This document shows, in pieces, positions 1-64,000 of a stretch of DNA of 64,000 nt (position 1 is the first letter of the stretch; each line of letters starts with the position of its first letter). Both the position numbers and the translations under genes were made by a program. This DNA is from Hymenobacter volaticus. Its GTDB lineage: Bacteria > Bacteroidota > Bacteroidia > Cytophagales > Hymenobacteraceae. The notes beneath the pieces are model-generated. The model did not search any database, was not told the DNA's origin, and saw nothing but the letters and a program-made list of their open reading frames with translations. Location: contig NZ_CP095061.1 of NCBI RefSeq assembly GCF_022921055.1, positions 1,279,501-1,343,500 on the forward strand, given 5' to 3'.

Positions 1-30
1 GGCCCATTAATTCACTTACTACCCCATTTT

Positions 31-291
31 ATGGCCACCCCCGAAGAATTCGAAGCCGCCGCCACCCGCAGCAAAGAATTGCCTAGCAAACCTTCTAATA
101 CCGTACTACTTCAGCTTTATTCTCTCTACAAGCAAGCTTCCGAAGGCGATGTTACCGGCGACCGGCCCGGCGGCTTCGACTTCAAAGCCATTGCCAAATA
201 CGATGCCTGGAGCAGCCTCAAAGGCAAAAGCGCCGATGAAGCCCGCCAAGAATACGTGGACCTAGTGAATTCCTTGTTTCAGCAAGCCTAA
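31..291 (+). CDS. Acyl-CoA-binding protein (ACBP family)
   Basis: This 86-residue protein has the usual length and motifs of the ACBP family, small soluble four-helix proteins that bind medium- and long-chain acyl-CoA esters in the cytosol. Visible family motifs are LYSLYKQA (residues 29-36), GDRPGGFD (43-50) and KYDAW (56-60). The ATG at 31 gives a normal family N-terminus. The gene stands alone, ends before a strong bidirectional hairpin (327-362) and converges on the CDGSH gene. ACBP is patchily distributed in bacteria but common in this group. The role in buffering acyl-CoA pools is inferred from the family. Confidence 0.93.
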   Translation: MATPEEFEAAATRSKELPSKPSNTVLLQLYSLYKQASEGDVTGDRPGGFDFKAIAKYDAWSSLKGKSADEARQEYVDLVNSLFQQA

Positions 292-326
292 GCCAGCGTC
301 TAGCTCGCCGTTTTCCTGTAAACGCA

Positions 327-362
327 ACAAGCCCCTGCTACCACATGGTAGCAGGGGCTTGT
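327..362. terminator. Bidirectional hairpin terminator
   Basis: A perfect 16-bp stem (327-342 paired with 347-362) with a 4-nt loop lies between the convergent ACBP and CDGSH genes. The stem outer ends are ACAAG/CTTGT, with T-rich sequence following on the plus strand, so it can serve both genes. Confidence 0.85.
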
Positions 363-381
363 TTGTGAAGTAGCTACGAGG

Positions 382-654
382 TTAGCTCAACGGCGGAGTG
401 CCCGAGGTAGATGGAACTACGGGCGGCGTAGCGGGCTTAGGAGCCGGCAAATCGAAGGCAATAGCAGCGTGCTCGAAGTGCCCTTTGTGCGACCCGTCGC
501 AGAAGGGTTTCTGATTGGAAAGACCACAGCGGCAGATACTGATTTTTTCGCGGCCGCCTAAGCCGTAAGGCTGTCCTTGAGCATCAACAAGTTCAATATC
601 GGTGCCCTCTACGCGGAGGGAGCCATTGCTAAGGACAGTGAGTTTGGTAGCCAT
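382..654 (-). CDS. CDGSH-type iron-sulfur protein
   Basis: This 90-residue protein carries the complete 3Cys-1His cluster motif CRCGLSNQKPFCDGSH (residues 41-56), with ligands C41, C43, C52 and H56. It would bind a redox-active [2Fe-2S] cluster as in mitoNEET-type proteins; the physiological partner is not evident. The start at 654 (MATKLTVL) was chosen because the frame upstream of it has no domain similarity. The tail after residue 70 is rich in proline and alanine and probably disordered. It shares the hairpin at 327-362 with the convergent ACBP gene. Confidence 0.85.
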   Translation of the reverse strand: MATKLTVLSNGSLRVEGTDIELVDAQGQPYGLGGREKISICRCGLSNQKPFCDGSHKGHFEHAAIAFDLPAPKPATPPVVPSTSGTPPLS

Positions 655-766
655 GTGGTGAGATGGTGAAGTGGTGAAATTGTGAAAGGGGCGATGAGAA
701 AGTAATGCTTTGGCAATGCGCCCGACCTGATGACGCGGCTTGCGCATCAACCTTATAGCACTACCA

Positions 767-1303
767 TTAGCGTAGTTCTTTACGCATGATGTAGTCGTTC
801 ATCCAAAACGGCCCGATGGGAATGTCTTCTTGCCGGTGCCGACTGAATCCTTGGTGTTCGTAGAAAGCCAGCGCTGGGTTATTGCGGTTTACGTTGAGCT
901 CCAGGGCCTGGGCTCCAGCTGAGCGGCTGGCTTCTTCTACGGCGGCCACCAGATGCTGGCCTAAACCCTGACCTTGATGGGAGGGAAGTACATAGATTTT
1001 GTGCAGCTTGAAAACACTGGTTCCCAAAGGCAAGCGCGAAAACGAGGCAAAACCAGCGGGCTGGTCGTTGGTGTACAGCAGCAGAAACGTGTGCTCATCG
1101 TTGGTCATCTGGCGCTGCAGCGAGGCTGGCGTGTAGATGACGCGGTACATGTAGTCGATTTGCTCTTTGGAGATGATAAAGCGGTACGTAGGTTCCCAGG
1201 TGGCTTCAGCCAACTCGATGATGGTGGGAATATCGGCCAGAGCGGCGGGCCGAATAGTAATAGTAGCAGGAGCAAAAGCAGACATAGGCTGCAAAAACGG
1301 CAT
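767..1303 (-). CDS. GNAT family N-acetyltransferase
   Basis: This is a 178-residue single-domain GNAT acyltransferase. The acetyl-CoA pyrophosphate loop of motif A is visible as QGQGLG (residues 110-115), and the C-terminal family motif NPALAFYEHQGF lies around residues 142-153. The substrate cannot be read from the sequence. A second ATG at 1285 (MSAFAPAT) is an equally possible start, since the domain begins only at ITIRPA near residue 15. It stands alone on the minus strand, divergent from the secreted protein at 1424. Confidence 0.88.
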   Translation of the reverse strand: MPFLQPMSAFAPATITIRPAALADIPTIIELAEATWEPTYRFIISKEQIDYMYRVIYTPASLQRQMTNDEHTFLLLYTNDQPAGFASFSRLPLGTSVFKLHKIYVLPSHQGQGLGQHLVAAVEEASRSAGAQALELNVNRNNPALAFYEHQGFSRHRQEDIPIGPFWMNDYIMRKELR

Positions 1304-1423
1304 TTTACAGGTAAGAACCGAACTTGAGGACTGATTTCACCGTTTTGGGCCGGAAATTGCCAGGCAGATGTATACCCTACCTGTTCTCGACCGTTAATAG
1401 GTCAATTCCCTTACCTGTCCCCT

Positions 1424-2107
1424 ATGAAACGTTTCGCTTTTCCCTTGTCGCTCCTGTTAGCCACGCTTGCTCTGGCTTCTACCACCCAGGCACAGCAAAC
1501 GACCACGCAAAAGCCTGCCACGCAGAAAACGACTACGCAAACGTCAACTTCTCAAACCGTGTCCGGTGTAGAAAAGGATGTGCGCGTTTTCAGCGATTGG
1601 GTAAGTGATAAGTTGAACCGTGCCGAAGTAAGTGTCCGCCGCGAAATGCCGCGCATAAGCGCCGAATTCGACCGCCAGAGCAAGCGTATTGACCGGAGCG
1701 TAGATAGTTTGTCGGCGCAAGGCAAGCGCGAATACGGCGACCAGAAAAAGCGCTACGAAGACTGGGCCGCCAAGCAAGATAGCCTGGATGCAAAAGCGCG
1801 CCGCCCCGAAACGGCACAGCAAACCCAAGACCGTTTGCTCGGTGAGAAAGTGGTACTGAGCAGCGCCCGCGCCACCGAGCTGCCCGACCTCTATGCCCGC
1901 TTTATTGGTTCCACCCGGGAGCAGCGCCGTCAATGGACCGCTGCTGATTGGAGCAAGGCTGGCGTGGTGTTATCCAATTTGAATGCGCGGTATGCGCAAG
2001 TGCGCGAACAGCTACCACTAGAAGACCGGGTCCGGATTCGTTCTTGGCAGGGGGAGTTCCGTACTCTGGAGGCCGCGCGGGATGCCAAAGAAGTGATAGA
2101 CAAATAA
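1424..2107 (+). CDS. Secreted protein of unknown function
   Basis: This 227-residue protein has a clear signal peptide (MKRFAFPLSLLLATLALA, cleavage probably after TQA near residue 24). A Thr/Gln-rich linker (TTTQKPATQKTTTQ) follows, then an alpha-helical, highly charged region with many Arg, Glu and Lys residues (residues 50-125) that could form a coiled coil. The second half has a shorter helical section ending in EVIDK. I do not recognise a named family with certainty. Export to the periplasm is supported by the signal sequence; no lipobox or sorting domain is visible. Confidence 0.75.
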   Translation: MKRFAFPLSLLLATLALASTTQAQQTTTQKPATQKTTTQTSTSQTVSGVEKDVRVFSDWVSDKLNRAEVSVRREMPRISAEFDRQSKRIDRSVDSLSAQGKREYGDQKKRYEDWAAKQDSLDAKARRPETAQQTQDRLLGEKVVLSSARATELPDLYARFIGSTREQRRQWTAADWSKAGVVLSNLNARYAQVREQLPLEDRVRIRSWQGEFRTLEAARDAKEVIDK

Positions 2108-2134
2108 AGGCCGCGCCTGAGCTTGCAATGACCT

Positions 2135-2623
2135 TTACTGCACCCGATGGGTTTGCAGCCAAGCTCGTGCAGCGTCGGCATCACAGAAAACCCGGATAGA
2201 CAACAGCTGGCTAGAGCGGGCTACAAAGTCCAGCGAGGCCAGCTGATTGTTTAGGTCTGGGGCAAAAACATAAGCAAAAGCTCGTAGCCCCAACTCGTAG
2301 GCCTGCGGCAGCCACTCAAATTCCAACCACTCCATGGCCTCGCTCCAGTCGCCTGTGGAGCCATGCTTGTTGTTGAGTATTAAAGGAAACCGCAACTGCT
2401 CTTGGGTCAGGAGTACAGCTTGGGCTCCCGTCACGACCGACTCGGCCGTGAGGTCGCCAAACCACTGCACGTAAAGCAACTGCTCGGCAGGGAAATAGAA
2501 TTGTTGAAGCAGCGGGACACCGTGCGCATCAAGCACCAGCCCCAAATCCTGCGCATCAGGACCTGGAAACGAGGGTTGGGCAAGCGCTACTTCGGGACGG
2601 GCGGGAAACGAGGGAGCAGACAT
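2135..2623 (-). CDS. Hypothetical protein, STAS/SpoIIAA-like
   Basis: This is a 162-residue soluble protein. The pattern of a central strand (PLILNNKH), a helix with WSEAMEWLEFEWLPQA, a strand (AFAYVFAPD), and a final FCDADAARAWLQTH resembles the alternating strand-helix layout of STAS/SpoIIAA-like proteins that are common and poorly characterised in Hymenobacter-type genomes. That assignment is by pattern only. The ATG at 2623 (MSAPSF) is preferred over an upstream GTG at 2632. It converges on the secreted protein gene at 1424-2107 with only 27 bp between the stops. Confidence 0.7.
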   Translation of the reverse strand: MSAPSFPARPEVALAQPSFPGPDAQDLGLVLDAHGVPLLQQFYFPAEQLLYVQWFGDLTAESVVTGAQAVLLTQEQLRFPLILNNKHGSTGDWSEAMEWLEFEWLPQAYELGLRAFAYVFAPDLNNQLASLDFVARSSQLLSIRVFCDADAARAWLQTHRVQ

Positions 2624-2717
2624 CGGCAGCACAGATTCTTAACCACTCTCTTAATATACCAAAACCAAAGAAAGTAGTCTAGAAAAAAAGAGGGACGCGT
2701 CGAGAAGGCGGATTCTG

Positions 2718-2725
2718 TACTTTTG
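2718..2725 (+). promoter_or_regulatory. Candidate -7 element (TACTTTTG) of dNK gene
   Basis: TACTTTTG fits the Bacteroidota -7 consensus TAnnTTTG and lies 50 nt before the deoxynucleoside kinase start. No convincing -33 TTG is seen at the right distance, so confidence is low. Confidence 0.3.
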
Positions 2726-2775
2726 TTGTTTAGGCTAGGCCACGGCGGCCGGGCCCGCATTCTTTTTTCACTTGT

Positions 2776-3399
2776 ATGCACATTGCCATCGTCGGCAACA
2801 TTGGAGCCGGCAAAACTACGTTGGCCAATAAGCTGGCCCACCATTTCAACTGGGAAGTATTTCTGGAAGACGTCGACCATAATCCTTACCTCAAGGATTT
2901 CTACGACGACATGCCCCGTTGGGCCTTCCATTTGCAGGTATATTTCCTTAACAGTCGTTTCAAGCAGACGCAGCGCATCAAGGAACTGCAAGCCGCTGGT
3001 AAAGGAGTTATTCAGGACCGCACTATCTACGAAGACGCGCACATCTTCGCCGCCAACCTACACGATTCGCGGTTGATGACCGAGCGTGACTACCAGAACT
3101 ACCTCAGCTTATTCGAGTCGATGATCGACTTGGTGCGCCCACCGGATTTGCTGTTGTATTTGCGCGCCGACTTGCCCCGGCTCATTCATCAGATTCAGAA
3201 GCGCAACCGAGACTACGAAAACAACATCAAGATCGACTACCTCAAAAACCTGAACGGACACTACGAGCAGTGGATTGCTAACTACAAACACGGCAAATTG
3301 CTCATCGTCGATGTCAACCACCTCGACTATGTTCAGAATCCAGAAGATCTAGGCGTCATTATCGAGCGAATTAATAGCACCCTTTTCGGCCTGTTCTAA
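2776..3399 (+). CDS. Deoxynucleoside kinase
   Basis: This 207-residue protein belongs to the dNK/dGK family, which phosphorylates deoxynucleosides in the salvage pathway using ATP. The P-loop GNIGAGKTT is at residues 7-15 and the conserved DRT motif at 81-83 (QDRTIYED). The Arg-rich lid region is visible around KRNRDYE. Length is typical. The specific base preference cannot be told from the sequence. The gene is followed by a palindromic repeat (3445-3495) and then a convergent gene, and a possible TAnnTTTG promoter element precedes it. Confidence 0.92.
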   Translation: MHIAIVGNIGAGKTTLANKLAHHFNWEVFLEDVDHNPYLKDFYDDMPRWAFHLQVYFLNSRFKQTQRIKELQAAGKGVIQDRTIYEDAHIFAANLHDSRLMTERDYQNYLSLFESMIDLVRPPDLLLYLRADLPRLIHQIQKRNRDYENNIKIDYLKNLNGHYEQWIANYKHGKLLIVDVNHLDYVQNPEDLGVIIERINSTLFGLF

Positions 3400-3444
3400 C
3401 CTGTAATCGATTTTGTAGCCGCGCAATAACACGCAATAAAATTC

Positions 3445-3495
3445 TGAGCCCACAGAATCATGCTGAGCTAGTCGAAGCATGGTTCTGTGGGCTCA
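3445..3495. repeat. Palindromic intergenic repeat with GTCATGCTGAGC-type core
   Basis: Arms 3445-3464 and 3476-3495 are complementary at 19 of 20 positions. The centre contains TCATGCTGAGC..GTCGAAGCAT, the same core as the longer palindromes at 61764-61860 and 63880-63982. It sits between convergent genes and could also act as a terminator. Confidence 0.7.
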
Positions 3496-3520
3496 CTTAC
3501 TGAAAGTTGAGCTAAACCAC

Positions 3521-4192
3521 TCAACTTTCGGCACTCATGGCCTGATTAAGAAACTGCACAAGTGGCTGCGTGGTGCGTAAGCCAGCTACCACGCGAGCCG
3601 CAAAATCTGGACGCAGCACTTCACTGTCAGGGAAAGTTTGCGAAACTCTAAATTCCTTCAGGCGCAGCCATTCTAGGTCGGGCGTCTGCTGATCGTAGCC
3701 GCGGGGTGGGCGCTGGAGCCGTTCGCCTTGCAGACCCGCCGGGAAATAGTGCAGAAGCTCCGGAGCTTCGCGGAGCATCCGAAACTCGGCACCGTTGTAG
3801 TGAATTTCTTGGCGTATGCGAGTTAAGGCAACTGTATCGGGCTTCCAGACACCGGCGCCCATCCACGTATGGCCTTCGGGTTGCACGGCCAGAAAGTATC
3901 CGGCCCAGGGAGCATGGCGGCCACCACGTTTCATACCCGCTCCCATGCGCCGCTTGTAAGGCTCCGGGTCGCGTTGCGAACGGTCATTTTTGTTGATGCG
4001 GAACATTACATCGGTGGGGGTGAGGGCGCGCAGATCCGGCTCGAATTCTTGCAGTCCGGTTAGCACTTCCTGCACCAGCGCCGCATAAATAGCCCGGGCC
4101 TGATGATAAGCTGCCCGATTTTCGTCCATCCACACCTTGTGGTTGTTTGCCGCTAGGTTGCGCAAAAAGTCGAGCAGAAAAGTGCGGTCCAT
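3521..4192 (-). CDS. DUF2461 (TIGR02453) family protein
   Basis: This 223-residue protein matches the DUF2461/TIGR02453 family along its whole length. Recognisable landmarks are FLRNLAANNHKVWMDENR near the N-terminus, the block DVMFRINKNDRSQRDPEPYK (residues 59-78), GAGMKRGGRHAPWAGYFL, and GAGVWKPD. The family is widespread in bacteria and fungi, but its biochemical function is unknown. The short gap to the palindrome at 3445-3495 suggests the hairpin terminates both this gene and the convergent kinase gene. Confidence 0.88.
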   Translation of the reverse strand: MDRTFLLDFLRNLAANNHKVWMDENRAAYHQARAIYAALVQEVLTGLQEFEPDLRALTPTDVMFRINKNDRSQRDPEPYKRRMGAGMKRGGRHAPWAGYFLAVQPEGHTWMGAGVWKPDTVALTRIRQEIHYNGAEFRMLREAPELLHYFPAGLQGERLQRPPRGYDQQTPDLEWLRLKEFRVSQTFPDSEVLRPDFAARVVAGLRTTQPLVQFLNQAMSAES

Positions 4193-4287
4193 GAAATAGA
4201 AAAGCGGTGATTAAAGGGTTGCGAAGTCAGTATGTGCAACGCTTACGGTTGAAACATATAAACCGCCAGCTTCACTGTTTTACCAAC

Positions 4288-5115
4288 TCACGGCTTCAGG
4301 CTAAGCACTTCCACTGCGCTACCCACCCGAAGCAAGCCTTTTTCGGTGCTCGTTACGTTTTGCCCAAACATCACTTTCTTGCCTATCGAGCGGTAGGTGG
4401 CCAGCGTGCGTAGTGGTTCGCCGGTGGGGGTGCGTAACGAAGTTTGCTGATCTACGGTCGTCATGACACATCGGGCGCAAGACCGCACGGCCTGGAAAGT
4501 CACGTCCCCGATTCGAAATTGCCCCCAAGTATCTTCACTGAAAGCGGTGCCGCCACTGAACACGAGGTTGGGCCGGAAACGGTTCATCGACACAGGATCA
4601 GCGAGGCGAGTATTGAGGTCGTCGAGCGAGCTCTGGCCGATCAGTAGGAACGGGTACTCGTCAGCGAAGCTTACAAGTTGCCCTTCTGGATTCCAATCTG
4701 GGTCTACATCGCGCCGCACCATGTCCGACATGTAAATCAGCTTGCAAACTTGCCCTAACGCTTCGCTCAACCATTCGTCGGCTTCGCGGGAGCCGCGCCA
4801 GCCGAACACCATATCATCCCAGATAGTCACGAACAAGGTACGCTCTGGAGTGGCTTCAAATGGGATGTAGAGAGGCAGTAAATCGGGGCGCTGAACGTGG
4901 GTGAGCAGGAAACCATTATAGGCCGGAGCCACCCGTAGCAATGCCATTGCTGGGGTTTGCCGTTGCGTCATGAACCGGTTGCGTTCATCTACGAGCAGCC
5001 AGCGCCGGTCGTGCCGTAGGCCACGTTGCTCAGTAGTTGCTTCAGTAAGCCGAATGCCGCCCAGCGACTTAACAGGATAGATATAGAGGTCTTGTAAAAT
5101 CAACGAGTCAATCAT
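4288..5115 (-). CDS. MOSC domain protein (YcbX-like)
   Basis: This 275-residue protein has an N-terminal MOSC-associated beta-barrel (LYIYPVKSLGG near residue 10) and a C-terminal MOSC domain. The likely cofactor-binding cysteine lies in RSCARCVMTTVD around residue 215, and the downstream block FGQNV is typical. Relatives such as YcbX and mARC are molybdenum-cofactor enzymes reducing N-hydroxylated compounds; this one lacks the C-terminal ferredoxin domain of YcbX and would need a separate electron donor. The start at 5115 (MIDSLILQ) immediately precedes the barrel. No molybdopterin genes are nearby. Confidence 0.87.
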   Translation of the reverse strand: MIDSLILQDLYIYPVKSLGGIRLTEATTEQRGLRHDRRWLLVDERNRFMTQRQTPAMALLRVAPAYNGFLLTHVQRPDLLPLYIPFEATPERTLFVTIWDDMVFGWRGSREADEWLSEALGQVCKLIYMSDMVRRDVDPDWNPEGQLVSFADEYPFLLIGQSSLDDLNTRLADPVSMNRFRPNLVFSGGTAFSEDTWGQFRIGDVTFQAVRSCARCVMTTVDQQTSLRTPTGEPLRTLATYRSIGKKVMFGQNVTSTEKGLLRVGSAVEVLSLKP

Positions 5116-5953
5116 GCCGCTAAGGTAAGTGGCGCAACGCGCTCAGCAGCCACAGTTCACTGCTGGCTAACTAAGAATTCAGTAGCGCACATAGAGCCTT
5201 TTTACCTGCTATGTCCGGCACCACTGCTTTGGTACGGTATATTATTTACGTCGTCTTCTACTGTGTACACTAGATTGCCTTGAGTACATCTGAACTCCCA
5301 CAGTTATCTGCTTTGATCGTTCGGCGACTTTTACAGCTTCTGCACTTCTTGCTAGCAAAGGTTGACTTCAGATACGGAATCAGAGGGCCTCGTTGTCTCA
5401 TTATGAGATATACTATCTGGCTATGTGAGCCGAGTTTATAGCAGGTGTTCAACTATTTTACTTGAAATTATAATTAGCTTGTCACGAAATAAGCTAAAAA
5501 ATAGAAGGTAGGTGACAAGGAGATTAATTAGCACTGTTAGAGCCTGTTCGATACTATAGCGGGACAGCGGCAGGAGGTGTAATGATACAATTACCGTCAA
5601 ATTTTGAAGCACAGAAGGTCATTATAACTCTCTACTATTAGGCAAAAACCTTTTAGGAATATGGTATTAACAGTAAATTTTATAAATAACACCATAAGCC
5701 GGCTGTTTTAGTGGTATCAACACTGAGAGGAAAAGAATAAGCTTATTCAAGTGCTAAAGCCTTTTGCAGCACTTTTTTAAGCAGTAACTGTAGGCGTACT
5801 AAAATTGACAAACCTGAAAAGTGCTATTGTAATTGAATTGTTAATTTCTATATTGAGCTTCTCAAAGAAACAGTCAGTTGCACTGGCTTAGCTTTTGGGA
5901 GTAGTTGTTACCTCTGATTAACACGAATGATAAACTTCTAAATTATCCCAGTT
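5116..5953. other. AT-rich gene-free region
   Basis: About 840 bases between the MOSC gene and the DUF805 gene are clearly richer in A and T than the rest of the window. I see no frame with protein-like composition, RNA gene or strong hairpin. It may be a decayed gene or a leader region. Confidence 0.6.
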
Positions 5954-6352
5954 ATGCAGCAGTTAGCGTTTCTTCAAGGTAGGCTATGTCGATTTGGATA
6001 TGGGGTTCAACTGATAATGGTTTTGATTCCTTTGGAACTGGTTCATCCTCCTGTTGATGCCACAAACTGGCTGCAAACTGGGCTAGTGGCTTTACTCATC
6101 GTTGTTTGCACAGGTTCAGCGGCTATGGTGGCCGTACCTCGCCTCCATGACATAGGCTTAAGCGGCTGGTACGCGCTTGCATTGGTGGTGCCAGTTTTGA
6201 ATCTGCCTTCTCTGTTGCTGCTTTTAGTGTTGCCAAGTAAACCCGGCGAAAACAGCTGGGGAATGATGCCAATGCCTTATCCGCGGCCAAGTATTCCACA
6301 GTTTGCCTTGGGTGGGTTCCGCCTCAGCGTTTCCAACCGAACCCGATTGTAG
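5954..6352 (+). CDS. DUF805 family membrane protein
   Basis: This 132-residue protein has the DUF805 layout: a short N-terminal GRLCRFGYG segment, two to three hydrophobic helices, the signature VPRLHDIGLSGWYAL (around residues 58-72), and a final hydrophobic helix before PSKPGENSWG. DUF805 proteins are small inner-membrane proteins of unknown function. The C-terminal 30 residues beyond the domain are proline- and arginine-containing and unmatched. It is followed by a very strong bidirectional terminator. Confidence 0.85.
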   Translation: MQQLAFLQGRLCRFGYGVQLIMVLIPLELVHPPVDATNWLQTGLVALLIVVCTGSAAMVAVPRLHDIGLSGWYALALVVPVLNLPSLLLLLVLPSKPGENSWGMMPMPYPRPSIPQFALGGFRLSVSNRTRL

Positions 6353-6374
6353 TAAATTATATAATTAGCCTTTG

Positions 6375-6448
6375 GCTGAAGTGACTAGCAACAAAAACCC
6401 CAATGCACCATATGATGCATTGGGGTTTTTGTTGCTAGTCACTTCAGC
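6375..6448. terminator. 33-bp perfect palindrome, bidirectional terminator
   Basis: Arms 6375-6407 and 6416-6448 are perfectly complementary over 33 bp with an 8-nt loop. The arms contain AAAAACCCC/GGGGTTTTT, giving U-runs in both directions. It separates the convergent DUF805 and subtilisin genes. Confidence 0.9.
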
Positions 6449-6452
6449 TAGT

Positions 6453-8087
6453 TTATGGAGTCTGACGGGTGGCTAGTTGTACGGCTTGGTAAAGGTTCAC
6501 TAAACCTCCCGTGTTCGACAATTCAGCGAAGTCTATCTCTTTATTGGTGCCTGGTTTTACCACTTTGGTATGGTACACCACTGCCGATTGCAGAATGATG
6601 CGCTTCATATCTTCAGCAGTGAGCTTAGGGAAATATGATTTCAGTACGGCGGCAATACCCACTACCACGGGCGAGGCCATGCTGGTGCCACTTTTGTTGC
6701 CGTATTCCTGGCCGGGCAGCGTGGAATAAATTTGGTTGCCGGGAGCAAATACGTCGACGTTTTTCTTTCCGTAGTTGGAAAACTCAGCCACCATATGGTT
6801 GTCGTTGAGACGGGCAGTGGCTCCCACCGTAATCATGTTCGGGATGCGCTTGCCATTAAGATAAACCGGCGACGGAAACTCTACATCCGTGTCGATGTCC
6901 TGGCTCTCGTTGCCAGCCGAATGCACGAGCAATACTCCCTTCTTTTCGGCATACTGAATAGCGTCTTCTACCGCCTCGCGTTGAGGAGAATAGTACTTGC
7001 CGAAGCTCATATTGATGATGCTGGCTCCATTGTCGACGGCGTAGCGAATGGCGTTGGCTACATCTTTGTCGCGCTCGTCGCCGTTGGGCACGGCCCGCAC
7101 GGCCATCAGACGCACGTTGTCGGCGATGCCTAGGACACCGAGGTTGTTAGTGCGGTCGGCGCCAATAATACCGGCCACGTGGGTGCCATGCGAAGGGTCG
7201 GGGCCATGCGTATCGCGGTTACCATAGAGGCGGTCAGTAACATTGGCAGGATCGTCGCCGATGATAGTAGCCCGCGGGTTGTAGGTCGGATTCAGGCTGA
7301 AATCGAGCAGGTTCTTGCTCTGATCCATGCCTTCCTTCATATCCTTTAGCACCGTTTCGAGGTCAGCATAACCAGCCGAGCGCAAGTTAGCATCGAGACT
7401 AAGAGCCGCCCGCAGCAAATTCGGATCAGTGGGCTTGGCGCGGTGCAAGGTGGCCGTGTCGAGGCGGGGTACATTCAACGCCTGCCGCAAGTTCTCGGCC
7501 CCGGCTTCAGTCAGCTTGTAGTTTTCGCTAAGCGACTGATACTGGGTGGTGTTTTCGGCTATTTTACTGGCCTGGCTCTTCTTTACTTTCTGGTACAAGT
7601 CGAACTCGGCGCGCTTATTTGCGGGAACGGCCGTGCGCACCTTGCCTTCATAGAGCGGCTTTAGCTTAGCCAGCAGGCGAGTGTCCTCGTAAGTTTCCAC
7701 GTCCACATTGCGGCCGTCTTTGCCACCCAGGAAGTTCCAACCCCGAATGTCATCGATGTAGCCATTTTTGTCGTCGTCTTGGCCGTTGCCAGCTATTTCG
7801 CGCGGGTTCGTCCACAGCACTCGCTTCAGATCGGCGTGCGCTGTGTCGATGCCGGCATCAATAACGGCTACCACTACGGGCGCGGAAGTCCGGTTTTTCA
7901 GCAATTCCTCGTATGTGCGCTTGGCACTAACGCCCATCACCTTATCGGTGGTTGGGTCGAGGTGAAACCATTGTTGAATGGGAACCGCTGGCAAAGCAGC
8001 CGGTGTCGTGTTTTGGGCTGCGCTTGCTAAGGGTAGCAACAAGGCCAGACCAAGACTCCACAACTGGGAAGAAAAAGAAAAGGACAT
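6453..8087 (-). CDS. Secreted S8 (subtilisin-like) serine peptidase
   Basis: From the ATG at 8087 the product is 544 residues and starts with a signal peptide (hydrophobic core LWSLGLALLLPLA, cleavage after ASA). The catalytic triad is complete: Asp in VIDAGID (near residue 77), His in SHGTHVAG (near 300) and Ser in GTSMASP (near 469); the oxyanion Asn is in HSAGNES. More than 200 residues separate Asp and His, against about 30 in classical subtilisins, because a long helical insert rich in Lys and Glu lies between them. No C-terminal sorting domain is seen, so it is probably periplasmic. An upstream ATG at 8132 would only lengthen the signal region. Confidence 0.92.
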   Translation of the reverse strand: MSFSFSSQLWSLGLALLLPLASAAQNTTPAALPAVPIQQWFHLDPTTDKVMGVSAKRTYEELLKNRTSAPVVVAVIDAGIDTAHADLKRVLWTNPREIAGNGQDDDKNGYIDDIRGWNFLGGKDGRNVDVETYEDTRLLAKLKPLYEGKVRTAVPANKRAEFDLYQKVKKSQASKIAENTTQYQSLSENYKLTEAGAENLRQALNVPRLDTATLHRAKPTDPNLLRAALSLDANLRSAGYADLETVLKDMKEGMDQSKNLLDFSLNPTYNPRATIIGDDPANVTDRLYGNRDTHGPDPSHGTHVAGIIGADRTNNLGVLGIADNVRLMAVRAVPNGDERDKDVANAIRYAVDNGASIINMSFGKYYSPQREAVEDAIQYAEKKGVLLVHSAGNESQDIDTDVEFPSPVYLNGKRIPNMITVGATARLNDNHMVAEFSNYGKKNVDVFAPGNQIYSTLPGQEYGNKSGTSMASPVVVGIAAVLKSYFPKLTAEDMKRIILQSAVVYHTKVVKPGTNKEIDFAELSNTGGLVNLYQAVQLATRQTP

Positions 8088-8506
8088 CAGAAAAGATAAG
8101 CAGTGGGAAAGCGGAAATACGGACGATAACAAAATCCGATCCGCTTAATTCAATAATGCAGTTAAAAACAGAGAAACAAATTCTACGCTAAAGATGCACG
8201 CCGCATTGAGTAGGACACACAAAAAGCTCTAAAACTGGCAAGGTAGTGCGTGTGGTTATAGTACTATATTAACTTTAGCTTAATTCAACTATTTCATAGA
8301 AATATAATACACGAGCCAATTTTATTCTAGATTTGCAGTACTGAACCAATAGTAAATAGGGTTTTGCTAGCTCAAGTGATGTTGGAATGTATGAAGTAGG
8401 AGCATGAATCATCTTGCATGTCGGCTTACGTTCTGCTCATCGGCTTCATGATGCTATGACTTAGCCGCTTTTTTGCCTCGCCACTTTCACCTCCTACCAA
8501 TTTTCT
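8088..8506. other. Divergent intergenic region
   Basis: About 420 bases separate the divergent subtilisin and sorting-domain genes. The stretch is AT-rich and holds no convincing gene. It must contain promoters for both genes, but I could not single out a complete TTG/TAnnTTTG pair. Confidence 0.5.
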
Positions 8507-9748
8507 ATGAAAACGAGTTTACCCATTTCTACTACAATGCCTATCTCACTTGCGCTTAGTCGCAAGTATTGGCTACTTCTGCTTACTTTATTATTAAAGT
8601 TAGCGCCAGTTTATGGTCAGTTTAACACTGACAATGATAGAGGCTTCTTCGACGTATTCGTTGTGGCAAAAGTCAAAAGTGCGAATGAAGTAATTTATGA
8701 CCTCAACGGCCCTTTTACAAATACACCCTACAGTGATTTTGATGGCGAGAGTTTCGGAGATTTTCGTACCGATGAATCCTTAATGATTCGAGGAGGAGAA
8801 ACAAAGACTTATAAAAATAGTGGCTGCGACATCACAGGAGCTGATTTATATTATTATGTGCACCGTGATGGGACGCCTGGAAATGTTCCTATAGAAAATT
8901 TTACACGGATTCAATTACGTTTTGGAGCTGACTTAGGCGGTTTACCTAATCCTAACAATCCTGGCAAACCGTATAATCCAGGCGACCAGCGTTGGGGTAA
9001 TGCCTTTAACCTTGTAAACAATGTAAATATTATAAGAGGATTAACTCCGGGAAGCTATATAATAGAAGTATTTGTAACAGCTAATGTTCAAGGATGTGAA
9101 AGTGGAGGTACTGGAACCATGTATTACAGTAACAATAGCAGAAATTTTCAGAGGACTTTTACTGTTAGCCAAGGACCTTTGCCTGTTGCTCTTACTAGTT
9201 TCGAAGCCAAGCGCCAAGAAGCAAATGTGCTGTTAAACTGGGAAACTGCTTCGGAGGTAGATAGCCGTGGATATGAAATACAAGTGTCGACTGATAGCCG
9301 CACGTTTCGGTCGCTGAGCTTTGTACCTAGCCAGAGTGAAGGAAGCATTGTTGGCCGCCGTCGTTACACTTACACAGATATCGAACCTAACAAAGCTGGT
9401 GTACGCTACTACCGTTTGCGCCAAATAGACCTTGACAATAAAGAGACATTCTATGGCCCCCAAGTGGTCAGTTTCGGTAAAGCAGGGGCACTGGCGGCGC
9501 TTATAGCTGCCCCTAATCCTTTCAGCAGCGAAATAACGTTGACCCTGCCCGCGCAGGATGGCACCCGCTCCGGCACCGTGGTTGTAACGGACATGCTTGG
9601 GCGTACAGTATTCAATCAGCCCTTGCTTTTAAGTGCTGGTACTAGTCAAGTCCAGCTGCCCGAACTAGCTAGCTTACCGAAAGGCTTGTATCACCTGCGC
9701 TTAAGCTTGAGCGGAGAGCAGCAAGCATTGAAGCTGCTAAAAGAATAA
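8507..9748 (+). CDS. Secreted protein with type IX secretion sorting domain
   Basis: This 413-residue protein has an N-terminal signal peptide (hydrophobic stretch YWLLLLTLLLKLAPVYG) and a C-terminal T9SS type A sorting domain over roughly the last 80 residues (AAPNPFSSEI, DMLGRTVF, LPKGLYHLRL). A fibronectin-like module precedes it (LTSFEAKRQEANVLLNWETA, residues 228-247), a common linker in these proteins. The first 220 residues contain paired cysteines and match nothing I recognise. The sorting domain predicts export across the outer membrane by the type IX machinery, then release or surface attachment. The N-terminal half is more AT-rich than the C-terminal half. Confidence 0.9.
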   Translation: MKTSLPISTTMPISLALSRKYWLLLLTLLLKLAPVYGQFNTDNDRGFFDVFVVAKVKSANEVIYDLNGPFTNTPYSDFDGESFGDFRTDESLMIRGGETKTYKNSGCDITGADLYYYVHRDGTPGNVPIENFTRIQLRFGADLGGLPNPNNPGKPYNPGDQRWGNAFNLVNNVNIIRGLTPGSYIIEVFVTANVQGCESGGTGTMYYSNNSRNFQRTFTVSQGPLPVALTSFEAKRQEANVLLNWETASEVDSRGYEIQVSTDSRTFRSLSFVPSQSEGSIVGRRRYTYTDIEPNKAGVRYYRLRQIDLDNKETFYGPQVVSFGKAGALAALIAAPNPFSSEITLTLPAQDGTRSGTVVVTDMLGRTVFNQPLLLSAGTSQVQLPELASLPKGLYHLRLSLSGEQQALKLLKE

Positions 9749-9767
9749 TCTGACTTATCGCCTGATG

Positions 9768-9802
9768 AAAAAGTCCTTCCAAGTTATTGGGAGGACTTTT
9801 TT
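9768..9802 (+). terminator. Hairpin terminator
   Basis: The stem AAAAAGTCCTTCC (9768-9780) pairs with GGGAGGACTTTTT, ending in a T-run, 20 bp after the sorting-domain gene. One G-T wobble is present. Confidence 0.8.
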
Positions 9803-10011
9803 GTGTGAATTGATAATCACCGTTTCAAGCAACACTTCCAGCCTTCGGGAGTTGAACCAACTACTACCGGAAGCTAACCTAGGCCAGCAACACTGGTAAT
9901 CACCCCTAACAATTTGCTTTCAGCACGCAGCTCAAGTACTTCTTGGAGGCCGACGCAGGTAAGCTGCCGCATCGGCCTGTATATTTACCGCTATTGCTCT
10001 TACTCCGATTC

Positions 10012-12638
10012 ATGATGCGCCTACGTTCTTTCTGTGCTGCCAGCCTTTTGGCGGTACTGCCGCTGCTGCCGGCCTCAATTGCTTTTGCTCAAGCCCCCAA
10101 AACTTACTCGTCTTCAGAAATTCTGCTGGGTCTTAAGAAGCTCAACGTGCTAGGCTCGGCGCTGTACATGGCCGCGCACCCCGACGACGAGAATACCCGC
10201 CTGATAGGCTACCTCGCCAATGGCCGTCTGTTGGAAACCGGCTACCTGAGCTGCACCCGCGGCGACGGCGGCCAAAACCTCATCGGGCCGGAACTGCGCG
10301 AACAGCTCGGCGTGATTCGGACGCAGGAATTGCTAGCGGCCCGCCGCATCGATGGCGGCCAACAGTTCTTCACCCGGGCCAACGACTTTGGCTTCTCGAA
10401 AACCGCCGAGGAAACCTTCACTATTTGGGACAAAGAGCAAGTGCTTTCCGATATGGTGTGGGTGATTAGGCAGCGCCGTCCCGACGTGCTTATTACCCGC
10501 TTTCCGCCCGATGCTCGCGCCGGCCACGGCCACCATACTGCCTCCGCCATTCTGGCTGCCGAGGCCTTCGATGCAGCTGGCGACCCCAAACGGTTTCCCG
10601 AGCAACTGAAGTACGTGCAAGTATGGCAGCCCAAGCGCCTTTTTTGGAACACCGGTAGCTTCTTTGTGAAGGCCGGCGAAGACATGAGCGGCTACCTCAA
10701 GGTGGATGCGGGGGCTTACAATCCGCTATTAGGCCAGAGCTACGGTGAAATTGCTGCCCGTAGCCGTTCACAGCACAAAAGCCAGGGATTTGGCTCTAAC
10801 GCCACACGCGGTGAGGCGCTGGAATATCTCCAATATGTGAAAGGCGATAAGGCCAAGACCAATCCGTTCGAGGGCATTGATATGTCCTGGAATCGGGTGC
10901 CTGGCGGAACTGCTATTGGGAAAATGATAGACGAGGTGATTCGGAAGTATGACCCGGCTAATCCGTCGGCTAGCGTGGTAGGGCTATTAGCAGTTAGAAA
11001 GGAGATGGACGCTTGGGGAGTGCTATATGGGACCAAAGGCCGCACCTTGCAGCCTGGTTATGCATGGATAGAAACCAAGCAGCAAGAACTCGAAAAATTG
11101 ATTCAGGCTTGTGCCGGTTTGTACTTGGAAGCTGTAGCTACGGAAGCCAACGTCGCTTCGGGACAAACAGTGCAGGTAGCCCTCACGGCGCTAAACCGTT
11201 CACAAGCATCTGTAGGCGTAGTAAGCGTAAGCGTGAACGGCTTCAACTTGAACAACTCGGTAAATAAAGATTTACTAGAGGGCCAAACGCTGACTTTACC
11301 ACTGCAGTTGCCACTCGGTGCGCAGGTGCCCGTGTCGCAGCCTTATTGGTTGCGAGAGCCGGGCACAGTAGGTATGTATGCTATTCCTGCTAAGCTACTA
11401 GCCGTGCAAGGAGACACCTCCTTGCTTTTAGCATCTAAAGGACTACACCCTTCAAAAAATAAGAGCCAGCAAGTGGTAGTTCAGCAGCAACAGTTAGTTG
11501 GAAACCCGGAAACACCTGGTTCTCTAACTGTTGAGGTGAATACGGCCGTGCAAGGCAAACAAATTACGTATCAGATTCCCGTTCAATACAAAAGCACCGA
11601 CCCGGTGGAAGGGGAGAAGTACCGCCCGCTGGCCGTAGTGCCTCCCGTAGCCGTGAACATAGCTGGCCGGGCGTACGTCTTTGCCGAAAATCAGCCCAAG
11701 ACTGTACCAGTGACGCTGCGAGCAGGCAAGGCAGGCGTGAAAGGCACTTTGGCCTTAACATTACCTAAGGGCTGGAAAGCCGAGCCTGCTAGTATTCCGT
11801 TTGACCTAGCCAGCAAAGACGCCGAGCAAACTGTGCTGTTTCAGGTGCAGCCTAGCGCCGGTGCAGCCGAGGGCAAAACCGAGTTGCGCGCCGTAGCTAC
11901 CGTGGATGGGCAGCAATATTCGCGCGGCTATCAGGCCATCGAGTACAATCACATTCCTACGCAAACGCTGTTCCCCGAAGCAGTAGCTCCGCTCGTGAAG
12001 TTGGACCTCAAGCGCAAAGGCCAAGAAATTGGTTACCTAATGGGTGCTGGCGACGAAGTGCCCGACGCGCTCCGCCAGATCGGCTACAACGTGACGCTGC
12101 TCAAGCCCGAGGATATTACCGACCAAAACCTGCGTCGCTTTGATGCCGTGGTGCTAGGTGTGCGGGCCTACAACACCATTGATAGGCTCAAGGCCCTTCA
12201 GCCTACGTTGCTGCGCTACGTCGAAAATGGGGGCAATATGGTGGTGCAGTACGTAGTGAACCGGGGTACCGTGATGCCGCAGATCGGACCGTACCCGCTT
12301 ACCCTTTCTAGCGACCGGGTAACGGTGGAAAACGCAGCCGTTACCTTCCTGAAGCCGCAACAGCCATTGCTTAACACACCCAACAAACTAACCGCCAAGG
12401 ATTTCGAGGGTGGGTGCAGGAGCAGGGCCTTTACTATCCCTCGCAGTGGGATGCCAAGTACCAACCTGTCATCAGTAGCCACGACCCCAACGAGTCGGCT
12501 AAGGAAAGCGCCATCCTCGTTGCCGACTACGGCAAAGGTCATTATATCTACACTGGCCTCTCGCTTTTCCGGGAATTGCCCGCCGGGGTGCCCGGCGCGT
12601 ACCGCCTTTTGACAAATATGGTGTCATTGGGCAAGTAA
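10012..12638 (+). CDS. PIG-L family deacetylase, apparent frameshift
   Basis: From the ATG at 10012 the product begins with a signal peptide (cleavage near AFAQ) and has the PIG-L/LmbE zinc motif AHPDDEN (residues 55-61) and the distal histidine cluster GHGHH (171-175). This family removes N-acetyl groups from sugar substrates. A long C-terminal part of beta-rich and Rossmann-like modules follows, as in the ~850-residue Bacteroidota members. The frame breaks at 12408-12410: restoring one G there (GAG GGG TGG GTG CAG) joins it to the following frame, which continues cleanly for about 75 residues to the stop at 12638 (VSLGK), for 875 residues in total. As written, the frame would instead end at 12612 with an unrelated tail. 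A small membrane protein and a symporter follow, probably as one operon. Confidence 0.85.
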
Positions 12639-12712
12639 GCCCGACAGTTTCTCTCATTTTAAGAGAAGTTAGCTTCTTAGTTTCCAGTTCCTCGCTCTAG
12701 TTGCCCGCCTTT

Positions 12713-12844
12713 ATGCCCACCCAATCTGAAACTGAAAAGCCTCCGTTGCTGCCTTCTTGGCGGGCTTGGTACTGGCTGGTGCTCGGAGCACTGGCGGCGG
12801 AAGTAGGACTTTTCACGTATCTCACCCAGCTCTTCGCTTCATGA
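12713..12844 (+). CDS. Small single-pass membrane protein preceding symporter
   Basis: This 43-residue frame starts at the ATG at 12713 and ends in a TGA that overlaps the next gene's start as ATGA. It encodes a polar, proline-containing N-terminus (MPTQSETEKPPLLPSW) followed by one hydrophobic helix (YWLVLGALAAEVGLF) and a short tail. Its position directly upstream of an SSS-family symporter with a 4-nt overlap recalls the small membrane partners of other SSS carriers, such as YjcH with ActP and YhdT with PanF. Sequence relationship to those is not claimed. It is too short for most gene finders. Confidence 0.65.
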   Translation: MPTQSETEKPPLLPSWRAWYWLVLGALAAEVGLFTYLTQLFAS

Positions 12845-14552
12845 GCTTACTCGACTGGGTGGTGTTGGGGGCACGTTGCTCTTTATTGTGGGGTATGGCA
12901 CTTGGCGCACGCGGCGTGCCGGCCAAACCATGGATTCTTATCTGCTCGGCGACCGGCAGGCGCAGTGGTGGGGCATTGGGCTAAGCATTATTGCCACTCA
13001 GGCGTCGGCCATCACCTTTCTAAGTACGCCCGGCCAGGCCTACGATGACGGCATGCGCTTCATTCAGTTCTATTTCGGCCTACCGCTGGCCATGGTACTG
13101 ATTGCCATTTTCGCTGTCCCGATATACCAGCGGCTTCAGGTATTTACGGCCTACGAGTACTTGGAAGGCCGCTTCGATAGGCGTACCCGCACACTAGCGG
13201 CATTGCTGTTTTTGGTGCAACGGGGACTTAGCAATGGTCTTTCACTGTATGCACCGGCGTTGGTGCTGTCGGCCATTTTGGGCTGGAATATCAACCTGAC
13301 GGTTTGGTTGATTGGCGGCCTAATGATCTTCTACACCGTGGCTGGCGGCACGCAGGCCGTAGCCGTGACGCAGCAGTGGCAGGTAGGTGTCATTTTCACG
13401 GGTATGGTGGTGGCAGGCTACTTGCTGGTGCATTACCTGCCTGCTGATATGGGCTTCACAGAGGCCATGCAAGTAGCTGGAAACCAAGGCAAGCTCAACC
13501 TCGTCGATTTTCACTTCGACCCCAGTGACCGATACAATTTCTGGTCGGGCATGACGGGTGGCTTGTTTCTGGCGCTGTCCTACTTCGGCACCGACCAAAG
13601 CCAGGTGCAGCGCTACTTAGCTGGCCGCGACATTACGGAAAGCCGGCTTGGTTTGCTGATGAATGGCCTAGTGAAAGTGCCCATGCAGTTCGGTATCCTG
13701 CTTATCGGGGTGCTGCTCTTCGTGTTCTACCAATTCAATGCGCCACCGCTTACCTTCAACCGTCCGGTCCACGACCAAGTAGCCCAATCGGCAGAGCATG
13801 GCCCCAGTCTCCAAGCCCTGGAGAACAAGCACCGCCAACTGTTTGAGGCGAAGCGAGCCGCTAATACCCAATTAGTAGAGGCTCTGCGCAGCCATGATGC
13901 CGACCAACTAGCGGCTGCTCAAACACAGGTGCAAGCTTCCAACACAGCCACTCGCGCATTACGCACCGAAGCACAGGCACTTCTCAAAAAAGCGGCACCT
14001 TCTGCCGAAGCGAAAGACACCGATTATGTGTTTCTGACCTTTGTGCTGCGGTATTTGCCGCAGGGACTCGTCGGTTTGCTGATTGCAGTGGTGCTGTCGG
14101 CGGCTATGGGCTCGGCGGCTTCGGGACTTAATGCGCTGGCTTCCACTACGGTAGTTGATTTGTATCGCCCTAGCCGTCCGCACCTGAGTGGGAGCCACTG
14201 CGTACGTGCTTCACGGTGGGCTACTATTGCGTGGGGCGTGCTCGGTATTGGGTTTGCAACGTTTGCCGCCCGGCTCGAAAACCTAATTCAAGCCGTTAAC
14301 ATTCTCGGCTCCCTCTTCTATGGCACCATCTTGGGCATTTTCGTGGTGGCTTTCTTCATGAAATCCATCGGCGGCAGAGCCGTATTTTGGGCGGCTATCC
14401 TTGCTGAAATTATCGTGCTGTTGCTGTTCTGGCTGACTGATATCGGCTACTTGTGGTTCAACATCATCGGGTGCGGGTTGGTCATGCTGCTTGCCGCCGG
14501 TTACCAGCGCCTCGTGCCTTCGGCTAGTTTGCTTCAGGATGGAAAAAGCTAA
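12841..14552 (+). CDS. Sodium:solute symporter (SSS family), apparent frameshift
   Basis: The gene starts at the ATG at 12841, overlapping the stop of the small protein, and would give about 570 residues. The first ten codons (MSLLDWVVLG) are in a different frame from the rest; restoring one G in the run at 12867-12871 joins them to GTLLFIVGYGTWRTRRAG. SSS features are plain: DSYLLGDRQAQWWGIGLSII, the sodium-site helix region around TQASAITFLSTPG, and about 13 hydrophobic helices. A hydrophilic helical insert rich in Ala, Gln and Glu lies near residues 310-395. The transported solute is unknown; the upstream PIG-L deacetylase suggests an amino sugar or sugar conjugate. A strong terminator follows. 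Confidence 0.85.
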
Positions 14553-14596
14553 TGATAACTTTCCTTCGCAGGTTCTGCGTGTCGATGCTATACTAC

Positions 14597-14636
14597 ACAA
14601 AAAAGCCCTCTGCTTTATAGCAGAGGGCTTTTTTGT
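14597..14636. terminator. Bidirectional hairpin terminator
   Basis: An 18-bp perfect stem (14597-14614 with 14619-14636) has a 4-nt loop and A/T-runs at its ends. It lies between the convergent symporter and DUF2911 genes. Confidence 0.9.
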
Positions 14637-14671
14637 CAACTTCGTTGTCTACTTGAGATTAAGTAGGAAGC

Positions 14672-15556
14672 TTACTTCGCAGCAGGCTTTTTCGTTTCGG
14701 TTACCAAGTCGTCGTTCATCTTGGCGTAGTCGGTGTTAGGAGGGGTAGAAGCCAACGCGAGTTTCTTGGACTGCTCGGCAGCGGCGGCGGCACCTTTGTA
14801 ATCCTTCATTTTCATGCGGATTTTAGCTTCGGTGTGCACGTTCCAGAACTTAGGGTCCTTCTCGTTGGCCTTCTGTATCCAAGTCAGGGCTTGCTTCATG
14901 TCTTTGTTGTTGTCGTAGTAATAAACAGCGGCAGCAGCAAGGTCGTTGGCGGTAGGAGTGGCGTTTTTCACCACTTTCTCATCGATTTGGGCCATTACTT
15001 TGGGGTCCACATCAGATGTTACTTTAAACTTAGCACCGGTGGTTGCCCATACCATATCCACGTTGGCAGTGGCAGGCGTGAGGTCAGAGAAGTTGATGGT
15101 GAAGGTTTCCACCTTCGTAGCTGTCTTGTAAGGTTTTACGGTGAAGCTGGCCACGTTGTCGGTGTCTTTGAAGCCATCGACATCAGCTCCTTGCTTGGTA
15201 TTTTTACTGATTACCACAGTCCACTCGGCCGCGTTCGGGATGGTGTAGATGCCATACTCACCAGCCGGCACTTTCTTGCCTTCCAGGGTCACATCGTCGG
15301 AGAACTTGATGGTAGTGGTGGCATTAGCACCCGTGCGCCACCGCTTCCCAAGAGGCGCGAGGGGAGATGAGGCACCGAAAGCAGCGCGGCCTTTCAAGCT
15401 TGGGCGCGAATACGTGATGGTAACGTCGGTAAGACCTACCCGTTGTTGTACGACGCTTTTGGGGCTAGCAGCAGGAGTGGCAATCTGAGCGTGAGTTACT
15501 TGCGGAGCGGCTACGAGAAGAGCCAAACCAGCGGTGAGAGAGAGAAGTGCTTTCAT
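14672..15556 (-). CDS. Secreted DUF2911 protein with helical repeats
   Basis: This 294-residue protein has a signal peptide (LLSLTAGLALLVAAPQVTHAQ) and a DUF2911 domain at about residues 28-175, with the family landmarks ITYSRPSLKGRAAFG, GKRWRTGANATTTI and PAGEYGIYTIP. The last 100 residues form TPR-like helices (ALTWIQKANEKDPKFWNVHTEAK). DUF2911 proteins are periplasmic, widespread in Bacteroidota, and of unknown function. The C-terminus is Lys-rich. Strong terminators bound the gene on both sides, so it is probably monocistronic. Confidence 0.9.
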   Translation of the reverse strand: MKALLSLTAGLALLVAAPQVTHAQIATPAASPKSVVQQRVGLTDVTITYSRPSLKGRAAFGASSPLAPLGKRWRTGANATTTIKFSDDVTLEGKKVPAGEYGIYTIPNAAEWTVVISKNTKQGADVDGFKDTDNVASFTVKPYKTATKVETFTINFSDLTPATANVDMVWATTGAKFKVTSDVDPKVMAQIDEKVVKNATPTANDLAAAAVYYYDNNKDMKQALTWIQKANEKDPKFWNVHTEAKIRMKMKDYKGAAAAAEQSKKLALASTPPNTDYAKMNDDLVTETKKPAAK

Positions 15557-15596
15557 GAAAGGGGAAAATGAAATTGATTCGTGGTTAAAAGTAATA

Positions 15597-15620
15597 AAAC
15601 CCGCGTTGGAGCGCGGGTTT
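15597..15620 (-). terminator. Hairpin terminator after ExbD gene
   Basis: The stem AAACCCGCG/CGCGGGTTT (15597-15605 with 15612-15620) reads into TTTTATTACTTTT on the minus strand. It ends the ExbD-like transcript. Confidence 0.75.
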
Positions 15621-15653
15621 CAGTGTGATTAGGCAAGCGCAGCAAGCGAAATA

Positions 15654-16271
15654 TTACATCACTCCCCAAGTAGTTCTTAAGTTGAAGCGGTTTATGTTTT
15701 GCTGCTGCAAAAGCTCAATGATGGGACGGATAGCAGCAAAAGGCGTTTTCTTGTCTGCTCGAATGAAGCAGAAGCTTGGCTTACCAGCACATTCTCGAAA
15801 TACCCGACGAGTAGCATCTATGTACTCTCCTAACTGTCCAGCCGGAACCCCCGTTTTGAGAAGCGCATAACGTTGCATTTGCGAGGAAGAAAAGTACTCT
15901 GGCAGTCTGCGTACATCCATGCCTATGTATGGCAATCGGTGCATTTCCTGCTGTTGCATGTAGGTAAGTTGAACACCATGTAGTGATGCTACCTGCTCGA
16001 TAACCATAGTCCGGTACGGCTCATCATCGACGTTAAAGAAAAGTCTGTTGTCTTTGCTAATGGTGATAATATAGTGCCGGTTGTCTCGCAAGCAGCTGCT
16101 ACCTGAAGTGACTGGTAGGTCAACTTCGGGCTCTGTTTGCTTCAAAGAAGTGGTGGCTAGACAACAGCGAAGAAATACAAGCACTACTACTGCCAGTGGC
16201 CACACCTCTGGAACCGACAAATTGCGCCGGTGAATCTGACGAGGGCGGGAATGCTGTAGTATAGAGGCCAT
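15654..16271 (-). CDS. ExbD/TolR-like protein, orphan
   Basis: This 205-residue protein has a short basic N-terminus, one membrane helix (WPLAVVVLVFLRCCLA, about residues 24-39) and a periplasmic domain. ExbD features are the LPVT segment after the helix, ITISKDNRLFFNVDDE (about 69-84), and the Bacteroidota C-terminal signature RADKKTPFAAI followed by NINRFNLRTTW. ExbD works with ExbB and TonB as a proton-driven motor. No exbB or full tonB lies beside it, which is unusual. The conserved membrane Asp of ExbD is not evident: the helix contains no Asp, so a non-motor role or divergence is possible. Confidence 0.75.
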   Translation of the reverse strand: MASILQHSRPRQIHRRNLSVPEVWPLAVVVLVFLRCCLATTSLKQTEPEVDLPVTSGSSCLRDNRHYIITISKDNRLFFNVDDEPYRTMVIEQVASLHGVQLTYMQQQEMHRLPYIGMDVRRLPEYFSSSQMQRYALLKTGVPAGQLGEYIDATRRVFRECAGKPSFCFIRADKKTPFAAIRPIIELLQQQNINRFNLRTTWGVM

Positions 16272-16367
16272 AAGAGTGGAAGCTGATGATACAAGAAGTT
16301 AGACAACGATAAACTCGTTCACGTCTATATACTCCTGCGCTTGCAGCTTGACTCCGTTGTACTTGAG

Positions 16368-16898
16368 CTACACCTCTCGCACAGTAATTCCGGCATCTCT
16401 CACTAAGGCCAGCAACTGCTCGGCTGCGCCCGGCGCTTGTAGGCACCGCAAATCCACGTAGTAACAAGCCGCTTCGGTGGGGTAGAGCAGCAGCCAATTC
16501 GGTTTCACCCACACGGCCCGGCGCATTGTGTTCCAGCGTGTCTCGAAACGACCATTTGGGCTTTGACCTCGGAGCATTTCTGCATCAAACGTGAAGTCGG
16601 TGGGCGCGCGAAGCACGGCGTTTTTTGCGTAGCCTCGCCGCAACTGATACCGCACAAGGCTCATACGAAACAAGCCATACAGCACACCTACGGTTAAAAA
16701 TGCTATGGTGCTTGGGTTATTGATTCGGCCGTTTTGCACCATATCCAGCCCAATGCTTACACTCAGCAAGAACACGGCTGCCCCCAAAAGCCAGTGGTTG
16801 CGACGCGTTGCCGGCTGTTGTCGCCACAACCGGAAGTTCACAGCCACAAATTCATCGGCCGTCATCGTGACGCCGGGGGCAAGGAGAGGCAAGGGCAT
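16368..16898 (-). CDS. YcxB-like membrane protein
   Basis: This 176-residue protein has two membrane helices (WLLGAAVFLLSVSIGLDMV and IAFLTVGVLYGLFRMSL, between about residues 40 and 85). A C-terminal YcxB-like domain follows, with TRWNTMRRAVWVKPNWLLLY, the usual Trp-containing strand, and a final region with Tyr/Asp. The family is of unknown function. The start at 16898 gives a proline-rich lead; the internal ATG at 16865 (MTADEF) is also possible. Confidence 0.75.
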   Translation of the reverse strand: MPLPLLAPGVTMTADEFVAVNFRLWRQQPATRRNHWLLGAAVFLLSVSIGLDMVQNGRINNPSTIAFLTVGVLYGLFRMSLVRYQLRRGYAKNAVLRAPTDFTFDAEMLRGQSPNGRFETRWNTMRRAVWVKPNWLLLYPTEAACYYVDLRCLQAPGAAEQLLALVRDAGITVREV

Positions 16899-16958
16899 AA
16901 GCAGATTGGTTTGCTATATCATTCCACCGTCGGGTGAGGTGAAAAGCCATTGTACCTC

Positions 16959-17954
16959 TTACTCCGACTCAGCTAGTTGGTGCCGCTCGTTTTTCACGGT
17001 GTTGGCTACCGTCCAGGGAATTTCGCGGGTGAAGGGGTGGTGCCGCACCGGACACTCGGGCATGTGACAGTGCGAGCAAGCCGAGAAATTGCACGGGTCG
17101 GCGTGCACAAACATTTCCGTGTCCACTTCAAACCGCGTCTGAATGAAATCTTCGATGCGGTGCACCTCAGCATGCACTTCCTCTAGGCTGAAATAATACG
17201 GCAGTGTCACGTGGCAGTCGATGTGCAAATCAGCGCCGTAGCGCAGCACTCGCAGGTTGTGCACGTCAATCCAAGCGGGCTGCCGGTGCTGCTGCAACTC
17301 CCGAATTACGCGGCCCACGGTCTTCACGTCTGATTCGTCCATGAGGCCCGCTACTGACTTGCGCAGCATTCGGTAGCCGTTCACCGTGATAAAGAGCCCA
17401 AGCAGGTAAGCCGCAATGGTGTCGTAGAGCACATTGCCCGTGAAGAATACCAATGCCAGCGCTGTACACGACACAATGGTGTTCAAGGCATCAATGTACA
17501 AGTGCTGCCCGTCGCCGACCAAAGCCACCGAATGCAGCCGCCGACCCGCCCGTACTAGCACGTAGCCCACAGCCAAGTTGACTACGGCCGTAGCACCTAA
17601 CAGCCACAAACCCGAATCGGGGCGGGCTACCTCGTGGGGGTGAAACAGGGTACTAGTGGCGCTATAAAAGATGTATGCTCCCGCAAACAGAATCAGGCCG
17701 CCCTCGAACCCCACCGACAGATATTCCACTTTGCCGTGGCCGTACGGATGGTTTTCGTCTTTAGGTAAGCTGGCTAGGTAGATGCTATAAAGCGCAAAAC
17801 CACTTGTGAAGACGTTGATAATCGACTCCAGCGCATCCGTCAGAACGGCTTGCGAACGAGTAAGGTAGTAGGCGTAAAATTTCACCAATACCAACACGAT
17901 GCTAACCACCAGGGAAAGCAGGCCGAGCCGATTTTTGGTTTGCGCGAGTGACAT
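16959..17954 (-). CDS. Cation diffusion facilitator (CDF) family efflux protein
   Basis: From the ATG at 17954 (MSLAQTKN) the protein is 331 residues, with six predicted membrane helices and a cytoplasmic C-terminal domain. Metal-site signatures are SQAVLTDALESIIN in the second helix and GQHLYIDALNTI in the fifth, where His and Asp are four residues apart. The His-containing loop NHPYGHGKVEYLS is typical. The family exports Zn, Fe, Co or Mn from the cytosol in exchange for protons. Unusually, the C-terminus carries a cysteine cluster, C-x4-C-x2-C-x4-C, followed by two histidines, which may bind metal. An upstream ATG at 17981 would add nine residues. Confidence 0.9.
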   Translation of the reverse strand: MSLAQTKNRLGLLSLVVSIVLVLVKFYAYYLTRSQAVLTDALESIINVFTSGFALYSIYLASLPKDENHPYGHGKVEYLSVGFEGGLILFAGAYIFYSATSTLFHPHEVARPDSGLWLLGATAVVNLAVGYVLVRAGRRLHSVALVGDGQHLYIDALNTIVSCTALALVFFTGNVLYDTIAAYLLGLFITVNGYRMLRKSVAGLMDESDVKTVGRVIRELQQHRQPAWIDVHNLRVLRYGADLHIDCHVTLPYYFSLEEVHAEVHRIEDFIQTRFEVDTEMFVHADPCNFSACSHCHMPECPVRHHPFTREIPWTVANTVKNERHQLAESE

Positions 17955-18023
17955 GGCAGGCAGCCAACTAAGGGTTGGCAAATAGGTGAACGGAGTGTAC
18001 GGGAAGTGACGGTGTTTGGACTG

Positions 18024-18093
18024 AATAGCCCGTCCTGTTGTGCTTTACGTCAGCACACAATAGGCTTCGGTAAACGCAACAGGACGGGCTATT
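18024..18093. terminator. Inverted repeat, likely terminator
   Basis: A 17-bp perfect stem (18024-18040 with 18077-18093) encloses a 36-nt loop. It lies just after the stop of the ABC transporter gene on the minus strand and upstream of the CDF gene. Confidence 0.65.
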
Positions 18094-18109
18094 TCAAATC
18101 GGGTAAGCT

Positions 18110-19945
18110 CTAACTCAACTCGAACTGCAGCTTCAGCAGGTTTGCGTACAACCCATTTTCGTTATGGGCTAGTTCATCGTGGGTGCCTTGTTCGACTATG
18201 CGGCCGCCGTCGATAACCAAAATCTTGTCCACTTTGCGAATGGTGCTCAGGCGGTGGGCAATGATGATGCTCGTACGATTCTGCATCAACTCGTCCATGG
18301 CGCCTTGCACCAGTTTTTCGCTTTCACTGTCGAGAGAAGACGTGGCTTCGTCGAGGATGAGAATGGCGGGGTTCTTCAGGATGGCGCGGGCAATGGCGAT
18401 GCGCTGGCGCTGCCCACCCGACAACTTGATACCCCGCTCACCTACCAGCGTGTCGAGGCCTTCGGGGAACGACTCGATGAACTGCCAGGCATTGGCTTTG
18501 CGGGCCGCCGCAATGATTTCCTCGTCGGTGGAGTCAGTTTTGCCGTAGGCAATGTTCTCCCGAATACTGCCGCCAAACAAGATGGTTTCTTGCGGTACAA
18601 TGCCAATGTGGCGGCGCAGCTCCGTGAGGTCGTACTGGCTGACCGGGCGGCCATCAATCAGAATCTTGCCGTCGCTCAGCTCGTAAAACTGCATCAGCAG
18701 CTGCACAATAGTGGACTTACCGGCTCCCGACGGACCCACCAGCGCAATCTTTTCACCGGCCTGAATATCAAAGTTGATGTCCTTGAGCACGGGCAAATCG
18801 GGGCGGGTGGGGTAGCGGAAGGCCACGTTGCGGTAGTCGATGTCGCCGCGCACTTGCAACGGCGCCAGCCCGGCCACGCGGGTTTGGTGAGTAGGCTCGG
18901 ACTTCTCGTCCAAGATTTCCAAGATCCGCTCCGAGGCTCCTAGGGTGCTCTGCACTTTGCCGTACAACTCGCCCAAGCCGCCTACCGAGGCACCAATGAA
19001 AATAGTGTATAGCGCAAATGACGTCAGATCGCCAATAGTCATTTGGCCGGCGGCCACAAGAGAAGCCGCACGCCACAGCACCAGAATGATGCCGCCAAAC
19101 AAACCAATGATGACGAACGACACGAAGCCACCCCGATACAGATTACTTTTCAACGCGGCCCGCACGGTGCGCGTGAGCGAGGCGGTATAGCGTTGGGTTT
19201 CGAACTGCTCGTTCGTGAAGGCCTTCACCGTGTTGATACCCTGCAGAGTTTCCTCCACAATGACGTTGGTTTTAGCTAGCTCATCCTGCGTGGCTTTGGC
19301 TAGCACCCGAATCTTGCGCCCAAACACCATGGCTACCACCACAATCGGTGGAAACGTGAGCAGCATGAACAGCGAAAGTTTCACTGATACCATCATGATG
19401 AACACAATGCCCACCACCAAGGTCATAATCTGACGAAACAACTCGGCCAGCGTGAGCGAAAACGAGTCCTGAATCATTCCGACGTCAGAAGTGATGCGGG
19501 AGGTGATGGCGCCAACGCGGTTTTTCTCGAAGAAGGGAATTGGGAGCGTGACAAACTTCTGGTAGAGCGCCTGCCGTATGTCGCGCACCGTAAACTCGCT
19601 GACCTGTGTGAAAAACCAGATGCGGCCAAACGAGAAAATGCCCTGTAGCACAATAACGGCAAATAGGCCAATGGCAATTTGGTTGATGCTGATAGCCGTG
19701 CCATTGGGCAAAACGAACGGCTTGCCGTTCGCCGCATCCGTGAGCTTGCCAATCACCCAGGGAAACAGCATGACCGTGGCACTCGACAAAGCCAGTAGAA
19801 TCATGCCCACCGTAAACTTGCCCCGATAAGGCAGCACATAGCGAAAAATCCGCAGCCCGTGCCGCAGACTTTCCTTGGTTAATTTTTTCTTGGGCACTTC
19901 CGGTTCAAGGGTCGTACCGCTGGTATTCATTCCGCTTCGGGCCAT
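18110..19945 (-). CDS. ABC exporter, fused permease-ATPase (MsbA-like)
   Basis: This 611-residue half-transporter has six membrane helices in the first 330 residues and a C-terminal ATP-binding domain. Walker A is GPSGAGKST, the signature motif LSGGQRQR, Walker B ILILDEATSSLD, and the H-loop His is in IIIAHRLSTI. It would act as a homodimer exporting a lipid, drug or peptide; MsbA-like lipid A flipping is one option among several. There are no dedicated neighbours to decide. A cytoplasmic lead of about 25 residues precedes the first helix; the internal ATG at 19930 is an alternative start. Confidence 0.93.
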   Translation of the reverse strand: MARSGMNTSGTTLEPEVPKKKLTKESLRHGLRIFRYVLPYRGKFTVGMILLALSSATVMLFPWVIGKLTDAANGKPFVLPNGTAISINQIAIGLFAVIVLQGIFSFGRIWFFTQVSEFTVRDIRQALYQKFVTLPIPFFEKNRVGAITSRITSDVGMIQDSFSLTLAELFRQIMTLVVGIVFIMMVSVKLSLFMLLTFPPIVVVAMVFGRKIRVLAKATQDELAKTNVIVEETLQGINTVKAFTNEQFETQRYTASLTRTVRAALKSNLYRGGFVSFVIIGLFGGIILVLWRAASLVAAGQMTIGDLTSFALYTIFIGASVGGLGELYGKVQSTLGASERILEILDEKSEPTHQTRVAGLAPLQVRGDIDYRNVAFRYPTRPDLPVLKDINFDIQAGEKIALVGPSGAGKSTIVQLLMQFYELSDGKILIDGRPVSQYDLTELRRHIGIVPQETILFGGSIRENIAYGKTDSTDEEIIAAARKANAWQFIESFPEGLDTLVGERGIKLSGGQRQRIAIARAILKNPAILILDEATSSLDSESEKLVQGAMDELMQNRTSIIIAHRLSTIRKVDKILVIDGGRIVEQGTHDELAHNENGLYANLLKLQFELS

Positions 19946-19960
19946 TCTCTTATAGAAGTT

Positions 19961-20031
19961 AGAAGCGAGAACTTGGAAGCCAAAAGTTGCAGGAATAGCA
20001 TCCGGCTCCTAGCTTCCAAGTTTTCGCTTCT
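19961..20031. repeat. Intergenic inverted repeat
   Basis: Arms 19961-19980 and 20012-20031 match at 19 of 20 positions (core AACTTGGAAGC/GCTTCCAAGTT) around a 31-nt loop. It lies 4 bp after the TonB-C gene and may serve as its terminator or be a dispersed palindrome. Confidence 0.6.
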
Positions 20032-20035
20032 GCAT

Positions 20036-20512
20036 TTATTCATCTTTGTTGTTCGCCTGCTCTACCTTCAGAATCTGCCCGTTGCCGAACGGCACGGGAA
20101 GGCTAATTTGCACTGGTATGGGCTGGCCCTTGCGGGTAGCGGGTTTAAAGGCCGGCAGCAGCGCCACCACCCGTAACGCCTCTGCATCTTGGGCCGGCGA
20201 CAACGACTGCGCCACCACCGGATTAGATAGACGGCCGTTGGCTTCAATCGTTGCCGTTACCAATACGTTGCCGGTAGGATTGTTGACGCCGGAAGTCTCC
20301 GGATACTTGATGTTCTGTTGAAAAAAGGCGCCCAACGCGTCGGCACCCCCCGGAAACGATGGCGCTACATCGGGTCGGTTGGAAGCGGGTCGGGCCTGCA
20401 CCTGCATCCGGCCTGCTTTCAGCTCGATGGGCTTCGATGTAGTAGGAGCAGGCTGCTGCGCGTTAGCTGCAAAGGCAAAACCTGCCAGCAAAACACAAAG
20501 GAGTCGTTTCAT
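20036..20512 (-). CDS. Periplasmic TonB C-terminal-domain protein
   Basis: This 158-residue protein has a cleavable signal peptide (LLCVLLAGFAFAANAQ) and a TonB_C domain at roughly residues 50-142. Visible landmarks are FPGGADALGAFFQQNIKYP and GNVLVTATIEANGRL followed by the DAEALRVVALLPAFKPA helix-strand. It lacks the N-terminal membrane anchor and proline-rich spacer of an energy-transducing TonB, so it is a secreted homologue. Such stand-alone domains are common in Bacteroidota and of unclear function. A good TTG/TAnnTTTG promoter lies upstream at 20638-20666. Confidence 0.85.
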   Translation of the reverse strand: MKRLLCVLLAGFAFAANAQQPAPTTSKPIELKAGRMQVQARPASNRPDVAPSFPGGADALGAFFQQNIKYPETSGVNNPTGNVLVTATIEANGRLSNPVVAQSLSPAQDAEALRVVALLPAFKPATRKGQPIPVQISLPVPFGNGQILKVEQANNKDE

Positions 20513-20637
20513 ATAAGATAAAGTAGCGCACCTAGCCTTAGAAGCCGCAGGAAACTAGTACACGGTAAGCACAACAATTCCAGCGCTATAACAGCCGTTG
20601 CACAGCAGATCCACCAGATTTTCTGCGCCACAAACAG

Positions 20638-20666
20638 CAAAGGTACGTACGCTTCTTCCTAAACAA
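20638..20666 (-). promoter_or_regulatory. Bacteroidota-type promoter for TonB-C gene
   Basis: On the minus strand TTG (20666-20664) is followed after 18 nt by TACCTTTG (20645-20638), matching the TTG/TAnnTTTG consensus. It would give a leader of about 120 nt. Confidence 0.5.
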
Positions 20667-20669
20667 CCC

Positions 20670-22153
20670 TTACCCAACAGGGTTCAATTCTGTAACAAGT
20701 CGAGGACGCGAAATGGCGAGCAGCCCAACAAAGGTGAGCAAGCCATTGAGAATCAAGATTTCAAAGCCAAACTCGTAGCCCCACCAAGCCTTGGAATTAG
20801 CATTGATGAAGTAGGTAAGCAGGGGCGCAATTACGCAGACCACCGGTACCAGCCGGTCATGGAGGCCGCGGCCCATAAACAGGCCGAAGGCGTAAAGCCC
20901 GAGCAATGGCCCGTAGGTATAGCCGGCCGCCTTGAACACGGCCGTAATAACGCTTTGGTCGTTGATGGCCCGGAAAATTAGGATAATCACGATGAGCACC
21001 AGCGAGAAGCCGAAGTGCGTGAGCTGCCGCACCTGCCGCTGCTTGTTTTCCTCGTACTGCTTGATGTCGAGCATGTCCACGCAGAACGAGGTGGTGAGGG
21101 CCGTGAGGGCCGAATCGGCGGAGGCGTACGTTACGGCAATGATGCCGAGGATGAATACTACGCCCGCGAAGAGCGTGAAATGGTTGGTGGCCAGCAGCGG
21201 AAACACGTTGTCGCCGATGATTTTGCCGGTGGTTGCGTTGGTAGGCAGCGCAATGCCTTTCGCAGCGGCAAATTGGTAGAGTAGCACCCCGAGCGAAAGG
21301 AAAAACACATTCACCACCACAATGGCAATGGTGAACCAGAACATATTCTTCTGTGCGTCGCCGAGGTTGCGGCAGCTTAGGTTTTTCTGCATCAAATCCT
21401 GGTCGAGGCCGGTCATCACGATGGTGATGAAAGCACCAGAAGCAAACTGCTTCCAGAAATACTTGTCGTCTTTCACGTCGGAGAAGTAGATCTGCGACAT
21501 GGCGCTTTCGCGCACGGTTTTGATCAGACCCGCAAAGCCGAGGTTCAATTCATCGGCCATCAGGTAGATACTCACGGCCACGCAAACTAGCATGGCCATG
21601 GTCTGGAAAGTATCGGTCCAGAGGATAGTTTTGAGGCCGCCGCGGAAGGTATAGAGGTAAATCAGGAAGATGCTGACCGACACGGTGACAGCAAACGGCA
21701 CGCCCAACGAATCGAAGACGGCAAATTGCAGCACGCCCGCCACCAAGAACAAGCGGAACGCGGCCCCCACGGCTCTGGAAATCAAGAAGAAAAACGCACC
21801 CGTTTTGTAGCTCCAAAACCCAAATCGTTGCTCCAGATACGTGTAAATACTTACCAGCCGCAGCCGGTAGTACATGGGCATCAGCACCGTCCCAATCACG
21901 AGGTAGCCCACGGTATAGCCCAGCACCACCGCCATATAGCTCCACGACTGCGTGGCCACCATGCCCGGAATCGAAATGAACGTGACCCCGGAAAGGGAGG
22001 TCCCAATCATAGCGAAGGCCACCATATACCAGGGGCATTGCGGTTGGCAATGAAGAACGATTCGCTCGTGGCTTTGCGCGAGGTCAGAATCGAAATGATG
22101 ATGAGAACAACAAAGTAGCCTGCAATCAGGCTCAGAATAAGGGTAGGAGACAT
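20670..22153 (-). CDS. Sodium:solute symporter (SSS family), apparent frameshift
   Basis: The natural start is the ATG at 22153 (MSPTLILSLIAGYFVVLI), but the frame breaks after ESFFIANRNAP. Restoring one base in the GGGG run at 22032-22035 (CCCC on the coding strand) gives the expected NAPWYMVAFAMIGTSLSG and a 494-residue protein. SSS features include the sodium-binding helix region SGVTFISIPGM, about 13 hydrophobic helices, and ASADSALTALTTSFCVDML. The substrate is unknown. It is a different subfamily from the symporter at 12841, lacking its hydrophilic insert. Without the correction, translation would start in an unrelated frame. Confidence 0.85.
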
Positions 22154-22271
22154 AGCAGGCCGAAAAACAGGGAGGTAAAGATACAGCCACGCTTGCAACT
22201 ACACAGCGCGGCTAAACGCAATGCCGAGCTAATCGCTAAACCACGAGGAACTCCCAATTTTGCATAGACTC

Positions 22272-23288
22272 CTATTCCCAATCCTGCCACCGCATCACTT
22301 CCCCCACGGCGGGCGTGTGCAGTTCCCCGCGCAACATACCACCGTGCGCCACAGTTTGGATTTCGTGAAGCGGCTCAGAAGCTGGCTCGTCGGACAGGTC
22401 GAAGGTACCGTAGTGCATGGGCACCACGTGGCCGGCCCGCAGTTGGTTGGCCCCTTTAGCTGCTTCGTGCGGATTCACGTGGCTCAGTTGCATCATGTAG
22501 GCGGGCTTGTAGGCGCCGATGGGCATCAGTGCAATATCGAGCGGGCCGAACTGCTTCTCGATTTCCTCGAAATGGTCGGCCATGGAGGTATCGGCGGCGA
22601 AGTAGATGGTACGGAAGTCAGGCGTGCGGAGCAGGAAGCTGCCCCACAGCACGCGGTTCAGGTCGTTGAGGCCGCGGCGGTGCCAGTGAGAGGCTGGCAA
22701 GTAAAACAGCTCGAAGGGCGCGTTGTCGCCTAGGTTGTATTGCTGCCACCAGCCGGCTTCCTGCACTTGCAACCCCGGTGCCATATCCCGGATCAGCGGC
22801 GCCATGCGCAACGAGGTCAGCACTTGCATATTGGGGTTCTGACGCGCTAATTGCTTGATGGACGCCGCGTCGAGATGGTCGCGGTGGCCGTGGCTGAGCA
22901 GCAGATAGGTGATGCCCGTTAGGTCCTCCGCGCGGCAGGGAAGCTCGTGGCGGCGGCGCAAACCAAACGACGAAAACAGTACCGGGTCGGTGAGCAGCGT
23001 GACGCCGCCAACGCGCAGCAGAAAGCAGGCATGCCCGAGCCAGACCAGGCCATCTTCCTGGCTTTTCAGAAATGCAGAGCAGTCCACTACTTCGGGCACC
23101 CAGGTATCGGCCTTCTTTTCTTCTTTCTGCGGGTTTTTAGAGGTTTGCCAGCGCAGTACGGTGCTGAAGCTCGGTTCGTATAGCTCTTCCCCGTTGCAGA
23201 ATTGTGCCCCTATCATCTTGTTGCCCGGGTAGTTGGGACGAATGGTTTTCAGGGCTTCGTTGCGAAGATACGTGGGGCGAAGAGCCAT
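22272..23288 (-). CDS. MBL-fold metallo-hydrolase (NAPE-PLD/UlaG-like)
   Basis: From the ATG at 23288 (MALRPTYL) the protein is 338 residues. Metal motifs of the metallo-beta-lactamase fold are present: SHGHRDHLD around residue 145, preceded by WLGHACFLLRVGG and followed by LTDPVLFSS. Further ligands are in PASHWHRRG and YFAADTSM, and the final His in VPMHYGTF. The layout fits the beta-lactamase_2 branch that includes NAPE-type phospholipase D and UlaG. The substrate is not known. A related gene lies at 61957-63089. Confidence 0.9.
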   Translation of the reverse strand: MALRPTYLRNEALKTIRPNYPGNKMIGAQFCNGEELYEPSFSTVLRWQTSKNPQKEEKKADTWVPEVVDCSAFLKSQEDGLVWLGHACFLLRVGGVTLLTDPVLFSSFGLRRRHELPCRAEDLTGITYLLLSHGHRDHLDAASIKQLARQNPNMQVLTSLRMAPLIRDMAPGLQVQEAGWWQQYNLGDNAPFELFYLPASHWHRRGLNDLNRVLWGSFLLRTPDFRTIYFAADTSMADHFEEIEKQFGPLDIALMPIGAYKPAYMMQLSHVNPHEAAKGANQLRAGHVVPMHYGTFDLSDEPASEPLHEIQTVAHGGMLRGELHTPAVGEVMRWQDWE

Positions 23289-23326
23289 GCCGTGGTGGTT
23301 GGAGGTGGTGAGTGCAAGAAACAACA

Positions 23327-23351
23327 AAGCCTCGGAAGGTTTCCGAGGCTT
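23327..23351 (-). terminator. Hairpin terminator after gene at 23392
   Basis: The 11-bp stem AAGCCTCGGAA/TTCCGAGGCTT (23327-23337 with 23341-23351) has a 3-nt loop and is followed on the minus strand by TTTGTTGTTTCTT. Confidence 0.8.
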
Positions 23352-23391
23352 GCTGCTAATTCTATATCGTACGTAGTTCCAGGAAGTATTG

Positions 23392-23991
23392 CTACCAGAT
23401 ACCGCCGCCGGTTAGCCCGGGCGAGTAACCAGGATACATGCTCGACTGTCCGTTGCTGGTCCGGATGCCGCCTGATATGGTGATGTTCTCGTTTATCATG
23501 TAGTCGGCCCGTAAGCTCATGCCGGAGCCCATGTTGCCACCAAATCCAGCATAAGGGTTCACCACCATACCCCGCGGCACGGAATTCGACAGATCCTTCC
23601 ATGCGGTACCCGTCAGGGCCAGCCGCGGTGACACGGCGTATTGGGCACCCGCCTGTATGAGGTATTGGTTGGTGCCACTCCAAGCGCGAGGCGCGCCATC
23701 ACCAGCAGCGTAAGTGGTCAGGCCAGGGTTAAGACGCATGTAGGTTAAGCCCGTGAATACCGTCAGTCGGTTGCTGAGCTTGTAGCCCATCTCTGGACTA
23801 ACATACGAGGCCGACCCGTACCGGCCCGCCGTCATAAACCCAGCATTGACGCGGAAGCTTTGGCGGGGCCCTAGTACGCCAGGCAAGGTAGGCGACGACG
23901 TGGCAACACCGGCATTAGCCATAGGGGTGGTTTGAGCCGCCGCGGAGCCAGCTAGCAGCACACTTACCAGAAAAATAGAAAGACGAAGCAT
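23392..23991 (-). CDS. Predicted outer-membrane or secreted beta-rich protein
   Basis: This 199-residue protein has a signal peptide (LSIFLVSVLLAGSAAAQ). The mature part alternates aromatic and small residues in short strands rich in Gly, Tyr, Ser and Asn (SFRVNAGFMTAGRYG, LSNRLTVFTGLTYMRL, LRADYMINENITISGGIRT), as in small outer-membrane barrels. There is no terminal Phe: it ends in Trp (TGGGIW), which can also serve as a barrel C-terminal signal. I do not recognise a named family. It has its own terminator. Confidence 0.7.
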   Translation of the reverse strand: MLRLSIFLVSVLLAGSAAAQTTPMANAGVATSSPTLPGVLGPRQSFRVNAGFMTAGRYGSASYVSPEMGYKLSNRLTVFTGLTYMRLNPGLTTYAAGDGAPRAWSGTNQYLIQAGAQYAVSPRLALTGTAWKDLSNSVPRGMVVNPYAGFGGNMGSGMSLRADYMINENITISGGIRTSNGQSSMYPGYSPGLTGGGIW

Positions 23992-24155
23992 AAAACAGCG
24001 GAAAGGTCAGTTGAGGCTGATACCACAGGGAGTACACCTCCAACGCAAAGGCTGCATCAGAGGTGCATTTTCCTGAAAGATAACATAAGCGCCAAGCATT
24101 TCCAGCTTTTCCCAAGCCATCGGCTAGCCTATGCCCGTAACGCAGGCCAGTTTGT

Positions 24156-24856
24156 TTACCCTACTGCTGCGGAGGTTGCCAGAAAGGTTTCGGCGGCTTT
24201 GCGGTGAGTTTGTAGCTCAGCTAGGGCGCTGGCATTGGCGGCTTCGTAGCTGACCAGCGCCGATTGAGTTTTTTGTCGCTCTTCGGTAAGCTGTTGCTGT
24301 GTAGCGGTTAGTTGCTGTTGCTTTGCTTGCAATTGTTTGGTTAGCTCGGCAATGTCGAGGGCCAACTGCTGCTCTTGGGTCGTTAGTTGCAGCAGAGTGC
24401 TCGGGCGACGTTGTTGATTTTGATTTCACCCATTTTTTCTCGGTGCCGCTCCAGCACTTTGTTGCGGTCTGATTCCAGCACGGTTTCGTACTTAGCAGCC
24501 GAAGCCAGCAGCCCGGGCACAGTGGAGCCATTGATGGCAGCAAAAGCGTTGAAAGCTGTCTGGTAGAGCAGTTGGCCCGACATACCCGCGGCGGCCATGC
24601 TTTTCACCATTTTCATATAGGCCGCGAAGTCCTTGCCATCACCGGCCAAAAGCCCCGCAATATGGTCTACGTGGCGTTGCTCGGGCTGCGTTATGGAAGC
24701 GTTGTGGGTAGTAGGCGTGCCAGGCTGCGCCGCAACAAAAGGGGTGGGACTAGCTACTGGCTGTGCTTTGCCCGCGGTGGTTGAAGTTGCCGGAGTATCG
24801 TCGCCTTCCACAAAAAAGTCTTTGGCGGCTTTGGCTATATTATCGAAGATAGGCAT
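24156..24856 (-). CDS. Coiled-coil protein of unknown function, apparent frameshift
   Basis: Two minus-strand frames join into a 233-residue protein if one base is restored in the GGG run at 24403-24405 (CCC on the coding strand). The first part starts MPIFDNIAKAAKDFFVEGDD, has a Pro/Thr/Ala-rich linker, then a helical domain (HVDHIAGLLAGDGKDFAAYMK). After the junction come LLQLTTQEQQLALDIAELTK and a Gln-rich coiled coil with several heptads. No signal peptide or membrane helix is seen, so it is probably cytoplasmic. I do not recognise the family. Confidence 0.65.
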
Positions 24857-25011
24857 GGTAGGTAATGAAGCGTGTGCGGTCTAGTTTGACGTATTTATCG
24901 CCTAGCACCAACATTCATTACAGCAATTCACCTCTATTTTTAACTGTGCTATGAGCAAGGGGAAACTGCCAGGCTACGTGCAGAAACGGCCCTTAATCTG
25001 GCGGCACTTCG

Positions 25012-26253
25012 CTATGCTTCAGCCGCAGTAGGAGGTACTTCCGGAGTGCGGTTCCAGGCCAACACGGCTACCAGCGCCAAGCACAACGTAAACCAGGCCC
25101 ACGGCAGCCGCAAGTCCAGTATCGATAGCAACCCACAAACCAGCGTGGAGGCGAAGCTTGCTAGTCCCTGAAAGGCCTGATTCAGCCCAAAAATCTCGCC
25201 CCGGTCTACTTCGGTAGTGCGGCGGGCCAGTAAACCCTCTAGCAAGCCCTGAATCAAGGAAAGCGTGAGGCAGTCGAAAACGACAAGTACCACAAACGCT
25301 TCGCGGGAAGACCCTGACAGTCCGTAGCCTGCTAATACCGGTGTGCCTAGCAGGGCCAGCAATACAATAGCGCGGCGCTGATTTATACGGTCGGCGAGGT
25401 AGGTATAGAACCCGTAATTCAGCACAATGCTAAGGGCGCCGAAAAACATAAAGAAGTAGGAGATGGTGCGGGCATCCATGTGCAACTCGCCCAAGCTCAT
25501 GTAGAGCACAAAGTACACATAGTAGCCGGTGCTAAGCGTGAGAGCTACTTGCGTAAGCACAATTCGGCGGATGCCGGGGTTGCGGGCATCTTTTTCTTGC
25601 AGCCGCGACCAGAGGGTAAGCGGATTAACAGAACGACCTAATTCAGCTAGTAGCTCACTGCCCCGGACGCCGTTACGCTGCAAGTGGGTTTCGCGTAGCA
25701 GCAAGCTCAAGCCGATATTGAGAGCCGCCAGCACCACCGCCAGCCGTATCACGTAAGCGGCCTGCTGCGTAGGTGGCACCTGCAAAGTGGTGAGCAGCAC
25801 CCCCGACGCCATTGGGCCTAGTACAAAGCCCAACGAAATAATAGCGCCCTCTAAACCAAGATTCTTGAACAGCCGCTCGGGCGGCGAAATATCCGTGATG
25901 GCCGAGCGCACGGTTGAATACATGCCGTTGGTAGCACCATCGGAGGCGCGATTTACGAAATACAACCCCGCCCGTACTGGCAGTAGCAACACATTCGCCA
26001 ACAACGTACCCACCGCCGACACAATGAAAATGGGCCGCCGCCCATACCCGTCGCTCAACCGCCCGAGCAGCGGGGCTGAAAACAGCTGCACGCCCAAGAA
26101 TATGCCCATCCCGAGTAGCAGCCACAACTGTGGCTCGGGTAGCCCACGCACAAACTCCGGCATCACGGGCCCAATAGCTGCCCCCGCAATAATATCGACC
26201 AAGATGATGGTATACAGCAGCCACAAACGACGGTCGAGGGGTGGGGAGGGCAT
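25012..26253 (-). CDS. MFS transporter
   Basis: From the ATG at 26253 (MPSPPLDRR) the protein is 413 residues with about 12 hydrophobic helices in two halves. The MFS loop motif between helices 2 and 3 is visible as GRLSDGYGRRPIF. It resembles the TetA-like drug:proton antiporter branch, including the helix-1 region VDIIAGAAIGPVMPEF. The substrate is not predictable. A palindromic repeat lies directly upstream (26279-26352). Confidence 0.88.
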   Translation of the reverse strand: MPSPPLDRRLWLLYTIILVDIIAGAAIGPVMPEFVRGLPEPQLWLLLGMGIFLGVQLFSAPLLGRLSDGYGRRPIFIVSAVGTLLANVLLLPVRAGLYFVNRASDGATNGMYSTVRSAITDISPPERLFKNLGLEGAIISLGFVLGPMASGVLLTTLQVPPTQQAAYVIRLAVVLAALNIGLSLLLRETHLQRNGVRGSELLAELGRSVNPLTLWSRLQEKDARNPGIRRIVLTQVALTLSTGYYVYFVLYMSLGELHMDARTISYFFMFFGALSIVLNYGFYTYLADRINQRRAIVLLALLGTPVLAGYGLSGSSREAFVVLVVFDCLTLSLIQGLLEGLLARRTTEVDRGEIFGLNQAFQGLASFASTLVCGLLSILDLRLPWAWFTLCLALVAVLAWNRTPEVPPTAAEA

Positions 26254-26278
26254 AATTAGAAGCAGATGAGCAAGGTTA

Positions 26279-26352
26279 TCATTCCGACGCAAGAGGAATC
26301 TGAATTATTTCATTCAACAATTTTCCTCAGATCCCTCCTACGTCGGAATGAC
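26279..26352. repeat. Palindromic intergenic repeat (TCATTCCGACG type)
   Basis: The ends are TCATTCCGACG and CGTCGGAATGA, with inner blocks GAGGAATCTGA and TCAGATCCCTC also complementary apart from a few mismatches. It fills the gap between the MFS gene and the M61 peptidase gene. Confidence 0.7.
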
Positions 26353-26354
26353 AA

Positions 26355-28193
26355 TTACTTCGCCTTGCCGCTAAGCCACTCTTTGCGGAATGCCAACTGT
26401 TGGCGCGTAGCAGTCGGCAGTGGCACTACTTCCAGCATTGAGTCTTCCTGTAGCTTAATCTGCACGGTGCGGACACCGTCGCGGGCGCGCACCTCCAGCG
26501 GTACCACATCACCGGGCTTGTGCTTGGCTAGTAGCTGTTGCAGCACTTTGGCTCGCTTCAGCGGCTGCCCATCTAGTTTGAGCAGCACATCTTCCCGGTC
26601 GAGGCCGGCCACGTAAAGCGGGCTGCCAATGATGGATGTGGAGGGTAGCAACGCGCCGCTGCTATCGGGCAGGAACTGGAAGCGGTTGAGGCCGAGGCTT
26701 GCTTGCCCGGCTTTGGCCTTGCGGAGTTGCAAGCCTGCGGGAGCTAGGAGCTGCTCGAATTTAGGTAACTCATGCCCATAGATATGCTCGCGGAAAAAGC
26801 GGCCGGCAAAAGCCGTATCCTTGCTCACTTCGCCTAGCACCCGCTGCAAATCGGGAATGGTATAAGGGCGCTCCGGAGCGTAGTTGCGCTGCGGTTTGCC
26901 GTGCTGCTGCCACACCGCACGCATAAAGGCATCGAGGGTGGTTTTGTGGTTGGCGCGCAATTCCAAGTCCAAGGCCAGAGCGTTGGCCCCACCAATATAG
27001 TAGTAGCTCAAATACGTGTTTGTGCGGTTATTGGGGTCAATGGCGGCGGCCGCATCCACGAACGGCGCTTGCTGGCTCATTTGCACCGGCGAATACTTAG
27101 CTGCCCCCGGCGACAGCAAAATAGAGTTGACGAGGCCGTTTAACGCTTCTTCGTAATACTGCTGGTCGGTGTAAGCGCCAGCGCGGCGTAGCAACAGCTC
27201 GCCGTAGTACTGCGTGAAACCTTCGGCAAACCACAAGTTGCTGCTCATGTTGGCCCGGTCGAAATCGAAGGGCTCTAGGTCTTTTGGGCGGATGCGCTCC
27301 ACGTTCCAACTATGGAAAAACTCGTGCGACACCGTGCCGAGATTGTCGAGGGCGCCGGCGCCGCGTAGGGGACGGTTGCTGGTAAGGGAAGTGGAATTGC
27401 GGTGCTCCATGCCGTCGCCGCTGGTTTGGGGCAAATAGTTGGCAACGAAGGTGTAGCGTCCGAAGTCGTACTCCGGCAACTCTCCAAATACAGCCGCGGC
27501 TTCCTTCACTACCTTCTTGGCTTGCGCCACATAGCTGTCTAGCTCGGCATCGGTGCCCTCGTGCAGCACTTGCATCTCAATGGTGCGGCCTTGTTCCTTC
27601 CAGGTGCGTATTTTCTGCGGCCCGAGCGAGGTAGGCGAGTCCATAAGGTATTGCAGATTGGGGGCGTACCAAGTGCCCTTAGCCGCATCGGGCCGCAACT
27701 GCGACGCCACTTGCCAGCCCGTTGGCAGATCAAATTTCACTTCGGCGGGGCGCTGCTCTAGGCCGCGGGCGTAGGCCAAGGTAGCCGGAATGTTGAGGTG
27801 GGCATGCCGAACATCAATACCAGCGTAGGTGCCATCGGTCCGGTCGCCGAATAGCGTGTAACTAAACACGACGGTGCCATCGTGGCCTTCTACGTCCCAC
27901 CCGTACGGATCAGGGCGGCTGATGCTTAGTGCTTTGCCTTTCGAGTCGGTTGCCTTCACGTCGTATACGTTTTTCGCGAATTCGTGCAAGGCATAGCGCC
28001 CCGGCGACGAGCGGGCCATACAGACCTGCAACGGCCCGTTGGGCAACTGCGCAAACGTGACGCTGACGCGCGCCTCGTGGTGTACAGCGTTAGGAAAAGC
28101 AACCGTGTAGGTGACAGGCGCCTGCGCGGCCGCAGGTTCACAGAAAGCCAGCGGCAGCGCCAGCAAAAAAGCAGTAGCAGTTTTCCGAATCAT
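26355..28193 (-). CDS. M61 family metallopeptidase with PDZ domain
   Basis: This 612-residue secreted protein has a signal peptide (TATAFLLALPLAFCEPAAAQ). A peptidase M61 N-terminal domain is followed by the zinc motif HEFFHSWNVE and the downstream Glu in WFAEGFTQYY, which together complete the gluzincin site. A PDZ domain occupies about residues 490-580 (SPLYVAGLDREDVLLKLDG). The family includes glycyl aminopeptidases acting in the periplasm. The gene lies 2 bp from the palindrome at 26279-26352. The start is the ATG at 28193. Confidence 0.92.
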   Translation of the reverse strand: MIRKTATAFLLALPLAFCEPAAAQAPVTYTVAFPNAVHHEARVSVTFAQLPNGPLQVCMARSSPGRYALHEFAKNVYDVKATDSKGKALSISRPDPYGWDVEGHDGTVVFSYTLFGDRTDGTYAGIDVRHAHLNIPATLAYARGLEQRPAEVKFDLPTGWQVASQLRPDAAKGTWYAPNLQYLMDSPTSLGPQKIRTWKEQGRTIEMQVLHEGTDAELDSYVAQAKKVVKEAAAVFGELPEYDFGRYTFVANYLPQTSGDGMEHRNSTSLTSNRPLRGAGALDNLGTVSHEFFHSWNVERIRPKDLEPFDFDRANMSSNLWFAEGFTQYYGELLLRRAGAYTDQQYYEEALNGLVNSILLSPGAAKYSPVQMSQQAPFVDAAAAIDPNNRTNTYLSYYYIGGANALALDLELRANHKTTLDAFMRAVWQQHGKPQRNYAPERPYTIPDLQRVLGEVSKDTAFAGRFFREHIYGHELPKFEQLLAPAGLQLRKAKAGQASLGLNRFQFLPDSSGALLPSTSIIGSPLYVAGLDREDVLLKLDGQPLKRAKVLQQLLAKHKPGDVVPLEVRARDGVRTVQIKLQEDSMLEVVPLPTATRQQLAFRKEWLSGKAK

Positions 28194-28296
28194 CAAACAA
28201 AGAAAGAAGAGAAAGCGAAGGACGCGCTAAAGGTAGCCGACGTTGCCGGATACCAAGTAGGGTAGGTGCGCACAGTAGCTTTGCCTTCTTTATAAC

Positions 28297-28947
28297 CTAG
28301 GGCACCCATACCGATGCTTGCACCATGCCTCTGAAGAAGGATTGCTGATTGGTTACCTGTAATCCGAGCCGCGCCAGTTCCGCCTGTATAGGAGGCATGT
28401 CGCGGCCGCTAATGCCCGTTGTGAAACGGAAAAAATGATACATAGCCATCAGTAGGGCGCGCTGCCACCACCGCTGAGGCGGTGCAAAATCAGCAAGCAG
28501 CCAAGGAGCCATAGGTCGGCGGGTCGCGTTTAATTGCGTTACCACCTGTCGTAGCCGTTGCGGGTCGAAAAGATCAAGAAAGAAAAAGGTAATGATGCCG
28601 TCGAAAACCTCTGGTTCGGTTAGAACTTTTTCGGTCCCAAGTTGAAATACAACTTGCTGCGTGGCTGTTGGGTACTGACGGTGCAGCAGGGCCTGAGCTT
28701 TGGCGAGCATCTGTGGCGAAGCTTCTAGGTATACAATGGTGGCTTGGGGCCGTAAGCGCAATATTTCCAGCAGTACTGCTCCTGTGCCGCCGCCGATAAC
28801 AAGCAAATGCGGCGCGCCGGGTGGCAAACCAGTTGCTAAGGCATGTTGCTGAGCGCGTAGGAGTGCCGGGCCATACACGAGTCGGCTCAGCGGGTCATAG
28901 AAGGCCGCTACTCGGTCGAAGCCAGCATCAGGAAGAGAAGCAAACAT
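28297..28947 (-). CDS. Class I SAM-dependent methyltransferase
   Basis: This 216-residue protein has the Rossmann-type methyltransferase fold. Motif I is LLVIGGGTGAVLLE around residue 48, the acidic end of strand 2 is in IVYLEASPQML, and IITFFFLDLF marks strand 4. The N-terminal FDRVAAFYDPLSRLVYG is typical of methyltransferase_11/25-like enzymes acting on small molecules or quinones. The substrate is not clear. No operon partner is evident. Confidence 0.85.
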   Translation of the reverse strand: MFASLPDAGFDRVAAFYDPLSRLVYGPALLRAQQHALATGLPPGAPHLLVIGGGTGAVLLEILRLRPQATIVYLEASPQMLAKAQALLHRQYPTATQQVVFQLGTEKVLTEPEVFDGIITFFFLDLFDPQRLRQVVTQLNATRRPMAPWLLADFAPPQRWWQRALLMAMYHFFRFTTGISGRDMPPIQAELARLGLQVTNQQSFFRGMVQASVWVP

Positions 28948-29069
28948 GCATTTTCACTTGGCAAGTACATTTCGCTAGACAACGGCTGCCTAGCCGAACC
29001 CGTTATGTTGTCACCGGGCCTACGTAGCTCCGGGTTTTAAGCATCATTGCTTACGCTTTCTTGTTGCTT

Positions 29070-29782
29070 ATGACTAGGCATTTGCGCCGCTTACGAGCCA
29101 TTGCTATCCTTTTTCTTACCGAATTCACGGTTACGCTGGTGCTTGGCATTGCGGGGTAGTGGGGTTTTTGGCGCTAAGCCGTGAAGTCTTCGACCAGGAT
29201 GCAGCTACCTTCGATGCCGCCGCTTTCCGCTGGACGCGGCAGTTGCTCGGGCCGCGGCAGCAATGGGTGGAAGCCGTTACGTTCTTTGCCTCGCGCAATT
29301 TTATTACGGTGGCGGCCTGCCTGCTCATCAACTGGTTTCTGCTGGTACGCAAGCACCGCTGGAATTCGTTGCTCGTGCCAGTAGTAGCGCTTGGCAGCAT
29401 CACGCTCAATTTAGCGCTTAAGCAGTTTTACCAGCGTCCCCGCCCATTGCTGCCCTTGGTGTCGGCGTCGGGGCTCAGCTTCCCGAGCGGGCACGCCATG
29501 ATTTCCGCCTCGTTTTACGGCTTGCTGATCTACCTGGCGTACACCTACATCCGTAGGGCAAGTTGGCGCTGGTTGCTGATTGGCGGGTTAGTGCTGCTAA
29601 TAGCCCTCATCGGCCTGACCCGAGTTTACCTGCGTGTACACTATGCTACCGACGTGTTGGCTGGCTTTACAGCCGGGCTCGTATGGCTGATTGTGGCAAT
29701 TCCACTGCTGAAACAGCTGGAAATTCGGGCTCGCAAACCGTTGAAAATTCAAGCGCAATCAACTGAAAAACAGCCTGAATAA
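29070..29782 (+). CDS. PAP2 family phosphatase, apparent frameshift
   Basis: The start is the ATG at 29070 (MTRHLRRLRAIAILF). The frame stops after LGIAG unless one G is restored in the GGGG run at 29153-29156, which yields GVVGFLALSREVFD and a 237-residue protein. The three PAP2 motifs are complete: KQFYQRPRP, PSGH in LSFPSGHAM, and TRVYLRVHYATDV. Six membrane helices are predicted. The family dephosphorylates membrane lipids such as undecaprenyl pyrophosphate or phosphatidate. A paralogue lies at 30133-30825, on the other side of tRNA-Leu. Confidence 0.85.
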
Positions 29783-29835
29783 GCGTTAGGGGCAGGTTTT
29801 TGCGGGAGGATTTGTTTGGTTTTTTGCCTAAGAAC

Positions 29836-29867
29836 TTGCCTTCACTCAGAAAATGCCCTTATCTTTG
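29836..29867 (+). promoter_or_regulatory. Bacteroidota-type promoter of tRNA-Leu
   Basis: TTG (29836-29838) is followed after 21 nt by TATCTTTG (29860-29867), a full match to the TTG/TAnnTTTG consensus. The tRNA begins 51 nt after it. Confidence 0.75.
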
Positions 29868-29917
29868 CAGAACCAAATAGCTCTCCGAACGAGAATTTGC
29901 GGTTTGGTAACAGTTCT

Positions 29918-29999
29918 GCGCTTGTGGCGAAATTGGTAGACGCGCTGTCTTCAGGCGGCAGTTCCGCAAGGTGTGGGAGTTCGAGTCTCCCCGAGCGCA
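29918..29999 (+). tRNA. tRNA-Leu (CAG anticodon)
   Basis: The acceptor arm GCGCTTG pairs with CGAGCGC (29992-29998) with one G-T wobble. The D-arm contains AATTGGTAGA, the anticodon stem CTGTC/GGCAG holds the loop TTCAGGC with anticodon CAG (29952-29954), a long variable arm follows, and the T-arm is GGGAG-TTCGAGT-CTCCC. The discriminator is A, as expected for leucine. The full CCA is not encoded. The long variable arm and 82-nt length fit a class II tRNA. Confidence 0.97.
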
Positions 30000-30003
30000 C
30001 CCC

Positions 30004-30033
30004 GAAAGCCGGTCCAGCAATGGACCGGCTTTC
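30004..30033 (+). terminator. Hairpin terminator after tRNA-Leu
   Basis: A perfect 13-bp stem GAAAGCCGGTCCA/TGGACCGGCTTTC with a GCAA loop lies directly after the tRNA gene. Confidence 0.8.
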
Positions 30034-30132
30034 TGCGTTTAGATGATTTCCGCTGAAGCGGGCTCTACATGGTTATAGTCAACCTAAAGGAGTGGCGTCT
30101 GCGTAATTACCGAGAAATCTGTGCTACCTGTG

Positions 30133-30825
30133 ATGAGAAAATCTATCACTGCCCGTCTGCTCGCTCTCTTTAGTTTTCTGACGTTGGAAGTACTGTTACT
30201 AGGGGGCGTGTTTATCGTGTCACTGTTGCTGTTCTTCTACCTGACGCGGGTGGTTTTTGTAGCACGCTCGGCGCAATTCGATGATTGGGGGTTCCAGCAT
30301 ATGGACCACTTACGCGCCGCGCAACCCTGGCTGACTTCTGTAGCGCGGTTCATCACCTTTTTTGCTTCGTTTCCTTTCCTAGTGGTAGCAGGTATAGTAG
30401 GGCCCGTTCTGCTAAGTTGGCGCGGACGCAAGCGCGAGGCGCTAGAACTATTTCTGGCGGTGGCCGGAGCTTCGCTGTTCAATCAGCTGCTCAAAACTCA
30501 TTATCACCGCTCTCGGCCCTCTACGGCCCTGTTCTTCCAGCAGGGCCTGAGCTTCCCAAGCGGCCACGCCATGATTGGAATGGCCCTCTACGGCTGTTTT
30601 GCGTGGCTGCTCTGGCGCCACCGCCATCATCCGGCTTGGAGTGTACTGCTGGTACTATGGGCCGTGACTATTGGCCTTACTCGCATCTATCTGCACGTGC
30701 ATTACCCCACCGATGTACTCGCCGGATTTACCGCTGGCATGCTGTGGCTGATTTTGCTGCGCACTGCCCTGCGGCTGTGGTGGCGAGAAGGAGTGAAGTT
30801 GGCAGAAAATGAAAAAGGAGGCTGA
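30133..30825 (+). CDS. PAP2 family phosphatase
   Basis: From the ATG at 30133 (MRKSITARLL) the protein is 230 residues with about six membrane helices. All PAP2 catalytic motifs are present: KTHYHRSRP, PSGH in LSFPSGHAM, and TRIYLHVHYPTDV. It is a clear paralogue of the protein encoded at 29070-29782 but has a longer N-terminal loop between the first helices. A lipid phosphate phosphatase role in the cell envelope is inferred from the family. The terminator hairpin overlaps its stop codon. Confidence 0.93.
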   Translation: MRKSITARLLALFSFLTLEVLLLGGVFIVSLLLFFYLTRVVFVARSAQFDDWGFQHMDHLRAAQPWLTSVARFITFFASFPFLVVAGIVGPVLLSWRGRKREALELFLAVAGASLFNQLLKTHYHRSRPSTALFFQQGLSFPSGHAMIGMALYGCFAWLLWRHRHHPAWSVLLVLWAVTIGLTRIYLHVHYPTDVLAGFTAGMLWLILLRTALRLWWREGVKLAENEKGG

Positions 30826-30847
30826 GAACCAACTCTCAACCTCCTTT
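30814..30847. terminator. Hairpin terminator overlapping stop codon
   Basis: AAAGGAGG (30814-30821) pairs with CCTCCTTT (30840-30847), and TGAGA with TCTCA, with one internal mismatch. It lies between the convergent PAP2 and GAF genes and includes the PAP2 stop. Confidence 0.65.
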
Positions 30848-30854
30848 CGTCTCT

Positions 30855-33188
30855 TTACATCTTCACCTTTACTCGCAGAGCTAGTAGGCCTTTTACTCCC
30901 TGCAACTCTTCAAGCTCCAACTCTTCTACTTCGGGCTCTAATAGGCCACGGTCCTGAAGGTAGTCGAGGTATTCGCAGTACTCTTCGCTTTCGCGCTGCT
31001 GCGTGTACACAATGGCAATATGACCGGGTTGGGTGAGCCGTTCGCCACTACCTTCTACAGTTGCCTTATCAATGCGTTTTTTGATGATTTCGTAACGGAT
31101 ATTGTAAGCGCCATCTACATCGAACTGGCGCTCATCCTGCCGGAAACGAATGCTTAGGGACTGGCCATGAACCAGGATTAGCTGCGTAGTATCAAGCGGA
31201 ACCGGCAACTCGGGCTTGAGCGCGGCCGTGCGACGCGTGATTTCTATCATCACTAGGAGCTGCCACAGCCGCAGGTTTTTCAGGAAAACCATGTCGAATG
31301 GCTTGTTTTCTACTAGCGACGCGCCCACGTAGATGTTGTACTCCACGCCGTCGGTTTTGAAGCGCTGAAAGTAATGCGGAAACATCAGCTGAGCCTTTTC
31401 CTCTTCCTCGTCCAAATAGTCGCTCACGGCATCGTTGAGCATGGTGGTGCTCTGCTCGAAAGCCTTCCGGCGCTTATACACAATGCCAAGCTCCGGGTCG
31501 ATGTTCGACCAGTACTGACTGATAACCGGCTGCAAGGCGGGTGTATTCTGGCCTAAATACTCGAATAGCGGCTCGACCTCAGTTTTTAGTGACTCGAAAA
31601 TGCTCACTTCATCCCCCGACACAATGCCCTGCCGTAAGCGGCGCAGGTTTTTGTTGACGTAGAATTTTAGCTCGTCGAGGATAGGCAAGGCTTGAAACTC
31701 CGCTGCCTTTTTCAACACTTTGTTGGCCAGCGTGAGGTGCTCAATCAGGTCGCCCTGTACGGCTTCGTTGCGGGCGGTGCTGCTGCCGCGGATATCGGAA
31801 GAGCCATGCAGTGGGAAGACGTCGTGGAAGACAATGTCTTCCATTTCGGCGTTGCGGTTGCCATCTTCCACCTTTTGCAGCAAATTCTGAGCGGCATTAG
31901 TGAAACGCCACTCCATGGTGGGATGGATGGCCGTGAATTTCTCTTTGATGATGGCCTGCACGCGGGTATGAATTTCCTCGGCGTTGCGCTTCACGGCCAC
32001 TGCAAACAATGGCACAAACTGCGCCACCGTTTCCACATCAAATTCGTCGAGGTCACCAATGTTGGGAGAGCCTAGTTCCAACAAGCCCACAGTATCATCG
32101 CCATAGGGTAGCAATGCCAGAATTGCTGAGCGGATGCCCAGACTGAGAATCTGCTGGCGTAAATCTTCGGGAATTTCAGCGGTTTCCACGTTTTCGAGCA
32201 CCAGCGGCTGGCGGTTTTGCCACAGCTCGCGGTAAATCTGCCGGAAGCCCGAGCCCGCATCTTGGCTGTGAAGCTGCTTGGTAAGAAAACTATGGTTGAT
32301 CTTGCGGCCGAAGTCCACAAAAGCTTGTTTCTTTTCGTCGTAGGCCGCAATGCCAAGCTGCAAAAAGGGCCGCCCAAAGAGCACGCGCAGCTTTTCCTGA
32401 ATTTGCTCTAACCGGTCGGAGGCTTGCAGCACATCGCGCTCCAGCAAGTCGTATTTCAGTTCCGACAAGATTTCTTGGTCGGTAACGTCGACTAAGTGCA
32501 GAATGTGGAAGCCTTCCAATTCGAATCGGTCGACGGGAAGCAGTTCCTGCCAAATATCGATGCGGTGGGGATTACGGGTTAGGCGCTCTATTTGGTCTGA
32601 CGTAAGCTCGGGCCGTGGGCCGTTTATTACCCGCACCTTTAGAAAGGTGGTGTTGAAATCAACGCCGTAATGCCGGTAAAGCCCAATGCTGTAGTCAGGG
32701 ACAGTGAAGGTGATAGTGCCGTATTGCGGCATTTGCACGCCGTATACCTGGTCTAGAATCAGTTGGTAAGCCATTCGGGTGGAATGAATTTCCAAGACCC
32801 GGTTATTAATATTGAGCGGCTGCTTGATGGTTTTAGAACTCGTCAGCAGCACGTCGGCAAAGCGGGGCGTGTGGTAGAAGCTATAGCGCTGAAACGGCGC
32901 AATAGCTCCACTTATATCAGACTTGAAGGAAGCCGGCGGAAACATAGCTAGCATAAGCGTCTCCACTAGGTCGCAGTTGCATTCCAGAATGGACACGTCC
33001 GTAATTGGGCCACGTACCCAAGATTGCTCGGCTACCTTTTCCCCAATGGCCCGTGCCAGCAAGGCCAAACCAGGATTAGGGTCATCCTCGTGGGCTTGCC
33101 AATACGCTATAATCGGCTCGAAGCTAAGAGTCGATTTAAAAGGGAACTCCGAGAGAGTTTTGCGGACAATTGTAGGTTCGGGCAGCAT
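30855..33188 (-). CDS. Large GAF-domain protein of unknown function
   Basis: From the ATG at 33188 (MLPEPTIVRK) the protein is 777 residues with no signal or membrane segments. A GAF domain is recognisable at about residues 265-415 (LQLGIAAYDEKKQAFVDFG, SAILALLPYGDDTVGLLELG). The first 250 residues and the C-terminal half are mixed alpha/beta and helical, with no motif I recognise. No kinase, cyclase or output domain is visible. Long single-GAF proteins of this type are conserved in Cytophagales. A sensory role is possible from the GAF domain only. No partner gene lies close. Confidence 0.85.
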   Translation of the reverse strand: MLPEPTIVRKTLSEFPFKSTLSFEPIIAYWQAHEDDPNPGLALLARAIGEKVAEQSWVRGPITDVSILECNCDLVETLMLAMFPPASFKSDISGAIAPFQRYSFYHTPRFADVLLTSSKTIKQPLNINNRVLEIHSTRMAYQLILDQVYGVQMPQYGTITFTVPDYSIGLYRHYGVDFNTTFLKVRVINGPRPELTSDQIERLTRNPHRIDIWQELLPVDRFELEGFHILHLVDVTDQEILSELKYDLLERDVLQASDRLEQIQEKLRVLFGRPFLQLGIAAYDEKKQAFVDFGRKINHSFLTKQLHSQDAGSGFRQIYRELWQNRQPLVLENVETAEIPEDLRQQILSLGIRSAILALLPYGDDTVGLLELGSPNIGDLDEFDVETVAQFVPLFAVAVKRNAEEIHTRVQAIIKEKFTAIHPTMEWRFTNAAQNLLQKVEDGNRNAEMEDIVFHDVFPLHGSSDIRGSSTARNEAVQGDLIEHLTLANKVLKKAAEFQALPILDELKFYVNKNLRRLRQGIVSGDEVSIFESLKTEVEPLFEYLGQNTPALQPVISQYWSNIDPELGIVYKRRKAFEQSTTMLNDAVSDYLDEEEEKAQLMFPHYFQRFKTDGVEYNIYVGASLVENKPFDMVFLKNLRLWQLLVMIEITRRTAALKPELPVPLDTTQLILVHGQSLSIRFRQDERQFDVDGAYNIRYEIIKKRIDKATVEGSGERLTQPGHIAIVYTQQRESEEYCEYLDYLQDRGLLEPEVEELELEELQGVKGLLALRVKVKM

Positions 33189-33288
33189 AGATAAAGCGAC
33201 AACACTGAAGGTAACCAAATCATTGCGGCTCCCTATCGGGTTGTAGATTTATACGTAACTCATCCTCCCAACGGACGTTCAGTCGGGC

Positions 33289-33819
33289 TTACCTTTTCCG
33301 ACTAAGCAGTACCGTGTCCGACAATTCCTTAGACAAATCCAGATCTGGACCGTCATTAACTTGTAGCTTTTTCACAAGATTGACATTGCAGGAGCAGCAG
33401 CCGTCGGCTTCGGTATCATCCAACAACCTTATGTTCGAAACGATAAAGCTATCAGTAGGGGCTCTGCGCGTGCCTAGGTAGATAGTGTATCGGTATTCGT
33501 CGAGCTTGCGGGTGCCGCTCTGAACAAAGGGTTGGGAGTTGTTGATGGTTACGGTTTGCACGGTCGGACGCCGGCCACCAGTCACTGCAATGGTCTCACT
33601 TATAGGTTTTTGTGCAGAATCGAGCGGTACGCGCCGGATGTATACTGTACTAAGCTCTTCGGGTCGAAAGCCTTGAGTTGTAGAAACGTCGGTGTTGAAA
33701 CGAAAAACCAATGCATCGTCTAGCTCATCCCGACAGTCGCAGGGCACAGAGCCACAGCAGGCAGCGAGGGCAGTAGAGGCAATCAGCAGCAGGAGCCAGG
33801 TAAGCGGGTTACGGAACAT
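33289..33819 (-). CDS. Lipoprotein of unknown function
   Basis: This 176-residue protein has a type II signal peptide with lipobox LAAC (TWLLLLIASTALAACC), so it is predicted to be lipid-anchored. The mature part is beta-rich, and a cysteine-rich patch CCSCN lies near residue 146. No family is recognised. The ATG at 33819 is preferred over one 9 nt upstream. A TATCTTTG motif ends only 7 nt before this ATG, which would give an mRNA with almost no leader. Confidence 0.72.
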   Translation of the reverse strand: MFRNPLTWLLLLIASTALAACCGSVPCDCRDELDDALVFRFNTDVSTTQGFRPEELSTVYIRRVPLDSAQKPISETIAVTGGRRPTVQTVTINNSQPFVQSGTRKLDEYRYTIYLGTRRAPTDSFIVSNIRLLDDTEADGCCSCNVNLVKKLQVNDGPDLDLSKELSDTVLLSRKR

Positions 33820-33825
33820 AGAGTG

Positions 33826-33833
33826 CAAAGATA
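33826..33833 (-). promoter_or_regulatory. Candidate -7 element (TATCTTTG) next to start
   Basis: TATCTTTG matches TAnnTTTG, and its last base lies 7 nt from the lipoprotein ATG. No clear -33 element was seen. Confidence 0.35.
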
Positions 33834-33980
33834 GAAGGGATTCGAGCAGGCACGCGCATATCCAAAGGCAACCTGACTATCATAAAATGTTGGTTTGAGT
33901 TACGCAAGCGCAGCCTTCGACGGTGCTTCAGCTAACCGTTTCACCTATTAAGTATTAACAAGGGAAGACAACGAAACGAA

Positions 33981-34009
33981 AAAGCCAACTTCGTAGCGAA
34001 GTTGGCTTT
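33981..34009 (-). terminator. Hairpin terminator
   Basis: A 13-bp perfect stem AAAGCCAACTTCG/CGAAGTTGGCTTT with a 3-nt loop lies 20 bp after the sorting-domain gene on the minus strand. Confidence 0.8.
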
Positions 34010-34030
34010 GTAACGGCAAAAGGGAGCCGC

Positions 34031-34939
34031 TTATTCTTTCACGAAGCGCTTAGTTTCTGAGCCCGTGCGGGTGGTGATTTTGTAATAGTAGGTGCCTTTG
34101 GGCAAATCGGCGAGGTGCACTTGCAGGGTGTGTACGCCTTTCTCTTCCTTGACTTCTTGCGCCACAGTGCGCACCGTATTGCCGCGGCCGTCGAGCAGTT
34201 CCACGGTTACGGGGCCTGCCTTCGTTACGGTATACTCCAGTTGATTGGTAGCCACTGCTGGGTTCGGGTATAAGCTAGTGCTGCCAAGGTCAGATGTTGT
34301 AGGCGTGGCTGTGGGAGCGGCGGGGTCTAGCAGAAGGAAAGCAGTAGGGCGCAACAACCTGCCGGCTCCAACCCGGTGGTGCATGCGGCCTCCTCGGAAG
34401 TGGCTTAGCTTCTCTTGCTGCTCGGGCGTAGTATTTTTAACTACAATAGCCTGCATATCAGTTGCCCATTTCTCTTTCTGCGGTTGCACTTCTTGGAGCA
34501 CCTGCGAGATGTTGCTGGCATACTTTTCGGCCATCTGGTTCACCTGTTGCATGATGGTCCGAGTTTCGGTGCGGAGCTGCTGAAGTTGCTGTTGCTGCGC
34601 TTCGGAAAGGGGAGTGCGCGGGCTAGTAGGCTCAGTGGTGTTAGGAGCAGCACTTGGGGTGTTGCGGAAGCTCTGCCGCAGCGCTTGACTGCGCTGACGC
34701 ACTTCTTTGAGTTGGGTGCGGTAAATGGCGAGTTGCGCTTTGTCGGCGGTGGCGAGCTGGGTTTCTAGCTTCTGGCGCTGCTGTCGCACCACGGGCAGCA
34801 TATTCTGCTCGATATACGCCTGCATTTCGCGGCGCACTGGATGGTTGTCTTTGGGCTGCCCAGCACGGGCAGGGACAGTTAGGGCCGTGGTCAGAAGCGC
34901 AAAAACCAGTGCCAGCGACTTAAATAGGGTTGTTTTCAT
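34031..34939 (-). CDS. Secreted helical protein with T9SS sorting domain
   Basis: From the ATG at 34939 the protein is 302 residues. It has a signal peptide (SLALVFALLTTALTVPARA), a central helical region rich in Gln, Arg and Glu (residues 25-180), and a C-terminal type A sorting domain (SLYPNPAVATNQLEY, LLDGRGNTV, LPKGTYYYKI, RFVKE). The helical part, with repeated EMQAYIEQNMLP/QQEKL-type sequences, resembles periplasmic Spy-like helical proteins only in composition. Type IX export is predicted. It ends in its own hairpin terminator. Confidence 0.85.
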   Translation of the reverse strand: MKTTLFKSLALVFALLTTALTVPARAGQPKDNHPVRREMQAYIEQNMLPVVRQQRQKLETQLATADKAQLAIYRTQLKEVRQRSQALRQSFRNTPSAAPNTTEPTSPRTPLSEAQQQQLQQLRTETRTIMQQVNQMAEKYASNISQVLQEVQPQKEKWATDMQAIVVKNTTPEQQEKLSHFRGGRMHHRVGAGRLLRPTAFLLLDPAAPTATPTTSDLGSTSLYPNPAVATNQLEYTVTKAGPVTVELLDGRGNTVRTVAQEVKEEKGVHTLQVHLADLPKGTYYYKITTRTGSETKRFVKE

Positions 34940-35200
34940 CGCAAAAGAAGGTGTGCTGTTTTCATTTTCATAGATCAAGCAACAAAGGCGGAGTTTAACG
35001 CGCCAACTGAAAATTTATTCCTGCAACTACACTGGTTGATTGCTAACAGCCATGTTGTCGCTTGGAAGCAGACCTCACCCTCGGTTCACCTCTTTCCTGG
35101 AGGAAGTCGCGCAGGAAGCGAGGTAGGAAGAGGCCAGATAGAACATGGGGCACACCAGATACTTTTCCAACGCTATGAGTACTGTATCTTGTGGCTCGCA

Positions 35201-35845
35201 ATGAATGACCCAGAAATCCGCGCCCTACTTTATCCGCTGCTCACGGGCGGCGTGTACGTCGATGAACTGCCCACTGGCAGTACCCGCGTTGATGTAGTGC
35301 ACATCACCGAGCAGTTCATGCACGGATATGAGGTGAAAGGCGACGGGGATACGCTTCAGCGGGTAAGTCGGCAGCTAGGGTGCTATGCCGGCGCCTACGA
35401 TTTCGTTTCCTTCATTGTCACCGAGAAGCACTTACCCAAGCTGCTGCCTTTACTGCCCGAATGGGTTGGAGTGCTAGTGGCCTCGCCGGGCCAGTTGCGC
35501 GTGCACCGGCCGGCTCTCTACAACGCCACCGTCGAGCGGGCTGCCGTGGCGGACTTGCTGCTGCTGGAAGAAGTCCGCCAGTTCCTGATGGCCCGGGGCC
35601 TAACCGGTGTGAGCTGGTTGCGCCGACGGGAGGTGCTAAATGTGGTACGCAACGCGCATTCTATTCCACTTTCGGTGCTGGCGCAATATGTGCGGGAGCA
35701 ACTTACGGCCCGGCTGCCCCAGCGCTTGGAGGCCCGCGCCGAGCGTAAAGCCGAGCGCCAGCGCCTCGGGACCCGGCGTCGCAAACCGAAGCGCAAGCCC
35801 AAAAAACGCCGGCAGCCAGCGAAGTCAACGCCGCGTTCCATTTGA
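35201..35845 (+). CDS. sce7726 family protein, putative PD-(D/E)XK nuclease
   Basis: From the ATG at 35201 (MNDPEIRALLYPLL) the protein is 214 residues. The block with RVDVVHI (near residue 29) and YEVKGDGDTLQR (near residues 44-55) matches the sce7726 family. It also has the Asp...Glu-x-Lys spacing of PD-(D/E)XK nucleases; catalysis is therefore an inference. The last 45 residues are extremely basic (ERKAERQRLGTRRRKPKRKP), which would favour nucleic acid binding. In other genomes the family is often near mobile or defence genes; here the convergent neighbour is DNA polymerase IV. No signal peptide is present. Confidence 0.78.
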   Translation: MNDPEIRALLYPLLTGGVYVDELPTGSTRVDVVHITEQFMHGYEVKGDGDTLQRVSRQLGCYAGAYDFVSFIVTEKHLPKLLPLLPEWVGVLVASPGQLRVHRPALYNATVERAAVADLLLLEEVRQFLMARGLTGVSWLRRREVLNVVRNAHSIPLSVLAQYVREQLTARLPQRLEARAERKAERQRLGTRRRKPKRKPKKRRQPAKSTPRSI

Positions 35846-35890
35846 AAGTCTTAACCAAAAGTGCGGCCTCTATTGGTTAGAACCGCAGCA

Positions 35891-36990
35891 TCAGTTGCTG
35901 TCCGGGGCTTCTATTTCTGTTTCGAGAGTAGAGAGTGCTACGCCTAGTAGGCGTACCCCAAGCGGCAGCGGCATCAGGGCCGCCAGCAATTCATGGCTGA
36001 CTTGGGCTAAGAGCTCGGGCGTGCGAATGGAAGCCAAGAAGGTGCGACTCCGGGTAATCTGCCGGAAGTCGGCATATTTCACCTTGAGGGTCAAGGTGCG
36101 GCCCGCCGCACCAACGCGCTGGCTGGTCGCCCACACGGATTCTAGGATTGGTTGGAGCCCGGCCAGTAACTCCTCGTGCGTTAGTAAGTCGTGCTCGAAG
36201 GTATTTTCCGAGCCTATGGATTTGCGTACTCGATCGGCCACTACCGGGCGGTGGTCTTCGGCGCGGGCAATGTGGTAGTAGTGCGTACCGGCCTTGCCGA
36301 AATGCTGCCGCAGAAACGCCTCCGTTTGCTGGCGCAGGTCTAAGCCCGTAAAAATGCCGAGCTGGTTTAGCCGGGCCACCGTGGCCGGCCCAATGCCGTG
36401 AAACTGCCCAACCGTGAGCGTTTCTACAAATGCCAATCCTTCGTGCGGCTTGATTACGAATTGTCCGTTGGGCTTACGGTAATCGGACGCCAGCTTGGCC
36501 AGGAATTTATTATAGGAAATGCCCGCCGAAGCGGTTAGTTGTGTTTCGGCCAAGATCCGAGCCCTAATTTCCTGCGCTAGCTGCGTGGCCGAACTGATTT
36601 GCTTTAGGTTGTGCGTCACGTCGAGGTAGGCTTCGTCAAGCGACAAAGGCTCGATCAGCGGCGTGTATTCGGCAAAAATGGCCCGTATCTGCCGCGAAAC
36701 TTCCTTGTATACTTCGAAGCGCGGCTTCACAAACACCAAGTTTGGGCACTTGCGCAACGCCACCGACGAGGCCATGGCTGAGCGCACGCCAAACTGCCGC
36801 GCCTCATAGCTGGCCGCTGCTACCACCCCCGCTGGCGCGAGCCGCCTACGGCCACTGGTCGGCCGCGTAGAGCAGGCTGGTCGCGCTGTTCCACCGAGGC
36901 ATAGAAAGCATCCATGTCCAGATGAATAATCTTGCGCTGTAGTTCCTGCTCCACTTTTGTTGCTCCTGAAAACACGAAGATAAAGCGCAT
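35891..36990 (-). CDS. dinB: DNA polymerase IV (Y family), apparent frameshift
   Basis: Correcting one base in the CCCCC run at 36826-36830 (GGGGG on the coding strand) joins the N-terminus [17 protein letters not shown] with [18 protein letters not shown]. The result is a 366-residue Y-family polymerase. Catalytic acidic residues are in DMDAFY and SLDEAYLDV; the helix-hairpin-helix thumb is visible as [16 protein letters not shown]. Pol IV performs error-prone translesion synthesis. The ATG at 36990 gives an unusual lead (MRFIFVFSG); a GTG at 36954 preceded by AGGAG may be the true start. Without the correction the catalytic N-terminus would be lost. Confidence 0.88.
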
Positions 36991-37135
36991 AGCCGGGACC
37001 TGCGCCTTCCACAAAGGCAGATTTTAACAACGGACGCTTGCTCGTAATTCAGCCTGAATTGATAACGCATCAGGCACAAAAAAGCCCCCACCCAGAGAAG
37101 GGCAGAGGCCAAGATTTGACAGTAAGAGCCAGGTG

Positions 37136-38512
37136 CTAATGTGACTGCTGGACCAAGCTGCTATCAACTTCCGCTAAGCCTTCAATGGGCTCGGGAGCTA
37201 CATAGTTGTCAACGAATTCACCTTCCCAGCGGGCCACTACGGCCGTAGCCAGGCAGTTGCCGATTACGTTGACCGCAGTCCGGGCCATGTCCATCAAGGC
37301 ATCAATGCCCAGGATGATGAACACCGGCCAGGAAGGCAAGTTGAACGAAGCCACCGTAGCCAGCAAAATCACGAGGGACGCCCGCGGTACGCCCGCTACA
37401 CCCTTAGAAGTAAGCATCAGCGTAAACACCATCACGAGCTGCTGCCCAAACGACAAATCAACGCCCGCGGCCTGCGCCACAAACACTGCCGCCAACGACA
37501 AGTAAAGCGTAGTGCCATCGAGGTTGAAGGAGTAGCCAGTTGGCATCACAAAAGCCACAATACGGCGCGGAACCCCGATGCCTTCCATGGCTTCCATAGC
37601 CCGCGGCAACGCGGCCTCCGACGACGTGGTAGCAAAGGCGATACTCACAGGTTCGGCAATGGCTTGTACAAAACGCTTAACCGGAATGCGCATCAGCAAC
37701 GCCACGGGCAGCAACACCAGCAGCAAGAACGCCAGCAGCGCCGCATAGAGCGTAAGCAGCAGATAAAAAGCATTCTTAAGCGGCTCGAAACCCATCTTAC
37801 CCACGGTGTACGCCAAGGCGCCACCCACCCCAATTGGGGCAAAGAACATGACTACGTTGGTGAATTTAAACATCACCTCCGACAAGCTGTCGATTATTTC
37901 CAGCATCGGGCGGCGCTTGTTCTGATGCACCATCGCCAGCCCGATAGCGAAGATGATGGCAAATACCACCACTTGCAAAACCTGCCCTTCGGCCACCGAT
38001 TTGGCAATGTTCTCAGGGAAGATGTGCAGGATAATATCCGAAGTCGTTTGCTTCACGGGCTCCAGCTTCTCGGCTTCGGCGGCTACACCCGCTTGGCTGA
38101 TGCCGACCCCAGCCTTGGTGAGGTTAATGGCCGCCAACCCGATAAAAAGGGCAAACGTGGTAATAACCTCGAAGTACACCAGGGCCTTGAGGCCCATTTT
38201 GCCCACTTGCTTTAAGTCGGCGTGGCCAGCAATGCCTACCACCAGCGTGGCAAATACCAGCGGCGCAATAATAGTTTTGACGAGCCGCAAGAACACGTCA
38301 CTAAGCACCTTCAGGTTTACGGCAAATTCCGGGAAGTCATTGCCAATTTCGGCCCCAACAAACATGCTAACCACAATCCAGAACGTGAGGGAGCGGCGTT
38401 GAACACCATAGGCCACAAAGGCAGCCAGAAACAACCAGCGCGCTGCTCGAGCCACTGCGGGGTCGAGGGAAAGTAGCTGATAATTGGAGAGAACAGTAAG
38501 CAACACAGCCAC
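37136..38512 (-). CDS. Dicarboxylate/amino acid:cation symporter (DAACS/SLC1)
   Basis: This 458-residue carrier has the SLC1 hallmarks: the first hairpin serine motif TTSSEAALPRAM, the NMDGT-like motif as FNLDGTTLY, and NVIGNCLATAVVARWEG in the last helix. Eight helices and two re-entrant loops fit. It would import C4-dicarboxylates, glutamate or aspartate with sodium or protons. A start as GTG at 38512 is used. If one C is restored at 38534-38536 the gene would instead begin at the ATG at 38556 with MKFSRLVPVVLVLALVAVLL, a more typical N-terminus, and the TATCTTTG motif at 38590-38597 would lie suitably upstream. Confidence 0.88.
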   Translation of the reverse strand: MAVLLTVLSNYQLLSLDPAVARAARWLFLAAFVAYGVQRRSLTFWIVVSMFVGAEIGNDFPEFAVNLKVLSDVFLRLVKTIIAPLVFATLVVGIAGHADLKQVGKMGLKALVYFEVITTFALFIGLAAINLTKAGVGISQAGVAAEAEKLEPVKQTTSDIILHIFPENIAKSVAEGQVLQVVVFAIIFAIGLAMVHQNKRRPMLEIIDSLSEVMFKFTNVVMFFAPIGVGGALAYTVGKMGFEPLKNAFYLLLTLYAALLAFLLLVLLPVALLMRIPVKRFVQAIAEPVSIAFATTSSEAALPRAMEAMEGIGVPRRIVAFVMPTGYSFNLDGTTLYLSLAAVFVAQAAGVDLSFGQQLVMVFTLMLTSKGVAGVPRASLVILLATVASFNLPSWPVFIILGIDALMDMARTAVNVIGNCLATAVVARWEGEFVDNYVAPEPIEGLAEVDSSLVQQSH

Positions 38513-38556
38513 TAGGGCCAGGACTAGAACGACGGGACAAGTCGCGAAAACTTCAT

Positions 38557-38882
38557 ACGCGGCAGCAAAGGGAAGGAGGGTGAAGGTAGCAAAGATAGGT
38601 TTTTGGGCTTCCCTATCGGCTGTCTGTGGTTTGCACTCAACAACCCAATTTATTCTGGAGGTTCAACAACGCCAACAAGACCACATTACGGCCCTATTGA
38701 CGGAGGTGACTAAGCGAACTGTTTAACCCTGCGCATCGCAAGCGTGGCATCATCGGCGGCACTAAAGCGCAGCCGTGTCTTAGCAGCAAACAGTTAGTTG
38801 GTTACAATAAAAGGTAACTAGTCGTTTGACAGAGTCGAATATAGGCGCTTATACTGCTAGCTTTGGTTTTTCTCGTTACTGC
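38557..38882. other. Intergenic region between divergent genes
   Basis: About 325 bases hold no gene that I can support. The left end has a TATCTTTG motif pointing to the carrier gene; the rest shows no clear structure. Confidence 0.5.
38590..38597 (-). promoter_or_regulatory. Candidate -7 element (TATCTTTG) of carrier gene
   Basis: TATCTTTG on the minus strand lies 34 nt before the ATG at 38556. No -33 TTG is obvious. Confidence 0.35.
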
Positions 38883-39897
38883 ATGCTTGTCTGGACGCTC
38901 ACCCCGCTCATCTTACCGTTGCGCTTCACTTGGAAAATCTCGCGCAACGCCTCTACCACTAAAACCAACCTGATAGTTCGGGTGCAGGATTCGAAAGGAG
39001 GACCCGTCGGAATGGGGAGGCAGCTCCCAATATTCGCTACGGCGAAACTCCCGAAGCCTTGCAGCTAGAGTTCACAGCTTTGCTGCATGCGGGCTTAGAT
39101 AGAATACGGACTGAGGGTGAGTTGCAGGAGTTTTTGGCGGCCCATCCACCGGCACACGCCTTGCGCTTTGCCATCGAATCGGCGTTTGTGCAGTGGGCCG
39201 CAACTGAGGCGGGTCAGCCGGTCTGGCAATGGCTAGGCGCCCCCGAACCAGCCCGCGCCGTACCCACGGCCTTTACGCTGCCTATCATGGCCCCCGGCGA
39301 AGTAGCCGAGTTTGTGCGAGAGCAGCAGATGGCCCGCTTTCAGATTCTGAAAGTGAAAGTGAACGAGGAAAGCGGCTACGACCTATTGCGCGAAATCACG
39401 CGCCTGCTGCCCGGCCGGCCACTCATCATCGACGGCAACGAAGCTTGGAAGGATGCCGATGCTGTGCTGACTTTTGTGGAGCGAGTGTCACCTTTGCCCG
39501 GCTTGCAGGTGCGCCTACTCGAGCAGCCCCTGCCCGCCACTCACGCCACCGACTACCAGTATATGCGTAGCCGCTCGCCTTGGCCGCTCTTCGCCGATGA
39601 ATCCGTAACGGACTCAGCCGATTTCGAAGCCATAGCGCAGCAGTTTCACGGCGTAAACATGAAGCTTATGAAGGCAGGTGGCTACCGTAACGGGCTACGT
39701 ATTTTGCGCGAAACCCGAGCGTATGGCCTCCAAACCATGATGGGGTGCATGGTCGAAACTTCGTTGGCAATCTGGGGGCACTGCAAATCAGTGGCCTAGC
39801 CGAAATCTGCGACTTAGATGGCTTACTTATCGTTCAGAATGAGCCATTCGGCTTAGTTCGCGAAGAAGAGGGGCTCTTGCACCATCTGGACACATAA
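38883..39897 (+). CDS. Dipeptide epimerase (enolase superfamily), two apparent frameshifts
   Basis: Three frames join into one 338-residue enzyme if one G is restored at 39014-39017 and another at 39774-39778. The first correction gives GMGEAAPNIRYGETPEALQ, and the second restores GALQISGLAEICDLDGLLI through to the stop at 39895-39897. Enolase-superfamily residues are visible: KVKVN with the first catalytic Lys pair, metal ligands in IDGNEAW, LLEQPLP and FADES, and the second Lys in MKLMKAGG. The DLDG motif fits L-Ala-D/L-Glu epimerases of peptidoglycan recycling. Uncorrected, no frame would encode an active enzyme. Confidence 0.82.
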
Positions 39898-39920
39898 AGC
39901 CCATTTCGACAAGGAGAGCT

Positions 39921-40508
39921 TCATCGATTTATTTGCGCATCGAGCGTCTTGAGTTGCTGGTTGAGCTTGTCCAAAGCCGCTTGGTTGGCAGGATTGGGTG
40001 TCATCAAGCTGATCTTCTGGTTCAGGAGCTGAATTTTGCGCGTGAGTAAGCCCGTCAGTTCCTCGGAAACGGGCGTTGCCGCTACGGCAGTGCTTGTGAC
40101 AGTGGTACCGCGCTCCACATACTTGTTGTATTGCGCAGTAGCCGGTACCGAATTGTCGCTGCGGGCTGCGGCGGCGCTGGCAGGCGTGGCATACACAATG
40201 TCGCCGTTCATTTTCACGTAGTCGCCTTCTCGGAGCGTCGTTTTCTTACCCGTCGCAAATTCGACTATTCCGCTTTTATAATTTATTTTGGTGCCATTAG
40301 ACAGCATCACATTCTTGGAAAGCGGACTTGAACGACTTCCTTGCACCAACACAACAGCACCATCTTGCAGAACAAACCGGTCCGTTGAATTAGTGGCAAT
40401 TGTCCCGGCAGGTGGCGCGGTTTTGGATTGAGCCGCAATCTGATGTGGGGCGGCAAGAGCAGATGAGAAGAATAGCAGCAGAAAAAGTAGCTTATGCAGT
40501 ATATTCAT
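39921..40508 (-). CDS. Secreted protein of DUF6799 type
   Basis: This 195-residue protein has a signal peptide (ILHKLLFLLLFFSSALAA). A beta-rich domain follows with two related blocks, DRFVLQDGAVVLVQ...LSNGTKI and EFATGKKTTLREGDYVKMNG (about residues 45-110), as in Bacteroidota DUF6799 proteins. The C-terminus is helical with heptad-like leucines (LTRKIQLLNQKISLM and LDKLNQQLKTLDAQI). Function is unknown. The family assignment is by memory of the motif and moderately sure. Confidence 0.7.
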   Translation of the reverse strand: MNILHKLLFLLLFFSSALAAPHQIAAQSKTAPPAGTIATNSTDRFVLQDGAVVLVQGSRSSPLSKNVMLSNGTKINYKSGIVEFATGKKTTLREGDYVKMNGDIVYATPASAAAARSDNSVPATAQYNKYVERGTTVTSTAVAATPVSEELTGLLTRKIQLLNQKISLMTPNPANQAALDKLNQQLKTLDAQINR

Positions 40509-40605
40509 GAAGCAAAATGAAAGGCTGCTTTTTACGATGAATAGCACAAAACGGCTATCTGCTGAAATAAGTGAATTAATAATTTAAAATATTTTTGGAA
40601 ACGGT

Positions 40606-40641
40606 GTTGCAACATTAAATGTATGTACATATATTTGCAAC
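40606..40641 (+). promoter_or_regulatory. Promoter with overlapping palindrome upstream of marR
   Basis: GTTGCAA (40606-40612) and TTGCAAC (40635-40641) form an inverted repeat. They enclose and overlap TTG (40607-40609) and TATATTTG (40630-40637), 20 nt apart, matching the Bacteroidota promoter consensus. This layout fits autoregulation by the MarR-type repressor encoded just downstream. Confidence 0.6.
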
Positions 40642-40669
40642 GCCTTTCCAAGGTACCCTTTTCCTTATC

Positions 40670-41116
40670 ATGAAAATAGAAGACGAAATCAAACAGCCAG
40701 TCTTTAAAGATGCCTTTCAGAAGGGGTTAATCAACCTAGTATACACCGCCGGGTGGGTGCAGCAGCGCAACTCAAGCCAGTTCAAGCAATTCGGCATTAC
40801 GCTGCCGCAGTTCAACATACTCCGTATTCTGCGCGGTCAGCATCCTAAGCCTGCTACCGTCAATCTGCTCATAGAGCGCATGCTGGATAAGACCAGCAAC
40901 GCTTCCCGTATTGTCGATAAGCTGGAAGCCAAAAAGCTTGTGACGCGCACAGTGTGCCCTAGCAACCGCCGCGCCGTCGATATCTGCATCACGGATTCGG
41001 GCCTAGCCTTATTGCTTGAAATAGACAAAATTCTTGAGCGTGAGCCGCTGCTCAACAAGCTAACCGACGACGAAGTCACGCAGCTCAGCGACTTATTAGA
41101 TAAAATCCGCGACTGA
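40670..41116 (+). CDS. MarR family transcriptional regulator
   Basis: From the ATG at 40670 (MKIEDEIKQPVF) the protein is 148 residues, normal for MarR. The winged helix is visible: recognition-helix region ERMLDKTSNASRIVDKLEAK, followed by the wing LVTRTVCPSNRRAVDICIT. MarR proteins act as dimers on palindromic operators, and the inverted repeat at 40606-40641 is a likely target. It lies 53 bp upstream of a YceI gene, a common Bacteroidota arrangement that suggests it regulates that gene. No ligand can be named. Confidence 0.93.
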   Translation: MKIEDEIKQPVFKDAFQKGLINLVYTAGWVQQRNSSQFKQFGITLPQFNILRILRGQHPKPATVNLLIERMLDKTSNASRIVDKLEAKKLVTRTVCPSNRRAVDICITDSGLALLLEIDKILEREPLLNKLTDDEVTQLSDLLDKIRD

Positions 41117-41169
41117 CGGTCTTCTCAGTTACTCTCCCTTTTACTCCCATTTTCACACTCGCCTTACTC

Positions 41170-41862
41170 ATGAAAAAGATTATTTTGCCAGCTCTGTTAG
41201 CATTTTCGGTGCTCGTAGCTCCTGCAATGGCCGGCGCGCCTTCAACCGACAAAGCCCCAGTTTCCAGCCACAAGGCTGCCGATAAAACGTTCAAGCTCCA
41301 GACACAATTGAGCACCCTGGGCTGGGTAGGCAAGAAGGTTACGGGTCAGCACAACGGCAACGTGCAGTTCAAAGACGGCACTGTAGTCGTGCGTGGCAAC
41401 CAGATCGTAGGTGGCATGTTCACCGTGGATATGAACTCGTTGAAAATCGAGGACATCAAGGATGCCGAAACCAACGGCAAATTGCTGGGCCATCTTCGTT
41501 CCGATGATTTCTTCTCCATCGACAAAAACCCAACGTCTACTTTCAACATCACGAAAGTAACGCCAATGAAAGCTGATGCTGCTGGCAACAACGCCACCAT
41601 TACCGGCGACCTGACCATCAAAGGCATCACCAAGCCCATCAGCTTTCCCGCTAAAGTGGGCGTAAAAGGCAACTTGGCTTCTGCCAGCGGTACCGCCACT
41701 ATCGACCGTACCAAGTTCGACATCAAATATGGCTCGAAGTCGTTCTTCGAAAGCATCGGTGACAAAGCCATCATGGATGAGTTCACGATGAGCTTCAACG
41801 TTATTGCTAAGAATGAGCCCGGCGAAAGCGCTTCCGCTAAGCCAGCTAAAGCATCCAAGTAA
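41170..41862 (+). CDS. YceI family periplasmic protein
   Basis: This 230-residue protein has a signal peptide (MKKIILPALLAFSVLVAPAMA) and a YceI lipocalin-like beta-barrel through residue ~215. Family motifs include VDMNSLKIEDI, HLRSDDFFSIDKNPTSTF, and GDLTIKGITKPISFPAKV. YceI proteins bind amphiphilic or isoprenoid molecules in the periplasm. It follows the MarR gene in the same direction and ends before a terminator. The last 15 residues are Ala/Lys/Ser-rich and beyond the domain. Confidence 0.94.
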   Translation: MKKIILPALLAFSVLVAPAMAGAPSTDKAPVSSHKAADKTFKLQTQLSTLGWVGKKVTGQHNGNVQFKDGTVVVRGNQIVGGMFTVDMNSLKIEDIKDAETNGKLLGHLRSDDFFSIDKNPTSTFNITKVTPMKADAAGNNATITGDLTIKGITKPISFPAKVGVKGNLASASGTATIDRTKFDIKYGSKSFFESIGDKAIMDEFTMSFNVIAKNEPGESASAKPAKASK

Positions 41863-41893
41863 TTTCCTCGGAAATCTTCTTGATTAATATTGA

Positions 41894-41925
41894 AAAGCCC
41901 TGCTGACAATTGCCAGTAGGGCTTT
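41894..41925. terminator. Hairpin terminator after yceI gene
   Basis: AAAGCCCTGCTG pairs with CAGTAGGGCTTT with one G-T pair and is followed by a T-run on the plus strand. It lies between convergent genes. Confidence 0.85.
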
Positions 41926-41955
41926 TTTTATAATGTCTTGGATGTGTTTGGGTTT

Positions 41956-42678
41956 TTAACGGCCCGATCCAGTGGCAGGAGCAGGGGAACTAGCTGGGGC
42001 TGCCGGAGCAGTTGGCAACTGCGTGGGTTGAGCCGGAGTTGAAGAAGCGGCTTGGTTGCGGAGCGATAAACGAAGTGGCGCAACATTGTTTTCTCGCAAG
42101 CTTACTATCCCATAAGCAGTTTCACCAGGCCGAATTATCTTATTAGCCATGTCATACTGCATAAACTCTTTACGCAGGTTTGTATTAGCCATGCCAGCAC
42201 CTATCATGTTGCCAGCGGCCACAAATGGACCCCATGGTAGCAAGGTGCCGCCCGTAGTCTGGCCGGTGTATGGATCAGTGGTACCGCCAACCTGCCCGAT
42301 GCCTAGTATATACAGCAGATATATGGCTACTCCTTGTTTGAGGTCGTTGGCGGCCTGCACAGCGGGCACTGGGGCAATAGGACGGTCACCAAACGATAGC
42401 TCTAAGTCGCGACCAAACTGTAAAGCAGCACTTGTGTTATTCTTAACCTTAACAGCAACTACCTGGTAGCCAAACTTGCGCTCTTTCTTTAGGTACTTCT
42501 TGTTGCCGCCGTGCGCAATTAGCGCACTGTATTGATAGCTGAATTCAACTGGCGAAGCTGTAGTAGTGGACTGATATGTGCTAATACGGCTGGGCTGGAT
42601 TGCTGTGTAGCTGCCAGCGCAACTTGTGCTTACAAGTATAGATCCGAATGCTAAAAAGCGAGTAAAATGCTTAAACAT
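41956..42678 (-). CDS. Lipoprotein of unknown function
   Basis: This 240-residue protein has a lipoprotein signal peptide ending at STSC (FLAFGSILVSTSC). The mature part contains VVAVKVKNNTSAALQFGRDL, a beta-sandwich-like pattern, then a hydrophobic stretch (GVAIYLLYILGIGQVGG), and finishes in a Pro/Ala/Ser-rich tail. No family is recognised. It lies alone on the minus strand. Confidence 0.72.
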   Translation of the reverse strand: MFKHFTRFLAFGSILVSTSCAGSYTAIQPSRISTYQSTTTASPVEFSYQYSALIAHGGNKKYLKKERKFGYQVVAVKVKNNTSAALQFGRDLELSFGDRPIAPVPAVQAANDLKQGVAIYLLYILGIGQVGGTTDPYTGQTTGGTLLPWGPFVAAGNMIGAGMANTNLRKEFMQYDMANKIIRPGETAYGIVSLRENNVAPLRLSLRNQAASSTPAQPTQLPTAPAAPASSPAPATGSGR

Positions 42679-42838
42679 AAATAGAGTGAAAATTGTAGAA
42701 AAACAGGTAAATGAAAAATTGAACAGCCAAAGCTAACCGCTTCATATTTCATTTACAGATGGCTAACTATAGATTCACGGTCTATTAAAATATTATCCTA
42801 TCAGGATGCAATACGGCCTATTTCGCTGTTAATGATTA

Positions 42839-43396
42839 TTAATCAGGAATGGTGAGCTCGCGCGGTAAGACGAATTTGAGCGAGTGACTTTTATTACGCG
42901 CATGTAGCTGACTTAGAAAGTCGTCTATGTCTGATTTGTATTCCAGCCATAAATCCTCGTGCAGGTTGCTGACGATTAATTGCGTAGTGCGAGCGGCTAA
43001 GCGGGCTGTAGCCGTGTAGAACCCACCGTATACACTGTCGAACTGGCCAGAGTAGTTGTCGAAGATCAGGCGTAGAATGTAGAGGTTGAGGTCGATTTCC
43101 AGGCGCTTGTCTTTGGTGATGCGGCGGGCGCGAGTTACTTCCTTTATAGCTTTTTGGAGGGCTTTCGTGAGGCTACGATTAAGTAACCGGCCCGTAGCAC
43201 CTACCGCAAATAGCTCGTGAATTCGATCGGAAGATTCCTCGAACACGGTTTCGACGGTCACATCGGGTAGCAGTTCGAAGCTGAGCGTGTCATAGAGCTC
43301 GGCGTCGCGGCGTGCGGCGCGGAGGAGGAGGGTTTCTTTTTCCTTATCGGAGAGGCGGTTGATGGCTTTTTTGAAGTCAGCGGATGGAACGGGCAT
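42839..43396 (-). CDS. Conserved hypothetical helical protein
   Basis: This 185-residue cytoplasmic protein is almost entirely helical and charged. The N-terminal ADFKKAINRLSDKEKETLLLRAARRD is followed by repeated basic helices (KALQKAIKEVTRARRITKDKR). No catalytic or metal motif is seen. It resembles widespread uncharacterised Bacteroidota proteins of this length. The start ATG at 43396 is the first in the frame. Confidence 0.72.
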   Translation of the reverse strand: MPVPSADFKKAINRLSDKEKETLLLRAARRDAELYDTLSFELLPDVTVETVFEESSDRIHELFAVGATGRLLNRSLTKALQKAIKEVTRARRITKDKRLEIDLNLYILRLIFDNYSGQFDSVYGGFYTATARLAARTTQLIVSNLHEDLWLEYKSDIDDFLSQLHARNKSHSLKFVLPRELTIPD

Positions 43397-43717
43397 AGCA
43401 GAATGAAGCAGCGAATTTGACTGGAAAGTAAAGCAGAAACGAAGCAGCTAGCTATTGGTCGAGCTACAAGCTTCTGGCGGCGATGACTTCAACGTGGTTC
43501 TAGCCTATGTTGCTCCACTGCCGCTTCAGTTGTGGTGCCGCGGCTGAGCAGGAGTTTCTTTTACAGTTTATGAGCTTATTTAACTTCAAAGGAACCCAAA
43601 AATATTTGTTGGGCAGTAAGCAATACTTTCCCGAAAGCGCCGAAACGTTTCTGCCTTTCAAGGGGTTATATAAGGCCGGTAGAAGCCACCAATCCCGTTT
43701 TTTTGCTCGTTTTTACG
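43397..43717. other. Intergenic region upstream of clpS
   Basis: This stretch separates the divergent hypothetical gene and clpS. No gene is supported; a short frame starting near 43507 lacks codon bias or similarity. Confidence 0.5.
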
Positions 43718-43725
43718 TACTTTTG
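43718..43725 (+). promoter_or_regulatory. -7 element (TACTTTTG) abutting clpS start
   Basis: TACTTTTG matches TAnnTTTG and ends 5 nt before the clpS ATG, placing the expected transcription start at or next to the initiator codon. No -33 element at usual spacing was found. Confidence 0.4.
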
Positions 43726-43729
43726 TACC

Positions 43730-44011
43730 ATGAATAGCAAACCACAAATCGACTACGACGAAGACGTCTTGTTGTTGGAAGAAACCACTGATGTGCGTGA
43801 CCTAATTGTATACAACGACGACATCAATACTTTCGACCACGTCATCAAAACTCTCATCGATGTGTGCGGCCACGAGCCGGAACAGGCCGAGCAGTGCACC
43901 TTGCTCATCCACTACAAAGGGCAGTGCACCGTAAAGCACGGTGTCTACGATGAATTGGCGGCCATGTGCACCGCCATCCACGACCGAGGCATTTCGGCCG
44001 ACGTTTTATAA
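43730..44011 (+). CDS. clpS: ATP-dependent Clp protease adaptor ClpS
   Basis: From the ATG at 43730 (MNSKPQIDYDED) the protein is 93 residues. ClpS landmarks are LIVYNDDINTFDHVIKTL (around residues 24-41) and the C-terminal HYKGQCTVKHG block. ClpS delivers N-degron proteins to ClpAP by binding bulky N-terminal residues. The flexible acidic N-terminus is as expected. It is followed after 98 bp by recR. An upstream in-frame ATG at 43703 is rejected because it would add nine unmatched residues and absorb the promoter motif. Confidence 0.92.
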   Translation: MNSKPQIDYDEDVLLLEETTDVRDLIVYNDDINTFDHVIKTLIDVCGHEPEQAEQCTLLIHYKGQCTVKHGVYDELAAMCTAIHDRGISADVL

Positions 44012-44109
44012 GTGGTTGACTTGTTGAGGATTGGTTAGCAGGTTGTTTTGCCACCCTGCCAGCACAACTATTTACTTGACAGTTCAACCATTCAACTATT
44101 TACTACTGA

Positions 44110-44724
44110 ATGGATTTTCCTTCTAAACTGATTGAAAACGCCGTTGGGGAACTGTCCAAGCTGCCCGGCATCGGTAAAAAAACTGCGTTGCGCCTAGCGC
44201 TCCATCTGCTCAAAGCCGAAACGGATACCACCGCTTCATTGGCCGAGGCACTGGCCAAAATGCGCTTCGAGATACGCTATTGCGACACTTGCCACAACAT
44301 TTCCGATACGCCTGAGTGCACCATTTGCGCCAATAAGCTCCGCGACCATAGCACCATTTGCGTGGTGTCGGACATTCGCGACGTAATTGCCATCGAAAAC
44401 ACGGGTCAGTATAAAGGCGGCTACCATGTGCTCGGTGGCGTTATTTCGCCTATCGAAGGTGTAGGCCCTAGTGATCTGCAAATCGACTCGTTGGTGGGAC
44501 GCATCAGCGCATCCGACTCAGAAATCAAGGAAGTAATTCTGGCCATCAGCCCTACCATGGAAGGCGATACCACTGCTTTCTATCTTTCGCGCAGGCTGCG
44601 CGACTTTGCCGAAGTACACATCAGCTCGATTGCCCGCGGTATTCCAATGGGCGGCGAGTTGGAGTATGCCGATGAAATCACGCTTGGCCGTAGCATAGTA
44701 GAGCGGCAGCGCCAAGCCAAATAA
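44110..44724 (+). CDS. recR: Recombination mediator protein RecR
   Basis: This 204-residue protein has the RecR order: an N-terminal helix-hairpin-helix ([20 protein letters not shown]), a Cys4 zinc finger ([18 protein letters not shown], residues 58-75), a Toprim domain beginning [16 protein letters not shown], and a C-terminal Walker-B-like region. RecR works with RecO and RecF to load RecA on gapped DNA. Length and motifs are normal. A terminator follows. Confidence 0.97.
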
Positions 44725-44753
44725 AAAGCATTCACATCACCCTCACTTCTTGG

Positions 44754-44780
44754 AAGGTCACCACGCTAAGTGGTGGCCTT
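44754..44780 (+). terminator. Hairpin terminator after recR
   Basis: The 11-bp stem AAGGTCACCAC/GTGGTGGCCTT (one G-T pair) with loop GCTAA is followed by TTTTTTG. Confidence 0.85.
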
Positions 44781-44897
44781 TTTTGTTGGATGTAGTTTCT
44801 CGTCAATCCATATTCCACTGAGCAGCGTACCTGCTTTGGAGTAGCTTTCGGCTGTTGATGTACGGCTTTGTATACTGAATATGTGGGTCTTGGTGTC

Positions 44898-44905
44898 TAT
44901 GTTTG
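44898..44905 (+). promoter_or_regulatory. Candidate -7 element (TATGTTTG) of aspartokinase gene
   Basis: TATGTTTG matches TAnnTTTG and lies 22 nt before the chosen ATG at 44928. The nearest upstream TTTG is 27 nt away, longer than usual. Confidence 0.35.
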
Positions 44906-44927
44906 CCGTCCAACCTTTGCTACTTTC

Positions 44928-46307
44928 ATGCTTACCGTAGAAAAAATAGGTGGTACGTCGATGAGTGCTTTCGGCGACGTGCTGCGCAACATTATCGAAT
45001 TCAACCGCACGGGTGCCGAACTCTACAACCGGATTTTTGTGGTGTCGGCGTATGCCGGAGTTACCAACTGGCTGCTCGAAAACAAGAAAACCGGCGAACC
45101 TGGCGTCTACCACCGCATCACCGAGCACAAGAAGTTCCACCGGGCTTTGGCCGAGGTAGCCACCAAGCTCAAAAACTTGAACCGGCAGTACGAGCCCCTA
45201 GGATTGGACCTGGCCGTTGCCGATGCTTTTATTGACCAGCGCATTCAGGACGCGCAAACTTACCTCAACAGCCTAACCAACATCTTGGCTTCTGGCTACG
45301 TGAGCAGCTACAACATCCTGCAAGCCGCCCGTGAAATCTTGGCATCTATCGGCGAGACGCATTCGGCCTTCAATTCGGTAAATATCCTGCAAAACCGCGG
45401 CATCAATGCCACGTTAGTGGATTTGAGCGGTTTTCACGACCATAAGTCGTACACCATCGACCAGCGTATTCGACATGCCTTTAAGCGGATCAATTTCGCG
45501 GAAACCATCTGCATTGTCACGGGTTATGTGAAAGGTACAGAGGGTATTATGCGTGAGTTCGATAGGGGCTACTCGGAAGTTACTTTCAGCAAAATAGCGG
45601 TGGCCGTGAAACCCAAAGAAGCCATTATTCACAAAGAGTACCACCTGTGCTCGGCCGACCCCGTGATGGTGGGGGTAGACAACTGTGAACCCATTGGCTT
45701 CACCAACTACGACGTGGCCGACCAATTGGCCGACGTGGGCATGGAAGCTATTCACCCCAAGGCGTCGAAGCCACTGGAAATCAACAAGATCAACCTGCGC
45801 ATCAAGAATACCTTCGAGCCCGAGCACCCCGGCACCCTTATCACCGAAGATTACGTGTCGCCGACCAAACGCGTGGAGGTTATTACGGGTACTGAAAAAG
45901 TGCTAATCATTGATGTGTATGACCCGTTGATGGTGGGCGCCGCCGGCTACGACCTGCACATCATGCAAACCTTCTACGACTTGGGCATCAGCTACAGCTT
46001 CAAGGCTACCAGCGCCAACAGTATTTCGGTAGTTATCTGGGAGAAGGATTTCAACAAAAAGCTGGTCCAGGACCTGCAAGAAAAGTACGAAAAGATAACC
46101 GTGGAGAAGGCCGCTATGGTGTGCCTAATCGGCTCCAACATCGACCAGCCGGGCCTACTTGCCAAGGCCGCCGGGGCTCTGGCCGAGGCCAACATCAACA
46201 TCTTGAGCGCCGGTTTTGCGTTGCGCAAGGTTAACATTCAGTTTCTAATTGCGCGCGCCGACTTCCGGGCGGCCGTTATTGCATTGAATAAAACGCTGTT
46301 TTTCTGA
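44928..46307 (+). CDS. Aspartate kinase (Ask_Ect-like lineage)
   Basis: From the ATG at 44928 (MLTVEKIGGTSMSAF) the protein is 459 residues. It has an amino acid kinase domain and C-terminal ACT-type domains. The N-terminal VEKIGGTSM replaces the usual KFGGTSV and, with IFVVSAYAGVTNWLLENKKT and KTGEPGVY, resembles the specialised aspartokinase of ectoine operons as I remember it. Other conserved blocks are FDRGYSEVTF, IHKEYHL and ADQLADVGMEAIHPKAS. Aspartokinase phosphorylates aspartate, starting Lys, Thr and Met synthesis. No ectABC genes lie in the window, so a general or other role is more likely. Confidence 0.93.
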   Translation: MLTVEKIGGTSMSAFGDVLRNIIEFNRTGAELYNRIFVVSAYAGVTNWLLENKKTGEPGVYHRITEHKKFHRALAEVATKLKNLNRQYEPLGLDLAVADAFIDQRIQDAQTYLNSLTNILASGYVSSYNILQAAREILASIGETHSAFNSVNILQNRGINATLVDLSGFHDHKSYTIDQRIRHAFKRINFAETICIVTGYVKGTEGIMREFDRGYSEVTFSKIAVAVKPKEAIIHKEYHLCSADPVMVGVDNCEPIGFTNYDVADQLADVGMEAIHPKASKPLEINKINLRIKNTFEPEHPGTLITEDYVSPTKRVEVITGTEKVLIIDVYDPLMVGAAGYDLHIMQTFYDLGISYSFKATSANSISVVIWEKDFNKKLVQDLQEKYEKITVEKAAMVCLIGSNIDQPGLLAKAAGALAEANINILSAGFALRKVNIQFLIARADFRAAVIALNKTLFF

Positions 46308-46435
46308 TACATATGAAATGAATAATAAATCGCGAAGCCGAGGCCGGAACCCGTCCGTTTGGGAGCTATAGTACCGGGGCGTAACTCTACGTATCTTACA
46401 TTACTTCTCCAGAATTAGCCGTCCGTTTTGCGCCC

Positions 46436-48526
46436 GTGAAGCTATCTGTCGTCATTGTCAACTACAACGTCTGCTACTTCCTAGAGCAGGCGTTACTCTC
46501 GGTGCGGCGGGCAGCGGAAAAGCTGGAACAGCCGGTCGAAGTGTTTGTGGTGGACAACAATTCGGTGGACGGCTCCGTGGCCATGGTACGGACTCGGTTT
46601 CCGGAAATTATCCTGATTGAGAACAAAGACAATCCTGGGTTTTCCGTTGCCAACAATCAGGCATTGCGGGAAGCGCAAGGAGAATATGTGCTGCTCCTCA
46701 ATCCTGATACGGTAGTAGAAGAAGATACCTTCCGGGCTTGTTGCGCCTTCATGGACGACCATCCCAATGCTGGTGGGCTAGGCGTAAAGATGCTGGACGG
46801 GCAGGGCAAGTTTCTGCCCGAAAGCAAGCGCGGCCTGCCCACGCCGTGGGTGGCATTCTACAAAATCTTCGGGCTAGCCAAGCTGTTCCCAAAGTCGCGG
46901 CAGTTTGGGCGCTACCACCTCGGGTTTCTCGACAAAGACCAAACCCATGAGGTAGAGGTGCTCAGCGGCGCCTTCATGATGATGCGCCACGCGACGCTAG
47001 AGCAAGTAGGATTGCTCGACGAAGATTATTTTATGTACGGCGAGGACATCGACCTCTCGTACCGCATTACGCAGGGAGGGTGGAAGAATTACTACTTCCC
47101 CCACACCCGCATCATTCATTACAAAGGCGAAAGCACCAAGCGCACGAGCGTCAACTACGTGTTCGTGTTCTACCGGGCCATGGTGATTTTCGCTCGCAAG
47201 CACTTCGCGCCCAAGCAGGCGGGCATGTTCTCGCTGCTCATCAACGCGGCTATTTGGCTGCGGGCAGGCATGGCAATAGTCGAGCGTTTCATAACCAAAG
47301 CTGCGCCCGTCCTACTCGATGCCGGTCTGATTTATATAGGGCTTTCGTTTTTGAAAACCTATTGGGAGCAGAACCACAAGTTTGTGCGTACGCCGTACCC
47401 GGCGCAATTTATGCTGATAGCGGTACCGGCCTACATCTTCGTGTGGCTTATGTCGGCTTACTTCAGCGGCGCCTACGACCAGCCTAGTAAAACTTCCCGG
47501 ATTGCCCGCGGCATTTTCCTAGGGACGGTTTTGATTTCTGCTATCAGTAACTTCTTTGATGCGTGGCGCTTCTCGAAGGCCCTGATTGTACTGGGTGGGG
47601 TATGGGCCGTAGCGGCCCTTGTTTTCAGGATGATGGCCACGCACTTCTTGCGCTACCATGACCTGCGCTTGAACGAGCGGCGGCAGAAAAACATAGCTAT
47701 TGTCGGCTCATCAGTGGAAAGCTTGCGTGTGCGTCGGCTGTTGGAACACTCTGGCGTGCAAGCTCGTCTTATTGGCTACATAAGCCCTGATGCTGGCCCC
47801 GATATCGTAGTACGCGAAGATGGATTGCTTACGGCCGCCATCGTTCCCGTTCGCGGAAGTGTTTCCAGGCTGGAAACTGCCTTTATGACTGCGGTAGCAG
47901 AAGCGCCCGTAGCCGTAGCAGCCTCGCCACTTCCTGCCGACGACCAACTAGGCGAAGTGCGGCAGTTAGCCGAAATCATCCGCATTTACGCCCTAGATGA
48001 GCTGATTTTCTGTGGTAAAGATTTGTCGGCTAGCCAAATCATCGGGTTGATGGTGAGCTTGCCGCAACACCCGCCAGTGGCCTACAAAATATTGCCTCAA
48101 GACAGTCAATACATCATTGGTAGCTCGTCTAAGGATGTTCCCGGCGACTACTACGCCCTCGACATCACGCTCAATCTGTTTCGGCCGCAGCAAGTGCGCA
48201 ACAAGCGCATGTTGGATATTCTAGCGAGTTTGTTGCTGCTATTGGCCGCGCCGCTGCTGCTCGGTTTTCAAGTTAACAAAGGTGGTTTCATGCGCAATTG
48301 CCTCCGCGTGCTAGGCGGCACGCGTACCTGGGTGGGCATGTTACACGCCGCGGCTCCTGGCCGTTTGGCCCGCGCTATTCTTTCCCCGGCCGATGTAGCA
48401 CAAGCCGCAACCCCACTTACCGATGCCACCCGCCGCCGCCTCGAATTGCTCTATGCCAAGGACTACGAGCCAAGCACCGATGTGAGCATCTTGTTCCGCC
48501 GTTTTCGGTGGTTGGGAACCGAATAG
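46436..48526 (+). CDS. GT2 glycosyltransferase fused to degenerate sugar-transferase module
   Basis: This 696-residue protein starts with GTG at 46436. Residues 1-270 are a GT2 domain of the rhamnosyltransferase type: VVIVNYNVCYFLEQAL, VDNNSVDGS, NPDT as the DxD-like motif, and GEDIDLSYRI. Several membrane helices follow (about 275-410), then a Rossmann-like domain (KNIAIVGSSVESLRVRRLLE) as found in the N-terminal half of polyisoprenyl-phosphate hexose-1-phosphate transferases. The end starts like the bacterial sugar transferase domain (KRMLDILASLLLLLAAPLLL) but lacks its catalytic core. A role in surface polysaccharide or glycolipid synthesis is inferred. It stands alone. Confidence 0.85.
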   Translation: MKLSVVIVNYNVCYFLEQALLSVRRAAEKLEQPVEVFVVDNNSVDGSVAMVRTRFPEIILIENKDNPGFSVANNQALREAQGEYVLLLNPDTVVEEDTFRACCAFMDDHPNAGGLGVKMLDGQGKFLPESKRGLPTPWVAFYKIFGLAKLFPKSRQFGRYHLGFLDKDQTHEVEVLSGAFMMMRHATLEQVGLLDEDYFMYGEDIDLSYRITQGGWKNYYFPHTRIIHYKGESTKRTSVNYVFVFYRAMVIFARKHFAPKQAGMFSLLINAAIWLRAGMAIVERFITKAAPVLLDAGLIYIGLSFLKTYWEQNHKFVRTPYPAQFMLIAVPAYIFVWLMSAYFSGAYDQPSKTSRIARGIFLGTVLISAISNFFDAWRFSKALIVLGGVWAVAALVFRMMATHFLRYHDLRLNERRQKNIAIVGSSVESLRVRRLLEHSGVQARLIGYISPDAGPDIVVREDGLLTAAIVPVRGSVSRLETAFMTAVAEAPVAVAASPLPADDQLGEVRQLAEIIRIYALDELIFCGKDLSASQIIGLMVSLPQHPPVAYKILPQDSQYIIGSSSKDVPGDYYALDITLNLFRPQQVRNKRMLDILASLLLLLAAPLLLGFQVNKGGFMRNCLRVLGGTRTWVGMLHAAAPGRLARAILSPADVAQAATPLTDATRRRLELLYAKDYEPSTDVSILFRRFRWLGTE

Positions 48527-49024
48527 AGTAGGGGCATTAACCGAAGTTAGTCGAGCAGCCTAAAGCAGTTGGCTACTGGATAGTGTAAGCGAAATGGTGA
48601 ACTTTAACGATTTGCCAATTAAACATCGTGTATCGGCCTCTACTGCTTTTTAGTGAAAATAGGCTTTGGGAACTGTTACAGGCATCGTTAGAAATAATTA
48701 TTCTTTGGTGATTGAGCGGGTGTAAACACACCGAATAAATTAGCTTGGTCTATACTATTTGCGGAAAGGTTATAGGCCTGTTCTGTGATACAGAAACCGG
48801 CTTTTCAGAGATTCTAGCGGCTTTCTAGCCGAGGAGTTTCATCCGAGCCAGTAAGGTCTCAGCTACTATGGCCAACTTATAAGGAGAGCGAGGCAACGCT
48901 TGTTTTGCCGTTGTAGAAAGCGAATAGGTACTGCTTAGCTTGTGTAGCAAAGCGTTTTTTGCTGCTGGTTAATTTACCCTATACTCATTACATTCGCTCG
49001 CTTCACCAATTCGTCTTTGTAGTT
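48527..49024. other. Intergenic region
   Basis: About 500 bases between the glycosyltransferase and aminotransferase genes hold no gene that I can support. It is somewhat AT-rich, with only weak local palindromes (for example around GTGTAAACAC). Confidence 0.5.
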
Positions 49025-50254
49025 ATGTCTCAAGCTGTCACGCTCGCTCAGTCACCCACGTCCATGCTATCCGACCGGATTTTAGCCATGGAGGAATCGC
49101 AGACCATTGCCATGGTCAAAAAAGGCCGAGAACTGAGCGCACAAGGTATTGATGTTATCAATCTGGGCTTCGGCGAGCCAGATTTTCAAACGCCCCAGTA
49201 CATCAAGGATGCCGCCAAAGCTGCTCTCGACGAAGGATATACCTTCTACACGCCCGTTCCCGGCTATCCTGACCTGCGCAAGGCCATCTGCGAAAAGCTG
49301 AAGCGCGACAACAACCTCGAGTACAAAAACGAGAACATTGTCGTTAGTACCGGTGCCAAGCAGTCATTGGCCAACGTGGTTTTGAGCCTAGTAAATCCCG
49401 GCGACGAGGTTATTGTGTTTGCGCCGTATTGGGTGAGCTACACCGAAATAGTAAAGCTTGCGGAAGGAGTTACGGTAGAGCTAGTAGGCTCGATTGATGA
49501 CGACTTCAAGGCCACGGCGGCGCAACTGGAAGCAGCCATCACGCCGCGTACCAAGCTCATCATGTACTCTTCGCCCTGCAACCCGACCGGCGCGGTGTTT
49601 ACGCGGGAAGAAATGGCTGCCATTGCCGATGTGGTGGCCCGCAACCCGCACGTATACGTGCTGGCCGATGAGATTTACGAGTACATCAACTTCGTAGGTG
49701 AACACGTGAGCATTGCGCAATTCGACGAAATCAAGGACCGGGTTATCACCGTCAATGGCTTTTCGAAAGGGTACGCCATGACGGGCTGGCGCGTGGGTTA
49801 CATTGCGGCCAGCGTAGACATTGCGTGCGCCTGTGAGAAAATCCAGAGCCAGATTACTTCCGGCACGTGTTCCATTGCGCAACGGGCCGCCATTGTAGCG
49901 CTGCAAGGAGGCCGGGCCACCGCCGACGAAATGGCCCAAGCTTACCACCGCCGCCGCGACTTAGTGCTTGATTTGGTGAAAGATATTCCGGGCCTCCGGA
50001 CGCCTACTCCGAGCGGAGCATTCTATATCTTCCCGGACGTGAGCGGCTATTTTGGCAAAACGGCCCCCGATGGCCAAACCATTGAAAATGCTTACGACCT
50101 CGCCTTGTTTATCTTGCGCGATGCCCACGTGGCTTCCGTGGACGGTCGGGCGTTTGGGGCACCGAACTGTATCCGGTTCAGCACCGCTGCCGCCGATGAG
50201 AAGCTGCGCGAAGCCTTTGCTCGAATCAAGAAAAGCTTAGCAACACTAGAGTAA
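49025..50254 (+). CDS. PLP-dependent aminotransferase (AspC-like, class I)
   Basis: From the ATG at 49025 (MSQAVTLAQS) the protein is 409 residues of fold type I. Residues typical of aspartate/aromatic aminotransferases are present: INLGFGEPDFQTP, SPCNPTGAVF, ADEIYEYINF, and the PLP-binding Lys in NGFSKGYAMTGWRVGY. The C-terminal Arg for substrate carboxylate is in NCIRFSTAA. It transfers amino groups between Asp and 2-oxoglutarate. The aspartokinase lies upstream, but the gap makes a common operon unlikely. A palindrome at 50314-50356 follows. Confidence 0.95.
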   Translation: MSQAVTLAQSPTSMLSDRILAMEESQTIAMVKKGRELSAQGIDVINLGFGEPDFQTPQYIKDAAKAALDEGYTFYTPVPGYPDLRKAICEKLKRDNNLEYKNENIVVSTGAKQSLANVVLSLVNPGDEVIVFAPYWVSYTEIVKLAEGVTVELVGSIDDDFKATAAQLEAAITPRTKLIMYSSPCNPTGAVFTREEMAAIADVVARNPHVYVLADEIYEYINFVGEHVSIAQFDEIKDRVITVNGFSKGYAMTGWRVGYIAASVDIACACEKIQSQITSGTCSIAQRAAIVALQGGRATADEMAQAYHRRRDLVLDLVKDIPGLRTPTPSGAFYIFPDVSGYFGKTAPDGQTIENAYDLALFILRDAHVASVDGRAFGAPNCIRFSTAAADEKLREAFARIKKSLATLE

Positions 50255-50313
50255 GTCGCTGTTGGCCCGGATAGTATTCCGAAAGCCGCTGCTATTTCGC
50301 TGCAACTGTCTGG

Positions 50314-50363
50314 ACATGGTCCTACGAACCCACCAAGGGAATTCGTAGGACCATGTACCTTTG
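50314..50363 (+). promoter_or_regulatory. 15-bp inverted repeat overlapping TACCTTTG motif
   Basis: ACATGGTCCTACGAA (50314-50328) and TTCGTAGGACCATGT (50342-50356) are perfectly complementary around a 13-nt loop. The last T also begins TACCTTTG (50356-50363), a TAnnTTTG match 22 nt before the heptose kinase gene. It could terminate the aminotransferase mRNA or control the next gene. Confidence 0.5.
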
Positions 50364-50385
50364 TGGCCATATCTAAATCGCCAGA

Positions 50386-51420
50386 ATGCCTTTACTTGCT
50401 GCTCCTAACACGCTTCCCGAACTTTTCAACGCATTCAACCAGCTCACCGTGCTTGTGGTGGGCGACGTCATGATGGATGCTTACGTGTGGGGCAAAGCCA
50501 CTCGCCTCTCACCTGAAGCGCCAGTGCCCGTCGTGAACGTGAGCCGTACCGAGCAGCGTCTCGGCGGGGCGGCCAACGTGGCCTTGAATGTGCAGGCGCT
50601 TGGCGCGACGCCCTTGCTGTGTGCTGTGATAGGGGAGGACCAGGGCGGTGACCAACTGCTAGAATTGCTGCGCACTACGGGCCTTTCCGCCGAAGGCATT
50701 GTGCGCAGCACGTACCGGCCTACCACTGTGAAACAGCGTATTCTGGCCGCCGGGCAACACCTGCTCCGCATCGATTCGGAAGTGGAAACCGACTTGAATG
50801 TAGAAGAAGCCGCGCAGCTCACGGCTCGTTACGAGGCGCTATTGTCGCGGGTTGATGTCGTGATTTTCGAAGACTACGACAAGGGGGTACTTACCGAGCC
50901 CAGCATTCAGCACTTCATTGCCTTGGCTCGGCAGCGCGGCATCCCGACTGTAGTTGACCCCAAGAAAAAGAATTTTCTGGCTTACGGGCACTGCACGTTG
51001 TTCAAACCCAATTTAAAAGAACTCCGCGAGGGCCTCAAGTTGGAATTTAGCGACACTGATGCCGACCGGCCGCAATTTGAAGCCGCCGTCACGCGCTTGC
51101 GCGAGCTACTTACGCCAGAAATTGTGCTCGTTACGCTGTCGGAGCGCGGTGTATTCGTGGAGAACGGGCACGAGCAACGCACGTATTTACCTGCCCACCT
51201 GCGCACCATCTCCGACGTATCGGGTGCCGGCGATACCGTCATTAGTATTGCCGCGTTGTGCGTGGCGCTAAACCTGTCAGCTGCTGTCACGGCGGCGTTG
51301 GCTAACCTTGGTGGCGGCTTGGTTTGCGAGCAGGTAGGCGTGGTGCCGATTGAAAAACAGCTGTTACTGGAAGAGGCCCAAGAAGTAGGATTACAGCTTC
51401 CAGTATATACAGGCCGCTAA
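50386..51420 (+). CDS. rfaE1: D-glycero-beta-D-manno-heptose-7-phosphate kinase (HldE kinase domain)
   Basis: This 344-residue PfkB-type sugar kinase resembles the N-terminal kinase half of HldE/RfaE. The glycine-rich substrate loop is GGAANVALNVQALG, the nucleotide site VDPKKKNF and FKPNLKEL, and the catalytic motif DVSGAGDT. It would phosphorylate heptose-7-phosphate in ADP-heptose synthesis for LPS. The cytidylyltransferase-like half is absent, so a separate partner gene is expected elsewhere. Some members of this group act on other sugars, so specificity is not certain. Confidence 0.88.
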   Translation: MPLLAAPNTLPELFNAFNQLTVLVVGDVMMDAYVWGKATRLSPEAPVPVVNVSRTEQRLGGAANVALNVQALGATPLLCAVIGEDQGGDQLLELLRTTGLSAEGIVRSTYRPTTVKQRILAAGQHLLRIDSEVETDLNVEEAAQLTARYEALLSRVDVVIFEDYDKGVLTEPSIQHFIALARQRGIPTVVDPKKKNFLAYGHCTLFKPNLKELREGLKLEFSDTDADRPQFEAAVTRLRELLTPEIVLVTLSERGVFVENGHEQRTYLPAHLRTISDVSGAGDTVISIAALCVALNLSAAVTAALANLGGGLVCEQVGVVPIEKQLLLEEAQEVGLQLPVYTGR

Positions 51421-51450
51421 CAGCCAATTCGTTAAGTTGACACGCAAGAA

Positions 51451-52698
51451 CTACCGCGTAAGCTCGGCCTTCAGCCAGTGGCGGGTTTCTTCGCCAACTT
51501 CTTGGGCAACAATGTCTAAAAAAGCGTCCGTAGTGGCAGTTTTCTGCGCGGCCGTTGCCGACAGAATAGCGAAGAATTTCTCGTCGCCCACTCGGTTGTG
51601 CAAGAATGCTAGCACCACTGAGCCCTTATCGTAAATCACGCGACGGTACGTAGCATAATTGTACTTCGACTTATCGAACCCAATAACAGCCGGAGCTCCG
51701 GTCGCCGATTTGATCTTGGCATTCAGTAACTGCCGATAAGATGCAGTATCACCCACGGACCGCAGGTACAAAAAGCTTGAATACGTGGCAAAAGCTTCGT
51801 TGAGCCAGTCGTTGTAGTCACTGAAAGCACCGTAGCCCCACCATTTGTGACTGATTTCGTGCGCCAGAGTCGTTCGGTATTCCAGTTCCCGGACATCAAA
51901 GTCTGGATACGTGATGACCGTTGCGTTGTCGAGCATAGCAAAAGCGTCACGGTCGGTATTCGGAAGGAGGATGGAAAAACGCTTAATGGCATCTTGACGG
52001 CCAATAGACTGATTATAAAACCCAATAATCCGTTCTGACTCGCTCAGTAGTAAGGAGTCCATTTTGAGTAGTGGGCCACCTGCTTTATACACCACAACCG
52101 ATGGTAGAGCCGAAGAAGAAGCCAGCCGATGAAACTGCTTAGCTACCAGAGCTGTGAGTTCAATAGCGCAGGTAGTGCCTTGAAAACGGTAGAATCCGGT
52201 ATGCTGTTTGGTTGGCAAGGAAGTGCTGATAACAGAGTAAGCTTCTGGTGTCTGCACGTCAAGCGTGTAGTCAACTATTTCGTACTCTTTATAAGGCAAG
52301 AGAGGCATCCAATTGGTGTGCCCACTAAGTTCTAGTACTTGGTCGGTGGCAAACTTTGCCGTTAGGGTACCCTCGTAGGTTACGGTAACTTCCTTTGCCC
52401 GCCGATCTTGGGGAGCATAGCGAAGATTGATGCCTTGCATCGTATCCTGAAAAACAGGGTACAAATAGCGCTCGATGCGCTGTTTAGCCCTTGGGCTTTG
52501 TACCGAAAGAACTCTGTACTGCCTGTTTAGATTAAGCAAAACTTGTGGGGACGCTGCCTCAGCAGGCAGAATCAGCGTGTAGCGGCACCAGAACTGTTTG
52601 GTCTCCGGTTGTACCCGGAGTAGTACACGCACCTGGTTGCGAGCCTCACTGTGGAGTGCACACCACACAAGGACAAACAGCAGCAAAAATCGTCTCAT
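51451..52698 (-). CDS. M1-like metallopeptidase, atypical active site
   Basis: From the ATG at 52698 the protein is 415 residues with a signal peptide (RRFLLLFVLVWCALHSEA). The zinc motif is HEISH followed 16 residues later by the third ligand Glu in WLNEAFATY, two fewer than the usual 18 of M1 peptidases. The exopeptidase motif GxMEN is replaced by AMLDN (DAFAMLDNATVITYPD). The N-terminal beta domain is present, but the C-terminal helical domain is missing, as in short M1-like proteins. It lies 28 bp downstream of the membrane protein gene and is probably co-transcribed. Confidence 0.82.
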   Translation of the reverse strand: MRRFLLLFVLVWCALHSEARNQVRVLLRVQPETKQFWCRYTLILPAEAASPQVLLNLNRQYRVLSVQSPRAKQRIERYLYPVFQDTMQGINLRYAPQDRRAKEVTVTYEGTLTAKFATDQVLELSGHTNWMPLLPYKEYEIVDYTLDVQTPEAYSVISTSLPTKQHTGFYRFQGTTCAIELTALVAKQFHRLASSSALPSVVVYKAGGPLLKMDSLLLSESERIIGFYNQSIGRQDAIKRFSILLPNTDRDAFAMLDNATVITYPDFDVRELEYRTTLAHEISHKWWGYGAFSDYNDWLNEAFATYSSFLYLRSVGDTASYRQLLNAKIKSATGAPAVIGFDKSKYNYATYRRVIYDKGSVVLAFLHNRVGDEKFFAILSATAAQKTATTDAFLDIVAQEVGEETRHWLKAELTR

Positions 52699-52726
52699 AT
52701 AGTAAAGTTGAATAACTAGCAAATGC

Positions 52727-54148
52727 CTAATGTGGCACTGCCACCCGTACGGAGTCTACCCCAAACCAGGTAGCCAGCCGTGTGTTCACCCCGAACCCGT
52801 ACATGGTAGACAAGTCGTCGGGGGGCATGAAAGTGAGGCGGTTGGTGAGAGGTGGCAGTGGAGGAACTTCAAGGGGAACATGAGGCGTGCGGCTAGCTTG
52901 GCGCAGTGCCCTGAATCGGTATTGCCACTGACGCGCATACTCCGGGGCGTCGTATCGTAAATCGAGGTAGGCGCGGCCACTTGGTATTAGCAGTATGATA
53001 AACAACATGAGGCCAAGTAGCATCCGTACTGCCGGTGAGGCTACGGGTACCGGGGTGGATGGCATACTGGCCCAAGCAGCTACTATCCACCCAAGCAGCC
53101 ACCACCACACCAAGGCATTGGTGGCGCGTGTAAGCAAAGGTACGCGGGCCCACATAAGAGCATAAGGAATAGTAGCCAGTACTACACCGCCTACCAGTAC
53201 GGCAGCACCTAGTAGAAGGGGCAAGCGCAGGCCCGGCGGCCGAGCAGGCATGATGCGCACTGCCAGCGGTCCAAGGATTAGCGTCAGGGCAGGTATCACT
53301 AAAAAAGCTGGCTCTACGAATAAATAGCGTAGCAACACGACCAAGCGCGAAGCAGCTTCCCAAACGGAACTAGCTGGTACCAGGCCGCTATCCAACTGTT
53401 GGCGTCCGGTGTTGCCGGGAGCTAGCAATGATAGAGTGCCAAATATGAGTAGCAGTGCCCCTAAAATAGACCATACACGTAGGCTACGCCATTGCCGCCG
53501 GTAGGCACTGAGCCCCGCCGCTACCAACATTATCCAGCCCAATAGCACGAGTGTAAGTTCATTGGAACCGGCGGCGGCTGTTACACTCAAAACAGCCACA
53601 AGACCCCAGGCCACACGAATTGTCCGGTTTGAAGTGTGGTGCCACCGCATCACAGCCAGTGGTACCACAACTATCAGCCAAATGGAAATCTGATAGACAA
53701 TAAAGTCAGTGAAGAAATAAAGAGATGAAAATTTATTGGGTGCCAGAGCTGTGTAAAGCAACGATATTCCTACAGCAAGCAGGGTCGATTCTCTTCGTCG
53801 TAGTTGTGAGCTTGTTAGGGTTCGAATAGCGAAATATAATACCCCAATCCGCAGCAATTGGCTAATGACGGCCGTTAGTTGTACGCCAGCTAGCCACCGG
53901 TAGCTTAGCGGGTTAGCAACAAATAGCAAGCAGTTGGTAAAGTAGCGGCCTGACCAATGCTGGAATAAATATGGCTGTGCCTTCCAAACTCCATAAGTTA
54001 GCGCAACTGTGGAAGTTGAAAAGTCATCTAAGCAAGGCTGAATGTATAGGCAAAGGATAAGAAAAGGTAGCCATGCCACCCCCATCCCAAATGCCAAAAG
54101 CTCTATTCGATAACGGACGATCCAACGAAGCAAACGCGAATACCACAT
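52727..54148 (-). CDS. Polytopic membrane protein (DUF6056-like)
   Basis: This 473-residue protein has about 11 hydrophobic helices. The start of the periplasmic loop PCLDDFSTSTVAL and the following HWSGRYFTNCLL resemble DUF6056 and related glucosyltransferase-like membrane proteins, with an Asp-Asp pair after the first helix as in GT-C folds. Functional assignment as a polyprenyl-linked sugar transferase is only a suggestion. The last 80 residues are soluble. It precedes the M1-like peptidase gene by 28 bp. Confidence 0.75.
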   Translation of the reverse strand: MWYSRLLRWIVRYRIELLAFGMGVAWLPFLILCLYIQPCLDDFSTSTVALTYGVWKAQPYLFQHWSGRYFTNCLLFVANPLSYRWLAGVQLTAVISQLLRIGVLYFAIRTLTSSQLRRRESTLLAVGISLLYTALAPNKFSSLYFFTDFIVYQISIWLIVVVPLAVMRWHHTSNRTIRVAWGLVAVLSVTAAAGSNELTLVLLGWIMLVAAGLSAYRRQWRSLRVWSILGALLLIFGTLSLLAPGNTGRQQLDSGLVPASSVWEAASRLVVLLRYLFVEPAFLVIPALTLILGPLAVRIMPARPPGLRLPLLLGAAVLVGGVVLATIPYALMWARVPLLTRATNALVWWWLLGWIVAAWASMPSTPVPVASPAVRMLLGLMLFIILLIPSGRAYLDLRYDAPEYARQWQYRFRALRQASRTPHVPLEVPPLPPLTNRLTFMPPDDLSTMYGFGVNTRLATWFGVDSVRVAVPH

Positions 54149-54171
54149 AGCGGATACAGTACAGCATAAAT

Positions 54172-54205
54172 AACACGCAGCCCGCTACATAGCGGGCTGC
54201 GTGTT
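54172..54205 (-). terminator. Hairpin terminator of hemE
   Basis: A perfect 15-bp stem, AACACGCAGCCCGCT with AGCGGGCTGCGTGTT, has a 4-nt loop and lies 37 bp after the hemE stop. Confidence 0.85.
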
Positions 54206-54242
54206 CACTAAACAGGGTTGAAGGTCGGCAAGGTGCCGATAC

Positions 54243-55274
54243 TTAGCGGAGCTTTGGGCTGTACTCTTTCACCGTTTCAATGAACACCTTCACATTATCG
54301 GGATTGGTGTCGGGATAAACGCCGTGGCCGAGATTGGCGATATGGCGGTGTGGGCCAAACTGGTCGAGCATGGCAATAGCGGCGGCGCGCACTTGCTCAC
54401 GGGAGCCGTACAGGGCGCAGGGGTCGAGGTTGCCTTGTAGCGTTTTGTCGCCAACGAGTGGGCGCACGGCGCGAGCATCCTGGTTCCAGTCGAGGCCAAT
54501 AGTGCGGCAGGGAAGTTGTGCAAAGTCTTCTACGGCCCAAAAGGCTCCTTTCGCAAATACGGTAACGGGTACTTCAGGAATAGCTCGGCAAATTTCAGCA
54601 ATGTAGCGGGTGCTGAATTCCTGGTAGTGTGCGGGGGGCAGAATACCGGCCCAAGAGTCGAACACCTGCACGATGTTGGCGCCGGCTTCTACTTGCGCTT
54701 TCAGGTAGGCAATGGTGGTAGCCGTGATTTTGGCGAGCAATTCGTGTGCTAGAGCTGGCTCGGCGTACAGCATGCGGCGCGCTTTGCTGAAAGTTTTCGA
54801 GCCGTGGCCTTCCACCATGTACGCCAGAATAGTCCAGGGGGCGCCTGCAAAGCCGATGAGCGGCACCCGGCCATTGAGGGCGCGTTTAGTGACGCGAATC
54901 GCCTCTAATACGTAGCCAAGATGCTCTTCCGGGTCGGCAATGCGCATGCGGGCTACATCGTGCGCGTTTTTAATGGTTTCGGGAAAGAGCGGCCCCTTGG
55001 CTTCTACCATTTCATAGGTCAAGCCCATGGCTTCGGGCACAACCAGAATATCGGAGAAGATAATGGCGGCGTCTACGTCGAGTGCGTCAACGGGCTGGAT
55101 GGTTACTTCGGCGGCCAAGGCAGGAGTTTCCACCAACTCTTTGAAACCGCTAAGCCGGCCGCGGAGGGCACGATATTCAGGCAAGATGCGGCCTGCTTGG
55201 CGCATCAGCCATACGGGAGTGCGTTCGGTTTCTTCGCCGCGGGCGGCACGGAGGAGAAGGTCGTTTTTGAGCAT
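54243..55274 (-). CDS. hemE: Uroporphyrinogen decarboxylase
   Basis: From the ATG at 55274 ([14 protein letters not shown]) the protein is 343 residues, the normal length. It carries the conserved [18 protein letters not shown] near the N-terminus, [11 protein letters not shown] with the catalytic Asp region, and [20 protein letters not shown]. HemE converts uroporphyrinogen III to coproporphyrinogen III in the cytosol in haem synthesis. No other hem genes lie beside it. A longer frame from 55379 is rejected because it begins before the family start. Confidence 0.97.
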
Positions 55275-55518
55275 AAGAAGCGCAGTGGCAGAGAAATCGG
55301 CCGCAAGGTACCACACAATATGGCAGCAAAGAGCCCTTGAAGTGCTTATTGGTGAGTAGTTACAGCCGGGTTCTTCCAAAGGCAGCTAGAACCCCGGAGT
55401 CCTTCGATAAACTAAAAGACGGCTTAGAGCGCACTAAGTAGCGGCCACATAAATGAGAGGTAAGCTCATCATTTGGGCAAGTTGGCATCAGTTGCTACTA
55501 AAGTAAATAAGAAGCTTT

Positions 55519-56136
55519 TTATTCCTGAAATAGCGCCTTAATCGCCGTAGCCAGGAAATTCACCCCAATAGCTAACGTAATAAAACCCATGATGCGGGCC
55601 AATGCCGCCATACCGGGCCTTCCCAAAAATCGAGTCAACCTCAAAGACGACATCAGAATAACATAGGCGGCCAATGCTACCAACACAAAGCCTAACACAA
55701 TCAGGCCTATATCGAGGTAGCTAAGCTTCTCGGTAAACAAGCCAATGCACACAGCCATCGAGCCCGGTCCCGAAAGCATCGGCATGGCCAGCGGCGTGAA
55801 AGATATGTCGTCTTTGTGCATACTTTCTTCCAGCGTGGCCTCAGATACTTTCGAGCGGTTACCGCCCGGGGTAAGCAAATCGAAGGCGGAGCGCATGAGC
55901 AGGATGCCGCCCGCAATGCGTAGGTGATGGATATTGATGCCGAAAAAGTTGAGCACGTATTGCCCCGCAAAAAACGATACCGCCAGCACCCCCACCATGT
56001 AGAGGCAGGCCCGCAAGCCGACGTTGGCCCGCTCGTTGGGCGTGTCTTCTTCAGTTAACGTTAGAAACACGGGCATAGCGCCGAAAGGATTGACGACCGA
56101 AAACAGCGTGGTGAACGTGGCGAGTAGTATTTCCAT
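55519..56136 (-). CDS. MarC family integral membrane protein
   Basis: This 205-residue protein has six hydrophobic helices and the MarC/UPF0056 pattern. The SVVNPFGAMPVFLTLT motif lies in the first helix, and GGILLMRSAFDLL and FTPLAMPMLSGPGSMA follow. Function is unknown; despite the name, multiple antibiotic resistance is not established for this family. A TTG/TACCTTTG promoter lies 24 nt upstream. The gene is divergent from the EEP gene. Confidence 0.9.
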   Translation of the reverse strand: MEILLATFTTLFSVVNPFGAMPVFLTLTEEDTPNERANVGLRACLYMVGVLAVSFFAGQYVLNFFGINIHHLRIAGGILLMRSAFDLLTPGGNRSKVSEATLEESMHKDDISFTPLAMPMLSGPGSMAVCIGLFTEKLSYLDIGLIVLGFVLVALAAYVILMSSLRLTRFLGRPGMAALARIMGFITLAIGVNFLATAIKALFQE

Positions 56137-56159
56137 GAAGGAGCCGGTGCAAGGAAATA

Positions 56160-56189
56160 CAAAGGTACACGACCAGGAAGAAGCAGCAA
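56160..56189 (-). promoter_or_regulatory. Bacteroidota-type promoter of marC gene
   Basis: On the minus strand TTG (56189-56187) and TACCTTTG (56167-56160) are separated by 19 nt, matching the consensus. The -7 motif ends 24 nt before the MarC start. Confidence 0.6.
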
Positions 56190-56274
56190 TTCAGGAAAAT
56201 GTTATGTTTGGTAGGTCAACCGTAAATCCGCGTCAGCGTACAGACGAGCATTCAACAGTCGACCTTCTATTTCT

Positions 56275-57513
56275 ATGGCGTGGTACTTGCAAAGTGCTAT
56301 TGCCGCCGCCTGCTCCTCGTTCTCACACACCTCTTATAGCCCACCCGTGCCCACACTCGACGCCCCTATCTGGATTCTGCTAGCGCATGGCCTTACGTTG
56401 CTGCTAGCCCTGCTGGCAGTGGTTGCTACTCTCTTGCCCCTGTTGCGTCAAACGGCATGGTGGATTCGCGTATTCGACTTTCCCCGCTTACAAATTGTGG
56501 GCGTGACGCTGCTAGTAGTGGCCGCAGCGTGGCTGCTCGGCTGGCACCAACTGCCGGGTTGGGCGGGGCTAGGGCTAATGACAGCACTCGGCGCGGTGGT
56601 GCTTTATCAAACGGTACGGATTTCGCCTTATACTCCCATCGTGAAAAAGCAGGTGGGCGATAGTACCCTGAAAGACGGGCAACGGCACATAAGCCTAGCC
56701 GTGATGAACGTGCTACAGTACAACAAGCACAGCGACATGGCATTACGTGTGCTTCAGCAAGTTGACCCCGACGTTATCATGGCAGTTGAGACCGACGAGT
56801 GGTGGCATGGCGAGTTGAAACCCTTGGAAAAAACACACCCGTATACCTGCCACGAACCCCTCGACAACACCTACGGGCTGCTGTTCTTTTCCCGGCTGCC
56901 TCTGGAAGGATGCCAAGTGAAATACCTGCTCGACGATGATGTGCCCTCGCTGCACACGCGCATCCAGTTGCCCGACGGCAAAACGTGGGTGCGCCTCTAC
57001 GGCCTACATCCCAAGCCGCCAGCACCCGCCGAATCTAAAACCAGTACCAAGCGCGATGCGGAATTGCTACTGGTAGGCAAGGAAATAAACGAGCACGAAG
57101 AGCCCACCATTGTTTTTGGGGACATGAACGATGTAGCCTGGTCGCACACGTCTGAATTGTTTCGGCGGATTAGTGGGCTCATGGACCCAAGGGTAGGCAG
57201 AGGCCTGCTTCCCACATTTCACGCCGATTACTTGGCTCTGCGCTGGCCCCTCGACCACGTATTTGTGTCGCCGGACTTCAAGGTCGATGACATTCAGCGT
57301 TTGCCTTACGTCGGCTCCGACCATTTTCCCATCTACATCAAGCTTAGCTACGAGCCTCAAGATAAGAAGGTGCAAGAAGAAAATGCCGAGCAAGCCGACG
57401 CCGACGACTACCAAGAAGCCAACGAAAAAATCCGGGAAGGCTTCGAAGAAGAAGTAGAGGAAGAATTGGAAGAGGCAACCACTGCTGAAGAGGGGAAAAA
57501 GGTGACAAGCTAA
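56275..57513 (+). CDS. Membrane-anchored endonuclease/exonuclease/phosphatase (EEP) family protein
   Basis: This 412-residue protein has two or three N-terminal hydrophobic helices (about residues 33-57 and 70-110) followed by an EEP domain. EEP landmarks are MNVLQYNKHSDMALRVLQ, a metal Glu in MAVETDEWW, a central VRLYGLHPKPP, IVFGDMNDVAWS, and the terminal GSDHFPIYIKL. These residues form the usual catalytic and metal sites, so it may hydrolyse phosphodiesters of nucleic acids or lipids, probably on the periplasmic side. The last 50 residues are strongly acidic (Glu-rich). The first 25 residues before the helix are unusual, so the start at 56275 is not certain. Confidence 0.82.
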   Translation: MAWYLQSAIAAACSSFSHTSYSPPVPTLDAPIWILLAHGLTLLLALLAVVATLLPLLRQTAWWIRVFDFPRLQIVGVTLLVVAAAWLLGWHQLPGWAGLGLMTALGAVVLYQTVRISPYTPIVKKQVGDSTLKDGQRHISLAVMNVLQYNKHSDMALRVLQQVDPDVIMAVETDEWWHGELKPLEKTHPYTCHEPLDNTYGLLFFSRLPLEGCQVKYLLDDDVPSLHTRIQLPDGKTWVRLYGLHPKPPAPAESKTSTKRDAELLLVGKEINEHEEPTIVFGDMNDVAWSHTSELFRRISGLMDPRVGRGLLPTFHADYLALRWPLDHVFVSPDFKVDDIQRLPYVGSDHFPIYIKLSYEPQDKKVQEENAEQADADDYQEANEKIREGFEEEVEEELEEATTAEEGKKVTS

Positions 57514-57533
57514 CCTTTCCCTTCACGCAATAA

Positions 57534-57568
57534 AAAAGGGCCGGAAGCTATATGCTTCCGGCCCTTTT
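57534..57568. terminator. Bidirectional hairpin terminator
   Basis: A perfect 15-bp stem AAAAGGGCCGGAAGC/GCTTCCGGCCCTTTT with a 5-nt loop lies between the convergent EEP and dnaK genes. Confidence 0.9.
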
Positions 57569-57588
57569 CACTTAGGTAAGAGCAACTA

Positions 57589-59535
57589 TTACTTGGTGCC
57601 TACTTCTTCGTAATCCACGTCGGTTACGTTGTCGTGAGGCTGACCTTGCTGGCCGTTGCCGTTTGGTTGACCACCACCGAAGGGGTTGCCACCGTCGGCG
57701 CCGGGCTGACCTTCGGCACCGCCTTGGGTAGCGGCATACATCTCTTGCGAGGCAGCCTGCCAAGCAGCGTTGATAGCCTCCATAGCGGTGTCAATCTGGC
57801 TGATGTCTTTGCTCTCGTGGGCCTTCTTGAGGTCGCCGAGGGCATTTTCAACAGCCGTCTTGTTACCAGCGCTCAGTTTGTCGCCGTACTCTTTCAACTG
57901 CTTCTCGGTCTGGAAAATCATCGAGTCAGCAGCGTTGATCTTGCTGATACGCTCGGTCTCTGCCTTGTCGGCTTCGGCGTTAGCAGCGGCTTCGTTGCGC
58001 ATCCGCTCGATGTCGGCGTCGGTGAGGCCCGACGAAGCTTCGATGCGGATTTTCTGCTCTTTGCCGGTGCCTTTATCCTTGGCCGATACGTGCAGGATGC
58101 CGTTGGCGTCAATGTCAAAGGTTACTTCGATTTGTGGAACGCCGCGAGGTGCTGGTGGAATCGAGTCGAGGTGGAAGCGGCCGATGGTGCGGTTCTGCGA
58201 AGCCAGCGGACGCTCGCCTTGCAACACGTGGATTTCCACCGAAGGCTGGTTGTCGGAAGCCGTCGAGAACGTCTCGGACTTTTTGGTAGGAATAGTCGTG
58301 TTCGACTCGATGAGCTTGGTCATTACGCCGCCCATGGTCTCGATACCCAACGAAAGCGGGGTCACGTCGAGCAGAAGCACGTCCTTCACTTCGCCGGTCA
58401 GTACACCACCTTGGATAGCAGCACCAATGGCCACTACTTCGTCGGGGTTTACACCTTTCGAAGGCTTCTTACCGAAGAACTTCTCTACTTCTTCTTGGAT
58501 GCGTGGAATGCGGGTCGAACCACCTACAAGGATAACCTCGTTGATATCCGACGTGCTCAAGCCAGCATCTTGCAGGGCTTTCTTCACCGGCTCCATCGAA
58601 CGACGAACCAGGTTGTCAGCCAACTGCTCGAACTTGGCACGGCTCAGTTTCACTACCAAGTGCTTGGGACCCGAAGCGGTAGCCGTTACGTAGGGCAAGT
58701 TGATTTCCGTCTCCGTCGACGAAGACAACTCTACTTTGGCTTTCTCAGCAGCTTCTTTCAAACGCTGAAGAGCCATAGCATCCTTGCGGAGGTCGAGGCC
58801 TTCGTTTTCGTTGGCGAACGTCTCGGCCAAGAAGTTGATGATTACTTGGTCGAAGTCGTCACCACCGAGGTGAGTGTCACCGTTGGTAGACAGTACTTCG
58901 AACACACCGTCGCCGAGCTCCAGGATGGAAATATCAAAGGTACCACCGCCAAGGTCGTACACGGCAATCTTCTGGTCGGTGTGCTTCTTATCGAGGCCGT
59001 ATGCCAAGGCAGCGGCAGTAGGCTCGTTGATGATGCGTTTTACGTCAAGACCCGCAATGGCGCCGGCTTCTTTGGTAGCTTGGCGCTGCGCGTCGTTGAA
59101 GTAAGCAGGTACCGTAATAACGGCTTCCGTTACAGTCTGACCGAGATAGTCTTCAGCGGTTTGCTTCATTTTCTGAAGCACCATAGCCGAAATCTCCTGC
59201 GGGGTGTACTGACGGTCGCCAATCTTCACGGCCACCGTGTTATTAGAACCGCGCTCTAGCGCGTAGGATACGTTTTTAGCCTCTTCAGTCACTTCGCCAA
59301 AGGCACGGCCCATGAAGCGTTTGATGGACTGAATGGTATTCGTAGGGTTGGTAATGGCTTGACGTTTTGCCGGGTCACCGACTTTCCGCTCGCCCTTACC
59401 GTTGTCTAGGAAAGCCACAATTGACGGAGTCGTCCGCCGGCCTTCGCTGTTCGGAATTACCACCGGCTCGTTGCCTTCCATTACGGCCACGCACGAGTTG
59501 GTGGTTCCGAGGTCAATACCGATTATTTTGCCCAT
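57589..59535 (-). CDS. dnaK: Molecular chaperone DnaK (Hsp70)
   Basis: This 648-residue protein has the full Hsp70 layout. The ATPase domain starts [20 protein letters not shown] and contains [17 protein letters not shown] and [13 protein letters not shown], followed by the linker [13 protein letters not shown], the substrate-binding domain and a helical lid. The tail is Gly/Gln/Asn-rich ([10 protein letters not shown]) and ends in VDYEEVGTK rather than EEVD. It works with DnaJ and GrpE, whose genes are not adjacent. The upstream gap has a small palindrome (59642-59654) that may be regulatory. Confidence 0.99.
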
Positions 59536-59641
59536 TTGGATGGTTGTTATGTAGTAAGTTGAGGTGTCAGGTTGTAGCTGCGATTCATTCGCACGGGGGA
59601 ATTACAAGGCTCGTACCAGCCCCGGCAAATGCCTTTATTTG

Positions 59642-59654
59642 TGACAGATTGTCA
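59642..59654 (-). promoter_or_regulatory. TGACA-N3-TGTCA palindrome upstream of dnaK
   Basis: The palindrome lies about 107-119 nt before the dnaK ATG. Its role is unknown; an operator or heat-shock element is possible. No TAnnTTTG motif is clear beside it. Confidence 0.35.
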
Positions 59655-59767
59655 TTTTTGAAGGTGCTCCGTGTGAACTGTCCGACGGACTGACTTCTAC
59701 AATTCTTTAAGACGCAGGATATTCTGCCAGGCGGACAGGCTATAGAGCGACTAGTGCAAGCGCCGTA

Positions 59768-60727
59768 TTATTGTTTCGCTAAAAACCCCGCCACCGTCTG
59801 CTCCCACAGTTGCTTGTTTTTGCGCCAATAGGGCTCGTGGCCGGAATCTGGAAAGTCCTGACGTTGCTTGGGGCCGCGCAGATTCGCGGAAATGGCATCA
59901 GTTTCTTGGCGCGTCACGCGCGGGTCAGCTTCGCCCCACATGAGCAGGGTAGGCGTGCTGATGTTGGTGGCGAAGTGCGTGGCATCTAAATCAAACGCCC
60001 AAAAGTTGTTTTGCACCCCACCCCAAAACACGAGCAGGTTGGCCAGCGGGAATGGCGGCACGTGCATGGATTGGAAACGGTTGGAGGCAGTTTCAAGCAT
60101 GCTGCCGTAGGGACACTCCACGAGGTTGGCCGTTGGGCGCACTCCTAGTTCGCTTTCAGCCCGCAGAATAGCCTCGGCGCCCATGGAGTTGCCGTAAAGC
60201 ATTACCGGACCTGGTCGGCGTTGCAGCCAGCGCGTCACGGCGGCCACGTCGGCGGCTTCATGGTGGCCAACAGTGCAGATGTTGCCCGTAGAGCCGCCGT
60301 TACCGGCAAAGTCGGTAAGCAGCACGGAGTAACCGAGGCGCCGGAAGTAGGCGGCTTCGGTCAGGAGCTTGCTTTTACAACTGGCGTAGCCATGAAACAG
60401 CGCCACCGTGCCTCGCGGGCGCGGCACCGGACCATACCACGCCTCCAGACGCCCATTGGCACTGTTGAGGTATAGCGTACGGTACGGGAAAGCCGGAACG
60501 GCCTGATTGCGGGGCTTAGGGTTTTTGATTCCCGTGAGCAAAATACCAACTTTCTGCAGCGGCGTTAGTTGCTCGGGGTTATCGGTGTGGGCGCCTGCTT
60601 CCGTGGTAAAATGCGTGAAGCGCCAAGCATGGAAAAACGCCACCGCGTTTACAAGCACAAACCCCAACGCCGCCAGCAACAACAGTTGCCGGAAGCGCCA
60701 GGGTTTGCGCGAAGAAACTTTATGCAT
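59768..60727 (-). CDS. Membrane-anchored alpha/beta hydrolase
   Basis: This 319-residue protein has an N-terminal membrane anchor (FRQLLLLAALGFVLVNAVAFF) and an alpha/beta-hydrolase fold. The oxyanion region is ALFHGYASCKSK, the nucleophile elbow YGNSMGAEA with catalytic Ser (around residue 178), a later Asp in WGEADPRV, and His in DSGHEPYW. This BAAT/serine aminopeptidase-like set is complete. The substrate is unknown. Its ATG overlaps the stop of the RluE-like gene (TAATG), so the two are translationally coupled. Confidence 0.88.
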   Translation of the reverse strand: MHKVSSRKPWRFRQLLLLAALGFVLVNAVAFFHAWRFTHFTTEAGAHTDNPEQLTPLQKVGILLTGIKNPKPRNQAVPAFPYRTLYLNSANGRLEAWYGPVPRPRGTVALFHGYASCKSKLLTEAAYFRRLGYSVLLTDFAGNGGSTGNICTVGHHEAADVAAVTRWLQRRPGPVMLYGNSMGAEAILRAESELGVRPTANLVECPYGSMLETASNRFQSMHVPPFPLANLLVFWGGVQNNFWAFDLDATHFATNISTPTLLMWGEADPRVTRQETDAISANLRGPKQRQDFPDSGHEPYWRKNKQLWEQTVAGFLAKQ

Positions 60728-61686
60728 TAGCCGCGTCCGTTACGGCCGCTGCCAGTTGGGCCTGGCTTACGTCCGGCGCCACCCCGGCTTTCTGGACCCG
60801 CACTGCCACGTCCGGCCGACTTAGGGCCAGGCTTGCTGCCGGTTTTGCCGGGCGTTGTTGGTTTGCCACCAACTGGTTTGCCAGTAGGTGTCGCCTTAAA
60901 AGTGCCGCCACTGCTATTGCGGCCCGAGCCCCGGGTGCCAGCCGAGCGAGTATCGCCGCCCGTGGCTTTTGCGTTGCTGGCTCCGCCAAAACCGCCGCGG
61001 CTGTAACCGCCCGCACTGTTCTTTCCTGGCTTGGCGCTAGCCGGACGAATGCCGCCGGGCCAGAAGGTCTCGGATTTGCCGGGAGTTTTGAAAGTGCCAG
61101 CTGCCGCCGTTTGAGCAGCCATGTCTTCTTTCAGCGTCTGTACTTCCGGGTCGGTTAGCTCGCGCCATTTGCCGGGAGCTAGGTTTTCCACGCGCAAGTC
61201 GGCGATGCCTACGCGCACGAGGCGCAGGGTGGGGAAGCCCACGGCGGCCGTCATCTTGCGCACTTGGCGGTTCATGCCCTGCGAAATTGTTATTTCAATC
61301 CAACTGGTGGGGATATTGGCCCGAAAGCGAACGGGCTTGCTGCGAGGCCATAGCTCCGTGTCGTTGGGTAGCAAACGGGCTTCGGCGGGGGAGGTGAAGC
61401 CGCTCTTGATGTCTACGCCGCGGCGCAGTGTTTCGAGAGCTTCTTCAGTGGGGATGCCTTCCACTTGCACCCAATAGGTCTTGGCTACCTTGAAACGAGG
61501 CTCGGAAAGACGGTGCTGAAGCTGCTTGTCGTCAGTGAGGAGCACGAGGCCCTCCGAGTCGAAATCCAGCCGCCCGACTGGATAAATATTAGGTATGGCC
61601 ACGAAGTCCTTGAGCGTGGCGCGGCCTTGCTCATCGGTGAATTGCGTGAGGACTTCGTAGGGTTTGTTGACCAGAATGTAGCGCAT
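60727..61686 (-). CDS. rluE: RluE-like 23S rRNA pseudouridine synthase with long disordered tail
   Basis: This 319-residue protein has a pseudouridine synthase domain in the first ~190 residues. It begins LVNKPYEVLTQFTDEQGR, as in E. coli RluE, and carries the catalytic Asp in GRLDFDSEGLVLLT, the VQVEGIPTEEALETLRRGV block, and GMNRQVRKMTAAVGFPTLRL. RluE acts on the 23S rRNA peptidyl-transferase region. It has no S4 domain. The last 115 residues are Gly, Lys, Ser, Pro and Arg repeats, likely disordered and RNA-binding. The stop overlaps the next gene's start. A TACCTTTG motif ends 5 nt before the ATG. Confidence 0.88.
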   Translation of the reverse strand: MRYILVNKPYEVLTQFTDEQGRATLKDFVAIPNIYPVGRLDFDSEGLVLLTDDKQLQHRLSEPRFKVAKTYWVQVEGIPTEEALETLRRGVDIKSGFTSPAEARLLPNDTELWPRSKPVRFRANIPTSWIEITISQGMNRQVRKMTAAVGFPTLRLVRVGIADLRVENLAPGKWRELTDPEVQTLKEDMAAQTAAAGTFKTPGKSETFWPGGIRPASAKPGKNSAGGYSRGGFGGASNAKATGGDTRSAGTRGSGRNSSGGTFKATPTGKPVGGKPTTPGKTGSKPGPKSAGRGSAGPESRGGAGRKPGPTGSGRNGRG

Positions 61687-61690
61687 GACA

Positions 61691-61698
61691 CAAAGGTA
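61691..61698 (-). promoter_or_regulatory. -7 element (TACCTTTG) abutting RluE-like gene start
   Basis: TACCTTTG on the minus strand ends 5 nt before the ATG, so the mRNA may be leaderless. No -33 TTG was seen at normal spacing. Confidence 0.4.
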
Positions 61699-61763
61699 CG
61701 CGGCTTGCGGGCGTTTTGCTGTTTTCCGGTAATTTCCAGTTGGTGGCCGTTGCCATACCAGCC

Positions 61764-61860
61764 GTCATGCTGAGCGCAGCCGAAGCATCTCGCTATTGTG
61801 GTAAAACTAATAGCATTGCAACGTCAGCACGCGAGATGCTTCAGCTGCGCTCAGCATGAC
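61764..61860. repeat. Long palindromic repeat (GTCATGCTGAGC family)
   Basis: Two 30-nt arms (61764-61793 and 61831-61860) are complementary at 29 of 30 positions around a 37-nt spacer. The arms start with GTCATGCTGAGC and contain GAAGCATCTCG. It occupies the gap between the RluE-like and MBL genes. Confidence 0.85.
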
Positions 61861-61956
61861 AGTACTTCTACAACTTTAGCATGTGAGTCGTGATGCTTCA
61901 ATCCCGGCTGCGCTTGCGCATAGCAGGGCCCTTCGATCAACCTTATGCGCTTCTGC

Positions 61957-63089
61957 TTACTGTACTTGCCGCCACCACGGTGAGCTAGGCAAGGGCCCGC
62001 TGCCTACCACGACAGGTTCGCCGAGCCTAGGAGTGGTGACGGGCATCTGCAACCGCATGGCCGCGGCGGTGGCCCGCTCGATGGGGTCGGTCCAAGCGTG
62101 GTTAGCTTCGGTGAAAGCCGCCCAATGAACGGGTAGCATCACCTTTCCGCGTACGTCAACGGCGGCTTGCACGCTCTGCTCGGGCATCATATGGATTTGG
62201 GACCATTGCTGGTCATATTGGCCGCATTCTATTAAGGCCAGATCAAAGGGACCGTGGGCGGCACCAATAGCCTTAAAGTGCGGGCTATACCCCCCGTCGC
62301 CGCTATAGAAAACCCGCTTGGAATCCGATTTAAGCACCCACGAGCTCCATAGTGTGGAATTGCGGTTGGTGAGGCCGCGGCCCGAGAAGTGGCGGCTGGG
62401 CGTGCACACCACCGTGAGGCCGGGCAGCTTGGCTTCGTCGCCCCAATTCATTTCGGTGATGCGCTCCGGCGCTACGCCCCACTTGCGCAGGTGCGGACCA
62501 ATGCCCAAGGGCACGTAGAAGTGAGCGACTTTGCTTTTGATGCGCCGGATGGTTTGGTAGTCGAGGTGGTCGTAGTGGTCGTGCGAAATAAGCACGGCGT
62601 CGATGGGCGGTAACTGCTCGGGCGTGATGGGCAGCGTGGCATTGTAGCGGGGAGGGGTTAGCCAGGCGCTGGGTCCAAGGTCAATGCTGAGCATGGGGTC
62701 AAACAAGATGTTTTTGCCGGCCAATTCCACCAAGCTAGCCGAGTGGCCAAACCACGTCACGCGCAACAAGTCCGGCGATTTGCGCACGATGCTGAGCGAA
62801 TCTAGTTGCTGCATGGGCAGCGGGCCCAGTGGGCGTGCGTTGGGTTCTTTGTGGAACAGAAACTTCCACAGCACCTTCACCATGCTGCCCCCGTCAGCTC
62901 AACGGTCGGGACCAAGTTCACAAACTCGCCGTCCTGGTAGTGCCCCGACTTGGCGTATACCTGTTTGTCGGCCTTGGTGGGCTTGCCACCAAACTCGGGG
63001 CTGATGCTCATAAAAGCTACCGCAGCCACTAGTAAAACGCCAACCATGCTGCTCGTTGCCATGAAAAAGGTCTTTACTGGTTTCCTCAT
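61957..63089 (-). CDS. MBL-fold metallo-hydrolase, apparent frameshift
   Basis: Two frames join into a 377-residue protein if one base is restored in the CCCCC run at 62888-62892 (GGGGG on the coding strand). The N-terminus is MRKPVKTFFMATSSMVGVLL, a membrane anchor, then ISPEFGGKPTKADKQVYAKS, the expected lead for this family. The second frame carries the metal motif SHDHYDHLD, RVTWFGHSASLVEL, SRHFSGRG and YSGDGGYSPHF. It resembles NAPE-phospholipase D-like hydrolases. Its ATG overlaps the stop of the upstream gene as ATGA, so the pair is probably one operon. Confidence 0.85.
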
Positions 63090-63766
63090 GAACCCTTGGC
63101 CACTTTGCCGTGGGCTAGTGCCACCATATCGCGCACTTCCAATATCGATTTGGGGTAGCCTTCCTGCGTTGCCTTTATCATCGCCACGCCCACTTCGCTC
63201 ATGGTAGATACCAGGTTAGGGGTCAGTCTTCGCATAATCGGGTACAGCCAGCCTAAATATTTGTAGAGCTTCAGCACGTTGCGCTGGCCCGGCGTAGCCC
63301 GCATAAAACCCGGCCGGAACATATAGGCGTGCCGGAACGGAAGGCGCAGCAGCGCGTTTTCGGTGCGGCCTTTCACGCGGGCCCAATGCTGGGCGCTTTT
63401 CTCACGACTATCAGTACCCGCACCGGACACAAACACAAAGGTCATGTTCGGATTGAGGCGCACCAGCGTTTCGGCTACGTGCAGCGTGGCGTCGTAGGTG
63501 ATACGCTCGTACTCCGGCTTGCTTAGGCCTACCGACGAGACCCCCGCGCAATAAAAGCAGGCGTTGTAGCCCACAAGCTGGTCTTCAATACCCGCTAGGT
63601 TCTGGAAATCGGCATGCAGTACTTCCTTTACTTTTGGGTGCACGATGCCATTGGCGCGGCGGCCGAGCACCAAAATCTGTTCTACCTCGGGGTTGCGGAG
63701 GCATTCGAGTAGCACGCCTTCGCCTACCATACCAGTAGCGCCCGTTATAATAACTCGTAGTTTCAT
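63086..63766 (-). CDS. NAD(P)-binding Rossmann protein (SDR/atypical epimerase)
   Basis: This 226-residue protein has the dinucleotide-binding start VIITGATGMVGEGVLLECL and the atypical SDR pattern. The segments ACFYCAGVSSVGL, FVFVSGAGTDSREKS and HAYMFRPGFMRATPG suggest a NAD(P)H-binding family related to HTATIP2/TIP30 proteins. The Tyr-x3-Lys catalytic pair of classical SDRs is not visible. It has no signal peptide. The stop overlaps the start of the MBL gene. Confidence 0.85.
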   Translation of the reverse strand: MKLRVIITGATGMVGEGVLLECLRNPEVEQILVLGRRANGIVHPKVKEVLHADFQNLAGIEDQLVGYNACFYCAGVSSVGLSKPEYERITYDATLHVAETLVRLNPNMTFVFVSGAGTDSREKSAQHWARVKGRTENALLRLPFRHAYMFRPGFMRATPGQRNVLKLYKYLGWLYPIMRRLTPNLVSTMSEVGVAMIKATQEGYPKSILEVRDMVALAHGKVAKGS

Positions 63767-63879
63767 AGAATGGCTGAGTGAGTCAGGAGTAAGGACGCAC
63801 TACGGCCGTTTCTACTTTAATTGCTTCGCGGATATTTGTAGTTGGCTTGGTTAATAACTGAATCATTATTTGCTCCACA

Positions 63880-63982
63880 GTCATGCTGAGCTTGACGAAG
63901 CATCTCGTGCGAATCGTTGAGTTAGTTTGGCAGCCTCAGCACGCGAGATGCTTCGGCTTCGTTGCACTGCGCTCAGCATGAC
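63880..63982. repeat. Long palindromic repeat (GTCATGCTGAGC family)
   Basis: The left arm GTCATGCTGAGC..CGAAGCATCTCG (63880-63911) pairs with GCGAGATGCTTCG and GCTCAGCATGAC (63941-63982). The right arm has about 10 extra bases before the terminal block. It is close kin of the repeat at 61764-61860. Confidence 0.8.
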
Positions 63983-64000
63983 GTTCTGGTGGATCGTGAT

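Follow-up and report, generated by a model that had tools for sequence, protein, structure and literature searches.

Nine genes in one stretch of a Hymenobacter chromosome are each interrupted at a run of G or C, which raises the question of whether they are broken in the living cell or only in the assembly. The window, by which we mean the whole 64,000-nucleotide stretch that was analysed, covers positions 1,279,501-1,343,500 of a 5.31-Mb contig, within a genome of 7.13 Mb that is assembled as ten contigs and is 97.3% complete. The original prediction held that ten single-base losses, arising through sequencing or assembly error, split these genes, and that the genes are probably intact. This reading is borne out by unbroken genes in relatives, by losses that run in one direction, are confined to G and C and depend on run length, by selection that is not relaxed, and by housekeeping genes that are split in the same way. 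We put at about 97% the probability that all ten losses arose as consensus errors in the assembly, the nine genes being very probably intact in the cell; that the absent bases exist in the living DNA is something we infer from comparison.

The best matches of the window lie in Hymenobacter. Its nearest relative, Hymenobacter sp. YC55, has 98% of residues in common with it in the dicarboxylate carrier and is collinear across nearly the whole window at approximately 82-90% DNA identity; the YC55 reference is a SPAdes assembly. H. norwichensis DSM 15439 aligns with the window at approximately 69-88% DNA identity. The ten runs predicted to be short are all present in the sequence, and at each of them, or within a few bases of it, the window has one base fewer than YC55, which splits the following nine genes:

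12408..12410, plus strand: GGG in a PIG-L/NPCBM_assoc gene (frame 9943-12612); frame change near the C-terminus, seen with the YC55 and H. norwichensis proteins
12867..12871, plus strand: GGGGG in the first sodium:solute symporter (frame 12876-14552), at its start; seen in the YC55 DNA alignment
22032..22035, minus strand: GGGG inside the second sodium:solute symporter (frame 20670-22190); one base fewer than in YC55
24403..24405, minus strand: GGG in a gene that matches no Pfam family (frames 24383-24856 and 24217-24543); short by one base, whose exact position is soft
29153..29156, plus strand: GGGG early in a PAP2 phosphatase gene (frame 29159-29782); short by one base
36826..36830, minus strand: CCCCC early in dinB (IMS polymerase, frame 35891-37030); short by one base
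38534..38536, minus strand: GGG early in a dicarboxylate carrier gene (SDF, frame 37136-38512); short by one base
39014..39017, plus strand: GGGG, first break of an enolase-superfamily epimerase; seen in the YC55 comparison
39774..39778, plus strand: GGGGG, second break of the same enolase-superfamily epimerase (middle frame 39059-39799, MR_MLE_C)
62888..62892, minus strand: CCCCC in a gene for a Lactamase_B_2-superfamily metallo-hydrolase (frame 61957-62883); frame change not seen with H. norwichensis proteins

Placing YC55 proteins on the window genome revealed a frame change at nine of the ten sites. The tenth, at 12867-12871 near the symporter start, is visible in the YC55 DNA alignment alone, as a gap of one base, the protein test having missed it because only about 10 residues lie upstream. 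With H. norwichensis proteins, frame changes were found independently at eight sites, the exceptions being 12867 and 62888. At 12408 and 24403 the aligner sets the gap a few bases away, which leaves the exact base soft. The carrier site, of which the original prediction had been less sure, was confirmed: YC55 residues 1-37 (95%) and 37-502 (98%) match in two different frames. Altogether 51 YC55 genes were mapped within the window and a frame change was called in 10 of them, comprising 8 already predicted and 2 extra. Both extra changes were judged to lie upstream of a start: the one near 23995 falls immediately ahead of a minus-strand frame whose ATG is at 23991, and for the one near 56310 the H. 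norwichensis match begins only at 56340, a judgement that is less sure because the open frame begins at 56275. The start of this gene (56275-57513) is itself uncertain, as the frame upstream of approximately 56340 differs among YC55, the window and H. norwichensis.

Comparison of the nine genes with close relatives at the protein level, the check that had been proposed, found uninterrupted genes. H. norwichensis proteins placed on YC55 yielded one frame change in 59 genes, which belongs to the query because the same change appears on the window genome, while YC55 proteins placed on H. norwichensis yielded two in 63 genes, both early in the frame. Among loci of named relatives (YC55 included), frame changes were found in 0/80 for the carrier, 0/77 for the epimerase, 0/17 for PAP2 and 0/3 for dinB. 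In 2 of 38 other genomes (G005 and G010) the carrier is split in two, at approximately residues 224-245 and not at the site seen in the window. We read these two splits as assembly errors also, a reading shown only for G010, which has run-collapse errors of its own and five Cs in the carrier gene where Hymenobacter sp. BT188 has six. In G005 (C1:2055001-2175000) frame changes occur at two places among 17 mapped genes, close to G/C runs. These carriers bear on a quite different explanation, namely that the frames are joined during expression by programmed frameshifting or transcript slippage, or are switched by phase variation, for which one-base runs are the usual sites and a carrier that is also split in two relatives might seem apt. 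However, the site is not conserved, the carriers of G005 and G010 break elsewhere in the gene, and the named relatives are unbroken in all four genes tested; moreover, the runs are mostly 3-5 long (one is of 8), they show losses only, and the wider set of affected genes includes housekeeping genes of no common function. We therefore give this explanation next to no credence.

The losses extend well beyond the window. Over 484 kb of the chromosome, 257 YC55 genes (98,539 residues) were mapped and 47 raw frame changes were called, from which we dropped four for which the window genome had no gap of a single base, one site doubled through a paralogue, and a further five sites, two with the gap upstream of a probable start and three with several indels in the alignment. 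The 37 distinct losses kept fall in 35 genes, and all 37 lie at a G/C run of at least 3 bases, although one, which in window numbering falls near 166544, adjoins a T run and has its G run within four bases. Such runs make up 7.45% of covered coding bases, giving a binomial P of 8.5e-25 even with this share tripled beforehand to allow for alignment slack. The site at 12867, which this protein test did not catch, is not among the 37; under a looser rule, with no pruning, the count for this stretch came to 44 net one-base losses. The loss rate is 37 per 291,674 covered coding bases (0.013%). Against these 37 losses, the 484-kb comparison found no gene with a clean single-base gain well within it; DNA alignment over 124 kb showed a few uncompensated single-base gains, all within approximately 45 codons of where a YC55 frame begins, a region in which the true start is uncertain.

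The frequency of loss follows the nature and length of the run. At observed lengths of 3, 4 and 5, losses were found in 11 of 5397 (0.2%), 16 of 1126 (1.4%) and 7 of 192 (3.6%) G/C runs, respectively, rates that are approximate because they were computed before pruning (40 sites, three later dropped or double). None of 13 runs of six was affected and one run of eight was, so that the evidence for a rise with length comes from lengths 3-5; among A/T runs of at least 3 bases, a single loss was found in 7252. Run densities across the first 402 kb of the stretch, relative to 420 kb of YC55, point the same way, falling through 0.95, 0.92, 0.83, 0.57 and 0.10 for G/C runs of 3 to 7 bases, with no depletion of A/T runs of the same lengths (1.03-1.12). 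In our reading, the reads, probably long ones without short-read correction, under-count G/C runs, and one base is then missing from the consensus at a small fraction of these runs, more often at longer ones.

Several points stand against reading the losses as error. Completeness is still 97.3%, G/C runs of six survive intact, and tRNA synthetase matches fall within long open frames, so that the error is partial. Intact runs of six had already been noted in the original prediction, which correctly described a six-G run but placed it at 52817-52822, three bases away from its actual position at 52820-52825; three further G/C runs of six lie in the window at 20346, 54633 and 62290. It might also be supposed that the artefact stems from base modification at a motif and not from run length alone, and C runs followed by GA are indeed over-represented among the 37 losses (11 versus 4.4 expected). 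As 26 of the 37 lie in other contexts and the rate tracks run length, we regard this variant as unlikely, and the losses would be an artefact in either case. A motif effect in place of run length was tried and rejected, since only C-then-GA stands out and its excess is too weak. This excess may perhaps reflect a polymerase or modification context.

Were the genes decaying as dispensable, interrupted frames would be expected, but so would relaxed constraint and a mixture of lesions. Instead, omega was 0.065 for the 37 genes flagged as split versus 0.058 for 213 intact genes (P = 0.46), with equal dS (0.606 and 0.603, respectively), and the lesions are of a single type. In-frame stops on the best-matching pieces number 24, and are confined to within 33 residues of either end of a YC55 frame or to four short frames (137-165 residues) that have weak matches and may not be genes. 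Ordinary decay is thus as improbable as frameshifting or phase variation, and we consider both the least credible of the readings weighed here.

The identity of the split genes argues further for consensus error. Splits are spread over the genome, as represented by its largest contig, and include housekeeping genes. When ten proteins of the split set were scanned, four passed model cut-offs, these being ftsA, carB, sdhA (succinate dehydrogenase/fumarate reductase flavoprotein) and purine-nucleoside phosphorylase; RarA-like, LolD-like and manganese-catalase-like proteins scored below the cut-offs, and three others matched no model. Some 3 Mb away, recA occupies two frames whose junction is near a GGGG run, and a translation-GTPase gene at 956.8 kb is split likewise (both placed by eye). 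The mismatch-repair gene mutS is also split, at a CCCC run at approximately 4681.5 kb of the contig (locus L167, approximately 6540-6560; placed by eye). Genes such as ftsA and carB are needed for life, and a living cell could hardly bear the splits seen in recA, mutS, ftsA, carB and sdhA.

A broken mutS nevertheless invites the view that the losses are real, having accumulated through slippage in a mismatch-repair mutator: its own lesion is at a C run, as a mutator would predict, and runs are favoured by slippage. Such a strain, however, would have to have gathered 37 losses without a clean in-gene gain and with A/T runs spared, to have lost ftsA, carB, sdhA and recA, and to carry breaks in about one gene in seven of the stretch tested. 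We judge this to be very improbable, and since mutS is itself among the split genes, any claim of a mutator made from this assembly is unsafe. A shade less probable again is that a mutS-broken Hymenobacter truly carries losses at hundreds of G/C runs, including those of ftsA and recA, and survives through read-through by ribosome or polymerase.

Errors of the kind favoured here, loss of single bases from the consensus, have precedents among long-read assemblies. The report on Streptomyces leeuwenhoekii (PMC4487206) describes a PacBio chromosome into which 2934 bases were put, most differences from Illumina data being omissions of C or G in runs of at least three that shift frames. The two genomes are thus alike in the omission of a single C or G from such runs, but differ in extent, the 0.013% found here (obtained from comparison with YC55) standing against 0.038% corrections in PMC4487206. 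In nanopore assemblies, according to the Kastor study (PMC12007338), homopolymer deletions split genes and raise pseudogene counts, and genes of the window genome are split in like manner. In contrast to the window genome, where A/T runs are almost untouched, the MinION assembly described there was affected most commonly at A/T runs, with approximately half as many cases at G/C runs. The signature seen in the window matches the PacBio case and not the MinION case, and PacBio continuous long reads, which fit best, were probably the platform.

The finding is almost certainly a warning about data quality and holds no new biology. By our own count, about one gene in seven of the stretch tested is split (35/257), and would be classed from this assembly as a pseudogene or as shortened; claims of gene loss, pangenomes and annotation transfers based on it would be wrong. 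The set of tests applied here (run-length dependence, direction, housekeeping genes and omega) requires just one close relative and works without reads.

Run-collapse errors were also observed in a second genome, G010, where 26 distinct net one-base losses were counted in 180 kb (C1:256001-436000). Twenty of these lie at runs of five Cs with a G and an A/T-rich stretch before them, and 20 of 47 such runs are affected. This context corresponds to a hyper-abundant dispersed motif, roughly an A/T-rich stretch followed by GCCCCCCA(G), the exact form AAWWGCCCCCCA having 1155 copies in G010 (loci L152-L160) versus 0-14 in each of 38 other genomes; as a control, the reversed pattern has 0 copies in G010. 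We found no paper on the motif in Hymenobacter in a literature search. It occurs on both strands, and 75 of 110 G010 sites are inside open reading frames of at least 100 residues. The motif recalls HIP1 of cyanobacteria, although it is not palindromic. A looser form of the motif is absent from 121 of 150 loci of at least 8 kb, but reaches 19 copies (89 per 100 kb) in one 21-kb locus of H. roseosalivarius (L015) and 18 copies (84 per 100 kb) in one 21-kb locus of Hymenobacter sp. BT188 (L006), and by eye many of the sites look common to these two loci.
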